Shown here one piece after another: positions 1 through 44,790 of a stretch of 44,790 nt of DNA (its first letter is position 1; each line of letters starts with the position of its first letter). Both the position numbers and the translations under genes were made by a program. The stretch is from an uncultured Sulfitobacter sp. Lineage in GTDB: Bacteria; Pseudomonadota; Alphaproteobacteria; Rhodobacterales; Rhodobacteraceae. The notes beneath the pieces were generated by a model, which worked only from the letters and a program-made list of their open reading frames with translations, ran no database searches and was not told where the DNA came from. The stretch is from assembly GCA_938003685.1 (NCBI GenBank), contig CALKXT010000123.1, positions 1 through 44,790 of the forward strand, given 5' to 3'.

Positions 1-651
1 AACAACCTGATCGGCCCCAGCCAACCGCAGCCCCTGAATGACGTTCAAACCAATGCCACCCAAACCAAAGACAACGCAGCGCGCGCCAATCTCAACCTTG
101 GCCGTATTGATCACCGCACCAATGCCCGTGGTCACGCCGCACCCGATATAACAAATTTTATCAAACGGTGCGTCCTTGCGCACCTTTGCAAGCGCAATTT
201 CCGGCACCACGGTGTGGTTCGCAAACGTCGAACAACCCATGTAGTGGTGGATTGGCGTGCCATCGAGCATGGAGAAACGTGTCGTGCCGTCAGGCAGTTG
301 CCCACGACCCTGCGTGATGCGAATTTTCTGGCACAGGTTGGTTTTGCCCGACAGGCAATATTCGCATTCACGACATTCCGGCGTATACAGCGGGATCACG
401 TGATCGCCGGGTTCCAACGTCGTAACGCCCTCACCTACTTCCAATACAACGCCCGCACCTTCATGGCCCAGGATCGCAGGAAAGATGCCTTCAGGATCGT
501 CGCCAGAACGGGTGAATTCATCTGTATGACACAGGCCGGTTGCCTTGATCTCAACCAAAACCTCGCCGCGTTTGGGCCCTTCAAGGTTCACTTCCATGAC
601 TTCTAGGGGTTTGCCAGCTTCAACGGCAACGGCGGCGCGGGTTCTCATCAT
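1..651 (-). CDS. adhC: Class III alcohol dehydrogenase / S-(hydroxymethyl)glutathione dehydrogenase, 5' part
   Basis: Only the N-terminal 217 residues are in the window; the frame is open to base 1 and the rest lies beyond the left edge. The family oxidises S-hydroxymethylglutathione (formaldehyde bound to glutathione) to S-formylglutathione with NAD+ in the cytoplasm. Visible features: catalytic-zinc Cys41 in GLCHTDEF, His63 in GHEGAGVV, and the four structural-zinc cysteines 93, 96, 99 and 107 (CRECEYC...C). The beginning of the nucleotide-binding Gly motif (GLGGIG) is near the cut end. Two adjacent ATG codons (651 and 648) are possible starts. It is transcribed the same way as the tct block but is separated from it by 66 bases, so it is probably an independent formaldehyde-detoxification gene. 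Confidence 0.93.
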
Positions 652-717
652 GACAGTATCCTTTGTTCCAATATTTGGATCAGAAAAGCCAGAGCCAACC
701 GCGCTTGTCAAGGCGCG

Positions 718-1017
718 CTAGACGTCCAATTCAGCGATCAACGCCGCCCAAGATGCGCCATGCATATCACGGTCATTGACTGCCCCTTGAATGGTCGGGC
801 GCGGGAGACTGATTTTTATGACATTCAATGATGGGATATCAAAGCGTTTGAGGTCTTGGGTATTGGCACCCATGGCCGTCGCAACCCGCCCCGTCTTCAA
901 ACGCGCTTGCACTTCTTGGTAGGCTTCATCCGTACCGCAAAAGATGTCGACCGTCAGCCAAAACGGGCCTGCGTTTTTTGAACGTACTTTTTGCACAAGT
1001 TCACGAAGCTGCGTCAT
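718..1017 (-). CDS. DUF4387 family protein
   Basis: A 99-residue protein with the DUF4387 signature: an N-terminal RSKNAGPF block (residues 12-19), a central VATAMGA segment and the SLPRP motif near residue 70. The biochemical function of the family is not established. As seen in many genomes, it sits directly after an AtuA-like (DUF1446) gene. Its ATG overlaps the AtuA stop codon by four bases (ATGA at 1014-1017), so the two are translationally coupled and probably act together, possibly as subunits of one enzyme on an organic acid brought in by the adjacent TctABC transporter. That role is inference from context. It is the last gene of the operon. Confidence 0.85.
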   Translation of the reverse strand: MTQLRELVQKVRSKNAGPFWLTVDIFCGTDEAYQEVQARLKTGRVATAMGANTQDLKRFDIPSLNVIKISLPRPTIQGAVNDRDMHGASWAALIAELDV

Positions 1018-2366
1018 AGGTCCAACACCTCTAGCGCAAAGGCTTGCATGGGATCATCCAGCGTCAGCACGTGGTTCAGTACAAATTCATAGGTCTGCCC
1101 ACGTGGCATTTCAGCAGGTGAAAACAGGAAGGCAAAGGTGGGCTGTTCTTCCTCAGCCGTCAGCGGGTGATGCAGCATATAGGGGTTCAGCAGCTTGCCA
1201 ATTTCCATTGACAGCGCGTCGGTAGACGCAGTCACGATGCCAATCACCCCGATCTCAATGGCCGTGGCATCGCGCGGTTCCAAATCACCAAAACTTGCAG
1301 ATTGCCCCATCAAACGCAGTTCGATGGAGAACTCATCCGCCGAAAGCCCCAAACGGTCACAGACTTTGGCTGTGCATTTCGTCTCAATATCAGCGGCCCA
1401 TTTTGCGGCGTTTGCAACGTAATGCGCATCGCGCAGGATGGCGATAAGGACCGTCTGAAAACCAGCAGCGCGTGCGCCTTCCAATTTGACAGTATAGCGA
1501 TCTGATGGCACCCATTTTGATCCGGTCACCCGCACGGCGGTGTCATCCAAAGCGGTGTATGTCGCCCCTGTCACATCCAGATGCCCACCGGGTTCATACA
1601 GGATAAAGGGATCAGAATTTTCATACAGCATATGCGCAGATACAGTGTGTGGCGTGGCATGCGCCCCATCGGCCAGCGGCGTCACCGTGAAACCGTCATC
1701 GTCAAAATCAACCAAGATCACACCGGATTGCGGGTTTGTTGCACAAAGCGCACCACATTCCCCGATCTTGGCCCCATGCCACGCGGCCCCAGCGTGACAC
1801 CCATTCATCAATGGCAAAGCGGCGATGATGGCCGTGTCAGTTGTCCGGCCCGCAATGATGATATCTGCACCTGTGTCTATGGCCGCGGCGATCTGCTCAG
1901 CACCTGCAAGGGCGACAATGTTCGTGCAACTTTGCAAGGTTTCCGCAGAGATATCAGGCGCGTTAGATAACGGCGTGATCTGCCCCTCTGCCAGTGCCTT
2001 CGCCATGTCATCGCCGCTTTGTTGCGAGCGCAGCACCGCAATTTTGAGCGGCCTACCCTGTTCACCGGCGATCTCTCGGGTGATGTCGAGCATCCATTCA
2101 ACCGCGCTATCAGACCCACAAGTGCCCGCCGTACCAATCACCAAGGGGCAGTCGGCTTGCGCGCGTGCCTCCATCAACCCGGCCCATTCCAGTTTCGTTG
2201 AAGCGCGGGCATATTTTGATACGCCGCGCCCTAGATAGGATGGCCCGCTGTCAGTTGATCCGCCATCAATCGCAATGATATCGGGACGGGCATCTATCCC
2301 GCGTTGCAGGGCAACCTTGTCATAGTTTAGACCCAGCGCCCCTGACGGGATTAACACACGTACCAT
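1014..2366 (-). CDS. AtuA-like (DUF1446) acyclic terpene utilization family protein
   Basis: A 450-residue cytoplasmic protein. The N-terminal half carries the DUF1446/AtuA hallmarks: an IPSGALGLNYD-type opening, IDGGSTDSGPSYLG near residues 33-46, VIGTAGTCGSD near residues 76-86 and IIAGRTTDTA near residues 170-180. AtuA itself belongs to the citronellol/geraniol utilisation gene set of Pseudomonas, but most family members have no known reaction. The gene starts 4 bases after the stop of tctA and overlaps the DUF4387 gene, so all five genes from 5334 to 718 form one operon. Together with a tricarboxylate-type importer this suggests catabolism of a carboxylic acid, not a terpene. No acyl-CoA carboxylase or ligase gene of an atu pathway is nearby. 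Confidence 0.85.
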   Translation of the reverse strand: MVRVLIPSGALGLNYDKVALQRGIDARPDIIAIDGGSTDSGPSYLGRGVSKYARASTKLEWAGLMEARAQADCPLVIGTAGTCGSDSAVEWMLDITREIAGEQGRPLKIAVLRSQQSGDDMAKALAEGQITPLSNAPDISAETLQSCTNIVALAGAEQIAAAIDTGADIIIAGRTTDTAIIAALPLMNGCHAGAAWHGAKIGECGALCATNPQSGVILVDFDDDGFTVTPLADGAHATPHTVSAHMLYENSDPFILYEPGGHLDVTGATYTALDDTAVRVTGSKWVPSDRYTVKLEGARAAGFQTVLIAILRDAHYVANAAKWAADIETKCTAKVCDRLGLSADEFSIELRLMGQSASFGDLEPRDATAIEIGVIGIVTASTDALSMEIGKLLNPYMLHHPLTAEEEQPTFAFLFSPAEMPRGQTYEFVLNHVLTLDDPMQAFALEVLDL

Positions 2367-2370
2367 CAGA

Positions 2371-3876
2371 TCAATCCGTCACAGCTTGGGGTTTTTTCAG
2401 AATATTGCGCAAAAACATCGGTGCGACAAACCCTGCAACAGCGGCAATCCAGAACCCAATCGCGATAGGGCTAGAAAACAGATACATCGCATCGCCGTCT
2501 GACAATGTCATTGCACGGCGCAATGCATCTTCCATCTTGCCGCCCAACAAGATGCCCAAAATCACAGGCACTGTTGGGATATCCAATTTGCGCAAGAAAT
2601 ACCCCAGAACCCCGAAACCAACCATCAAGATCAAGTCAAAGTAGCTGCCTGAAAGCGAATAGATGCCAACAAAAGAAATCATCGTCACGCCCGGCAACAA
2701 CACCCATGCAGGAACCATCAAAATTTTGACAAATATTTTCACCATTGGGACGTTCATCAACAGCAAAACAACATTGGCAATCAACAGGGACGCGATCAGG
2801 CCCCACACGACTTCAGGTCGATCCGTAAACAGCGTTGGACCCGGCGTGATGTTGAGCGTCATCAAAAGGGCCAGCAATACGGCAGTGGTCCCTGAACCCG
2901 GAACCCCAAGTGTCAACATCGGCACCAGCGCACCGCCAGCAGCCGCATTGTTGCCAGCCTCAGGGGCCGCGATCCCTTTGGGAACTCCGGTGCCGAAACC
3001 GCCCTTTTCACCAGCGATGGATTTCTCTGTCATATAGGCAAGGAAAGACCCCAAAGACGCGCCAGCGCCGGGCAAAATGCCCGCAATAAAGCCAACTCCT
3101 GAGGAGCGCAGCATGGTCCACTTGGTTGCCATGATGTCCTTCCAAGGAATGCGTACCTTGTCGAGTTTGACACCAATGCTGGAGCCTTTGCCGTGGCTTT
3201 CGATGAAAAAGAACACTTCAGCGACAGCGAAGAGGCCCACAATTGCGACCAGAAAATCAATACCATCCATCAAGTGCAAACTGCCGCCGGTGAGGCGCGG
3301 CAGACCAGACGAATTATCAACGCCGATCATTGAAATACCTAAGCCGATACAGGCCGCAAGTGCTGACTTTGCTTGGTTGTTGGAGGCCATACCGCCAAGT
3401 GTGCAGAACGCCAGAAGATACAGGGCGAAATACTCGGCTGGGCCAAATAGGAATGCCACCCGCGCCAATGACGGTGCCAGTAGCATCAAGCCCAGAGTGG
3501 CAAGCAGGGCACCGACGAACGACGCAACACCTGACAGGACCAGCGCGTCACCCGCCCTGCCCGCCTTGGCCATTGGATACCCATCCAGCGTGGTCATCAG
3601 CGCGGGTTCATCCCCCGGAATATTGAGCAAAATCGAACTGATCCGACCACCGTACATCGCGCCGTAGTAAACCGAGGTCATCAGCACCAAGGCTGACGTG
3701 GCATCAAGGCCAAGCGTAAAGGTAATTGGGATCAGGATCGCAACGCCGTTTGATGGCCCAAGGCCCGGCAGCGCGCCAATGATTGTGCCAAGGAAACAAC
3801 CACAGACCGCAAGGAATAAGGTGTAGGGTGACAGTGCAACGCTAAAGCCCAGCGCGAGGTTGGAAAGCAGATCCAT
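2371..3876 (-). CDS. tctA: Tripartite tricarboxylate transporter, large permease TctA
   Basis: A 501-residue, strongly hydrophobic inner-membrane protein, the expected length for TctA. It has the family's duplicated Gly/Pro-rich signature: GTIIGALPGLGPSNGVAIL near residues 30-48, and a second copy (GFIAGILPGAGASLGSFLAY) near residues 262-281. With TctB and the periplasmic TctC it forms a secondary, ion-gradient-driven importer of di- or tricarboxylates or related acids. It starts 2 bases after the tctB stop. The true substrate cannot be read from the sequence, because TctC proteins are highly diverse in alphaproteobacteria. Confidence 0.95.
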   Translation of the reverse strand: MDLLSNLALGFSVALSPYTLFLAVCGCFLGTIIGALPGLGPSNGVAILIPITFTLGLDATSALVLMTSVYYGAMYGGRISSILLNIPGDEPALMTTLDGYPMAKAGRAGDALVLSGVASFVGALLATLGLMLLAPSLARVAFLFGPAEYFALYLLAFCTLGGMASNNQAKSALAACIGLGISMIGVDNSSGLPRLTGGSLHLMDGIDFLVAIVGLFAVAEVFFFIESHGKGSSIGVKLDKVRIPWKDIMATKWTMLRSSGVGFIAGILPGAGASLGSFLAYMTEKSIAGEKGGFGTGVPKGIAAPEAGNNAAAGGALVPMLTLGVPGSGTTAVLLALLMTLNITPGPTLFTDRPEVVWGLIASLLIANVVLLLMNVPMVKIFVKILMVPAWVLLPGVTMISFVGIYSLSGSYFDLILMVGFGVLGYFLRKLDIPTVPVILGILLGGKMEDALRRAMTLSDGDAMYLFSSPIAIGFWIAAVAGFVAPMFLRNILKKPQAVTD

Positions 3877-3877
3877 T

Positions 3878-4366
3878 TTAATGCCCTACAAATGGTATAA
3901 GAACGGTAATTGCGTTCCAAAGTTTTTCAGCAGTTGGGATACGGTAGGCTACGATATTGCCCAGTCCCAATGCATATTTAAACAGGACAAACAGACCAAT
4001 CGACAGACCAATACCCGATGCAATTGCAGGCACTGGGCGTGGCGAAATCTGGTAGCTCAAAATCCCAGCAGCGAACATCGTAGGTAAAATGAAACCCAGC
4101 GGCGTCAGCATCACTGCGTAAATACACAATGTCAAAACAGCCAAAGCCATCGACACCCATGTCCCAGAGGCAGGCCAATCAGGGTCAGGGTCAGGCTTGA
4201 ACATCATGAAAAGGCCACAAATTGCGGCAACACCACCTACCATCAGCGGAAATAATTTTGGCAGGTATTCCCCTGAAAATATGTTTGTCTGAATCTGAGT
4301 AGCGGCCGCGATATACGCGACCGCCGTTATCAGAGCGATCAGACCAAAGATCCGATCAGACGCCAT
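3878..4366 (-). CDS. tctB: Tripartite tricarboxylate transporter, small permease TctB
   Basis: A 162-residue protein with four predicted hydrophobic segments, around residues 7-23, 36-55, 71-108 and 118-140. This matches the four-helix TctB family. Its ATG (4366-4364) shares a base with the tctC stop (TAATG), so translation is coupled. TctB associates with TctA in the inner membrane; its exact role is poorly understood. The sequence itself is weakly conserved, and the call rests on length, topology and its place between tctC and tctA. Confidence 0.9.
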   Translation of the reverse strand: MASDRIFGLIALITAVAYIAAATQIQTNIFSGEYLPKLFPLMVGGVAAICGLFMMFKPDPDPDWPASGTWVSMALAVLTLCIYAVMLTPLGFILPTMFAAGILSYQISPRPVPAIASGIGLSIGLFVLFKYALGLGNIVAYRIPTAEKLWNAITVLIPFVGH

Positions 4367-5334
4367 TACTGAATGACCCCAAGTTCTTTGGACATGGTCG
4401 CAATGTCAGCCACAAGACCATCAACGTAAGATTGGAAATCGCCACCAACTTTGGTGAAAGGTGCCAAGCCGTTGTCTTTCATGGCCTGTGCCCACTCGTC
4501 GCTGTCTGCGACTTGCTGCAACTTACCTGCCCATTCGTCAAACTTTTCGTCTGAGATGCCTTTTGGCACGTACAAACCACGCCAGTTCACAGCAACCACA
4601 TCATACCCCTGCTCTTTTGCAGTTGGGATGTCGTCAAAGCCCGGCACACGTTCATCTGTGAGAACCGCAATCACGCGGATGTCGCCGTTGCCAAGAAAGC
4701 TAACAACTTCGGACATGTCGCCTGTCATTGCTTGAGTAAAGCCACCAACAGTTTGGGTAATGGCATCTGCGCCACCGTCAACGCCGATGTATTTGACTTT
4801 GGTGATGTCAGTGAAACCTGCCTTTTGCAAAACCATCAAAGGTTTCATGTGGTCAAAACCACCAACCGCAGAGCCGCCAGCAAAGGCAACAGAACCCGGG
4901 TCAGCTTTGATCATGTCGACCAATTGGCCCAGATCTTTGATGTCGCTGTCAGCAGCAACCGCAATCACGCCCGGATCGGCACCGATGGCACCCACAAAGC
5001 GAACCTGATCAGCAGTCATACCCGCATAGGCATTTTGCGCCAAGCGCGTGGTCGTTGCAGAAGATGCCGCAACAATCAGGTCCGCGTCTTCATTGCGTTC
5101 ATTAACCACGTTGCCATAAGCCAAACCACCGCCCGCGCCGGGCATGTTTGTCACCTGAATGGGCTTATCAACCGCGCCAATATCAAACATGATTTTGCCG
5201 ATTTGACGGCAGGTAAAGTCCCAACCGCCGCCGGGGTTTGCAGGTGCGATGCACTCAGCAGCTGTGGCCGCGGTGCCCGCGCCAGTTGCAAGCACGGCGC
5301 TGGTAATCAGGGCTTTGAAAAAGTGATGTTTCAT
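4366..5334 (-). CDS. tctC: Tripartite tricarboxylate transporter substrate-binding protein TctC
   Basis: A 322-residue periplasmic solute-binding protein. I start it at 5334 because the ATG there is preceded by a GGGAGG ribosome-binding site six bases upstream and opens a classical signal peptide (MKHHFFKALITSAV..., probable cleavage in the TAAEC region near residue 26). A longer open frame to 5502 would bury the signal sequence. The mature protein shows the Bug/TctC motifs: PANPGGGWDFTCR (ligand-loop region), NMPGAGG, and the AFAGGSAVGG segment. It is the first gene of the tct operon, the usual position for a highly expressed binding protein. No regulator gene is adjacent. Confidence 0.93.
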   Translation of the reverse strand: MKHHFFKALITSAVLATGAGTAATAAECIAPANPGGGWDFTCRQIGKIMFDIGAVDKPIQVTNMPGAGGGLAYGNVVNERNEDADLIVAASSATTTRLAQNAYAGMTADQVRFVGAIGADPGVIAVAADSDIKDLGQLVDMIKADPGSVAFAGGSAVGGFDHMKPLMVLQKAGFTDITKVKYIGVDGGADAITQTVGGFTQAMTGDMSEVVSFLGNGDIRVIAVLTDERVPGFDDIPTAKEQGYDVVAVNWRGLYVPKGISDEKFDEWAGKLQQVADSDEWAQAMKDNGLAPFTKVGGDFQSYVDGLVADIATMSKELGVIQ

Positions 5335-5846
5335 GGATGTCCTCCCAGACATTTTTTGTTTTTGCACGCAAGAATCAATAACACCCTGCGGTTGCAACGA
5401 GATGTTAACGCAGCTTTCAGCAGGATTGCACGTCTTATCCTCAAATTTTCTGGATAACGCTAACATTCTGCTTTTCAAGAGGTTACTCAGCTGTTGTCGC
5501 AAGTCTCTTTGTGTCCAGACGGACCAGCTAGGCTAGGCTCTTAATCCTTGGTTGAACGACTTTCGTTGCATAAGAAAAATGGCGCACGCTCTTGCCTGAT
5601 ACATGACATCTAGTTGCGTAATAACCTTCCCTTGCAACGGGACAAGACAGTGCAGCGCTCAACATCCAACGGCCAGATCAGCAAAGGCCAAAAGCCCCAC
5701 GCGCCCGATGCATTTTCATCCAAACAACCATGGCTGAACAAAAGGATTACTGCCATCACAGCAAAGAGTTAGAAATTGGCGATGCGCAGAACTGTCACAA
5801 TTGGTCAATTCAATGTATCAATTTGCGCGCAGCGCTGCGTTGAATT
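5335..5846. other. 512-base gap upstream of the tct operon
   Basis: No convincing gene on either strand. The part next to 5334 must contain the tct promoter and leader. The remainder, towards the stop of the SDR gene, has only short frames without ribosome-binding sites or recognisable protein similarity. I see no tRNA, riboswitch or clear repeat here. Confidence 0.6.
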
Positions 5847-6623
5847 CTAAAGATGCTGACCACCGTCAATACAAAGCAACTGCCCTGTAAACGCGGACGC
5901 ATCTAACAAGAAGTTCATCGCGTGTACGATGTCTTCTGGATCTGCCCCCCGCTGAAGCGGGGCACCTTGTCGATGCTCTTCAAACTGTGCATCTGACTGC
6001 TCTGCCCCTTGCATCGTCGACCCCGGTCCGATGCCGTTCACTCGAATATGTGGCCCCAATGCGCGCGCGCTTGTCTGTGTGAAAGCCCAAAGGCCCATTT
6101 TTCCGATTGTGTAGGTCATATATTCGGACGTCAGCTTGCGCACACGTTGATCGATCATATTCACGATGCACGCATTGGCACGTTTTTCGCCGTTAGCTTG
6201 TACGCTTGCATGTGGTGCTTGGCGGGCGAACTCTTGGGTCAAAACGAATGGCGCGCGCAGGTTGGAATCTATGTTCATGTCCCAACTGTTCTGGGTGGCA
6301 CTTTTGATTGAATCGTATTTGAAAACCGACGCGCAATTGATCAGTACATCGAGGTCCTGACCCAAACCATCACGCGCACGTTCTATCAGGTTTTGAGTTT
6401 GACCATGATCCAGCAAATCAGCCTGAAGGGTCACACATTTTACACCCAGCGCCCGTATGTCAGCGGCAGTCTGTTCGGCCTCATCGACATTGCTGTTATA
6501 ATGAAGGGCGATATCAATGCCACGCTTTGCCAACCCCAAGGCCATCGCCCTCCCCAGTCGCGCCGCTGCGCCAGTGACTAATGCCGCTTTATAGGAATTT
6601 TCATTCATTTTACTGACATCCAA
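5847..6623 (-). CDS. SDR family oxidoreductase, pteridine-reductase-like
   Basis: A 258-residue short-chain dehydrogenase/reductase. It has the TGAAARLG dinucleotide-binding motif (residues 17-24), NCAS (97-100), the catalytic YTIGK (Tyr171, Lys175) and a C-terminal GQLLCIDGG. Two features point to the pteridine reductase/FolM branch. The glycine motif has the form TGxxxRxG. The usual catalytic Ser is replaced by NMID (Asp158), as in PTR1, where the equivalent position reads NMVD. A NADPH-dependent reduction of dihydrobiopterin, dihydromonapterin or dihydrofolate is therefore plausible but not shown. An alternative start is Met6 (6608); neither start has a clear ribosome-binding site. It lies alone. 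Confidence 0.8.
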   Translation of the reverse strand: MDVSKMNENSYKAALVTGAAARLGRAMALGLAKRGIDIALHYNSNVDEAEQTAADIRALGVKCVTLQADLLDHGQTQNLIERARDGLGQDLDVLINCASVFKYDSIKSATQNSWDMNIDSNLRAPFVLTQEFARQAPHASVQANGEKRANACIVNMIDQRVRKLTSEYMTYTIGKMGLWAFTQTSARALGPHIRVNGIGPGSTMQGAEQSDAQFEEHRQGAPLQRGADPEDIVHAMNFLLDASAFTGQLLCIDGGQHL

Positions 6624-7013
6624 TTGATGTTGAATAGGCGTCCCTGCAAAAAATGGGACACCTGATCTCTCTTAATATCTTATCCGCAAACGTCAAAAAG
6701 AACCAAGGCGGTTATGATGTGGTCGCTGCGGGGTACAGTTTAGCTGGCGACAGCGCATACGTTTCATAATGCCGTAATGGGCCTTCAAACAGGCCAAATG
6801 CAGCCGCAAACTGAAAATTCTAAATAAACACTGGACTATGGATTAAGATGCAATCCCTTAGGCATCTTCACGCTATCACCTTAGCAAGAATACGCTGCCC
6901 ACGTTTATACTTAATTTGACCCTAAATTTGACACCAGTTAGTCTGATAAGGCGCACAATAGACAAAGTCTCGTGCTTTGATGGGTTTGCAAAAAGATCGA
7001 GAGGGCAGCACAA
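6624..7013. other. 390-base gap with probable divergent promoters
   Basis: No gene seen. The gap separates the minus-strand SDR gene from the plus-strand secreted-protein/protease pair, so it should hold promoters for both. Two TTGAC elements lie at 6916-6921 (TTGACC) and 6928-6933 (TTGACA), but neither has a good -10 box at the right distance. A ribosome-binding site GAGAGGG at 6999-7005 precedes the next gene. Confidence 0.4.
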
Positions 7014-7349
7014 ATGGCAATCGATATGCCCAACAAAATAGACCTCAAGTCATCAAACAGCCTTACGGTTAGTTTTTTGGCAAAGGCAACTTTCCTGATT
7101 GGATTGCTGTCAGCCACAAGTTTGTCAGCCATGCCTGTTAACCCTCAACGTCCATACACCGCTACAACATGTGAGGCTGCGACACAAAGGCTTGAAGAAG
7201 CTTTGGTGGGCAATCCGCTGATCTCAAAAGAAGAAATGGCCGAGGTTCTGACAGTAGCACGCGAAGGGTCAATGCGCCTCTGTGGCTGCGATATTACGCA
7301 AGAAAATATCGCAAAATTTAACACCAAAAATATTGAAAATTCGAAATAG
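7014..7349 (+). CDS. Small secreted protein of unknown function, upstream of the RTX protease
   Basis: A 111-residue protein; I do not recognise the family. The N-terminus (residues 1-40) has a hydrophilic lead of about 20 residues, a hydrophobic core (FLIGLLSATSLSA) and a plausible signal-peptidase site after SLSAMP, so export to the periplasm is likely. The mature part is polar, appears mostly helical and contains three cysteines (one in TTCEAA, two in LCGC). The gene ends 11 bases before the serralysin-like gene and has a good GAGAGGG ribosome-binding site, so the two are probably co-transcribed. Other serralysin loci carry a periplasmic inhibitor of about this size, but that inhibitor is a beta-barrel and this protein does not resemble it. 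Confidence 0.6.
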   Translation: MAIDMPNKIDLKSSNSLTVSFLAKATFLIGLLSATSLSAMPVNPQRPYTATTCEAATQRLEEALVGNPLISKEEMAEVLTVAREGSMRLCGCDITQENIAKFNTKNIENSK

Positions 7350-7360
7350 GGACAGAAATC

Positions 7361-9715
7361 ATGCCAGTATTGAACGAAACAACCGACGCCGCGAACAGCA
7401 CCGCAACTACGGCCACCATGGATGTGGGCGACTATTTCTTTGGCTCTTTGGACACAACCGCTGATTCTGATTGGGTCGAAGTAAATCTGGTCGCCGGGGA
7501 AACCTATACCTTTGCAGCCATTGGCGTCGGGGCGTTGTCTGACAGTTTAAGTGACCCCTATCTACGCCTGCGTGATAGCGGTGGTGCCGAAATATTATTT
7601 GACGATGATGGCGGCCCAGGACGCAACAGCACGATCACCTTCACAGCCAGCAGCAGCGGCACCTACTACCTAGATATGCAGTCATGGGACAACACGCAGG
7701 CAGGTGATTACGGCCTGTCGATGGTGACCGGAAATCGCGCCAGTTATGATGTCACCATGGGTGCCGGCAACCTGATCCGCACCGACAGATCATGGGCGGC
7801 AACACCAGAAACCGGTGTTACAGTGACGTGGTCTATTCGTGCCTCAGGCGACTCGCCGGATGGCGAAACCTTTATTGCGCCCAGCGCGGCACAGGTCACC
7901 GCAATCGAAGATATCATGGACTATTTCGAGGGTATTACCGGACTGACCTTTACGCAGGACAATCCGGGCGGCACGTCAAATAATGCCACTATGGTTTTTG
8001 GTTCATATGCTGCAAATGATGGTTCTGGGGCTTATGCGTATTATCCCGGCAGCACTGCCGCAGGTCAAAACGCGGGCGATGTCTGGTTAAACAACAACTC
8101 CGTTAGCACCACTTCACTGCAATTTGGATCTTATAGCTACTTCACGATCTTGCATGAGATTGGTCACGCGTTGGGTCTGGCGCATCCAGGTGATTATAAT
8201 GCGGCACCGGGCGTTTCAATTACCTATGGCGTGAATGCACAATTCACCGAAGACACCCACCAATACACGGTTATGAGCTATTTTGATGAGGGCAACACAA
8301 CAACAAGTGTGGGCGGGTACCCTGATACGTTGATGCTGTTTGATTACCTCGCACTGCATCAGCAGTACGGCGCGAACATGAACTTTCATTCGGGCGACAC
8401 GACCTATGGTTTCAACGCCACCGTGGGCGGTGCCTATAATTTCAACATCAACACCAACCCTTTGCTGACCCTTTGGGACGGCAACGGCAACGACACGCTG
8501 GACCTCTCGGGCTATTCGATGGCGCAAATTATCAGCCTTGTGGCTGGCGCATTCTCAAGTGTGGGTGGCTACGCCGAAAACATGTCCATCGCGATTGGGG
8601 CGGTTATTGAGAATGTGATTGGCGGGTCTGGCAATGACGAGATTATCGGCAATGACGCGGCCAACAACATTCAAGGCGGCGGCGGCAGTGACACGATCAT
8701 CGGCAGCGCAGGTGCTGATACGCTGATTGGCGATGGCGGCATCGATACCGTGTCTTACGCCGATGCAACCAGTTCCGCAGGTATTCGTCTAGGCAGTGGC
8801 CCAAGCTGGGGCGCTGCGGCAGGCGACACCTATGCCACAATCGAGAACGTCATTGGGTCAGGCTATAATGACTTCATTTTTGGTGACGGCGGCGCGAACC
8901 AAATTGAGGGCGGTGGCGGCAATGACACTATGGTTGCCAGCCTTGGTGCAGACACCCTGATTGGCGATGAAGGCACCGACACAGTCACCTATGCATTCGC
9001 AAACTCTTCTGCCGGTATCCGCCTAGGTGCGGGGCCAAGTTGGGGTGCGGCGGCGGGCGATACCTATGCCACAATCGAGAACGTCATCGGGTCTAGATAC
9101 AGCGATTTCATTTTCGGGGATGGCGGCGACAACCGCATTGAAGGCGGCGGTGGTAATGACACGATCATTGCCAGTGGTGGCTCAGATGTGTTGATCGGGA
9201 ACAACGGCATCGACACCGTGTCTTATGCCTATGCAAACACCTTTGCAGGTATCCGCCTTGCCACTGGCGGCAGTTGGGGTGCAGCGACGGGCGATACGTT
9301 CAACACGATTGAAAACGTGATTGGCTCGCGCTTTACTGACATGGTCTTTGGCGACAATGGCGCAAACCAAATCGATGGTGGTGCAGGCAACGATACGCTG
9401 TTTGGAGGCAACGGGAACGATACCTTGATCGGTGGTGCAGACGATGACCGCCTCTATGGGCAGGGTGGGAATGACACGTTTGAATTTGGCAACAACTTTG
9501 GTCAAGACAGCATCTTTGGCTTTGAAGCAAACAATGATGCGGAACAAATCGACCTGTCAGGTGTTAGCGCGATAACCGATTTCAACGATCTGGTTGCAAA
9601 TCACATGTCACAAGTTGGTTCAGATGTGGTGATCAATGATCTGTCAGGAAACCTGATCACGCTCGTGGGAGTCACCCTTGGTGATCTGCTCGATAACAAC
9701 GACTTCCTCTTTTAA
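7361..9715 (+). CDS. Serralysin-like M10 zinc metalloprotease with RTX repeats, type I secreted
   Basis: A 784-residue protein. Residues about 20-120 resemble a pre-peptidase (PPC) beta-sandwich. The metzincin catalytic domain follows, with the zinc motif HEIGHALGLAH (His265, Glu266, His269, His275) continuing into PGDY, and the Met-turn MSY (Met305, with Tyr307 as the usual extra ligand). From residue about 378 there are calcium-binding RTX nonapeptides of the GGxGNDxI type, arranged partly as three 78-residue tandem modules. The C-terminus ends in a hydrophobic DFLF-like tail, the typical uncleaved type I secretion signal, and there is no N-terminal signal peptide. The exporter (ABC/MFP/TolC) is not in this window. 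The domain order differs from classical serralysins, which lack a PPC-like N-terminal domain. Confidence 0.9.
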   Translation: MPVLNETTDAANSTATTATMDVGDYFFGSLDTTADSDWVEVNLVAGETYTFAAIGVGALSDSLSDPYLRLRDSGGAEILFDDDGGPGRNSTITFTASSSGTYYLDMQSWDNTQAGDYGLSMVTGNRASYDVTMGAGNLIRTDRSWAATPETGVTVTWSIRASGDSPDGETFIAPSAAQVTAIEDIMDYFEGITGLTFTQDNPGGTSNNATMVFGSYAANDGSGAYAYYPGSTAAGQNAGDVWLNNNSVSTTSLQFGSYSYFTILHEIGHALGLAHPGDYNAAPGVSITYGVNAQFTEDTHQYTVMSYFDEGNTTTSVGGYPDTLMLFDYLALHQQYGANMNFHSGDTTYGFNATVGGAYNFNINTNPLLTLWDGNGNDTLDLSGYSMAQIISLVAGAFSSVGGYAENMSIAIGAVIENVIGGSGNDEIIGNDAANNIQGGGGSDTIIGSAGADTLIGDGGIDTVSYADATSSAGIRLGSGPSWGAAAGDTYATIENVIGSGYNDFIFGDGGANQIEGGGGNDTMVASLGADTLIGDEGTDTVTYAFANSSAGIRLGAGPSWGAAAGDTYATIENVIGSRYSDFIFGDGGDNRIEGGGGNDTIIASGGSDVLIGNNGIDTVSYAYANTFAGIRLATGGSWGAATGDTFNTIENVIGSRFTDMVFGDNGANQIDGGAGNDTLFGGNGNDTLIGGADDDRLYGQGGNDTFEFGNNFGQDSIFGFEANNDAEQIDLSGVSAITDFNDLVANHMSQVGSDVVINDLSGNLITLVGVTLGDLLDNNDFLF
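8717..9418 (+). repeat. Three tandem 234-bp coding repeats (78 residues each) in the RTX region
   Basis: Units start at 8717, 8951 and 9185, exactly 234 bases apart, and a fourth begins at 9419 (again Asp-Thr-Leu-Ile-Gly) but continues differently. Each encodes D-x-L-I-G, D-T-V-S/T-Y, an AGIRL segment, a SWGAA block, TIENVIGS and a closing GGGNDT. The non-RTX middle of each unit suggests a repeated adhesion-like beta module between calcium-binding turns. Confidence 0.9.
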
Positions 9716-9721
9716 AACCAC

Positions 9722-9748
9722 AGCGGCCGATAGTTCATATCGGCCGCT
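9722..9748. terminator. Bidirectional hairpin terminator
   Basis: A perfect 11-base-pair stem (agcggccgata / tatcggccgct) with a 5-base loop lies between the convergent protease and LysE genes. On the minus strand the stem is followed within a few bases by a TTTT tract, so it probably terminates the minus operon as well as the protease transcript. Confidence 0.8.
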
Positions 9749-9766
9749 TACTCAGGCCCGTTCGAT

Positions 9767-10384
9767 TTAAAAGTTCTTGAGCGCGAGAAGCCCCGCAGCG
9801 GCAATCACGATAAGACCACAGCTTTTATTAATCGCACCTGCACCCACTCGTCTAAACCAATTCGCAGCAGAGATACCGATCCATCCCCAGAGAACCAAAA
9901 TGACACCATCAAAGACAAGGTAGGTCGTCGCCATAATCAACAATTGCGGCAAAATAGGCTGATCTGCCTGGATGAACTGCGGAAATAACGATGCAAAGAA
10001 TACAATGGCAAATGGATTGGACAGTGACGTGAAAAACCCCTGCCAAAACAAATTCTTTCCTGATCCTGTCGCCTGCGGCTCGCTCGCTAGTTTGATTGTC
10101 TCTGTCCTAAACAAGGAAACCCCGATCCAAAGCAAATAGGCAACTCCGAGCCATTTCACCCAGATGAACAGACTTGGGTTGGCAGCAACTAAAGTCGCCA
10201 ACCCGAATGCAGCTGCAGTCATCTGGATCGCGTTTGCGGAAAGATCACCAATGATTGTTAAACCGGATCGCTTAAGCCCAAAAGCAATGCTGTTTGATGC
10301 AATCAACAATTGGCTTGTATCAGGCGGAGAGGCGAAAAACGCGATCACCGCAAGCAGATACAGAAGGTAGAGTTCAGCTTCCAT
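9767..10384 (-). CDS. LysE/RhtB family amino-acid exporter (minus operon of the cluster)
   Basis: A 205-residue inner-membrane protein with six hydrophobic segments and the LysE-family marks: an early acidic/helical start, a PDTSQLLIASNSIAFGLKRSG-like loop near residues 20-40 (family consensus PGP followed by GxxxG) and the conserved SNPFAIVFF (residues about 116-124; family SNPKAxLFF). LysE proteins export amino acids or small amino-acid-like compounds with proton exchange. It is the last gene of the minus operon and overlaps the Rieske gene by 11 bases. A second LysE-type gene closes the core of the opposite operon. I infer that it exports the cluster's product or an intermediate; the substrate is unknown. 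Confidence 0.88.
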   Translation of the reverse strand: MEAELYLLYLLAVIAFFASPPDTSQLLIASNSIAFGLKRSGLTIIGDLSANAIQMTAAAFGLATLVAANPSLFIWVKWLGVAYLLWIGVSLFRTETIKLASEPQATGSGKNLFWQGFFTSLSNPFAIVFFASLFPQFIQADQPILPQLLIMATTYLVFDGVILVLWGWIGISAANWFRRVGAGAINKSCGLIVIAAAGLLALKNF

Positions 10385-10736
10385 GGGCTTGGCTCACTTG
10401 GGGTTTTTCAGATAATCTTTGACCAGGTGAGGGCATGATGCGCGGCAAACTATTCTCAGATCCTTCGGGCAATTTGGCTATCCAATAATCACCGACCCGG
10501 GCCGTCGGCAAGGCCCGATGTCTAAGCGCACGAATTGATGTCGGAACCTTATGCCAAGGACATGTCAGGCACTCTTTCTTACCATCATAACTAGCCATAT
10601 GTAGTGGGCCACCTCGGTGCTGACATCGCGTCGACACCAAGAACTTATCATTCGAGCTTTCATCATCCACGATAAAGAACCGGTCGTCATCGTAGATGAT
10701 CATATCGCCCTGAGCTTCATTGAAGGAGTACCACAT
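10374..10736 (-). CDS. Small Rieske [2Fe-2S] protein
   Basis: A 120-residue soluble protein with one Rieske cluster site: Cys38-x-His40 in CQHRGGPL and Cys59-x2-His62 in CPWH. There is no catalytic oxygenase domain and no membrane anchor, so it resembles Rieske-type ferredoxins that pass electrons to an oxygenase. The last 50 residues after the cluster are basic and proline-rich and not typical of the fold. In this operon the obvious acceptor is the SznF-like diiron enzyme, which needs an external electron source; this pairing is inference. The start at 10736 lies six bases after the methyltransferase stop, with GGTGA upstream as a weak ribosome-binding site. No ferredoxin reductase is in the cluster. 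Confidence 0.85.
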   Translation of the reverse strand: MWYSFNEAQGDMIIYDDDRFFIVDDESSNDKFLVSTRCQHRGGPLHMASYDGKKECLTCPWHKVPTSIRALRHRALPTARVGDYWIAKLPEGSENSLPRIMPSPGQRLSEKPQVSQAHGS

Positions 10737-10742
10737 GCTCTT

Positions 10743-11549
10743 TCACCGCGCTTTCTTTGCTATAATAATATCCTCGTAGAGGAATTCGGGTGTCGGAAGT
10801 TCCCAAGCGTTCTCAAACCCAATCTCAATAAGCATGTTTGCCAATTCAGCCTTATCAAACAAATAACTGTGCCGCACTTGTTGATGGGTTTCGCCGCGAT
10901 ATTCCACCAAATTGTTCCAAGTTTTGCGGCGGGCATCCCAATCATAGCGCATATCCCAAGTCGCGGTTGCCTTGCTACCATCCAAAACCCCCGTTCCGAC
11001 CTCCATCACGTACCGATCCTGGTTCGACCGGTTGTTATTCTTTTGCAGCCCAACATAAAAATGTCCGCCGGGATTTGTAACGTCGTAGAAGTTTTTCAGG
11101 ACTTCCTTTACTCTTGCCTTAACTTTCGTCGGCCCCGACACCATCGCCCCGGCAGACCAACTGTCCATAAAACCAATGCTAGCATCCAAGCATAGAACAG
11201 TATCAAATTGATTCATGACCACCTTGGGCAGGCTTTGCCAGTCAACGCATAACACCGGTACAGAATTGGATTTGGGATCAACAATTTGCAAAAGTTGACG
11301 CAACAAATCTGGATCGGCGTCACTGCACCAAAGGTTCTTAAAACCGGCGTCAAAAAGTTGCTTTGCCGGGAAACCGACCCCAGCAGCCGTGTCAAAAATA
11401 CTCTGACTCTTGTCACCATGGGTCAGCAACGCCTCCGAAAGCCAGTTTGCGTAGGTCGATTTGTAATGAGGGGTGTGAAGCAGCTGTTCACACACTGTCC
11501 AGAGTGCAGCCAATCGTTCTCTGTTGTCCTGTTCCACTACTGTTTGCAT
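10743..11549 (-). CDS. Class I SAM-dependent methyltransferase
   Basis: A 268-residue enzyme with a Rossmann-type SAM fold: motif I FDTAAGVGFPAKQL (near residues 50-63), an acidic residue after strand 2 (SDADPDLL), and FDTVLCLDASIGFMD (near residues 113-127), which resembles glycine/small-molecule N-methyltransferases. The start at 11549 is chosen because AAGGAA precedes it by seven bases; a longer frame to 11591 has no such site. Either way it overlaps the 3' end of the decarboxylase gene by about 60 bases. Streptozotocin biosynthesis methylates the arginine guanidine before SznF acts, so this enzyme is a candidate for the matching step. The substrate is inferred only from operon membership. 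Confidence 0.8.
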   Translation of the reverse strand: MQTVVEQDNRERLAALWTVCEQLLHTPHYKSTYANWLSEALLTHGDKSQSIFDTAAGVGFPAKQLFDAGFKNLWCSDADPDLLRQLLQIVDPKSNSVPVLCVDWQSLPKVVMNQFDTVLCLDASIGFMDSWSAGAMVSGPTKVKARVKEVLKNFYDVTNPGGHFYVGLQKNNNRSNQDRYVMEVGTGVLDGSKATATWDMRYDWDARRKTWNNLVEYRGETHQQVRHSYLFDKAELANMLIEIGFENAWELPTPEFLYEDIIIAKKAR

Positions 11550-13017
11550 GACAAATTCCTTTCTTAGGATGGTTGATTTTGGGTAATTCATATTCCGTTA
11601 AGCCAAGATCGAGCACGACCTCCAACAACGTCGATAGATCGTCTTTGGTGGTATTTTCTGATATGAGATGGGCGCGAAGCCAAAAGCGACCGTCCATTTC
11701 CACACCGGTCAAATAGGCCGTTTCAGCACGTGCCATGCGATCCCGCAGGTGCCTGTGTAGACGGCTGTCGGGGTCGGCCCCTGTCAATCTGAAACACACC
11801 ATGTTGAAATCGGGATGACACATCAATTCGAACTCAGGATGGCCGTCAATCAAGCGCGCCAGTTCTTGGGCCAAATCACACATCGTTTCGACCCGTTGCC
11901 CAAGGGCGTCACTGCCGTACGCCACAAGTGCCGAAAATATTTTTATCGCGGCAAATGGGCGCGTGCATGCGAGACTCCATTCGATGGGATCCACTGGACC
12001 AACACGGTTTATCGCCTTTTGGTCCGCGATATATGATGCGTCACACAACTCATCAGACAACGCCGCCTTTAGGGCATTCGCATTCTGTACAATGAGCAAG
12101 GAGCTTGGCGGTGCGATCCACATCAGTTTGTGAGGGTTCCACCCGAAACTATCAGCGCGTAACAAACCATCGAGTTTTGCACTCAGTTTGCTGGACAAGA
12201 TCGCAGACCCGCCATGGCTTGCATCAACGTGAAACCATGCATCGCAAAGTGCTGCCTGTTCTGCACAGGTGTTCAAATCATCAAAGGCTGAATTTGCAGT
12301 CGTCCCTGCCGAAGCGACGATTGCCATCACATCCATACCTTCGGCACTGGCCTGATCCACAGCCGCTGTCAGTGCGGCCATAGACATGCGTCCTGCAGCG
12401 TCAGTGGCAACTGCGCGAATATTTTCTCGCAATAGCCCTAGAACGCGGGCACTGCGCGCCACACAGTAATGTGCATTCTCGCTATGAAGCACTACCAGTC
12501 GTCGCATATCCATGTCTTGTGCAAGACGTTGCTTTTGCTCACGTGCGCACAGCAATGCGGTCAAAACGGATTCCGATCCGCCATTGGTCTGCGTTACACG
12601 GGCCGACGCTGGAAGGCTAAATAGATCCTTCACCCAATTGCCCACGAGGTTCTCAACGGTAACAGATAATGGCCCGGCCTCGAAAACACTGACAGTGCTG
12701 TTGGTCGATCCTGCTAAAAGGTCACCAGCCCAAGAAGCGACCAATGGCGCTGGCCGTTGATGTCCGAAATGCAAGGGATGGCGATAATCGCGAATGTGAT
12801 CTGTTAATGGCCCAGTCAGCAACTCAGCCAGGTATTCAGGGCCCATCCCTTTTCGTGGTAGTTTCTCGGGAAGAAACGTAGCAATGGATGCCTGATCTCC
12901 AGCAGCGACCGTACGATCATGGCCTCCGAATGCCTGATCCAGTGCGCGGTTCATAACGGATTGCATGAGATGCGTAGCCTGATCGCGCGACATTTCTGGT
13001 ATTGTTTGTGGTTTCAT
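11488..13017 (-). CDS. PLP-dependent group II amino-acid decarboxylase
   Basis: A 509-residue fold-type I PLP enzyme of the group II (aromatic-amino-acid/glutamate/diaminobutyrate) decarboxylase family. Visible: TNGGSESVLTALLCAR (phosphate/cofactor region), HVDASHGG with Asp265 for the pyridine nitrogen, and the Schiff-base lysine Lys297 in WNPHKLMW. The HVDAxxGG and NxHK motifs are standard for the family. The last 40 residues are poorly conserved and overlap the methyltransferase gene. The ATG overlaps the preceding stop (ATGA at 13014-13017). It could decarboxylate an amino acid or an N-modified amino acid made in the cluster. Some group II members catalyse oxidative deamination instead, so decarboxylation is likely but not certain. 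Confidence 0.88.
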   Translation of the reverse strand: MKPQTIPEMSRDQATHLMQSVMNRALDQAFGGHDRTVAAGDQASIATFLPEKLPRKGMGPEYLAELLTGPLTDHIRDYRHPLHFGHQRPAPLVASWAGDLLAGSTNSTVSVFEAGPLSVTVENLVGNWVKDLFSLPASARVTQTNGGSESVLTALLCAREQKQRLAQDMDMRRLVVLHSENAHYCVARSARVLGLLRENIRAVATDAAGRMSMAALTAAVDQASAEGMDVMAIVASAGTTANSAFDDLNTCAEQAALCDAWFHVDASHGGSAILSSKLSAKLDGLLRADSFGWNPHKLMWIAPPSSLLIVQNANALKAALSDELCDASYIADQKAINRVGPVDPIEWSLACTRPFAAIKIFSALVAYGSDALGQRVETMCDLAQELARLIDGHPEFELMCHPDFNMVCFRLTGADPDSRLHRHLRDRMARAETAYLTGVEMDGRFWLRAHLISENTTKDDLSTLLEVVLDLGLTEYELPKINHPKKGICHANSSGTGQQRTIGCTLDSV

Positions 13018-13493
13018 TGCACTGGCTCCGCTTTACTTTGCATTTTTTGCCAACTTAGAAATTGGGCGTAGACCGTTGGACGATGGATGCGCAGTGCCCG
13101 AACCGTTGCTAGACATGCATCCCAGTTCTGCTTTCGCGTCGTTTTGCCGTCCAGACCGGCAGCAACTATGTATTGCGTATGCGAAAGGTGCTCAGCAGTT
13201 AGAGTGTAGGGTAATTGCCAATCTAAATAATTGGAGTTTCCGCCCACGAGTGCGGCATCAAAGCGTCCAGCCTCCTGTGCGACGCAGAGCTCGCCGCGCA
13301 ACCCAGTAACCGGGGCGATCATGATGTCGACGCCCGATATCATGCGTGTTTTCGAAATCGAGCCACCAACAACTGTCAGATCATCGGTATAGTCAAAATT
13401 ACCTGCCTCGCCCCCAGTGATCCGTCGGACCACCAGGAACTCGGGCCTGTTTGACCAGGCTGCCGCAGAGGGAGAGGGAAAGACGTTAAACAT
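13014..13493 (-). CDS. Conserved-looking protein of unknown function in the N-N cluster operon
   Basis: A 159-residue soluble protein that I do not recognise. There is no signal peptide, no membrane segment and no clear metal- or nucleotide-binding motif. The middle is rich in Gly and beta-prone residues (VVGGSISKT, VDIMIAP, AALVGGNSNYLDW), followed by a basic helical C-terminus. A GGGAG ribosome-binding site precedes the ATG at 13493. It sits 21 bases after the sznF-like gene and overlaps the decarboxylase by four bases, so it is almost certainly translated as part of the operon. It could be an accessory subunit or a small enzyme; nothing visible decides this. Confidence 0.7.
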   Translation of the reverse strand: MFNVFPSPSAAAWSNRPEFLVVRRITGGEAGNFDYTDDLTVVGGSISKTRMISGVDIMIAPVTGLRGELCVAQEAGRFDAALVGGNSNYLDWQLPYTLTAEHLSHTQYIVAAGLDGKTTRKQNWDACLATVRALRIHRPTVYAQFLSWQKMQSKAEPVQ

Positions 13494-13514
13494 TGGCTTG
13501 CTCCCAAAACGGCC

Positions 13515-14939
13515 TCACTGTGCTGCAACTTGGTTGTCGAGCGCCGCCAACATCGTGTCGCGATCAGCGATTGGCTGGTGATAGACGCTTTCGTCTGACG
13601 TCACGACAGAACCATGCAGACGGTGACGCGGTATCGCTAAAATGTCGCCAGCCGAAAGCGACAAGGCGTCGCCGTAGATTGGCCAAAACTCCATTGACCC
13701 GCTCTCGATCACCAACAAGCGATCATCGGGATGGGTGTGCGTCGTTGACCGTTCGCCTTTGCATTCCACAAAGGTTTCCAAAGGGATTTCAGACCCATCA
13801 CCAACAACCTCGTGATAATAGCGTTTTGCCAAATCCGCTGATTGCTCAAGCGAGTTGAAAAACTCCAATTGTGCAACAAGGTCTTCATCTGCAAGAGATT
13901 CAAGGAATTGGAACTCAAGAAAACCGCGCACAATTTCGCTAGCGACATCGTCCCCAAATCGATCCAGAGCCGGTTTGATCACACGATGAAGCGCCATTTC
14001 ACCATGGTGTTGATCAATGTGATGATGTTCGTCGAAATACTTGGTATCGACATCTTTGCCAAACACCGTCCGCAACATTTCGGACTGCCGCTTGGTCACA
14101 TTCACCAGACTTGCTTCGGTATATAACAAAGCACCGAGGTAGCGGAACGCATGCCGTTTCGCCCGCGTGATGTAGTGGAAATAGTTCGTCATGCACAACG
14201 ACGTGGCTTGATAGAACTGCCAGTAGTGATGGATTTGCGAGGAAAGCCCGACGGATTTCATTGTGTTTTCATAGAGCGTGCTGTGTTTGTTATCATGAAC
14301 ACCTGCGCCATACTCATCAATCAATATGTTGAACACCTCAGATTGAAGTGGCCCGAACATGCCTGACGCCATCCGCGACATGGCAGATGCTTCGGATAGA
14401 AAATCCGGTGCAAATTGGATGAGGTAATGCTGTGCGCAGCGCTTTGGATCAGGTGACGTCATAATCGCGTTCAACACGGCAGAACTGCTTGCGCCCAAAT
14501 CGCGTGATTGTTTCTGCTCGTGTAGAAATGCCTCAAAAAATTCCATCGCATCCTTGGCTGTCCATTTGCCTTCGATCTGGATTTCATCATCCAGAAAACC
14601 AAATGCTTTTTTCTCAAGATCGTGACGAACAGCGTCTGCTTTGGCCAAGGCGTCTTCTGAGTAAAAAGTGGCGAAATCTTCGGCAAAACCTGGATAGGAT
14701 TGATCAGGCAAAAAAAGCATGTCCATCTCATAGACATTCAGCAGCAGGCGATGCGTCGACAAAGCCGAATTGCTGGCTTGATTATTTCGGTTCAGAGGTG
14801 ACGCAAAATTGATGAATTGATTGTCAAATGTCCGGGTTGGGCGACGATATGGATTATTCAAAAACACCTCATCTTCTTCTGCATCATGAAAGAGCGGAAC
14901 CGAGGCGAGATCTGCGATGCGATTGGCAACTGACGACAT
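13515..14939 (-). CDS. sznF: SznF-like N-nitrosourea-forming metalloenzyme (heme-oxygenase-like diiron domain + cupin)
   Basis: A 474-residue protein with a central heme-oxygenase-like diiron oxidase domain and a C-terminal cupin. Diiron ligand candidates: Glu183, Glu209, His219, Glu275, His305, Asp309, His312. Cupin iron ligands: His401 and His403 (HTH) and His442, with Tyr453 nearby. From memory, SznF uses E189, E215, H225, E281, H311, D315, H318 and H407, H409, H448, with Y459 in the cupin pocket; each matches here at a constant offset of -6. SznF hydroxylates the guanidine nitrogens of N-omega-methylarginine and rearranges the product to an N-nitrosourea. The start at 14939 has AAGGAGA eight bases upstream; the longer frame to 14966 is less likely. 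It is the first gene of the minus operon. The actual substrate here is unproven. Confidence 0.88.
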   Translation of the reverse strand: MSSVANRIADLASVPLFHDAEEDEVFLNNPYRRPTRTFDNQFINFASPLNRNNQASNSALSTHRLLLNVYEMDMLFLPDQSYPGFAEDFATFYSEDALAKADAVRHDLEKKAFGFLDDEIQIEGKWTAKDAMEFFEAFLHEQKQSRDLGASSSAVLNAIMTSPDPKRCAQHYLIQFAPDFLSEASAMSRMASGMFGPLQSEVFNILIDEYGAGVHDNKHSTLYENTMKSVGLSSQIHHYWQFYQATSLCMTNYFHYITRAKRHAFRYLGALLYTEASLVNVTKRQSEMLRTVFGKDVDTKYFDEHHHIDQHHGEMALHRVIKPALDRFGDDVASEIVRGFLEFQFLESLADEDLVAQLEFFNSLEQSADLAKRYYHEVVGDGSEIPLETFVECKGERSTTHTHPDDRLLVIESGSMEFWPIYGDALSLSAGDILAIPRHRLHGSVVTSDESVYHQPIADRDTMLAALDNQVAAQ

Positions 14940-15263
14940 TAGGAATTCTCCTTGCTGGCAACGCACCGAAAGTTAAATTTTCAGTGCTGTCGTGAATGAT
15001 CGTGATGTCCAGATAAGGCTAGTTGTGACGCATGTTTCGAGCAAATAAGCCGACCTAATCCATGCATTACATGACTAGGTATTTGGCCTTCTCCTTCCTT
15101 ATTTCTAGAGAAAGATGAGTTTTTTAACATATATAAAACAATAAGTTAGATAGCTAAATCATTACAAATCGAACCACAGCTAATGCCCGCGTTAGAATTG
15201 ATAATTCGACTGTGCGGTTCGTCGGGGGCAAGATCGGATCAAACATCAGAAAGCCATCTGACC
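14940..15263. promoter_or_regulatory. Divergent promoter region between the two biosynthetic operons
   Basis: No gene. The region is AT-rich between about 15100 and 15175, with TATATAAAAC-like stretches suited to -10 elements. It has a short inverted repeat TTAG-atag-CTAA near 15146-15157. Both operons must start here, so a shared regulator is likely. I do not see a copy of the palindrome found upstream of the LysR gene. Confidence 0.55.
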
Positions 15264-16379
15264 ATGACACACCAAGACATCACAACTATTCAAACAAGCA
15301 GCACAGAGCCTGTGTTTATCTCGGACTGTACTCTGCGTGATTTACGCAATGCACCCGGCGTATATTTCAGTGACAAAGAAGCGCAATCAACTGCACGATT
15401 GTTGGCATCTCTGAACATTGACGAACTTGAAGTCGGCATAATCAATAATGCTTCCGATAAAGAAGTCGCCTTTATTAAATCGATCTGTGATCTTGGCCTT
15501 TCGCAAATGGTGACGCCGGCCTTTATCGCAATGAAATCAGCAGATATCGAACCAGCGGTCAAAAAATCTATACAGGCCGGATGCACAGGATTTCTCGTCA
15601 CCTTGGCAGTATCGCCTATGTTTCTTGAGAGAAAGTTGCGCAGATCGTTCCGAGCAGCATGCAAGCTGATGGAAAAATCTACTAAAGCTGCCTGTGCGGC
15701 TGGCCTCTCGGTAGTCTGCTCTGGCGAAGACGCAGGTCGCGCGCCGCTCGATCAATTGATCGACTTTGCTAAGGTCGCAGAGGATTCTGGTGCAAGTCGT
15801 TTCCGATTTGCAGAAACCGTCGCCTGCTTATCTCCAACACAGATGGCGGACACGATTGATGCTTTGAAAGATGAGATTTCAATCCCCATTGAAGTCCACT
15901 GCCATTCGGCCTTTGGATTGGGGGTGCCCAACAGCATTGCCGCCCTTGATGCGGGTGCAAAAGGTCTGTCCTTAACCGTGGAAGGTTTGGGAGAGCGTGG
16001 CGGTAACACCTCGCTTTCAACCATGCTGATGTATCTCTGGCGCTTTCGGGGCCATGATCATTTGGACTTATCTGAGCTTAAGAATTTATCACATTTCGTT
16101 GCAGACACCCTGCGTTTGCCGATCCATAGATTCACGCCAATCGTGGGCGACAGTGCCTTTGAATTTGAATATGGAAATCAATTTCTTCACTCTGATCTTT
16201 ATGAGGCTTTTGACCCTGCCCTTGTCGGAAACCAAAGACGGCTCGCATTTGGCCTAAAGGGTGACACAACAGGTCTAAAGGTCGCATTTGGAAATGATGA
16301 AATCAAATCCAAAGCCTTTGCTGCACGGGCGCAAGCGTTCGTTCGCGAACAACGCTCGCCACTTTATCACACACTCTAA
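15264..16379 (+). CDS. Homocitrate/isopropylmalate synthase-like (HMGL-like) enzyme
   Basis: A 371-residue TIM-barrel protein of the DRE-TIM/HMGL-like family, which makes C-C bonds between acyl-CoA or pyruvate and a keto acid or aldehyde. Seen: the metal-binding DCTLRD (Asp21, Arg25), the HCH metal ligands (His212, His214) in HCHSAFGLGVPNS, and GLGERGGNTSLS. Homocitrate and isopropylmalate synthases usually read TLRDGEQ; here it is TLRDLRN, and the usual DTVG is ETVA, so the substrate pocket is altered. No C-terminal regulatory domain is present. The start at 15264 is preferred because the family fold begins about 15 residues later; the ATG at 15183 adds an unconserved tail. It heads the carrier-protein operon. 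No homoaconitase or homoisocitrate dehydrogenase follows, so simple 2-oxoadipate synthesis is unlikely. Confidence 0.82.
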   Translation: MTHQDITTIQTSSTEPVFISDCTLRDLRNAPGVYFSDKEAQSTARLLASLNIDELEVGIINNASDKEVAFIKSICDLGLSQMVTPAFIAMKSADIEPAVKKSIQAGCTGFLVTLAVSPMFLERKLRRSFRAACKLMEKSTKAACAAGLSVVCSGEDAGRAPLDQLIDFAKVAEDSGASRFRFAETVACLSPTQMADTIDALKDEISIPIEVHCHSAFGLGVPNSIAALDAGAKGLSLTVEGLGERGGNTSLSTMLMYLWRFRGHDHLDLSELKNLSHFVADTLRLPIHRFTPIVGDSAFEFEYGNQFLHSDLYEAFDPALVGNQRRLAFGLKGDTTGLKVAFGNDEIKSKAFAARAQAFVREQRSPLYHTL

Positions 16380-16396
16380 TTGAAAGGACTTTTCTC

Positions 16397-16594
16397 ATGT
16401 CAACTTCCGTAAAAGAACGCATTTGCACAATCGAATGCCCTGAATGTGAATTCGATTTTTCACTTGAAGCACCCTCGAAAGGTGAAGTCATTGCATGCCC
16501 AGATTGCCAGTTAAATTTGTTGGTTACAGGTGTCACGGGTGAAACCGTCGATGTCGAGCTGACAGAAACTGACGCCGAAGATTGGGGACAGTAA
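16397..16594 (+). CDS. lysW: LysW-type amino-group carrier protein with C-terminal Gln
   Basis: A 65-residue acidic protein. It has a zinc-ribbon pair CPEC (Cys14, Cys17) and CPDC (Cys34, Cys37), followed by an acidic tail ending in EDWGQ. LysW proteins of Thermus, Deinococcus and archaea, and carrier proteins of some Streptomyces metabolites, end in EDWGE. The gamma-carboxyl of that last Glu forms an isopeptide bond with the alpha-amino group of the substrate, which stays protected and recognisable through successive enzymes. Here the last codon is CAG (16589-16591), giving Gln65. An AAAGGA ribosome-binding site precedes the ATG. It lies 17 bases after the HMGL-like gene and one base before the LysX-like gene. 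Confidence 0.93.
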   Translation: MSTSVKERICTIECPECEFDFSLEAPSKGEVIACPDCQLNLLVTGVTGETVDVELTETDAEDWGQ

Positions 16595-16595
16595 G

Positions 16596-17462
16596 GTGCG
16601 CGCCCTCCAAGTTATCTGTTCGGTTGCGAGACCTGAGGAAAAGATGCTCTTTGAGCGCGCAAGTTCCCATGGCTTTTCGCCAGAAATCGTTCTTGCAAGC
16701 AAAACAGCATTTACTGTTCCGACAACATCTTCTTCTCCCAAGATGTCGCAAAGGTCAGTTTCCTTGATGCGAACAGCATCGTTTTTCGCAGCTGGACAGA
16801 TAGCCTCTGTCCTAGAAGCCAGCAATCAATCAGTGTCAAACAGCGCAGATACAATCTCTTTGTTTGGTCAAAAAGTTCAAACTGATGCCTGGCTACGCCT
16901 CAATGGTTTTCCAACTATTCCAAGCGTTGTTGCTTATAGCGAACAGAGTGCGCTTGCCGCCGCAGAAACATTAGGGTTCCCGCTGGTGGTCAAACCCAGC
17001 ATCGGCGGATTTGGAAAAATGGTGCAAGTCGTCCGCGACGAAGATGAATTGCGCAATGTTGTTGAGTATATTCTTGGCTTTGCGCCTGCATCTCACAAAT
17101 GCCTTTACCTTCAGAAACATGTCGACATCGAATTTGATGTAAGGGCGGTATTAGTAGGTCAAAGAAACATTGCGGCCTTTAACCGCGTGCTTTCGGATGA
17201 GCAAAACGTATTGGGGCCGCGAAATGTGGCGCAAGGTGCCATCGGGGAACGCTTTGAACTGGAACCCAAAGATGTCGCAATGCTTGAATCGCTTGCCACA
17301 AAGGCAAGCAGCGACTTTCTAGGCGTGGATCTCTTGATTTCTAAAACGGGCGAAAAATTCATCTGCGACGTAAACCCTGTTTGCCGTTTTCAAGAAGCGG
17401 TTCGCGTAACCGGTGTCGATATCCCCAACGAACTACTTGATTACGTTGCGCAATGCGCTTGA
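16596..17462 (+). CDS. lysX: LysX-like ATP-grasp ligase acting on the amino-group carrier protein
   Basis: A 288-residue ATP-grasp enzyme. It starts with GTG at 16596, one base after the lysW stop. Shared with LysX/ArgX: RPEEKMLFERA near the N-terminus, the SLMRTASFFAAGQIA block, PLVVKPSIGGFGKMVQVV (ATP phosphate region), YLQKHVDIEFDVRAVLVG, and the ending VTGVDIPNELLDYV. The NTARGG-type substrate loop of LysX/ArgX is replaced by RNVAQGA, and the usual EFKNS by CRFQEAV, so a different amino acid is probably selected. The family uses ATP to join the alpha-amino group of a substrate to the terminal Glu of LysW; here the terminal residue is Gln, so prior deamidation or a different linkage is needed. 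A RimK-like ligase of another substrate is unlikely given the neighbour. Confidence 0.9.
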   Translation: MRALQVICSVARPEEKMLFERASSHGFSPEIVLASKTAFTVPTTSSSPKMSQRSVSLMRTASFFAAGQIASVLEASNQSVSNSADTISLFGQKVQTDAWLRLNGFPTIPSVVAYSEQSALAAAETLGFPLVVKPSIGGFGKMVQVVRDEDELRNVVEYILGFAPASHKCLYLQKHVDIEFDVRAVLVGQRNIAAFNRVLSDEQNVLGPRNVAQGAIGERFELEPKDVAMLESLATKASSDFLGVDLLISKTGEKFICDVNPVCRFQEAVRVTGVDIPNELLDYVAQCA

Positions 17463-17478
17463 AAAAAGGAGTAAGGCT

Positions 17479-18528
17479 ATGAAATGTGGAGTTCTTGGTG
17501 CCAGTGGTTTCATTGGCCTTCAACTTGTCGAAATTTTGGGAAATCACCCAAACATCACCGGTATCGTACCTTTTAGTCGAAAGCTGGCAGGCAGGCCCCT
17601 TGCTGCGATTAATCCAATTTACAAAGGCCACAGCAACGTACAGTTCTGCAAGCCTGATAAAGAAAACCTAGCAAATCTGGACGCCCTCTTTATTGCCTTG
17701 CCACATGGAGAAGCTGCACCTTATGTGAAAATAGCTATGCAACACGATATCCCTGTGGTTGATTTATCAGCTGATTTTCGCATGGCCTCCAAAGAAGTTT
17801 ACGAAGATGTCTTTGGAGAACCTCATCCAGAACCTGATATGCTGTCCCATTTTGAGCAAGTTTGCCCAGATATCAATGGACCAAAGGCGAAAGATAAAAA
17901 TCTAGTTTCTGTGCCGGGATGTACGGCCACAGCAGCGATTTTGGCATTGTATCCACTTTTGGCTGACGATTTGATCTCTTCACGGCGGATAATCGTTGAC
18001 GCGAAGGTCAGTTCCAGTGGCGCGGGCATCTCGGCAGGCATGGCGCAATCACATGTCTTTAGAAACAACGGCGTACGGGTTTATCGTATGCTGCGCGAAC
18101 ATAGACACGTCGCAGAGGTTGAATCCTTTCTTGGCGCACAAACTGGCAAATCAATTGAAATGCAGCTTAGCGTGTCTTCTGTCGACATGGTGCGTGGGAT
18201 TTCAGCGATTGCCTATTTCGAGGTCGCTGACGGCGCTGATACCAAAGAAATCGGCCGCAGCTATCGTAAACACTACGGTGAAAAGACGTTTGTACGAGTG
18301 ATCCGCCAGAACAGCGGAATGGAACGATATCCGAACCCACAATTCCTTCGCGGTACAAATTATTGCGATATCGGGTTCGAGTGCGATCCAAAGCGTAAGT
18401 CTGCGACATCAATCACCGCCCTTGATAACTTGGTCAGAGGTGGTGCCGGGCAAGCCGTTCAGGCGTTCAATTACCAACACAGTTTGGCACCGGACCTCGG
18501 CTTATCGAAACAAATCACATTTCCCTAG
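17479..18528 (+). CDS. lysY: LysY/ArgC-like [carrier protein]-acyl-phosphate reductase
   Basis: A 349-residue NADPH-dependent reductase. It has GASGFIGLQL (residues 7-16, nucleotide binding), SADFR near residue 95, the catalytic PGCTATAA (Cys148), SSSGAG, EHRH (His208, His210) and DNLVRGGAGQAVQAFN near the C-terminus. Family members reduce an acyl phosphate on N-acetylglutamate (ArgC) or on a LysW-bound substrate (LysY) to the semialdehyde. The start at 17479 has GGAG seven bases upstream; the frame also runs back to 17413 within lysX. The place between lysX and lysZ supports the carrier-bound version over arginine synthesis. Confidence 0.9.
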   Translation: MKCGVLGASGFIGLQLVEILGNHPNITGIVPFSRKLAGRPLAAINPIYKGHSNVQFCKPDKENLANLDALFIALPHGEAAPYVKIAMQHDIPVVDLSADFRMASKEVYEDVFGEPHPEPDMLSHFEQVCPDINGPKAKDKNLVSVPGCTATAAILALYPLLADDLISSRRIIVDAKVSSSGAGISAGMAQSHVFRNNGVRVYRMLREHRHVAEVESFLGAQTGKSIEMQLSVSSVDMVRGISAIAYFEVADGADTKEIGRSYRKHYGEKTFVRVIRQNSGMERYPNPQFLRGTNYCDIGFECDPKRKSATSITALDNLVRGGAGQAVQAFNYQHSLAPDLGLSKQITFP

Positions 18529-18536
18529 GAAGCAAG

Positions 18537-19346
18537 ATGAAAATCCAGAAAATAGGAGGCAGCTGTATTGTCGGCAACGAAGCGTTGGTAGCGCAACGCT
18601 TGCAAGCCGAACTGCAAGCTGACAACAAATCCATTGTCGTGGTGCATGGGTTTGGCCCAACACTGCGCCAGTTTTTGACCCAAGCCGGGATCGAGCGTGA
18701 AACCTTTACCACGCCCTCAGGCATGCAATCCCATTTCACAGACGAAACCGTATTGGCATTCTCTCATGCAGCTGCGGCATTGGTTCAGCGGCGCCTAAAG
18801 CAAGCGATCGAAGCCTTGGGTATTTCGGTTGCAGCATCGTTAGCCCACAAACCGTTAGTCTACGGGAAACGCAAACAAATACGCTCTTTTGAAGGTGGCG
18901 TGGTCCGCAGCTTTCCAAACGACTTTTCCGGGCTTCCAATTTCTTTTGAACTCAATGAAATCCAAAATGAGTTGAACCAAAACCAGATATTTCTGATCGC
19001 GCCACTTCTTCATCGCACGAATTGCACCATGTTGTCGGGTGACAGTGATGCATTAGCGACAAGCCTAGCCGTTGCATGCAACACGTCAGAGTTGGTGTTT
19101 TTAACAGATGTTAACGGCTTCATCGACAACGGTAAAACTGTTCCTGAAATCCTCACATCAGACATTGCACGCCACATAGAAATTGCCACCGGCGGCATGC
19201 GCAAAAAACTGATCTATGCGCGAAAATGCGTCGATTCAGGCGTCGCGCGGGTTGTCATTCGCAACCTGCTTTCTGCAACCTCCTCGCACAAAGAGACTTT
19301 GATTCATGATGGCCAAAATTCTCCTAATAAACAATCTCTACACTGA
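18537..19346 (+). CDS. lysZ: LysZ/ArgB-like [carrier protein]-amino-acid kinase
   Basis: A 269-residue amino-acid-kinase-family protein. Seen: an N-terminal K-x-GGS phosphate loop, VVHGFGPTLRQFL (residues about 35-47; the acetylglutamate kinase family has VHGGGP), a GDSDALATSLA block near residues 167-177, the FLTDVNGF strand-loop and GGMRKK near the C-terminus. LysZ phosphorylates the distal carboxylate of the carrier-bound amino acid to give the substrate of LysY. An AGGAAG ribosome-binding site precedes the ATG. HGFGP in place of HGGGP or HGGSA is unusual and may reflect a different substrate. The last 40 bases overlap the amidotransferase-like gene. Confidence 0.88.
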   Translation: MKIQKIGGSCIVGNEALVAQRLQAELQADNKSIVVVHGFGPTLRQFLTQAGIERETFTTPSGMQSHFTDETVLAFSHAAAALVQRRLKQAIEALGISVAASLAHKPLVYGKRKQIRSFEGGVVRSFPNDFSGLPISFELNEIQNELNQNQIFLIAPLLHRTNCTMLSGDSDALATSLAVACNTSELVFLTDVNGFIDNGKTVPEILTSDIARHIEIATGGMRKKLIYARKCVDSGVARVVIRNLLSATSSHKETLIHDGQNSPNKQSLH

Positions 19347-19935
19347 ATCTGAAAATCTGCGCATTGCGTGTAGAAACGCCCAGTTACCGTTTGACGAGGT
19401 GCGTCACACGGACATTGCAGATAGTGTCCTAACGCACGACGACTATATTGGCGTCGTTCTATCCGGGACAGGGGATAGCCCCGATGAGAAACTGCATGTG
19501 TATGATGATGAATTAGCACTACTCGCGCGCCTGAAATGCCCTGTATTAGGCATTTGTGGTGGGGCTCAAATCCTTACGCTCGGAAATGGTGGAGATGTAA
19601 GCGCAACACATGCGCCCATCGCCGGGCGAAAGCAGGTAAACATTACCAGCGATGACCCGCTGTTCACAGGATTGCCTAAACCCTTCACTGTGTTCTCAAA
19701 ACACCGTCGCTACATTTCAACGCCACCAAATGGCTATGACACATTGGCCCGTGAGGTGAAGGATGACTTCCCATATGTGCTGCGCAAGACAAATACATCG
19801 GTTTATGCTGTGCAATTTCATCCAGAACGACGCCAAGATGGCACGGCCTTGATGCTTAATTTTTTCCAAATTTGTAGGGACTGGGGGCAGTCTCAGGGCA
19901 AAGAAGTCCCCTCCTTTCTAGAGGCGGCAGAATGA
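19306..19935 (+). CDS. Class I glutamine-amidotransferase-like hydrolase
   Basis: A 209-residue single-domain protein with the class I GATase triad. Cys84 lies in the nucleophile elbow GICGGAQ, and His172 and Glu174 in QFHPE (numbered from the ATG at 19306; a second ATG at 19309 is equally good). Family members hydrolyse the side-chain amide of Gln. Relatives such as PuuD and gamma-glutamyl hydrolase cut gamma-glutamyl isopeptide bonds. No synthetase domain is fused. In this operon the usual LysK hydrolase is absent and the carrier ends in Gln. This protein could therefore deamidate Gln65, release the product from Glu65, or supply ammonia to the pathway; these are inferences. It overlaps lysZ by about 40 bases and the next gene by four. 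Confidence 0.82.
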   Translation: MMAKILLINNLYTESENLRIACRNAQLPFDEVRHTDIADSVLTHDDYIGVVLSGTGDSPDEKLHVYDDELALLARLKCPVLGICGGAQILTLGNGGDVSATHAPIAGRKQVNITSDDPLFTGLPKPFTVFSKHRRYISTPPNGYDTLAREVKDDFPYVLRKTNTSVYAVQFHPERRQDGTALMLNFFQICRDWGQSQGKEVPSFLEAAE

Positions 19936-20555
19936 TAAATTTTGAATACTTTCTGGTTTTTGTAATTACAGGGGCCGCTTTAGCGGCTGCACCAGGACCA
20001 AGCTTGTTGTTCATTGTCTCTCAAAGCATTCGCTTTGGTTTTTGGCCCGTTGCCCCTGCTGCGCTAGGCTTGGTTTTTGCGAGTCTGACCTATGCTATCC
20101 TCGCACTACTTGGTGCGGCAACTATTCTGGAGACCTTCCCCACAGCCTTAATTGTCGGAAAACTGGTCGGTGCCGCCTACCTCATTTCGCTCGCGATCCG
20201 TCAGATACGTTCCTCTGGAACATTCCAAGTTGATACTGAAAATCAGGCTCAAAGCGCGCGGTTGCAGTTTACGCGCGGCCTATTCGTAGGGCTTTCGAAC
20301 CCCAAGACGATGTTATTTTATCTCTTGTTCATTCCACAATTTCTTGACCCCGTTTTACCGTTTACACCTCAATTAGCGGTCTACAACACCGTGCAATTGT
20401 GTACTCTGGCGGCAGTAACCTTTGGATATGCGGCAAGCGCGGATGCGCTGCGTGGCTGGATATTCAAACCTTCATCAATAGGGTTAATGAATCAAATTGC
20501 CGGTGGCATTTTGATTTTTGCAGCCACATTGATGGTCGTGAGCCTCATACTGTAG
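19932..20555 (+). CDS. LysE/RhtB family exporter (plus operon of the cluster)
   Basis: A 207-residue membrane protein with six hydrophobic segments. The family signature is clear: AAAPGPSLLFIVSQSIRFG (residues 19-37) and GLSNPKTMLFYLLFIPQF near residues 117-134. Its ATG overlaps the amidotransferase stop (ATGA at 19932-19935), so it is translationally coupled to the biosynthetic genes. It is only distantly similar to the exporter at 9767-10384 (family motifs shared, little else), so the two may handle different compounds, or act as a pair. The expected role is export of an amino-acid-like product. Confidence 0.9.
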   Translation: MINFEYFLVFVITGAALAAAPGPSLLFIVSQSIRFGFWPVAPAALGLVFASLTYAILALLGAATILETFPTALIVGKLVGAAYLISLAIRQIRSSGTFQVDTENQAQSARLQFTRGLFVGLSNPKTMLFYLLFIPQFLDPVLPFTPQLAVYNTVQLCTLAAVTFGYAASADALRGWIFKPSSIGLMNQIAGGILIFAATLMVVSLIL

Positions 20556-20618
20556 TCGCCCCTCAAATTCTCAAATCTACCCCAAAGATACTGAGCAAAA
20601 CAGTGTTTGCACTATGGT

Positions 20619-20635
20619 TGTATCATCCATATACA
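20619..20635. promoter_or_regulatory. Candidate LysR operator (T-N11-A palindrome)
   Basis: TGTAT, seven bases, ATACA: a perfect 5-base inverted repeat whose inner 13 bases fit the T-N11-A rule for LysR-type regulators. It lies 57 bases upstream of the LysR gene, consistent with autoregulation. Confidence 0.5.
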
Positions 20636-20691
20636 TTCACGTAAGGCGCGATCCAATATCTTTGTCTCTCAAGATAGGTTTGATAAGCTGA

Positions 20692-21615
20692 ATGAAAGAG
20701 TTATTTCCGTATTTCAAGTGCTTTGAATCAGCAAGTCGGCACATGAATTTCACAAAAGCTGCTGAGGAACTGAACATCTCCCAAAGCGCGGTTTCTCAAC
20801 AAATGAGAACCTTAACGCGACGGCTCCATTTTCCTCTCTTCCGCAAACAAAGCAATAAATTGCTGCTCACCTATGAAGGTGATCGCCTCTCAAAAGTTGT
20901 GAGCAAAGCAATTTATGAGATTGAAAACGAAATCAGCCTGTTAAGCGTACACGATAGTATTGGGGATCTGAGGATCGGTGTGGATCCTAGTTTTGCAATT
21001 GGATGGCTTTTGCCCAAACTTGATCGTTTTGAAGCGCGGTTGATGGACAGTCAGGTCATGTTAAATGGCAATAATCATAGGCTGCGTGTGAGTAATGACA
21101 AAGAAGACGATGGCGTCGATATATCAATTCAAATTCTGACAACCGCCCCTGAAATAGTATCATTCTACGAAATTCCCAATGACGATTTCATCGCAATCTG
21201 TAGTCCGGAATTGCTATATCGCGGCGCATCGGAAATGAGCATCAAAGAGTTCAGGAATGAATCTCTACTTACTCTTTCACCTCATGGTGTAAATGCGGCA
21301 TATAGTATGGATTGTATGGTATGGTCAGAAAGTGCCGAAGTTGGTGGGATTCCGGCCAGAGATCATGAGCAATATTCTTCTTTGGAAATGCTGATGCAAG
21401 CTGTCGTTCATTGCCGTGGAATTGCGATTATCCGCCAATCGCTGGCTGATGATCATCTAAGGGCAAATAGAGTAGTGCGTGCGCTCCCTCACGCGGTTCG
21501 ATGTACGGACAGTTACTATGTAACTTGGATGGAAAACTCTCAGAATATCAAGCATATACGTGAATTCATTGAATGGTTTAGTGTTGAGTTTGAGCCATCC
21601 TCTATGGATAGTTAA
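20692..21615 (+). CDS. LysR-type transcriptional regulator of the cluster
   Basis: A 307-residue regulator. The N-terminal winged helix-turn-helix (residues 1-65) contains MNFTKAAEELNISQSAVSQQ, typical of LysR proteins. The rest is the periplasmic-binding-protein-like effector domain, which would sense a small metabolite. The gene sits within the plus operon between the exporter and the glutamate mutase genes, preceded by 136 non-coding bases containing a T-N11-A palindrome. It is noticeably AT-rich at its start (22 G or C in the 60 bases 20701-20760). It probably controls this cluster, perhaps from the shared region at 14940-15263. Confidence 0.93.
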   Translation: MKELFPYFKCFESASRHMNFTKAAEELNISQSAVSQQMRTLTRRLHFPLFRKQSNKLLLTYEGDRLSKVVSKAIYEIENEISLLSVHDSIGDLRIGVDPSFAIGWLLPKLDRFEARLMDSQVMLNGNNHRLRVSNDKEDDGVDISIQILTTAPEIVSFYEIPNDDFIAICSPELLYRGASEMSIKEFRNESLLTLSPHGVNAAYSMDCMVWSESAEVGGIPARDHEQYSSLEMLMQAVVHCRGIAIIRQSLADDHLRANRVVRALPHAVRCTDSYYVTWMENSQNIKHIREFIEWFSVEFEPSSMDS

Positions 21616-21706
21616 AACCCAACCCTTATTTTGTCATTAGCCTTGGTAATTTGCCTGAGGTATAGACCTAAGGTACTTTTTTCCTATATCTTTAAGGAGA
21701 AAAGCA

Positions 21707-22234
21707 TTGTCAGAAATTAGCAAATTAGAAGTTTGGCAGACGGCAACTCACCTTGAGCTCGACAAAGGCGCTCCTATCGTAATTTTGGCTGTTGCACCAA
21801 GTGACGTTCACGTTGTTGCCAATCAAATCATCGCGGCTCAATTACGGGTTAAAGGGTACAAAGTAATTAACCTTGGCGCTGCAACACCACTGCAAGAGGT
21901 GATTGAAACCTGGCAATCCCACTCTGATGTTTTGGCAATCGCCATTGGCAGTGTGAATGGGCATGCGCTTCAGGATTTGTGCGATTTGCCCAAACTTAAA
22001 CAACTTTACCAAGTGACCTGCCCTATCATCGTAGGCGGGAATCTATCAATTGGTGCTGAAAAGGATGGCTCAGAAGGTCAAAAGCTAAAAGACATTGGCG
22101 TCGACTATATTCTAACCGATGTGACACAGTTTTTTGACATTCTCGACCAGCTAAAGAATTCCAAAAACCGATCTGAACGCCCTTCGCATGGTGGCACACA
22201 CGAGTTCGACCACGCACAATCATTGGCGGTGTAA
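21707..22234 (+). CDS. glmS: Glutamate mutase sigma (B12-binding) subunit-like protein
   Basis: A 175-residue protein. The start is TTG at 21707, set by the strong AAGGAGA six bases upstream. It matches the cobalamin-binding S subunit: SDVHVVANQII (Asp33, His35), a GSVNG loop and IIVGGNLSIG. The lower axial ligand His and its Asp partner are present, but the DxHxxG motif reads DVHVVA, so the conserved Gly is Ala38. The C-terminal 30 residues are an extra polar tail. With GlmE it should interconvert glutamate and (2S,3S)-3-methylaspartate using adenosylcobalamin. It lies four bases before glmE, and a new promoter or readthrough from lysR is possible. Confidence 0.88.
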   Translation: MSEISKLEVWQTATHLELDKGAPIVILAVAPSDVHVVANQIIAAQLRVKGYKVINLGAATPLQEVIETWQSHSDVLAIAIGSVNGHALQDLCDLPKLKQLYQVTCPIIVGGNLSIGAEKDGSEGQKLKDIGVDYILTDVTQFFDILDQLKNSKNRSERPSHGGTHEFDHAQSLAV

Positions 22235-22237
22235 GCG

Positions 22238-23644
22238 ATGGGTTTAGACATTCAATCGGACGCCTTGTTTGATCAGTATCGGACCTACTGCCAGCAAACA
22301 GGCACAGAGCCACCCATCGAAACAGAGGCTATTCATTATCTCAAAGGTTTGAAAACCCTGTCAGTTCACGACCTTCTGACAGCAGCCCGAAGCAAGGGTG
22401 ACGTTTTGGTACAGCCGCGATGTGGCGTAGGCGAAATCGCGGCCATGACGCAGTTGTTGGAAACACTATCCTCCAAAGGTCATGCAGATATTCTGACCCT
22501 GACAATCGACGCGTACACAAGGCTGTTACAACTGGAAAAGGTCTCAGATTTGGCGACAAATGAACCAGACAGCCTAAATGGTTTTCCGCTTTTGTCGCAT
22601 GGCTGGCAAAAGACCCGCCAAATGTGCGCAAGCTTCAACGCGCCTTGTCAGGTCCGACATGGCTCTCCTGACCCTAGGCTGTTGTTTGCTGCAACAGTCG
22701 CATCCGGCATCACATCCTTTGAGGGCGGAGGGTTATCATATAACATCCCCTATTCCAAAGACACCTCGATCAAAGACAGCCTACGATACTGGCAGGAAGT
22801 CGATACTTATTCTGGAAACCTTGCCAAACAAAACATCATCGTTGATCGAGAGCTTTTTGGCACTTTAACAGCAGTCCTCATCCCGCCCTGTATCGCCTTA
22901 GCAATCACCATGATTGAGGCTATTTTAGCAGCCCGCGAGGGCGTGAAATGCATTTCCATCGCCTACCCGCAAAGTGGGAACCTTAGTCAAGATGTTGCGG
23001 CGCTTAACTGTGTCACCACCCTAGCACGCGCATTTTTGCCGCCCGACGTCGATTGTTTTCCGGTTCTACATCAATTTATGGGGGTCTTTCCACAAGCGCG
23101 TCACAATGCAGAAGCATTGATCGTTCTGGGATCCATTACAGCCAGACTTGGTAACGCGACAAAGGTCATTAACAAAACCTATCAAGAGGCAGCGGGAATT
23201 CCCAGTTCACAGGCTAATGTGGATGGCATTTTACTCAGTAAGACCGCGAACAGTTGGCTCTATGATCTACTTCCGGTGCCAATCGACCAGATTGAAGAGG
23301 AACAAGCGCAAATCTATTCTGAGGTCCTCGAACTGCTTGCGCCAATTCTTGATCGGGATTTAAGCCATGATGCTATTTCTGATGCCTTTGCAACTGGTGA
23401 ATTGGACGTTCCGTTCTCTGCAAACTCAAGCCTGCATAGCGCTGTCATTCCTGCACGATCCTCTTCGGGCGGCATTTATATCTCTGACTTTGGTAACTTG
23501 CCATTTTCTGAAAAAACCAAAGCCTTTCACCGCGCCCGCCTAAACACTGAGCGCAGTGACGCCACCGACATGGCTGCGATCTCTCGGGATATTCTTTATC
23601 TGGCAACCGAAACGACGGCCACTGCCGCGCCACAACTTTCCTAA
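22238..23644 (+). CDS. glmE: Glutamate mutase epsilon (catalytic) subunit
   Basis: A 468-residue protein, close to the usual 480. It follows GlmE closely: QPRCGVGEIAAM (near residue 59), TLTIDAYTR, NGFPLLSHGW, QVRHGSPDPRLL, TSFEGGGLSYNIPYSK, CISIAYPQSGNLSQDVAAL, LHQFMGVFPQ and the C-terminal DFGNLPF. The arginines and the RHG(T/S)PD loop that hold glutamate are kept. The enzyme performs a radical carbon-skeleton rearrangement of L-glutamate to 3-methylaspartate. No methylaspartate ammonia-lyase or GlmL chaperone gene is present here, so this is not the fermentative glutamate pathway. A biosynthetic role, as in some Streptomyces clusters, fits better. Cobalamin supply must come from elsewhere. 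Confidence 0.95.
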   Translation: MGLDIQSDALFDQYRTYCQQTGTEPPIETEAIHYLKGLKTLSVHDLLTAARSKGDVLVQPRCGVGEIAAMTQLLETLSSKGHADILTLTIDAYTRLLQLEKVSDLATNEPDSLNGFPLLSHGWQKTRQMCASFNAPCQVRHGSPDPRLLFAATVASGITSFEGGGLSYNIPYSKDTSIKDSLRYWQEVDTYSGNLAKQNIIVDRELFGTLTAVLIPPCIALAITMIEAILAAREGVKCISIAYPQSGNLSQDVAALNCVTTLARAFLPPDVDCFPVLHQFMGVFPQARHNAEALIVLGSITARLGNATKVINKTYQEAAGIPSSQANVDGILLSKTANSWLYDLLPVPIDQIEEEQAQIYSEVLELLAPILDRDLSHDAISDAFATGELDVPFSANSSLHSAVIPARSSSGGIYISDFGNLPFSEKTKAFHRARLNTERSDATDMAAISRDILYLATETTATAAPQLS

Positions 23645-23675
23645 TATGCACATCTCTCAAGAATAGGAGAATTCA

Positions 23676-24746
23676 ATGTTACAGACATATCAAACTGGTA
23701 GAACGACACATGCACATGTCTCGCCGTTCAATCAAGATAATCGCCCACAGAATACTGATCTTCAAACTCTCGATTTACAGGCTAACGAATGCAGTGAAAT
23801 GCGTAAATTAGTGCCAGTGAACCTTGACCCCTATCAAGATTTTCAAGGCTTCACAGCAAAAGCAATGCGCAGCATCGCAATGATGGACTCCGACAATTTG
23901 GCAGCCGTTAGAAAATTCGCCTCAGACCCCGCCGCCCCTGGGGCAATGCTGGTCTCTGGGTTGCCAACTGACGCTGCATTGCCACCCACACCCTTGGACG
24001 GTGAGCCTGCGAAAGATCGAGAAAGCTATGTCGGTGAAACAATGATCCTGGGGCTTGCTTCTATTCTCGGAGAACCTGTTGGCTATGAAACTGAAAAAGA
24101 CGGTCAGCTCATTCACAACCTGATCCCAATTAAGGGGGCAGAAACAACCCAATCAAATCGTGGGTCTTCAGCATTTTTGAGCTTCCACAACGACTCGGTT
24201 TATGATGCTCAGGACCACTATCACGTCTATAATCCGGACTTTCTGATCCTATATGGACATCGGGCAGACCCGGCGAAAGCAGCCCAAACCTTTTACATTT
24301 CGGCCCGGAAATTGCAAAAAATCCTGCCTTCAAAGATCATCCAGATCTTGCGAGAACCTCGTTTTCGGATGGCAGCACCAGCCAACTACACCGACCTATT
24401 GAATGGTGGCAAAAAAGTTTGGTCCAAACCGATGCCAGTGTTGTTTGGTAATGCCGAATATCCTGAAATCGCGGTTGCCGCCAATGGTGTCGATGCGCTT
24501 GATAGCGAAGCACAAACCGCTTTCGATGCGTTGACCGCGGCCTGTCAACACACCGATAACCACGCCAGCGTTGTTGTGGATTCTGGGCAAGCCTTACTCA
24601 TCAACAACCGTAAAGGGCTTCACGCACGCAGTTCTTTCAAAGCAACTTATGGCCCAGAAGAGCGTTGGCTATTACGCGCCAACATCCGCCGTAATACGTG
24701 GCAAATGAGAGATCGGATGACCGACCGGACAATGGTGTTTTCATGA
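23676..24746 (+). CDS. Fe(II)/2-oxoglutarate hydroxylase, clavaminate-synthase/VioC-like (TauD family)
   Basis: A 356-residue enzyme. The iron ligands appear as FHND (His171, Asp173) and the distal His316 in GLHARSSF, followed by the 2-oxoglutarate-binding Arg region (PEERWLLR). The motif style, with HxD, a preceding SAFLSF strand and NNRKGLHAR, resembles the clavaminate synthase group that includes arginine and asparagine beta-hydroxylases such as VioC and AsnO. It would hydroxylate, or desaturate, an amino acid or carrier-bound residue with O2 and 2-oxoglutarate. GGAGA precedes the ATG by five bases. It is the last confident gene of the operon, 31 bases after glmE. Confidence 0.88.
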   Translation: MLQTYQTGRTTHAHVSPFNQDNRPQNTDLQTLDLQANECSEMRKLVPVNLDPYQDFQGFTAKAMRSIAMMDSDNLAAVRKFASDPAAPGAMLVSGLPTDAALPPTPLDGEPAKDRESYVGETMILGLASILGEPVGYETEKDGQLIHNLIPIKGAETTQSNRGSSAFLSFHNDSVYDAQDHYHVYNPDFLILYGHRADPAKAAQTFYISARKLQKILPSKIIQILREPRFRMAAPANYTDLLNGGKKVWSKPMPVLFGNAEYPEIAVAANGVDALDSEAQTAFDALTAACQHTDNHASVVVDSGQALLINNRKGLHARSSFKATYGPEERWLLRANIRRNTWQMRDRMTDRTMVFS

Positions 24747-24755
24747 TAACACGCG

Positions 24756-24926
24756 ATGCCCAAAATGATCTTGTCCCGCGTTAATTGCTATCTCATTCAT
24801 GCAAGTTTCACGATGAATGAGCGCTGGAATGACAAGGCGAAACATGGCTGGCTTTCGGAACTAAACAAGTGGGTCCAACAGCATCAACATAACGATGTGA
24901 TCGACGCGACCACACATGGAAACTAA
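24756..24926 (+). CDS. Possible 56-residue small protein after the hydroxylase
   Basis: A short frame starts nine bases after the hydroxylase stop (ATG at 24756, TAA at 24924-24926). It encodes a Trp- and His-rich polar peptide containing NERWNDKAKHGWLSELNKW and QQHQHNDVIDA. There is no good ribosome-binding site, and two internal ATGs are possible starts. It may be a real small operon member, the decayed end of an older gene, or chance. I do not recognise it. Confidence 0.25.
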   Translation: MPKMILSRVNCYLIHASFTMNERWNDKAKHGWLSELNKWVQQHQHNDVIDATTHGN

Positions 24927-25157
24927 CAAAAAGAACGCCCGCCTTCGTTAAAATATCCAATTTCTATGCAAGGGGAAGGAAGTCTCAACTTAATGTTTGT
25001 TCAGCGCGTGTCACTGGTTGCGCATTCAGCAATCGCATTCAAACTGACAAATTGCAGTTAAATGAGACGACCCATCGACTGCAATACCCTCAGGGCTACG
25101 AGGCTTTTAGAACAACAGCCTCGTAGCATCGCCTTGCAAATACAGGTCAAAGATACG
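24927..25157. terminator. Intergenic region with hairpin between convergent operons
   Basis: No gene seen. A perfect 10-base-pair inverted repeat (gctacgaggc at 25095-25104, gcctcgtagc at 25118-25127, 13-base loop) lies between the end of the cluster and the convergent racemase gene. It has no U-run on either side, so intrinsic termination is only a possibility. Confidence 0.5.
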
Positions 25158-25841
25158 CTAGTCTGTCGAATAGGCTCCGATCTTTGACGTACTCAGTTTG
25201 TTGTTCACCAGCGCCTCAGCAAAAGTAACGCCTGCGGCCACACCATCGATGACGGGCAGACCGAATTCTTCACTGAGTTGCGTCATAAGATCAGCCATTC
25301 CAGCACATCCCAACACGATAGCTTCGGCTTGATCTTGAGCGATTGCATGGCCGATTTCAGCGCGGATCTTGTCCAATGTCGCAGGGTCGCCCTCTTCTAG
25401 CTTCAAAACGGGGATGTCTGTTGCCCGTACCCGCGCGCATTTTTGGGCAAGACCATAGCGCATCAGGTTTATTTCCAAGCCCGGCACCGAACGAGACAAG
25501 GTTGTGATAACGCTAAACTTTGTCGAAATCATACTGGCGGCGTGATACGCGGCCTCACCAATGCCCAAAACAGGGACAGACACCAAGGAACGCACGGCAT
25601 CCACGCCAGTGTCGTCGAAACATGCGACAACGATGGCATCCACATCAGGGTGGCGTTCGACCTCTTCCAGCAGGCCTGGAACGCAGGTGGCAACGTCGAG
25701 AAACCCCTGAATGCTAGCCGGGCCATTTTGAGAGTTGGCCGCCACGATCTCAGTATCGGGGCGCGCAACAGCACGCGCCGCCGCCCCAATTTTCGTGGTC
25801 ATAGAGACGGTAGTGTTTGGGTTAATAACAAGGATTTTCAT
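25158..25841 (-). CDS. Asp/Glu/hydantoin racemase family protein
   Basis: A 227-residue protein. The start at 25841 is chosen because the family begins with M-K-I-L-V-I-N-P-N-T and GAGGTG lies just upstream; the frame extends uselessly to 25886. The two catalytic cysteines are present: Cys74 in VVACFDDTG and Cys179 in VLGCAGMAD. Members racemise hydantoins, allantoin, Asp or Glu without cofactor, or decarboxylate arylmalonates. It is the last gene of the liv-type operon and overlaps the ATPase stop region, so it probably acts on the imported compound, with a hydantoin or amino-acid derivative as the best guess. Confidence 0.88.
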   Translation of the reverse strand: MKILVINPNTTVSMTTKIGAAARAVARPDTEIVAANSQNGPASIQGFLDVATCVPGLLEEVERHPDVDAIVVACFDDTGVDAVRSLVSVPVLGIGEAAYHAASMISTKFSVITTLSRSVPGLEINLMRYGLAQKCARVRATDIPVLKLEEGDPATLDKIRAEIGHAIAQDQAEAIVLGCAGMADLMTQLSEEFGLPVIDGVAAGVTFAEALVNNKLSTSKIGAYSTD

Positions 25842-25842
25842 A

Positions 25843-26565
25843 TCACACCTCACCTCCAAGATAGGCCGCTTTGATCCGGTCATCATGCAGCAGCTCTTTT
25901 GAAACGCCTTCGATCACCACATTGCCCGTCGCCATTGCGTAAGCCCGGTGTGAAATGCTGAGCGCCATGCGCGAGTTTTGCTCGACCAACAGCACCGAAA
26001 CGCCCTCATCCCGGTTAATTGCTACGATAGAGCGTGCGATGTCTTGCACAAGTTTCGGCGCAATGCCGAGGCTGGGTTCATCAAGCAACAGCAGCTTGGG
26101 CTTGGCCATAAGCGCGCGGCCAATCACCATCATTTGCTGTTCACCACCAGATAGCGTGCCCGCTGCCTGCGAATAGCGTTCCTTTAGACGCGGGAAGCGC
26201 GCGAGGATACTATCGAGCGTGTCTTGTATTTCGGCTTTGTCCGAACGGGTGAACGCACCCATCATCAGGTTGTCTTTGACTGACATGAACGGAAACACGC
26301 GACGCCCTTCCGGCACCATCGCAATGCCGCGGCGCACGATGCTGGACGGGTCAGTGCCGTCGACGCGTTCGCCCTCGAATGTCACGGACCCCTTGGCCGG
26401 TTTGGCAAGGCCTGTGATCGCGCGCAGAATGGACGATTTACCAGCCCCGTTCGCACCAATCAGCGCAACTGTTTCGCCTTGCTTCACGTGCAGCGATACG
26501 CCTTTGAGCGCGTAAACATGATCGTAGTACAGTTCAACATCTTTGAAATCTAACATGCTTGTCAT
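25843..26565 (-). CDS. livF: Branched-chain-amino-acid-type ABC transporter ATPase LivF
   Basis: A 240-residue ABC ATPase: Walker A GANGAGKSS (near residue 34), signature LSGGEQQM, Walker B LLLLDEPSLG, and the typical IAPKLV after it. Length and sequence fit LivF rather than LivG. It starts three bases after livG. It forms an importer with LivG, LivH, LivM and the binding protein encoded upstream. Confidence 0.95.
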   Translation of the reverse strand: MTSMLDFKDVELYYDHVYALKGVSLHVKQGETVALIGANGAGKSSILRAITGLAKPAKGSVTFEGERVDGTDPSSIVRRGIAMVPEGRRVFPFMSVKDNLMMGAFTRSDKAEIQDTLDSILARFPRLKERYSQAAGTLSGGEQQMMVIGRALMAKPKLLLLDEPSLGIAPKLVQDIARSIVAINRDEGVSVLLVEQNSRMALSISHRAYAMATGNVVIEGVSKELLHDDRIKAAYLGGEV

Positions 26566-26568
26566 GGC

Positions 26569-27351
26569 CTACATCCCGATCTCGTCGTCGACGCTGCCTA
26601 GATAGGCCTCGATTACTTTTTCATTGTTCTGAATTTCAGAGGGCGTGCCCTCAGCGATCTTTTCACCAAAGTTCAGCACCACAATACGGTCCGAGATATT
26701 CATCACCGCCGGCATATCGTGTTCGACCAGCATGACCGTTACGCCGCGTTCGTCGCGCACTGAGCGCACGAGCTTTACCATATTCATGGTCTCATCGTGA
26801 TTCATGCCTGCGAAGGGCTCGTCGAGAAGTAAGACCTTTGGATCGGTCGCCAAGCCAATCGCAATGCCCAACGCGCGCAAGCTACCTTGTGGCAGATTGC
26901 TCGCTTGTTCACTGCTGATCTCGGACATGCCCAGGAATTCCAATAATTCATCGGCATATTTACCAAAGGCTCTCACGTCTTCCTGCGCAGCCTTTGACCC
27001 CCAGAAGTATCCCGCGAGCGACGCCTTAGCGCGCAGGTGTTGCGCCACCACAACGCTTTCATGCACGGTCATGCTTTTGAAGATTGTGGTTTCCTGAAAC
27101 GTACGCACCACACCCTTACGGGCCACGATGTGTGGCTTGAGGTTCGAAATACGCTCACCTTGATAGATCACCTCACCCGCCGTGGTCGGGGTGAACGACG
27201 CGATCATCTTGAACAGCGTTGATTTCCCCGCCCCGTTCGGCCCAATCACTGACAGAATTTCATTTTCTGCCACATCGAAACTGATGTCGTTGTTCGCCGT
27301 CAACCCACCGTATTTCTTGGTGACGTTTTTAACTTGAAGAAGCGGAGTCAT
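26569..27351 (-). CDS. livG: Branched-chain-amino-acid-type ABC transporter ATPase LivG
   Basis: A 260-residue ABC ATPase with Walker A GPNGAGKST, a signature loop that reads NLPQGSLR (usual LSxGxxR-type in LivG, here with Pro-Gln), Walker B VLLLDEPFAGMN and the LivG-specific MLVEHDMPAVM. The LPQG variant is common in this subfamily. The start overlaps the end of livM by four bases. Confidence 0.95.
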   Translation of the reverse strand: MTPLLQVKNVTKKYGGLTANNDISFDVAENEILSVIGPNGAGKSTLFKMIASFTPTTAGEVIYQGERISNLKPHIVARKGVVRTFQETTIFKSMTVHESVVVAQHLRAKASLAGYFWGSKAAQEDVRAFGKYADELLEFLGMSEISSEQASNLPQGSLRALGIAIGLATDPKVLLLDEPFAGMNHDETMNMVKLVRSVRDERGVTVMLVEHDMPAVMNISDRIVVLNFGEKIAEGTPSEIQNNEKVIEAYLGSVDDEIGM

Positions 27352-28328
27352 TTATCACCTCCTTTGCCGAAACGGATGCTCAGCAGGCCATTGGGAAGGA
27401 AGCGGATGATCAGGATCAGGACCGTTGAGTAGATCAGCATCTGGTACTTGCCGAATTCAAACAACAGATCCCATCCGAAATAGAGCACAAGCGTCCCCAG
27501 CATCGGTCCAAACACAAACCCAAGCCCACCAAGGAAGCAATTCAGCATGAAGTTAACCGAGTCAGCGACCTGAAAACTGGATGGATAGACAGATTGCGCA
27601 ATCGAGCCGAACATCGCCCCGCCTATGCCACCAAAGAAGCTGGAGATCGCAAAGATCACAATGCGAATATAAGAAATGTTTACGCCGATAGAGCTGGCCA
27701 GTTCCTCATTCTGCTGCATAGAGCGGCACAGATGCCCCAGGCGCGAGTTCACCAAACGGTACAGCGTCGCATAGGTGATAATCATCAGGATGCAGGCGGT
27801 ATAGTAGAACGCTAATTTCGTGTTCTCCATCCCAGCAAAATCAGGCAGCAGCGGAATACCAAAGATCGAAACGCCACTGGGCAATGGGATGTTCGAGATA
27901 CCCTTTGCGCCATTGGTAATGGGCAGCGCAAGTGCAGTCAGCGTGACAACCTGTGTCAGAACCAGCGTAATCATCGCAAAGTAGACGCCCCGCAGGCGCA
28001 AGATAGGTAGGCCGATCAGCACCGCAACGAGGGCGGCAAACAGCCCCGCCGCAGGAAGTGAAATCCAGAACGACCACCCTACTTTGACCACCAAAATGGC
28101 TGAGACATAAGCCCCAATCAACGCAAATGCGCCTTGGCCGATGTTGATACGGCCAATGTAGAAGGTCAGCCAGACACCCGCACTCGCGATGGCCAATAAC
28201 GCTACCGAGGTCAGGGTAAAGTAGAAATCCCAGCGTCCGGTCAGGCCGATCAACAAAGGCACTCCGATGAAAATCGCAAAGAGAAAAATTGCGACGCCGC
28301 TCAATTGTTTTGAGGTAAAACCAAACAT
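27348..28328 (-). CDS. livM: Branched-chain-amino-acid-type ABC transporter permease LivM
   Basis: A 326-residue polytopic membrane protein. It has the LivM/LivH family features: the INIGQGAFALIGAY segment (residues 61-74) and a cytoplasmic EAA-like loop near LASSIGVNISYIRIVIFA. It starts four bases after livH and overlaps livG, in a continuous operon. It pairs with LivH to form the channel. Confidence 0.95.
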   Translation of the reverse strand: MFGFTSKQLSGVAIFLFAIFIGVPLLIGLTGRWDFYFTLTSVALLAIASAGVWLTFYIGRINIGQGAFALIGAYVSAILVVKVGWSFWISLPAAGLFAALVAVLIGLPILRLRGVYFAMITLVLTQVVTLTALALPITNGAKGISNIPLPSGVSIFGIPLLPDFAGMENTKLAFYYTACILMIITYATLYRLVNSRLGHLCRSMQQNEELASSIGVNISYIRIVIFAISSFFGGIGGAMFGSIAQSVYPSSFQVADSVNFMLNCFLGGLGFVFGPMLGTLVLYFGWDLLFEFGKYQMLIYSTVLILIIRFLPNGLLSIRFGKGGDK

Positions 28329-28332
28329 CCGC

Positions 28333-29202
28333 TTAACCCCACGGCTTGCCCATCAGACCCTGCGGTCTAATGGCTAGGAAAATCATCAGGGAGACGAAGA
28401 TCAACAAGTACGTGATGTCGCCGTATTGATAGAGCAGCGCGAGGCCAATCGCCTCCATAAACCCGAGGATAATACCACCCCAAATCGCGCCAGAAATCAC
28501 GCCAGCGCCACCGATCATCACCATCATAAACGCTTTGATCGAGGTCGGTCCGCCCATACCAAGGTTGACGCCGGTAATGGTGACAAGCAACCCACCAACG
28601 AGACCCGCGAGCATCGCGCCAAGGGCGAAACCGATCATTGAATAGCGATCCACATTCACGCCCATCAATTGCGCGGCGGTTCGATCTTGGGCCAAGGCGC
28701 GCAAGGCGCGGCCTGTTTTAGTGTATTGCATCAGGCCAATAAAAGCGACGATCGACAGGATCGCCAGAACGCAAATAAGGATTCTATCGTAGGGCATAAT
28801 CAGCCGGAAATCGTAGTTGAATACGCCATCAACGATTTTGGGAACGCCCCGCTGCTTTTCACCGAAAAACAGGAGGATCACCGCATCAAGGAAAAACGCG
28901 ATACCAGCTGCGAGCAACATGGTGCTTTCCTCGCGGGCGGACCCTTTGATTACCGGCGCAAAGAGGAACCTCTCGATCAAAGCTCCAAGGATCGCAAGGG
29001 TGACGCAAGACATCACCAAAGCTAAAATGAATGGCACCCCCCATTGGCCGTAGAAAGTATAGGTGACAAAGCCACCGATCACATACATTTGCCCATGGGC
29101 AAAATTGAGGACGTTCATAAGGGCGAATATCAGGGTCAGACCTAGCGCGATCATCGCGTATTGAGACCCCAGATAGACACCATTGGCCAATATCTGTTCC
29201 AT
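28333..29202 (-). CDS. livH: Branched-chain-amino-acid-type ABC transporter permease LivH
   Basis: A 289-residue membrane protein. I start it at 29202, where MEQILANGVYLGSQYAMIAL is the usual LivH opening; the longer frame to 29340 runs through the hairpin upstream. LNFAHGQMYVIGG (residues about 33-45) is the LivH signature. It follows a hairpin with a T-tract, so it is probably expressed at a lower level than the binding protein encoded before it. Confidence 0.94.
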   Translation of the reverse strand: MEQILANGVYLGSQYAMIALGLTLIFALMNVLNFAHGQMYVIGGFVTYTFYGQWGVPFILALVMSCVTLAILGALIERFLFAPVIKGSAREESTMLLAAGIAFFLDAVILLFFGEKQRGVPKIVDGVFNYDFRLIMPYDRILICVLAILSIVAFIGLMQYTKTGRALRALAQDRTAAQLMGVNVDRYSMIGFALGAMLAGLVGGLLVTITGVNLGMGGPTSIKAFMMVMIGGAGVISGAIWGGIILGFMEAIGLALLYQYGDITYLLIFVSLMIFLAIRPQGLMGKPWG

Positions 29203-29219
29203 GGTGCTTTCTTTCTTGG

Positions 29220-29249
29220 AAAAAAGACCCGGACCACGAGGGTCCGGGT
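29220..29249 (-). terminator. Rho-independent terminator/attenuator between the binding-protein gene and livH
   Basis: On the minus strand, a perfect 9-base-pair GC-rich stem (29249-29241 with 29235-29227, 5-base loop) is followed by one base and six T residues (29225-29220). It lies 38 bases after the binding-protein stop and before livH. Partial termination here would give excess binding protein over membrane subunits. Confidence 0.85.
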
Positions 29250-29287
29250 AAGATCTGCTCAGGAAGAGGCCTGAAGCAGAGGGACGT

Positions 29288-30475
29288 TTAGTCGACTTCA
29301 GCGACGAACAGCGTTTCGAACTTGCCGTCCTGATAGACATTTACCACCAGCGGAACAGCAACTTGACGTTTCTGACCGAAGGATGACATGCCCACATAAC
29401 GCAGGGTCGCATCGCCGTTCATATAAGGGTTTGGTGCTTCGAATGTGTCCATAGTTGCCTGGAAAGCGTCAACGTCAGTCAAAGCCGTGGGGTCGGCCTT
29501 GAGCGTTTCAAGAATGTACTCCAAGGCATAGACTTTGGTGTTGGATTCATCGTTGTACTCGCCAAACATCTTTGTGTAGCGATCCACGAATTCATTCATC
29601 ATTGGCGATGCCAGTTCTGGCGTGGACGCCCCACCAACCGAGATAAAGCCATTGGCCAAATCACCGGCACCTTCGGTCAAAACACCGGAATCCTGTGCTG
29701 TCTCTGTCGAAATCACACCCTGAAAGCCAAGCTCGCGTGCAGAGCGGATCAATTGCGGTGCGTTCGCAGGGGAAACACCCGAGAGGACCAACAGGTCAGG
29801 ACGCGAGCGCATGACAGGCGTCAGAACTGGCGTAAAGTCGGTGGTGTCTACCTGATAGGTGACATTGTCAGAAACAACTTCCAGACCTAGGGCTGTGGCG
29901 GCTGCAACACCCCCGTCACGCTGGCTTAGTGGGTCAGATTCATTGGCCGCAATGAAAGCGACGGTTTTGACACCTTTTTCTTCCATCAGATATTTGTAGA
30001 TCGCAGGACCGGACTGGTAGTTAGCAACCATGCCAAGAACCGCGTTGGATGCGGGTGCTTCATAGAGTGACTTAGGAAAGGCATAAGGGAAATACATGAT
30101 GCCGTTAGATTCAGCGACGGGGCGCACAGCCGCAGCACCGTCATCGACGTTCGGGCCGACGACATAGTGAATGCCCTCTTGTGCCATTTTTTCCATACCA
30201 GCGATTGCGCGCTTGGGGTCTTTTTGGTCATCAAAGGAGACGATTTCGATATCATAGGTCGTGTCGCCAATTTCATAGCCGCCGGTCTCATTGATCCAGG
30301 CTGCGCGGGTTTCCATCGAACGCTGGTTCGAGATACCCCAAGACGCCGCAGGGCCACTGGTGACGCCCACAAAGCCAATTTTCAAAACCGGATTTTCTGC
30401 CAAGGCTGACGTGGCCTGAAGCGCAATCAATGACACTGCTGTGAGTGCCGCTTTCATAAGTGTTCTACGTTGCAT
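29288..30475 (-). CDS. ABC transporter periplasmic substrate-binding protein (LivK/amide-type)
   Basis: A 395-residue protein with an N-terminal export signal (MQRRTLMKAALTAVSLIAL..., cleavage after SALA near residue 26) and the fold type I binding-protein pattern KIGFVGVTSGPAASWG. Branched-chain amino acids, amides, urea or aromatic acids are possible ligands. The racemase in the operon argues for a hydantoin- or amino-acid-like ligand, but this is inference. First gene of the operon, divergent from the GntR gene. Confidence 0.92.
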   Translation of the reverse strand: MQRRTLMKAALTAVSLIALQATSALAENPVLKIGFVGVTSGPAASWGISNQRSMETRAAWINETGGYEIGDTTYDIEIVSFDDQKDPKRAIAGMEKMAQEGIHYVVGPNVDDGAAAVRPVAESNGIMYFPYAFPKSLYEAPASNAVLGMVANYQSGPAIYKYLMEEKGVKTVAFIAANESDPLSQRDGGVAAATALGLEVVSDNVTYQVDTTDFTPVLTPVMRSRPDLLVLSGVSPANAPQLIRSARELGFQGVISTETAQDSGVLTEGAGDLANGFISVGGASTPELASPMMNEFVDRYTKMFGEYNDESNTKVYALEYILETLKADPTALTDVDAFQATMDTFEAPNPYMNGDATLRYVGMSSFGQKRQVAVPLVVNVYQDGKFETLFVAEVD

Positions 30476-30571
30476 TCTAAACTCCCGTTGAATTCAGTTA
30501 CGGTGCTTTGAGCACCTTTTTTTTCCGGCAGTTCGATGGAAGCACCAATCTTGCCGCTACGTAAGATCACG

Positions 30572-30617
30572 ATTGTTAACAATTTTTGTCAACACTTTTT
30601 AAAAAATCGTCGACAAT
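30572..30617. promoter_or_regulatory. Cluster of three GntR-type operator palindromes
   Basis: Three copies of a TTGTYRACAA-like element: a perfect ATTGTTAACAAT at 30572-30583, TTGTCAACAC at 30586-30595 and ATCGTCGACAAT at 30606-30617 (one mismatch to a perfect palindrome). They lie between the divergent binding-protein and GntR genes. GntR/FCD regulators bind palindromes of this kind, so autoregulation and control of the transporter are likely. Confidence 0.65.
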
Positions 30618-30650
30618 AATTCAGCCTTGGCCATACTCTGAACTCCGGTT

Positions 30651-31409
30651 ATGCCGTATTCATCAACAAACCCACCGCTTTTCAAGGATCTCAAAGTGAC
30701 CCCCAAATCCCAGCCAAGCAGCCGTGATCAAACGGAAACTACTGCTGAAGCGGATGAAAGCGTAATTGTTGAGAGAATTTACAACGCGGTCATGGAGCAA
30801 CGCCTTGCGCCCCGCACCAAGCTCAGCGAATCGGGCCTGTGCGAGACATTTGGTGTTGGCCGTATGCGTGTTCGCCGGGCTCTATTGCTGCTTTCAAGTC
30901 AGGGAATCGTCGACCTTCGCTCAAATCGCGGCGCTTATGTCGCCTGCCCCGACAAGGCCGAAGCCAATGATGTTTTTGCTGCGCGCATGCTGATTGAGCC
31001 GCCAGTGGTCAAGCAATTGGCGCAAAATCCAAGCGCTATCAATTTGGCATTGCTCACAGAGCATATTGCGCTGGAAAATTCCGCACGCGCCCAGAACGAG
31101 CGCACGAAAATCATTCGGCTGTCCGGGGAGTTCCACACCAAACTAGCCCAATCGACAGGCAACAAATTCGTCACCCGGATGATGCGGGAACTCGTCACCC
31201 GCACGTCACTCATTGTTGGACTGTTTGGATCTTCCAGTAACACAAGCTGTCCGGATGACGAACATTCAAATATACTCGATGCAATCCATTCTCAGAAGCC
31301 AGATCAAGCTGAAAAGCTGCTGATATCGCATCTGCGACATATCCAAAGTGGCCTTGATATGGACGCACGCCAAGAACCCCAAAGTGATCTGACCTCGATA
31401 CTTGGCTAA
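30651..31409 (+). CDS. GntR family transcriptional regulator with FCD domain
   Basis: A 252-residue regulator. After a polar N-terminal extension of about 35 residues comes the GntR winged helix (LAPRTKLSESGLCETFGVGR, then VRRALLLLSSQGIVDLRSNRG). An all-helical FCD ligand-binding domain follows, with the metal-ligand-type histidines in SGEFHTKLAQ and near ISHLRHIQ. It is divergent from the transporter operon and probably represses it until the imported compound or a breakdown product binds. The start at 30651 is uncertain because the N-terminal extension is not conserved. Confidence 0.92.
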   Translation: MPYSSTNPPLFKDLKVTPKSQPSSRDQTETTAEADESVIVERIYNAVMEQRLAPRTKLSESGLCETFGVGRMRVRRALLLLSSQGIVDLRSNRGAYVACPDKAEANDVFAARMLIEPPVVKQLAQNPSAINLALLTEHIALENSARAQNERTKIIRLSGEFHTKLAQSTGNKFVTRMMRELVTRTSLIVGLFGSSSNTSCPDDEHSNILDAIHSQKPDQAEKLLISHLRHIQSGLDMDARQEPQSDLTSILG

Positions 31410-31532
31410 CCTGTTCGGCTTTCTTTGTTTTGGGATGCAGCCCATCGAAATAGCCAAGTGCGCTGTATTTTAATTTCTATCGATAAATTCGGGACAACCC
31501 CGCCCAACCGAAGGGTAGATTGAATTGCCCCT

Positions 31533-31780
31533 AGGCTCAGGACACATACTACTTTGGCGCATCGCACCAACGTAATCCGTTGCGATTGATGAAGATAATT
31601 CCACTCAAAACACGCCGATCATCGACGCGAGGAACACCGTGGATCTTCGGGAAATAAGGCCGAAGCAATGCCATTTGATCTCCGTTCAGCCAGTAAAGAT
31701 TGCGCATATAACTTCCGCAGTTTGAGAGCTTGAGTCACGCCGAACCAGCAACCTCAATCAGATTAATAGGTCCTGAGCCT
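31533..31780. mobile_element. Deleted IS5-type element with both terminal inverted repeats
   Basis: An 11-base inverted repeat (AGGCTCAGGAC at 31533-31543, GTCCTGAGCCT at 31770-31780) brackets about 248 bases that contain only the first 52 codons of an IS5-like transposase. The transposase fragment stops six bases from the left repeat, so the rest was lost by internal deletion. A target duplication is not clear. Right after the right-hand repeat begins the truncated integrase. Confidence 0.7.
31549..31707 (-). pseudogene. IS5-family transposase, N-terminal fragment
   Basis: A 52-residue remnant starting MRNLYWLNGDQMALLRPYFP and containing RVDDRRVLSGIIFINRNGLRW, the characteristic N-terminal (DUF4096-like) domain of IS5-type transposases. 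It ends at DAPK-stop where intact proteins continue. None of the DDE catalytic residues remain, so it cannot transpose on its own. Confidence 0.88.
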
Positions 31781-32168
31781 GGACCTGTTTCCAGAGCATG
31801 AGACCGAAACGGTCCTTGCCAGTTCTCGTGGCGAAGCATGGACTTACAACGGCTTTTCAACGGTTTGGCATCGCTTCAAGACCAAATTGGAGGAAGATGG
31901 ACTGATCGCACCATGCCTAACGCTCAAAGGGCTGCGACACACGGTAGCCACCACACTTCGCGAAGCTGGCCTTGATGAACGCCGTATCGCCGACCTTCTG
32001 GGACAGAAGACACCGTCCATGGCGCGGCACTATTCCCGCTCGGCAAACCTTGCCGAAAAGAACCGCGAAACCATGGAGATACTGGAAAAAGAAAACGAAA
32101 GGCGCGCGAAGATTGTCAAACCTTCGCCGAAAAGCGTCAAACCCGGCCAAAGTGAGGGTCAAAAATGA
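31781..32168 (+). pseudogene. Tyrosine recombinase/phage integrase, C-terminal fragment
   Basis: About 128 codons of a site-specific integrase, open from just after the IS inverted repeat to the TAA... stop at 32168 region. Present: SSRGEAWTYNGFSTVWHRF, the catalytic-Arg motif LKGLRHTVATTL, LLGQKTPSMARHYSR with the nucleophile Tyr, and a charged tail. The core-binding domain and first catalytic Arg are gone, so it is inactive. It ends 32 bases from the 3' end of tRNA-Phe and points toward it, the usual layout of an integrase at the end of an island inserted in a tRNA gene. Confidence 0.85.
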
Positions 32169-32199
32169 GCGGTAAACTCAATAATATCAGAGAGTTAAG

Positions 32200-32274
32200 T
32201 GGTGCCCGGGGGCGGAATCGAACCACCGACACGAGGATTTTCAATCCACTGCTCTACCCCTGAGCTACCCGGGC
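32200..32274 (-). tRNA. tRNA-Phe (GAA)
   Basis: On the minus strand, a full cloverleaf: acceptor stem GCCCGGG with CCCGGGC, D-arm with AGCTC...GAGC, anticodon loop TTGAAAA (anticodon GAA, positions 32242-32240), T-arm with GGTTCGATTCC, and an encoded CCA end (32202-32200). It is a common integration target, and an integrase remnant lies next to its 3' end. Confidence 0.97.
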
Positions 32275-32377
32275 ACGGGATGCCTTTTCAGGCTTGGGTG
32301 AGGCGGGTTCTAGGGTGTTCGTGCTGGGGTGTCCAGTCTCTTTTTCTTATTCAACACGCCGATTTATCTCAATATCC

Positions 32378-32569
32378 CTAATGGGGCTTTTCAGGGGCGT
32401 TTTGTGCGGCCTCAGCAGCGTCTAGGGCGGCTTCGATATCGTCGGGATCATGCGATGGAACTGCGTAAGATCCGTTTAACCATTTGGCCAGATCGACGTC
32501 AGCGCAGCGTCCTGAACAAAACGGGCGATGCTTTGTCACAGTTTCGCCCCCACACACGGGGCACTTCAT
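32378..32569 (-). CDS. yacG: DNA gyrase inhibitor YacG
   Basis: A 63-residue zinc-ribbon protein, with CPVC at the start and CSGRC about 13 residues later (Cys-x2-Cys ... Cys-x3-Cys), then DVDLAKWLNGSYAVP, the YacG signature. In E. coli it binds GyrB and blocks DNA binding. The start is placed at 32569 because its ATG overlaps the RNase E/G stop (ATGA); the longer frame to 32638 lies within that gene. Confidence 0.93.
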   Translation of the reverse strand: MKCPVCGGETVTKHRPFCSGRCADVDLAKWLNGSYAVPSHDPDDIEAALDAAEAAQNAPEKPH

Positions 32570-33588
32570 TGCAACACGTCCGCAAGTGCTACGCGCGCGC
32601 GTTTGCGTTGCAATTCGTAGTGCCCAAGAGGCGTCCACCCAACCAAAGTGGTTTCCACATCATCGCTGCGAAAGGCTTGGCGCAGAGCTGTTTCAAAGGC
32701 ACGGCGATCTTTCTTGGGCATAGGTGCAAGATCAAGGGTAATCTGCCCTCCCAACCCACGCACGCGCAAAGCACGTGGCAAAGCGCGCGCGCAGGCCATG
32801 TTTGCTTTGACCCCTGCAGCCAATGAGGCGTCGTTGCCTGTGTTCACATCCACCGCAACCAATGCACGTGTCGGCTCCACGAACATCGATGCAGCGCCAC
32901 CAAGGCCAACTTGCGCGCCTTTGGTGACCTCCAGCGCATCCAATACACCGTGATTCTCGAATCCATCGTCTTCGGTGACAACTTCCGCAGGGGCTGTCCA
33001 ATCGCGCCACGCCAGTAAATGTGGTCCGTCCCCTTCGACCAGCACATCCATCTCAGTGGAGGTATCTTCCATCACGGTATCTGCCAACGTCAACATTGCC
33101 ACGATGTCTTCGGCAATCGCCTCAGCGTCGGCGCCTGCGCAAGAGGACCGTAGGATCAAACCATGCGGGGCCTCAGCGGCGGCGTCATGCGCGATTTCAA
33201 GCAAACGGTCGCGTTCTTCTTCGGCCTTAATACTGCGCGAAATATTCGTGCCCGGCGCGCCCGGCGTCACAATAACATAACGGCTCTTGAACAGAACCTT
33301 CGCAGCAACGGGTATCGCCTTGCCCGGCTCTGCAAATCCAGACACTTGCACCAGTATTGCTTGGCCCGGTGCCAACCCTTTAATCTGGCGCAAAAACGCT
33401 GAACCATCGGGGGTCTTAAGGAACATACCACCCTGCCCTTTTACGGGTCGATCCGCGATAGCGCGATAAATCGTGCCAGGATTGGGTGCATCGCTGTCGA
33501 CAAGCAAATCATCAAGCTTGCCATCAACCATCAGGGCAGCGGCCTCAACATCGCCAAAATGGCCCAAAATAATCGTGCGACCCTTCAT
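32566..33588 (-). CDS. Ribonuclease E/G family protein (short form)
   Basis: A 340-residue protein of the RNase E/G family. The catalytic-domain Mg-binding region is seen in [10 protein letters not shown] and [14 protein letters not shown] (two Asp residues). It lacks the Zn-link and the C-terminal scaffold of E. coli RNase E and is shorter than RNase G, a form common in Rhodobacteraceae next to maf and yacG. The start at 33588 has GAGGGGG upstream and overlaps the maf stop. Cleavage of rRNA or mRNA 5' regions is the expected role. Confidence 0.9.
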
Positions 33589-34160
33589 GGTGTTTCCCCC
33601 TCTATTGGATATCCTGCCGCGCGCAGCAGGTTGGCGGTTTCGGCCAATGGCAGGCCAACGATCCCAGTAAAGGATCCCGATATCCACGGGATTAACGCGC
33701 CCGCTGGTCCTTGAATACCATAGCCACCTGCCTTGCCCTGCCAATCATTGGTGGCCAGATAAGCGTTTAATTCAGCATCAGACAGGGATTTCATTTTTAC
33801 GGTGCTCTGCACATCACGCTGCCAGATTTTATCGCCACGTTTGACTGCAACGGCGGTGATCACCTTGTGACGACGACCCGACATCAAACGTAGAAATGTG
33901 GCGGCCTCTTCGATGTTTTCTGGTTTACCAAAGATACGTCGGCCCACGGCCACCGTTGTATCGGCGCATAGCACAATATCATCCGCACCAGCGGACACCG
34001 CTGCCACTTTTTCCCGTGCCATGCGCCCGCAATAGGGGCGTGGCAATTCAGCTTTGAGAGGGGTTTCGTCGATATCAGGCGCGCGGATATCATCCGGCAC
34101 AACGCCAATTTGCGCCAACAATTCCTTGCGGCGCGGTGAACCTGATCCGAGGATAAACAA
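33585..34160 (-). CDS. maf: Maf-like nucleoside triphosphate pyrophosphatase
   Basis: A 191-residue Maf/HAM1-fold protein. It has the N-terminal [12 protein letters not shown] (substrate loop), the catalytic CADTTVAVG and [11 protein letters not shown], and [14 protein letters not shown]. Maf proteins hydrolyse non-canonical or normal NTPs (dTTP, UTP or modified bases) to the monophosphate. It ends in a four-base overlap with the RNase gene and begins five bases after infA, in one operon. Confidence 0.95.
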
Positions 34161-34164
34161 GGTG

Positions 34165-34383
34165 TTACTTAAAGCGGTAGTTAATCCGACCCTTGGTCAG
34201 ATCGTAAGGCGTCATTTCCACCTGAACTTTATCGCCTGCCAGAACACGAATACGGTTCTTGCGCATCTTGCCTGCGGTGTGCGCGATGATCTCATGGCCG
34301 TTTTCCAGCTCGACCCGAAACGTCGCGTTAGGCAAGAGTTCTCTTACTACACCGGGAAATTCGAGCAATTCTTCCTTGGCCAT
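34165..34383 (-). CDS. infA: Translation initiation factor IF-1
   Basis: A 72-residue protein of the exact IF-1 length, with [13 protein letters not shown] at the start, [20 protein letters not shown] (S1/OB fold) and the C-terminal [11 protein letters not shown]. The start at 34383 follows a TAGGAG site. It binds the ribosomal A site during initiation. First gene of the infA-maf-RNase-yacG operon. Confidence 0.98.
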
Positions 34384-34487
34384 GTTGTCTCCTAGACTGG
34401 CATCCACCCTTTTTTAGGCGAACAAAAACCCTTCACTGTGAGGGCGAGGCTTAAATGAGCGCATTTGTTTCTTTTTTCAAGGGGGAT

Positions 34488-35363
34488 TCAGCGTAAATGC
34501 ACGTTTATCGCCAGACTGTCGCGCCCATGTTGCGCTGACCAGTGCTTGCGGTTCAGCACAACGCCATCTGCACGGACATGGGCAACCTGTGCTAAATCAA
34601 CCTGCGCATAGGTCCAACCCGGCGCGTTAATTTCACCCACAGCAATGACCCCAGTGGACGGAAAACCGGTATCGGGCGGGCAGAAAACACCGCCCGTTCC
34701 AACACATGATCCAAGTGCATCAGACCAATCCGCTTGCCCGACCACCGATGACATCACCGTAATGCATTGATTTTCCAACGCCCGCGCCATCGACCCGATA
34801 CGCACACGCCAATAGCCGGCAAGAGCCTCGGTCACCGACGGGACTGCGATGATGTCACATTCATTAAGCGCCCGACCCAGCAGCGGAAATTCACTGTCAT
34901 AACAAATGAGAATACCAATTTTGCCCAGCGTTGTATCAAACACTTGCAGATTATTACCACCGATCACATCCCACACCTCGCCTTCAAACCGTGTCATGAT
35001 TTGCTTATCCTGCACACCAACCTGCCCTGTTGGCGTGATCAGGCGTGCGCGGTTCACCGGGCGCGTGTCCGTATTGGCGGGGCCAGAGGCCGCTACGATA
35101 TGTACGCCATGCTCTGCCGCGAGTCGCACATGCACCTTATCCGCATCTTCAAGCCGCTCGGATACCGCATGCAAAGACGCCTCAAGATCACCCGCAACTT
35201 CAAGGCCCGCCAAGGTCGCCAATTCCATCGCGCCGTATTCTGGAAACACCAGCAACTCAGCACCCTTGCCTGCGGCTTCAGCAACCCAATGGGCCAATTT
35301 ATCCTCATAGGCCGCCCATGAACTTAACACATCAAGGGGGTAAGCAGCCGTCGCGATTTTCAT
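34488..35363 (-). CDS. Carbon-nitrogen hydrolase (nitrilase superfamily)
   Basis: A 291-residue amidase-like enzyme with the complete Glu-Lys-Cys triad: Glu42 in FPEYG, Lys120 in QDKQ and Cys154 in ILICYDSEFP. The overall form is close to the aliphatic-amidase/omega-amidase-like branches, and the substrate cannot be assigned. It lies upstream of infA in the same direction but separated by a gap of about 100 bases, so it is probably independent. Confidence 0.9.
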   Translation of the reverse strand: MKIATAAYPLDVLSSWAAYEDKLAHWVAEAAGKGAELLVFPEYGAMELATLAGLEVAGDLEASLHAVSERLEDADKVHVRLAAEHGVHIVAASGPANTDTRPVNRARLITPTGQVGVQDKQIMTRFEGEVWDVIGGNNLQVFDTTLGKIGILICYDSEFPLLGRALNECDIIAVPSVTEALAGYWRVRIGSMARALENQCITVMSSVVGQADWSDALGSCVGTGGVFCPPDTGFPSTGVIAVGEINAPGWTYAQVDLAQVAHVRADGVVLNRKHWSAQHGRDSLAINVHLR

Positions 35364-35510
35364 GCATCTCTCCGGTGTTGGTTCGCACCATTTTGCCCCC
35401 GTTTTGACAGACCCACAAGCATGGTCCGCATCAGCATCATTGTGGAGCGTCAGAGATATTTGACCTTCTACAACATTGACCGACTTGGTCAGCCATCAAA
35501 AAGCGGTCTT

Positions 35511-35840
35511 CTAAGACTGTTCAACTAACGGTCGTTTTTGGGAGGGTGCGTTAGTACCGGGAATATCGATTGCTTCAGATGTATTTATGCCTCCTTCAGC
35601 GCGTGCATCCACCATATCATCCACCAAGAATCGGAAGATGGCCCCGAACGGTTGTTGGTTTTCTGCTTCATAGATATGAACCCAAGAACCGGGTGCAACT
35701 TTGAATTCAACAATGCCGGAAACTGGCCACGTTACGTCAATATTTACACCCAAAAAGTCGAGATGCCACGCCTCCGCTGTGGCGTTAGATGATGCGGGAA
35801 CGCCGACTGTAACTTCGCGGAACAGCTCTGGCGAGAGCAA
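35511..35840 (-). CDS. VOC-like protein, apparently shortened
   Basis: A 109-residue frame. The region WHLDFLGVNIDVTWPVSGIV and the following HIYEAENQQPFGAIFRFLVDD read like a vicinal-oxygen-chelate (glyoxalase/bleomycin resistance) fold. The final strand with the usual DPDGN motif is missing; the frame ends in an unrelated polar tail. It is either a divergent small VOC protein or a decayed gene. The neighbouring gene is an intact VOC protein with which it shares no close similarity. No strong ribosome-binding site is seen. Confidence 0.45.
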   Translation of the reverse strand: MLSPELFREVTVGVPASSNATAEAWHLDFLGVNIDVTWPVSGIVEFKVAPGSWVHIYEAENQQPFGAIFRFLVDDMVDARAEGGINTSEAIDIPGTNAPSQKRPLVEQS

Positions 35841-35891
35841 GACTTGTCGTCACAAGAAACGGCATCGAATTTTTTGAGGCCCAACCCAGAG

Positions 35892-36269
35892 TCACACCGC
35901 CCCTGTCAGATCCTCTGCAAGCATGAGCGCATTGCCATCTGGATCATAAAAGGTTGCGGTCTTTACCATGCCCTCTACGATATCCGTTTCACCATCAAAC
36001 TTGACCTTAGCTTGCTCCAGTTTTTGACGAGCGGCATCTAGGTCGGCAATTCCAAAAACGGGCACACAGTTGCCGGGTGCAGGTTTGGTGTGTTCACCAA
36101 GACCAATGGTGACTCCGTTGGTTTTAGTCTGCAATTCAGACCAGCCTGCCTCATCCGCATGGTAGATGGCTTGAAACCCAAGCATGTCTTCATACCACTT
36201 GGCGCTGTTGTGGCGGTCCGTAACTGATAGCGCGATCGTAATGGTGTTTTCTATGGAAACGAGCGACAT
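35892..36269 (-). CDS. VOC family protein (glyoxalase/dioxygenase-like)
   Basis: A 125-residue single-module VOC protein: SVTDRHNSAKWYEDMLGF at the start, an internal VFGIADLDAARQKLEQ helix, and ATFYDPDGNALMLAED at the end with the usual metal-ligand Glu position. Such proteins bind a metal and act as lyases, dioxygenases or antibiotic-binding proteins; this one cannot be assigned further. It is divergent from the winged-helix regulator at 36309, with only 39 bases between them, so that regulator probably controls it. Confidence 0.88.
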   Translation of the reverse strand: MSLVSIENTITIALSVTDRHNSAKWYEDMLGFQAIYHADEAGWSELQTKTNGVTIGLGEHTKPAPGNCVPVFGIADLDAARQKLEQAKVKFDGETDIVEGMVKTATFYDPDGNALMLAEDLTGAV

Positions 36270-36308
36270 AGACTTCCCTTTCTATTTTAAATATATTAAC
36301 TATACTTT

Positions 36309-36857
36309 ATGGACATTAGTTCTCTTGTCAACATCACTTCGCGCGCTTGGGCGCTCTCCATCCTATCGAACCTTCATGAAGGTGTTGCTGGGCGTCAGGC
36401 GGCACTACTTACTGCAACAGGTGCCAGCAGATCGGCCTTCGTCCAAAGCATGGATCACCTTATTCAGATTGGGCTTCTGCAACGAAATCCCGGCCACGGC
36501 CATCCACTGCGGCCAGAGTTTCGTCTGACAGCAAGTGGCATAACGGCCGCCGCAATCGCACATAAAGTTCAAAGTGTTTCTAAAGAGGAAGATCAGGATT
36601 TGCTTCGTCGCTCATGGACACTACCCGTTTTGACTACACTTCAAACGCCACGCCACTTTAACGATATCAGGCGAAACCTATTAACGATCACGGATCGTGC
36701 TTTGTCGCAGACTTTAAAATCTATGGAAGAGAGAAGCTGGGTGCATAGGAGCATTAACAATACCGCACGTCCGCCAAGATCAATTTACAGTGCCATCAAC
36801 ACAGGGGGAATTATAAGCCAGGTCACTGGGGCTGAAGTCCGCTTTTCTCAACATTGA
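36309..36857 (+). CDS. HxlR-like regulator with two tandem winged helices
   Basis: A 182-residue protein. The second half (RRSWTLPVLTTL, then RHFNDIRRNLLTITDRALSQTL) is a typical HxlR winged helix. The first half (SRAWALSILSNLHEG ... GASRSAFVQSMDHLIQIGLL) looks like a second, more diverged copy. Most HxlR proteins have one domain of about 110 residues. There is no effector-domain homology that I can see. It is divergent from the VOC gene and probably regulates it, sensing an electrophile or aromatic compound. Confidence 0.8.
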   Translation: MDISSLVNITSRAWALSILSNLHEGVAGRQAALLTATGASRSAFVQSMDHLIQIGLLQRNPGHGHPLRPEFRLTASGITAAAIAHKVQSVSKEEDQDLLRRSWTLPVLTTLQTPRHFNDIRRNLLTITDRALSQTLKSMEERSWVHRSINNTARPPRSIYSAINTGGIISQVTGAEVRFSQH

Positions 36858-37173
36858 TCTGGTATTGAAGCGTTCCAAAAGCCTTCTCTTTTGAAACAAG
36901 TACAAGCCACGCTGATCGACGTGACCACAAACCCCGTTCTAAACCGGAGTTGTTGTGAAAGTTGTTGACTGCCAAATAATAACGACGACCCATCTTGACG
37001 TATGCTTTGTCCTTTTTCTCATTTTCGAGTCAAAGATGCTTGATGTTTCGGCTAAGATTGCGTGACGTGCTCCACTGGCACAATTCAATAAAATCACAGT
37101 ACAGAGTCAAACATACGCGCCGTTCCACAAACAAATGATAATAAACGAATCGCAGTCAGCCAAAGGACATGCC
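36858..37173. other. 316-base gap before the sirtuin gene
   Basis: No gene, repeat or RNA seen. A frame enters from 37135 in phase with the sirtuin, but the codons before 37174 look unconserved. Confidence 0.6.
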
Positions 37174-37878
37174 ATGACCACAGACACCCGTAAAATTGTG
37201 ATCCTCACAGGTGCAGGCATCTCTGCTGAAAGTGGGCTAGAGACCTTTCGCGCTGAAGACGGCCTTTGGGCACAGCACCGGGTCGAAGACGTCGCCACGC
37301 CAGAAGGTTTTGCGCGCGACCCCAAGTTAGTAGTAGATTTTTATAATGCCCGGCGCGCACAGGCTGCAAGCGTTGAGCCAAACGCAGCACACAAAGCACT
37401 CGCGCGGTTAGAGGCAGAGCATGGTGGCGAAGTCATTGTGATCACTCAGAACGTCGATGATCTGCATGAACGGGGCGGATCAAATATAGTGATGCACATG
37501 CACGGACACCTCAAAGGCGCGCTTTGTGCCGCGTGCGATCACCGCTGGCCTGCACCTATGGTCATGGCCCCGGGTGATGCATGTCCTACGTGCAATGCCC
37601 CCGCAGCGCGCCCTGACATCGTGTGGTTTGGTGAAATGCCCTATGATATGGATGTGCTGTTTGACCATCTGGCTAGCGCAGACATTTTTGCGGCCATCGG
37701 GACGTCTGGCAACGTCTACCCGGCTGCTGGTTTTGTAGCAGAGGCCCGGCGCGCAGGCGCGGATACGCTTGAATTTAATCTTGAGCGGTCATCTGTGGGC
37801 AACCAATTCGCTGAGCATCGCACCGGTCCTGCATCACAAACGGTGACAGCATGGGTTGAGGAAATACTCAAAGGATAA
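37174..37878 (+). CDS. cobB: NAD-dependent protein deacylase, CobB-type sirtuin
   Basis: A 234-residue class III sirtuin. It has ILTGAGISAESGLETFR, TQNVDDLHERGG, the catalytic HMHGHLKGA, four zinc cysteines in CAAC ... CPTC, and IGTSGNVYPAAGF. FYNARRA holds the Tyr-x-x-Arg pair that reads acyl-carboxylates (succinyl-lysine) in this class. It removes acetyl or succinyl groups from lysines using NAD+. The start at 37174 follows AAAGGA; the extra 13 residues of the longer frame are not conserved. Confidence 0.95.
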   Translation: MTTDTRKIVILTGAGISAESGLETFRAEDGLWAQHRVEDVATPEGFARDPKLVVDFYNARRAQAASVEPNAAHKALARLEAEHGGEVIVITQNVDDLHERGGSNIVMHMHGHLKGALCAACDHRWPAPMVMAPGDACPTCNAPAARPDIVWFGEMPYDMDVLFDHLASADIFAAIGTSGNVYPAAGFVAEARRAGADTLEFNLERSSVGNQFAEHRTGPASQTVTAWVEEILKG

Positions 37879-37879
37879 A

Positions 37880-37898
37880 GGTGGGCGCAGGGCCCACC
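37880..37898. terminator. Convergent terminator hairpin
   Basis: GGTGGGC-gcagg-GCCCACC, a perfect 7-base-pair stem two bases after the sirtuin stop, followed by a short T-run at 37904-37907. It lies between convergent genes. Confidence 0.7.
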
Positions 37899-37905
37899 CC
37901 ACGTT

Positions 37906-38370
37906 TTAGTGGCTCATCGCAGCGTGATCTGGCTTGCGCTCATGATCCACTGGGATCTGCACTTCAACCTCGCCCGCCTTTTCAAAGGTCAGCGTTACGG
38001 TGACCTCTGACCCCTGCACGAGCGGCTCTGACAACCCCATGAACATCACGTGGTCGCCCCCCCGTTTCAGCACATGCATGCCACCCGCAGCGATTGGAAT
38101 ACCGCCTTCAATTTCGGTCATCCGCATCACGCCATTGGCATCCTCAAGATGCGTATGCAACTCAACCCGCCCCGCCACGTCGGAGGATGCTGCAATCAGG
38201 CGGTCATCCGCATCTGTGTGATTCATCAAGCTGAAAAATGCTGCCCCCGTTTTGGATGTCGGGGTTGAGCTGCGCACATAGGGGTCTTTGATCATGATCT
38301 CGCCCGCATATGCGGTGGTTGCGAGAAAACCCGCAGCGATGGCTGCGCTAAAGAAACGTGTAAGTGTCAT
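37906..38370 (-). CDS. Periplasmic copper chaperone PCu(A)C
   Basis: A 154-residue protein with a signal peptide (cleavage after TAYA near residue 22) and the PCu(A)C core: MIKDPYVRSSTPTSKTGAAFF, HTHLEDANGVMRM and HVMFMGL, providing His and Met ligands for Cu(I). It delivers copper to cytochrome oxidase. The small DUF2946 gene upstream in the same direction probably belongs to the same copper module. Confidence 0.93.
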   Translation of the reverse strand: MTLTRFFSAAIAAGFLATTAYAGEIMIKDPYVRSSTPTSKTGAAFFSLMNHTDADDRLIAASSDVAGRVELHTHLEDANGVMRMTEIEGGIPIAAGGMHVLKRGGDHVMFMGLSEPLVQGSEVTVTLTFEKAGEVEVQIPVDHERKPDHAAMSH

Positions 38371-38406
38371 CTGTGTATTCCTGTATCTATCGTGAAAAGT
38401 GGGTAT

Positions 38407-38751
38407 TCAGACAGATAAGGGCGGGCCACGTGCGGGCGGTGTTGGATGTACTGACACCGGCATAGGCTGTTCAGAAAAAGAGATAGCCGGATAGAACCGT
38501 GCCAAACGCATCGGCGCGATAACACCCTTCACAGGCCCCACCACAAGAACATTCAATGCAGAATCAGGACAAATATGCGGTGCGCTCGTCGGTTGCCCCT
38601 GAGCGTCTGTATAAACGGCAACAGGCCCCGTTCCGGTACACAGCACCATGTGTCCTGTGGCCGCAGATGCACCACGCGCCACGGCCATGCTTTGGCTGGT
38701 CAGCGCCAAAACCAAGGCAAGCGCAAGGGGTATGAGGCTACGCAACATCAT
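38407..38751 (-). CDS. DUF2946-like small exported protein
   Basis: A 114-residue protein with an N-terminal signal peptide or anchor (residues 5-24) and two cysteines in HMVLCTGTG and HICPDSAL, plus a proline-rich, basic C-terminus ending in ARGPPL. The HxxxC and HxCPD pairs are typical of DUF2946, a family often next to PCu(A)C and TonB receptors for copper. Function unproven; 36 bases separate it from the chaperone gene. Confidence 0.8.
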   Translation of the reverse strand: MMLRSLIPLALALVLALTSQSMAVARGASAATGHMVLCTGTGPVAVYTDAQGQPTSAPHICPDSALNVLVVGPVKGVIAPMRLARFYPAISFSEQPMPVSVHPTPPARGPPLSV

Positions 38752-38801
38752 GACGCGTTTTTAACAAGGCTATGCACCAGAGGCGAGGTGTAATAACGAC
38801 G

Positions 38802-38829
38802 CAACCCCGGCCATTGCGGACCGGGGTTG
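38802..38829. terminator. Hairpin after rpmB
   Basis: CAACCCCGG-10-base loop-CCGGGGTTG, a perfect 9-base-pair stem about 30 bases after the L28 stop on the minus strand. T-tract weak, so moderate confidence. Confidence 0.55.
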
Positions 38830-38860
38830 GTAAAACTATCGAAAGCAGAGCAAGCTAGAT

Positions 38861-39160
38861 TTAGCTTGCCGCCTCAGCCGTTGCAGTAGACTTTGCAATC
38901 GCTTTTTTGATTTTAAGAGCGTTTGCAGAAAGATTAACATCTTTCTCCTTCGCCAAGAATGCGTCCAAACCACCGCGGTGATCAACGCTGCGCAATGCAG
39001 CTGCTGAAATGCGCAATTTGAAACCGCGACCCAATGCTTCTGACTGAAGCGTTGTATCGTTCAAGTTGGGCAAAAAGCGGCGACGCGTCTTGTTGTTCGC
39101 GTGGCTTACGTTGTTGCCCGACATCGGGCCTTTTCCGGTCAATTCGCAAACGCGCGACAT
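38861..39160 (-). CDS. rpmB: 50S ribosomal protein L28
   Basis: A 99-residue protein of the alphaproteobacterial L28 type: [31 protein letters not shown] (given here only as the opening), then [20 protein letters not shown]. The start at 39160 is set by the family N-terminus; the frame extends to 39313 without conservation. Confidence 0.98.
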
Positions 39161-39332
39161 GGGTTCATCCTTTTGTTTTCGTGGCCTGCCAGCGATCCGG
39201 CATAACACATGAGGGGGGCCGCACATGGGCAACCCTGAAATTGGTTCGCAGCACTTAGGCGGAATCGGTTGGGGCGTCAACCCGCGCAGCACTCTTACTG
39301 CGTTTTTCATCACTTACATTGCACACACAGGT

Positions 39333-39716
39333 CTATCTCTGGTTTTGAGGAATACCATCTGCAATCTCGTAATAATCACCTTTTTCGCCAACAAAGATGT
39401 GCAAAGCCAACTTTACCCCCGTTTCCCCATCAAATGCTCCCATACTCACCCCAATCCAGTCGTGAAAATTTGGATTAAAGAACAGTGACGACCCACAGTG
39501 CGCACAAAACCCTCGTTTGACTTTAGGTGAGGATGCAAACCACGCCAGATGTGCCGCCCCTTCAATGGTCAGGTCCGATTTTTGCACATCGCAAGAGGCT
39601 TCAATATGGCCCGAGGTTTTTCGGCAATTCACACAGTGGCACGCGGTGGGCGCAGGCAACGCGCCTGCAACCTTAAAAGACACGCGCCCGCACAAGCACG
39701 ACCCTTTGTGCATCAT
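39333..39716 (-). CDS. GFA/CENP-V family zinc protein
   Basis: A 127-residue protein with the Gfa-like zinc sites: GSCLCGRV (Cys pair), CHCVNCRK and FCAHCGS, seven or more cysteines in the family pattern. Named after glutathione-dependent formaldehyde-activating enzyme, but most members have no proven activity. It overlaps the next minus-strand gene by four bases. There is no link to the class III ADH at the other end of the window. Confidence 0.92.
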   Translation of the reverse strand: MMHKGSCLCGRVSFKVAGALPAPTACHCVNCRKTSGHIEASCDVQKSDLTIEGAAHLAWFASSPKVKRGFCAHCGSSLFFNPNFHDWIGVSMGAFDGETGVKLALHIFVGEKGDYYEIADGIPQNQR

Positions 39717-40294
39717 GGTATTGCGCCCTCATCAGCGTATTGACCGCTTGTTTCATGCTGACGGCGCGCTTTGATGCGGGTAATCAGTTGTTGCGCATCA
39801 TCTGGCGGGCGTTTTTCAAGGCGCTGATAGTCGGACCCATCAAGGTTACGCCGTACCAACGCCAACCCCACCAAGCTGCGCCGCAAAAGGGCAGCATCCC
39901 CGAATAGATGAGCCGCATTCAGGATCGCGTTGACTTGGCGCTCATGCAAATGCGTCCCGGCAGGAAGGTTCGACCACATCACCCAAAGGCACAATTCCTG
40001 CACTGGACGACGTGAGGGCCAGCGCAGCAACCGCCCCTGCGCGTCAAACTGATGTAGGGCGCGTTCCACCAGCCGATAATCAACCGTCCCTTCTGATCGT
40101 GTTTCCGCAAGCCGTTGTTGCGCCGTATTGGACGCCCTAAGATGCTGATAATTGCGAAACCCTGCAGCACGCGCCAACATATTTAGCAAACTCAGGTGCG
40201 ATGGCACTCTGTCGTGTTTTTTCAATTCCGGGACAAGGCGGCGCGAAAAGGCGGAAATATCCGTAACGGCCAAACCAATAGGGTCTTTCGACAT
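39713..40294 (-). CDS. DUF2087 domain-containing protein
   Basis: A 193-residue protein. The C-terminal half (residues about 75-160) has the DUF2087 pattern: a WPSRRPVQELCLWVMW segment, HERQVNAILNAAHLFGD and LRRSLVGLALVRRNLDGSDYQRL. The N-terminal part is helical and resembles a small DNA-binding or HTH-like module (RAAGFRNYQHLRA). A regulatory role is common for this combination but not proven here. It is coupled to the GFA gene. Confidence 0.78.
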   Translation of the reverse strand: MSKDPIGLAVTDISAFSRRLVPELKKHDRVPSHLSLLNMLARAAGFRNYQHLRASNTAQQRLAETRSEGTVDYRLVERALHQFDAQGRLLRWPSRRPVQELCLWVMWSNLPAGTHLHERQVNAILNAAHLFGDAALLRRSLVGLALVRRNLDGSDYQRLEKRPPDDAQQLITRIKARRQHETSGQYADEGAIP

Positions 40295-40552
40295 ATCATA
40301 TCCTCAATGTGCCGCCATTTTGGTGTCGATGGTCGCTGGCTTTCGACGCGGCACGGGATTGAAACTGTCAAATCCAATGGGTCCAAATGGCAGGTTTAGC
40401 TTCCCTTTCGGGACAGCGACGCCTTGGGAACTGCCAACCAATTTCAAGTTTACCCCAAGCCGTGCCAAGGGACAACGGCGATCCGTATAATCAGAGTCTC
40501 AAATCCAGTATTTCCTTTTGCATCCTGCGCCCAGATTTGCCAAAGCTACACC

Positions 40553-41248
40553 ATGACAATTCAAATGCGTGCCCTCCTCGTCCATCTCTTTACCGCCAGC
40601 GGTGCTGTTTTCGCCATGTTGGCGATGCTTGCAGCAGTTGAGCTTGAATGGGATATGATGTTCCTCTGGCTCGTTGTCGCCTTTTTTGTGGATGGCATCG
40701 ACGGCCCTCTGGCCCGTAAATTTGACGTCAAAACCAATGCACCTGAATTTGATGGTGTTCTACTTGATCTGATCATCGACTACCTCACCTACGTGTTTAT
40801 TCCTGCCTTTGCGCTGTTCAAAAGCGGCTTGATGGACGGGTGGAGCGGATGGGCAATGATCATCATCGTCACCTTTGCATCAGCGATGTATTTCGCAGAT
40901 ACCCGCATGAAAACAAAAGACAATTCGTTTTCGGGATTTCCCGGCTGCTGGAACATGCTGGTGCTGGTGTTGTTCGCGCTAAAGCCAGAATGGTGGGTCA
41001 GCCTGATCATCGTGACGATTCTGGCCATCACAATGTTCGTGCCGATTAAGTTTGTGCATCCGGTACGCACAGAACGCTGGCGCTTGATTACTCTACCGAT
41101 GGCGCTTGCGTGGACCTTCTTTGCGGGTTGGGCGGCTTGGGTCGATTTCCACCCCGAAAGCTGGGCACATTGGGGTTTGGTCATCACCTCAATTTACCTG
41201 ATCTGCGCAGGCGGCGTACAACAATTACTGCCAACGGGCGACGAATAG
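40553..41248 (+). CDS. pcs: Phosphatidylcholine synthase
   Basis: A 231-residue inner-membrane CDP-alcohol phosphatidyltransferase with seven or eight hydrophobic segments. The catalytic motif D-G-x2-A-R ... G-x3-D-x3-D is seen as DGPLARKF followed by FDGVLLDLIID. Pcs joins choline and CDP-diacylglycerol to form phosphatidylcholine, typical for alphaproteobacteria. The start at 40553 precedes MTIQMRALLVHLFTASG, the normal N-terminus; the frame is open to 40424. Confidence 0.93.
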   Translation: MTIQMRALLVHLFTASGAVFAMLAMLAAVELEWDMMFLWLVVAFFVDGIDGPLARKFDVKTNAPEFDGVLLDLIIDYLTYVFIPAFALFKSGLMDGWSGWAMIIIVTFASAMYFADTRMKTKDNSFSGFPGCWNMLVLVLFALKPEWWVSLIIVTILAITMFVPIKFVHPVRTERWRLITLPMALAWTFFAGWAAWVDFHPESWAHWGLVITSIYLICAGGVQQLLPTGDE

Positions 41249-41274
41249 GCCCGGTCGCAAATTCAAAATACCTC

Positions 41275-41305
41275 TTGACCTCAACCAAGGTTGAGGCCCC
41301 ATCAC
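41275..41305 (+). promoter_or_regulatory. SoxR/MerR-type promoter with palindromic operator
   Basis: The -35 hexamer TTGACC (41275-41280) merges into CCTCAACC-AA-GGTTGAGG (41279-41296), and a poor -10 candidate follows at the long 19- to 20-base spacing typical of MerR-family promoters. The SoxR site of E. coli, from memory, is CCTCAAGTTAACTTGAGG in the same position. It lies 34 bases upstream of the MFS start. No MerR-family gene is in the window. Confidence 0.7.
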
Positions 41306-41329
41306 TGGGTCATTGAGCAAGGGGCGGAC

Positions 41330-42769
41330 ATGACAGACACCACAACAAACCCTACCAAACAGCCCGACGACTATGTGTCGTGGCGCGAATTCCTGACCAG
41401 CGGATATACCGCGTCGCTGGCGCTGGTCTGCCTTGGGGTTTGGCTTCATGCAGCAGACAGTTTGATCGTGGCCACCATGTTGCCCGCCATCATCGCAGAT
41501 ATTGGTGGTGCCGCTTATGTCAGTTGGACGGTATCGATCTATGAAATCGGGTCGATTGTGGCCGGGGCCGCAAGTGCGCTGTTATCGATGCGCTATGGCC
41601 TACGCGCGCCGATGGTTCTGGCCGCACTCATCTTTGCTGCGGGCTGCACGCTAAGTGCGCTCAGTCCGTGGATGTCCCTGTTACTGGTTGGGCGCGCCTT
41701 GCAGGGCTTGGGGGGCGGTGGCCTTGTTGCGATGTGCTTTGTTGCGCTTGGGGTGCTGTTTCCCCGTCGCTACGCCGCGCGCGCCTTGGCGGTTGTCTCT
41801 GCCTTTTGGGGCATGTCCGCGTTTCTGGGGCCGCTGATTGGCGGTCTGTTTGTGCAATACGCCAACTGGCGCTTGGGATTTGGTTTCTTTGCACTATTGG
41901 CATTTATGCTGGCAGCTTGGATCGCCCTGCGCCGCGAGACAGCTACGCTTGAACGCAGCGAGGTCACAACACGTTTCCCAATTTCACGGCTCGCCCTGTT
42001 GTGTCTGGCGGTTGTCTTGGTGTCTTACGGCGGCGTCAAAGTCGAAGCCTTGCGCACCACCCTCTTTGTAAGTGCTGGCCTGACCTGTCTGATCTGGTTC
42101 TTCTGGCGCGATGGCCGCGCGGGCGCGGACCGTCTGCTGCCCAACGCACCCCTTGATCCACGCCATGCCACAGGTGCAACCCTGCTCATGTTAATGATGT
42201 TGCCAATGGCAACCGTGGCGATCACCGCCTACGGGCCGCTATTGATGACAGTGGTACACAACACATCAGCCTTGACTGCCGGCTATATTGTGGCTTGTTC
42301 TTCCATCGGTTGGACCTTGGCTGCCGTAACGGTCAGCGGCTCACCTGAACGCTATGACCGCATCTGGATTGCGACGGGCATGTGCGTAACGGCCCTAAGT
42401 ATCGCGGGATTTGTCTATGCCGTGCCAAATGGGCCGGTCTGGTTAATCGCGGTCTGTGCTTTGGCCGAAGGGGCAGGTTTCGGCCTTGCCTATACCTTCA
42501 TCCTCAGACGCATCACCGCGCTAGCACCAGCGGATGAAATGCAACGCATCACAGGCGCAATCCCAACGGTTCAAAGGATCGGATATGCCCTAGGGGCCGC
42601 GTATATCGGGATCATTGCCAATGCCTCAGGTTTTTTGACGATGCAAACACCACTTGAAGCGAGCAACGTGTCTCGGGTCCTTTTCCTATCGTGCTTACCC
42701 TTGGCAGGCATCGGATTGGTGGCCATGGTTGGATTGGTGCGGCGACATCCATATGACGCCACGCTGTAA
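41330..42769 (+). CDS. MFS transporter (multidrug-efflux type)
   Basis: A 479-residue membrane protein with 12 or more hydrophobic segments. It shows the DHA-type motif LVGRALQGLGGGGLV (residues about 120-134, motif C-like region of drug/H+ antiporters) and an N-terminal DSLIVATMLPAI resembling motif D1. Substrate unknown; toxic organic compounds are likely. The start at 41330 follows AAGGGG; the frame to 41291 would lie within the operator. Control by a MerR-type oxidative or drug sensor is suggested by the palindrome upstream. Confidence 0.9.
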   Translation: MTDTTTNPTKQPDDYVSWREFLTSGYTASLALVCLGVWLHAADSLIVATMLPAIIADIGGAAYVSWTVSIYEIGSIVAGAASALLSMRYGLRAPMVLAALIFAAGCTLSALSPWMSLLLVGRALQGLGGGGLVAMCFVALGVLFPRRYAARALAVVSAFWGMSAFLGPLIGGLFVQYANWRLGFGFFALLAFMLAAWIALRRETATLERSEVTTRFPISRLALLCLAVVLVSYGGVKVEALRTTLFVSAGLTCLIWFFWRDGRAGADRLLPNAPLDPRHATGATLLMLMMLPMATVAITAYGPLLMTVVHNTSALTAGYIVACSSIGWTLAAVTVSGSPERYDRIWIATGMCVTALSIAGFVYAVPNGPVWLIAVCALAEGAGFGLAYTFILRRITALAPADEMQRITGAIPTVQRIGYALGAAYIGIIANASGFLTMQTPLEASNVSRVLFLSCLPLAGIGLVAMVGLVRRHPYDATL

Positions 42770-42792
42770 GGTGGACGCAGTGTCCACCTTAC
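42766..42792. terminator. Bidirectional hairpin terminator
   Basis: GTAAGGTGGAC-gcagt-GTCCACCTTAC, a perfect 11-base-pair stem that includes the MFS stop codon and ends four bases before the ogt stop. It serves both convergent genes. Confidence 0.8.
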
Positions 42793-42795
42793 CTG

Positions 42796-43251
42796 TCAAA
42801 TCAACAGTCCCGCTGCACCTTCATGACGTAACAACGCCACCTTGGTCTCAACCCCACCTGCCCCCGAAAACCCGGTCAGCCCTTTGGCACCCATCACCCG
42901 ATGGCACGGAATAATCACCGGGATCGGGTTACCGCCACAGGCCTGACCCACTGCTTGCGCAGGTACGCCCAACTGCTTGGCAATATCGCCATAAGTTAGC
43001 GTATATCCAAAAGGGATCGCTGACATCGCCGCACAGACATCACGTTGAAAATCACTGCCCGCAACACGTAAGGGCAGATCAAATCCCTCGCGCGTACCCG
43101 CCGCATAAGCCGCCAATTGTGTCGCTGCTTCATCCAACACATCAGACTGATCTTGTTGGCTAACCCGCGTCCAGTTCACAGCTGTAATAGCCCCCTCAAC
43201 TTCTGTAAGGGTCAAATCGCCAAATTGCGTTGGAACAGTGCGTTGCTTCAT
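42796..43251 (-). CDS. ogt: Methylated-DNA-protein cysteine methyltransferase
   Basis: A 151-residue DNA repair protein. The active-site motif IIPCHRVMG contains the acceptor Cys, with GNPIPV before it and GGVETKVALL after it. It transfers alkyl groups from O6-alkylguanine to itself. The start at 43251 (MKQRTVPTQFGDL) is the family N-terminus; the frame runs on to 43302 in the adjoining hairpin region. Confidence 0.95.
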   Translation of the reverse strand: MKQRTVPTQFGDLTLTEVEGAITAVNWTRVSQQDQSDVLDEAATQLAAYAAGTREGFDLPLRVAGSDFQRDVCAAMSAIPFGYTLTYGDIAKQLGVPAQAVGQACGGNPIPVIIPCHRVMGAKGLTGFSGAGGVETKVALLRHEGAAGLLI

Positions 43252-43298
43252 AGCGCCATCATGCACTTGTCGGACGGCGCACTCAATCCGAAAGCTGC

Positions 43299-43324
43299 GC
43301 AAGGCGGGGCTAACCCCGCCTTGC
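43299..43324. terminator. ileS terminator hairpin
   Basis: GCAAGGCGGGG-ctaa-CCCCGCCTTGC, a perfect 11-base-pair stem with a 4-base loop, 15 bases after the ileS stop. It separates ileS from ogt. Confidence 0.78.
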
Positions 43325-43338
43325 TATTTTATCGCAGA

Positions 43339-44790
43339 TTACCCGGCGGCCTCAGTTACAGCCGCATCGCAACGCCCGCAAACGCCCGAGTGACCATGCG
43401 TGCCCACATCAGGCAACACTTTCCAGCAGCGTTCACACTTGCCACCCTCGGCCTTGGCGAACACGACTGCCACGCCTTCAGTTTCAGGCATACGGAACGC
43501 ATCAGCCGGGGCCGTGTCGCCCGTCACCGTGATGTCTGATGTGATGCTGATATCCTCAAAAGACACGCTTTCCAGTGCAGCGCGTTGATCTTCATCCGCC
43601 ACATAAACGACCGGGGCCGCCTCAAGCGACGCACCGATGACCTTAGCCGTCCGCTCCACTTCCAACGCCGCCGTCACAACCCGCCGCGCAGACCGCACTT
43701 TGGCCCATTTGGCCGCAAGATCGGCGTCCAGCCATGCGACAGGCGTTTCCGGCATATCCGTCAGGTGGATCGAACTGTCCTCGCCCGGATGCCGCTCTAA
43801 CCAGACCTCTTCCATGGTGAACACCAATACAGGGGCCAACCACGCTGTCAGACGGTGGAACAAGATATCAAGCACCGAACGCGCCGCGCGACGGCGCAAC
43901 GTATCACCATCACAATACAGCGCATCCTTGCGGATATCGAAATAGAACGCGCTTAAATCAACAGTGGCAAAGGTAAAGACCGCCTGAAACACGCCCTGAA
44001 AATCGAACTTGGCATAGCCATCACGCACGACCTGATCCAACTCAGCCACCCGGTGCAGCACCCAGCGCTCAAGCTCAGGCATATCCGCAGGCTCAACCCG
44101 ATCGCTTTCGCTAAAGTCATTCAGCGCACCCAGCATATAACGCATGGTGTTACGCAAACGACGATAGCTGTCCGCCACACCTTTCAGTATCTCATCACCA
44201 ATGCGCTGATCGGCGGTATAATCCGTCTGAGCCACCCAAAGCCGCAGAATATCCGCACCATATTGCTGCACGATCTTTTCCGGCACAATGGTGTTGCCGA
44301 TGGACTTGGACATCTTCATGCCCTTGGCATCCAGCGTGAACCCATGCGTTACAACATTGCGATAAGGCGCGCGTCCCGTCGTGCCAACTGATTGCAACAA
44401 CGACGAATGGAACCAACCGCGATGCTGGTCGGTGCCTTCCATATAGACATCTGCAATCCCATCCTCTGACCCATCCGCACGGTCGCGCAGGGTAAAGGCG
44501 TGGGTCGATCCAGAATCAAACCACACGTCCAGAATGTCTGTGACCTGATCATAGTCATCCGGATTCACAATACCGCTCAGGAACCGCTCTTTGGCACCAT
44601 CCGCGTACCAAACATCCGCACCGTCAACTTCAAACGCCTCAACAATCCGCGCGTTGACCTCAGCATTGCGCAGCAAGAATCCCTCGTCCGTTGGCAACAC
44701 ACCTTTGCGCGTGAAACAGGTCAGTGGCACACCCCAAGCCCGTTGACGCGACAGCACCCAATCCGGCCGCGCCTCCATCATCGAATGAAG
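43339..44790 (-). CDS. ileS: Isoleucyl-tRNA synthetase, C-terminal part
   Basis: About 483 residues of IleS, with the 5' end beyond the right edge of the window. Seen in order: RPDWVLSRQRAWGVP (catalytic core), VYMEGTDQHRGWFHSSLL, the KMSKS loop (GMKMSKSIGN), the anticodon-binding helical domain, and the C-terminal zinc domain GGKCERCWKVLPD followed by GVCGRCD. It charges tRNA-Ile with isoleucine. The frame is open at base 44790. Confidence 0.98.
   Translation of the reverse strand, partial: LHSMMEARPDWVLSRQRAWGVPLTCFTRKGVLPTDEGFLLRNAEVNARIVEAFEVDGADVWYADGAKERFLSGIVNPDDYDQVTDILDVWFDSGSTHAFTLRDRADGSEDGIADVYMEGTDQHRGWFHSSLLQSVGTTGRAPYRNVVTHGFTLDAKGMKMSKSIGNTIVPEKIVQQYGADILRLWVAQTDYTADQRIGDEILKGVADSYRRLRNTMRYMLGALNDFSESDRVEPADMPELERWVLHRVAELDQVVRDGYAKFDFQGVFQAVFTFATVDLSAFYFDIRKDALYCDGDTLRRRAARSVLDILFHRLTAWLAPVLVFTMEEVWLERHPGEDSSIHLTDMPETPVAWLDADLAAKWAKVRSARRVVTAALEVERTAKVIGASLEAAPVVYVADEDQRAALESVSFEDISITSDITVTGDTAPADAFRMPETEGVAVVFAKAEGGKCERCWKVLPDVGTHGHSGVCGRCDAAVTEAAG

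Follow-up and report, generated by a model that had tools for sequence, protein, structure and literature searches.

An operon centred on a homologue of the N-nitrosating enzyme SznF adjoins, head-to-head, an operon centred on a LysW-type amino-group carrier protein, so that two biosynthetic types stand in one place, and neither was found described. The best reading is a new type of SznF operon beside a new type of carrier-protein system, to which glutamate mutase and a hydroxylase have been added. The two gene sets separate in other bacteria and are therefore probably two neighbouring pathways; to an acquired island of two self-contained pathways we give about an even chance. The partners of the SznF-like enzyme differ from those in szn-type clusters, which suggests that another N-nitroso product is made; compounds of this kind are able to alkylate DNA or to release NO. 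The carrier system, which recurs in actinobacteria and in this class, breaks the rule of a C-terminal Glu and swaps both the condensing and the releasing enzyme.

The locus and its boundaries

The window, the whole stretch analysed, is one entire contig of 44,790 bp from a draft genome that is 84.6% complete. The host of both gene sets is a marine-type bacterium. All 17 ORFs between 9767 and 24746 are open, with no internal stops, and 16 of them match the families named in a sequence-only reading or close ones, which confirms the gene content that it gave (Table 1). The GC content of the two operon sides is 0.50 and 0.48, against 0.53 and 0.55 in the flanks. The right flank matches a Ruegeria pomeroyi megaplasmid at 79.7% across 5.4 kb, in agreement with the earlier label of roseobacter. 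The locus comes from a single strain and a draft genome, as might be expected if unrelated genes had come together by chance or had decayed and now made nothing, but that explanation is very unlikely given 17 intact ORFs, conserved catalytic residues, tight spacing between the genes and a gene order that recurs elsewhere.

The operons diverge with no gene between them. They had been said to share a promoter; the divergent arrangement stands but the shared promoter finds no support, as no promoter-like match and no significant promoter or operator was found in the gap, and across the whole region such matches were fewer than in shuffled versions of it. The probable start of the sznF-like gene is ATG 14939, which is preceded by a ribosome-site-like sequence; GTG 14966 was set aside. 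P0007 may start at ATG 15264, its longest ORF beginning at 15183.

Table 1. Features of the two divergent operons, with positions in the window
Feature	Position	Strand	Basis
Terminator-like hairpin, 11 pairs, closing the minus operon	9722..9748	-	pattern match only
LysE/RhtB-type exporter (P0001)	9767..10384	-	PF01810 1.8e-26
Rieske [2Fe-2S] ferredoxin (P0002)	10374..10736	-	PF00355 7.1e-6
SAM methyltransferase (P0003)	10743..11591	-	PF08241 1e-4
Group II PLP decarboxylase, nearest diaminobutyrate/aspartate type (P0004)	11488..13017	-	PF00282 2.7e-58
Protein of 159 aa without family (P0005)	13014..13493	-	
SznF-like HDO + cupin enzyme, predicted N-nitrosating (P0006)	13515..14939	-	SznF match, ligands
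Divergent intergenic region, 324 bp with revised starts	14940..15263	.	
LeuA/NifV-like DRE-TIM enzyme, separate clade (P0007)	15264..16379	+	
LysW-type carrier protein ending EDWGQ (P0008)	16397..16594	+	NF041070 5.8e-9
LysX/RimK-type ATP-grasp ligase (P0009)	16596..17462	+	TIGR00768
LysY/ArgC-type acyl-phosphate reductase, start probably within ORF (P0010)	17413..18528	+	TIGR01850
LysZ-type amino acid kinase (P0011)	18537..19346	+	PF00696 4.1e-25
Class I glutamine-amidotransferase-like hydrolase, GATase (P0012)	19306..19935	+	PF00117 7.6e-20, PF07722 6e-8
LysE/RhtB-type exporter (P0013)	19932..20555	+	PF01810 1.2e-28
LysR regulator, GcvA-like (P0014)	20692..21615	+	
Glutamate mutase B12 subunit, S (P0015)	21707..22234	+	PF02310 1.5e-9
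Glutamate mutase E subunit (P0016)	22238..23644	+	PF06368 8.7e-115
VioC/AsnO/GntD/clavaminate-synthase-type Fe/2OG beta-hydroxylase, predicted (P0017)	23676..24746	+	TauD/VioC-GntD-CAS type matches

The SznF-like operon

Residues 13-463 of the 483 in P0006 align with 17-460 of SznF (6m9r; phmmer, E=3.4e-113), with 44% identity within the aligned part, and the full three-part architecture of N-terminal helices, HDO and cupin is present. The diiron ligands of SznF include E215, H225, E281, H311, D315 and H318, and its cupin residues are H407, H409, H448 and Y459 (PMC11705231). P0006 has all seven of the diiron ligands (E192, E218, H228, E284, H314, D318 and H321) and the cupin ligands H410, H412 and H451, plus Y462. 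E189 is a further diiron ligand of SznF. With a near full-length match and all ten metal ligands tested kept, the SznF-like identity proposed earlier is borne out. The HDO and cupin architecture is also common to the GrbD/ChmM-type SznF homologues of graminine siderophores. Two Tistrella-like homologues (29%), taken as such, have lost several diiron ligands whereas the window keeps all seven, and no NRPS is found among the 17 genes of the two operons.

One survey gives 426 SznF homologues, 136 of them in szn-type clusters (PMC11177257). The window resembles the szn-type (SznF/StzF, streptozotocin) in its HDO and cupin domains with all metal ligands and in a nearby Rieske protein, a match to which was found near the sznF-like gene in 20/20 SznF-clade loci with searched surroundings. 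On this likeness the minus operon might be an ordinary szn-type N-nitrosourea cluster, and SznF loci vary anyway: those of Azospirillum (L012) and G499 (L042) likewise gave no PRMT-like or ATP-grasp match, and those of Gloeothece (L013) and f191 just a weaker ATP-grasp match. However, the Pantoea PRMT-like methyltransferase and ATP-grasp queries had no match in the window at E 1e-6, and its sole Ada-like match (42871-43080) is not adjacent but ~28 kb from the minus operon; in their stead the operon has a PLP decarboxylase and a methyltransferase of another kind, and we regard an ordinary szn-type cluster as unlikely. Both queries matched in four Streptomyces loci (L003, L004, L007, L010), Methylobacterium and G651, which together with Pantoea have in common the gene set taken here as szn-type.

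The family match of that methyltransferase, P0003, is weak, barely above the cut-off. It is 47-49% identical to counterparts in operons of f37, another family of the same class; it could not be related to the PRMT-like enzyme, nor was it matched within the szn-type loci searched. P0004 scored 186 bits against the RhbB model (cut-off 900), its best solved chain being 2qma. P0005 had no Pfam or NCBIfam match and none among plasmids, and its fold model was useless (pLDDT 36).

The chemistry of the minus operon can be suggested from the SznF precedent, in which N-methylarginine is converted to the N-nitrosourea. The Rieske protein, the probable electron donor, would pass electrons to the diiron domain of the SznF-like enzyme, which would hydroxylate a guanidine twice, and the cupin domain would rearrange the hydroxylated guanidine to an N-nitroso compound. 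The methyltransferase and PLP decarboxylase may tailor an arginine-like substrate or the product, which could, as a guess, be a decarboxylated N-methyl-N-nitrosourea amine and would be exported by P0001.

The carrier-protein operon

The six genes from P0007 to P0012 (LeuA-like, LysW, LysX, LysY, LysZ, GATase) recur with unchanged gene order in six further loci, which lie on Rhodococcus and Streptomyces plasmids and in G666. P0007 is HMGL-like (PF00682 1.6e-54) and passes no curated homocitrate/isopropylmalate synthase cut-off (best 231 bits, cut-off 463); it has TLRDLRN and HCHSA against the TLRDGEQ and HxHND of those synthases, and the LeuA-like enzymes of the block form their own clade (100/99) with changed motifs. 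The carrier P0008 has two CxxC pairs and a weak LysW match (PF21344 26.3 bits, cut-off 27; NF041070 35.9, cut-off 75; TIGR01206 also under cut-off), and homologues of LysX, LysY and LysZ adjoin its gene. P0009 exceeds the cut-off of TIGR00768 (154.8 bits, cut-off 143.4) and falls below that of the LysX equivalog model; GGFG replaces GSWG, and the nearest solved chains are 3vpb and 3vpd. P0010 passes the ArgC model (304.7 bits, cut-off 233.6), and P0011 passes PF00696, with the LysZ/ArgB models under theirs. The Cys-His-Glu triad of the GATase is intact in 7/7 block loci, P0012 included.

In carrier systems the M20-type release hydrolase is LysK and the aminotransferase is LysJ. Neither was found among the 17 genes, and the GATase occupies the hydrolase's place. 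Compared with transketolase-type carrier loci the window has a LeuA-like enzyme for the transketolase and a GATase for the M20 hydrolase. Known carriers end in Glu and are loaded at its gamma-carboxylate (PMC9303977). The transketolase-type carriers have this Glu in 4/4 cases (two identical), and among the seven block loci the carrier ends in Gln in five (the window, three of Streptomyces and G666) and in Glu in two. The DADH carrier clusters (vazabitide A, s56-p1; PMC9303977) share the LysW-type carrier, LysX, LysY and LysZ, but the plus operon has no aminotransferase and its carrier a Gln end. Downstream of the block the plasmid loci continue with an AMP-binding enzyme, an aminotransferase and others, the window with LysE, LysR, glutamate mutase and the hydroxylase; in G666 the GATase is, by eye, fused to an aminotransferase-like part.

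It is highly improbable that the lysW genes are a primary-metabolism lysine or arginine operon, as LysWXYZ homology and a LysY above the ArgC cut-off could suggest. The genome's ArgJ is on another contig, LysJ/LysK are missing from the 17 genes, the carrier ends in Gln, the block matches specialised-looking loci, and among 58 genus genomes a strong LysX match was found in its own genome and in none of the 57 others. These genes do not resemble an ordinary lysine or arginine operon.

Both glutamate mutase subunits passed Pfam cut-offs and missed the curated NCBIfam ones, with scores of 351.1 against 390.1 for E and, under NF002612, 73.9 against 110 for S. P0016 keeps the counterparts of R66, R100, R149, E171, Y177 and Y181 of 6h9e in an alignment read by eye; we take the arginine claw and Glu171 to be functional sites of the E subunit. 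P0017 is 42-46% identical to VioC-like enzymes that share a region with glutamate mutase (GlmS/GlmE) on five Streptomycetaceae plasmids (L025-L029). In L024, L025, L026, L028 and L029 the region that holds glutamate mutase also encodes a semialdehyde dehydrogenase and an amino-acid kinase; the Streptomyces sets use an aspartokinase-type pair, whereas the window's only such pair is the carrier-type LysZ/LysY. The glutamate mutase set of Mesorhizobium AR07 has a class III aminotransferase. No mutase match was found in the five six-gene-block loci searched, and the block therefore does not generally come with a mutase.

In the pathway that we infer, LysX would charge the carrier with an acidic amino acid and LysZ and LysY would convert its side-chain carboxylate to an aldehyde, the protected amine stopping cyclisation, after which the LeuA-like enzyme may extend the aldehyde through a C-C bond. 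The GATase would free the product as a gamma-glutamyl hydrolase and may also turn the terminal Gln of the carrier into Glu. The loaded acid could be 3-methylaspartate from glutamate mutase, or the mutase may act beside the pathway; the Fe/2OG enzyme would hydroxylate the beta carbon and P0013 would export the product. A bolder and tentative proposal is a new carrier class, in which the C-terminal Gln would be primed by the GATase (through deamidation or gamma-glutamyl transfer to the substrate amine), a bond of the same type would later be cleaved for release, and the LeuA-like enzyme would form its C-C bond on the protected semialdehyde; with glutamate mutase, and beside a new decarboxylase-type SznF operon, the result is possibly one N-nitroso amino-acid product. 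Against the proposed charging through a terminal Gln, in either form, counts the Glu kept in 2/7 loci.

One pathway or two

The sequence-only reading joined both operons in a single pathway, in which the plus operon would make a hydroxylated 3-methylaspartate-derived amino acid and the minus operon would decarboxylate, methylate and N-nitrosate it to one N-N product. Consistent with this are the head-to-head operons with no gene between them, their similar low GC and their rarity in the genomes drawn; the decarboxylase, nearest to diaminobutyrate decarboxylases, could suit a plus-side diamino acid. There is also a precedent. The s56-p1 cluster joins a carrier protein with N-N chemistry via Spb38-40, not SznF (PMC9303977, PMC11705231). 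The earlier reading, which knew of no described cluster joining both with glutamate mutase, agrees with the literature searched, in which SznF and LysW were not found together; it is qualified by this earlier case of a carrier protein with N-N chemistry.

Co-conservation does not support a single pathway: the minus operon and the six-gene block each occur elsewhere without the other, which is largely the outcome that the sequence-only reading itself named as refuting its view. In 3/17 genomes of f37 the minus operon, with its SznF, decarboxylase, methyltransferase and Rieske genes, is found alone, with no plus genes beside it and LysX undetected in 3/3; these empty searches are to be read with caution, although the same query did match in its own genome and in G666. 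GlmE was not found in the two of these genomes tested. SznF was absent from 5/5 six-gene-block loci searched, and G666, which carries the block, was not among the SznF-positive genomes in the class draw. Each operon has its own exporter, and the SznF precedent calls for a guanidine, while none of the plus enzymes is known to form one. A joint pathway is accordingly doubtful, and two neighbouring pathways are preferred. Adjacency, divergence, similar GC and the apparent rarity of both sets in relatives would also fit one arrival and one pathway, and count against the two-pathway view, as do the lack of an aminotransferase in the plus operon, the missing mutase match in the five other block loci searched and the small number of minus-type loci.

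The SznF search covered the family draw, with one other genome of the genus among those listed. Only four minus-type loci were found, the window counted, with P0005 in the window alone, and an EamA exporter follows the f37 operon in both of those scanned (G833, G785).

Gene content and setting

Seventeen intact open reading frames, arranged as two divergent sets, make up the region, and the gene families named in the sequence-only reading were agreed by family searches, with three refinements. The HMGL-like protein (P0007) falls on the homocitrate/isopropylmalate synthase branch, below the cut-off of every NCBIfam model shown, the 2-oxoglutarate hydroxylase (P0017) is of the VioC/AsnO/GntD/clavaminate-synthase type and the GATase-like hydrolase (P0012) retains its Cys-His-Glu triad. 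Single-sequence fold predictions reached pLDDT values of 36 for P0005 and 38 for the methyltransferase P0003. The minus set is closed by a terminator-like hairpin, found by pattern matching. Both sets are lower in GC than their flanks and a 5.4-kb stretch of the right flank shares 79.7% identity with a Ruegeria pomeroyi megaplasmid, so that, on sequence grounds, the island looks acquired; as the window is the entire contig, further genomic context is absent. No empty insertion site was found via the flanks in 19 congeners, the right-flank protein being matched in 0/19 at E<=1e-60 and the left-flank protein having only 52-60% relatives, in 18/19, with a second copy (57%) in its own genome.

An Asp/Glu racemase gene was considered as a cluster member because an 'arylmalonate decarboxylase' is present in some loci with the carrier block, and was rejected: together with the ABC genes it matches a single R. 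pomeroyi stretch. A gene for a serralysin-like RTX metalloprotease adjoins the cluster. No motif common to the divergent region and the lysR or glmS promoters stood clearly beyond shuffles, a promoter scan of the region was below chance, and a palindrome with 9-bp arms before sznF was dropped as not significant, 67/300 shuffles reaching the same.

Coordinates of features in the window and in compared loci
Locus	Positions	Strand	Feature
Window	9767-24746		two divergent operons
Window	14939	-	probable start of SznF-like protein P0006
Window	7361-9715	+	serralysin-like RTX metalloprotease
Window	25158-25886		Asp/Glu racemase
Window	42871-43080		Ada-like (O6-methylguanine methyltransferase) stretch
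L049 (G155)	5835-7099		HDO protein
L043 (G651:C1)	7844-14129		szn-type set: PRMT-like methyltransferase, SznF, Rieske, MFS exporter, ATP-grasp, Ada-like protein
L048 (G666)	13003-14721		GATase ORF
L050 (R. fascians plasmid)	13826-23593		carrier-protein cluster
L051 (R. erythropolis plasmid)	11826-21595		carrier-protein cluster
L024 (Mesorhizobium sp. AR07 plasmid)	12137-21332		glutamate mutase set

The SznF-like enzyme and its operon

P0006 matches SznF nearly end to end (E 3.4e-113), with 44% identity over the aligned part. Every SznF metal ligand named in the available portion of PMC11705231 is kept in the alignment, as is the cupin tyrosine, and identical ligand letters occur in 17 other aligned proteins of the SznF clade; two Tistrella-like homologues in the same alignment have lost several diiron ligands. 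A Rieske match lay near the sznF-like gene in 20/20 SznF-clade loci whose surroundings were searched (nine Streptomyces, four plasmids, genomes G499 and G651, three loci of family f37 and two of family f191), a count that leaves out G734, where the locus is cut at a contig end and the Rieske match is weak, and both Tistrella-like loci, which show none within about 1.5 kb. From this association the Rieske protein is probably the electron donor of SznF. Such a partner was not found in print, including the accessible part of PMC13108848, which mentions both proteins.

With its own genome counted each time, searches for SznF matched 8/385 genomes in the class draw, 3/334 in the phylum draw at E<=1e-60 and 2/394 in the family draw, which contained a single further member of the genus, congeners being nearly unsampled. 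The second family match, in G155, is a 33% match lacking the cupin histidines, with a Rieske-like ORF after it. The nearest relatives in the class draw were in G612 and G785, both of family f37, and a search of that family added G833 and left 3/17 genomes positive. In all three sznF (split across two contigs in G785 and left unjoined) is followed by genes for a PLP decarboxylase, a methyltransferase and a Rieske protein homologous to those of the window, at identities of 40-42%, 47-49% and 34-36% respectively. An EamA exporter follows the operon in the two loci scanned (G833 and G785), the ORF taken as the upstream neighbour of sznF lies on the opposite strand, and P0005 was unmatched in the three loci. 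In the SznF tree the grouping of the window with f37 and the Tistrella pair was weak (88/93).

With proteins of Pantoea locus L015 as queries, all szn-type loci tested (Streptomyces L003, L004, L007 and L010, Methylobacterium L014 and L043 of G651) were found to have a PRMT-like methyltransferase and an ATP-grasp enzyme, and five of the six an Ada-like match, L007 being the exception, whereas the PRMT-like methyltransferase and szn-type ATP-grasp enzyme are absent from the window and the f37 loci. Neither was matched in Azospirillum L012 or in L042 of G499, and Gloeothece L013 and the two f191 loci gave a weaker ATP-grasp match only. Judged by gene content, this contrast and the resemblance to f37 set the operons of the window and f37 apart as a distinct SznF type, of which four loci were found. 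A survey of 426 SznF proteins (PMC11177257) describes, in its available part, szn-type, diazeniumdiolate-type and NRPS/PKS-associated groups, and some of its other members may be of the window's type. The complete szn-type set of G651 sits in an AT-rich genome of 1.3 Mb from the same class. The Ada-like stretch in the window (48.6% over 72 aa) lies about 28 kb from sznF.

The carrier block and its relation to the SznF operon

AmCP in Streptomyces is reportedly the subject of work by Hasebe in 2016 and Matsuda in 2017. The plus operon begins with a block of LeuA-like, LysW, LysX, LysY, LysZ and GATase genes that recurs, with gene order and strand unchanged, in six other loci: G666, Rhodococcus fascians, R. 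erythropolis and three Streptomyces plasmids (NBC_00048, NBC_01558 and NBC_00435). A LysW search gave nine plasmid records, of which five were examined, all with the block, and the remaining four look like near copies. LysX was matched in 2/385 genomes of the class draw (its own and G666), 1/369 of the phylum draw, its own counted, and 6/58 of the genus at E<=1e-10, its own included; the five other genus matches (28-34% identity, E about 1e-12 to 1e-11, ORFs of 493-804 aa) were taken from those values to be other ATP-grasp enzymes. The clusters on the two Rhodococcus plasmids are nearly identical.

Known carriers act via the gamma-carboxylate of a C-terminal Glu (stated in the accessible text of PMC9303977), so a carrier ending in Gln needs explanation. 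Gln is the last residue in 5/7 block loci (the window, G666 and the three Streptomyces plasmids) and Glu in both Rhodococcus loci, in 4/4 carriers of transketolase/M20-type loci (L025 and L026, which are identical, L063 and L064) and in L061, an unclassified locus where only LysW, LysX, LysY and LysZ were identified. The GATase, which all seven block loci have, is an evident candidate for deamidation or transamidation of the carrier Gln, and for release. Block LysX proteins have the motif GG[FM]G (7/7), whereas six other sequences (LysX, ArgX, L025, L026, L063 and L064) have GSWG; the substrate class, Glu or aminoadipate, was not readable from motifs. The LeuA-like proteins branch as their own clade (100/99), outside NifV, IPMS and homocitrate synthase, and their TLRDGEQ, HxHND and GERAGN motifs are altered. 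The GATase ORF of G666, read by eye, runs on into a PLP aminotransferase-like part, which suggests that the pathway in its minimal form comprises loading, reduction, the LeuA-like step, transamination and release.

The sequence-only reading joined both operons in one pathway with a possible N-N-containing product and looked to their co-conservation for support, but the synteny check found no second genome with both in the genus, family, class or phylum draws. LysX was matched at E 1e-8 in 0/5 of G833, G612, G785, G499 and G651, and GlmE was not found in the last four; G666, which was part of the class draw, was not among its SznF-positive genomes, and window proteins gave no SznF or glutamate mutase match in five of the six other block loci. 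One joint pathway is in our view unlikely: although the operons are direct head-to-head neighbours and both halves are rare together, the modules are separable in both directions, each operon has its own exporter and the plus side is without a gene known to make a guanidine. Two separate pathways are the reading to which we would give about an even chance. The literature searched contains no paper with both SznF and LysW, and nothing like this cluster, judged by title, among papers on AmCP, on glutamate mutase or on SznF with a decarboxylase or Alphaproteobacteria; the available part of PMC9854754 does not mention LysW. A cluster combining a carrier protein with N-N chemistry, s56-p1, is already known from the accessible portions of PMC9303977 and PMC11705231.

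Glutamate mutase and hydroxylase

GlmE keeps, by eye, the residues of 6h9e that we take to bind glutamate. In four Streptomyces plasmids and Mesorhizobium AR07 a related mutase shares its region with an amino-acid kinase and a semialdehyde dehydrogenase. LysZ/LysY is the sole kinase/reductase pair in the window, which suggests that the carrier system here works on 3-methylaspartate; the block without a mutase in five searched loci counts against that role. A hydroxylase 42-46% identical to P0017 lies in the mutase region of the same four Streptomyces plasmids and of a Streptantibioticus plasmid, these being five of the top seven among 105 plasmid records matched (the remaining two are NBC_01591 and a duplicate record of the S. 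cattleyicolor plasmid), and the choice of four of the five rested in part on their also being matched by the mutase search. The Mesorhizobium set, of mutase, kinase, semialdehyde dehydrogenase, class III aminotransferase and L-amino acid ligase, is a possible 3-methyl-diaminobutyrate route. In L025 and L026, from two Streptomyces, a transketolase-type carrier cluster adjoins a glutamate mutase/hydroxylase set.
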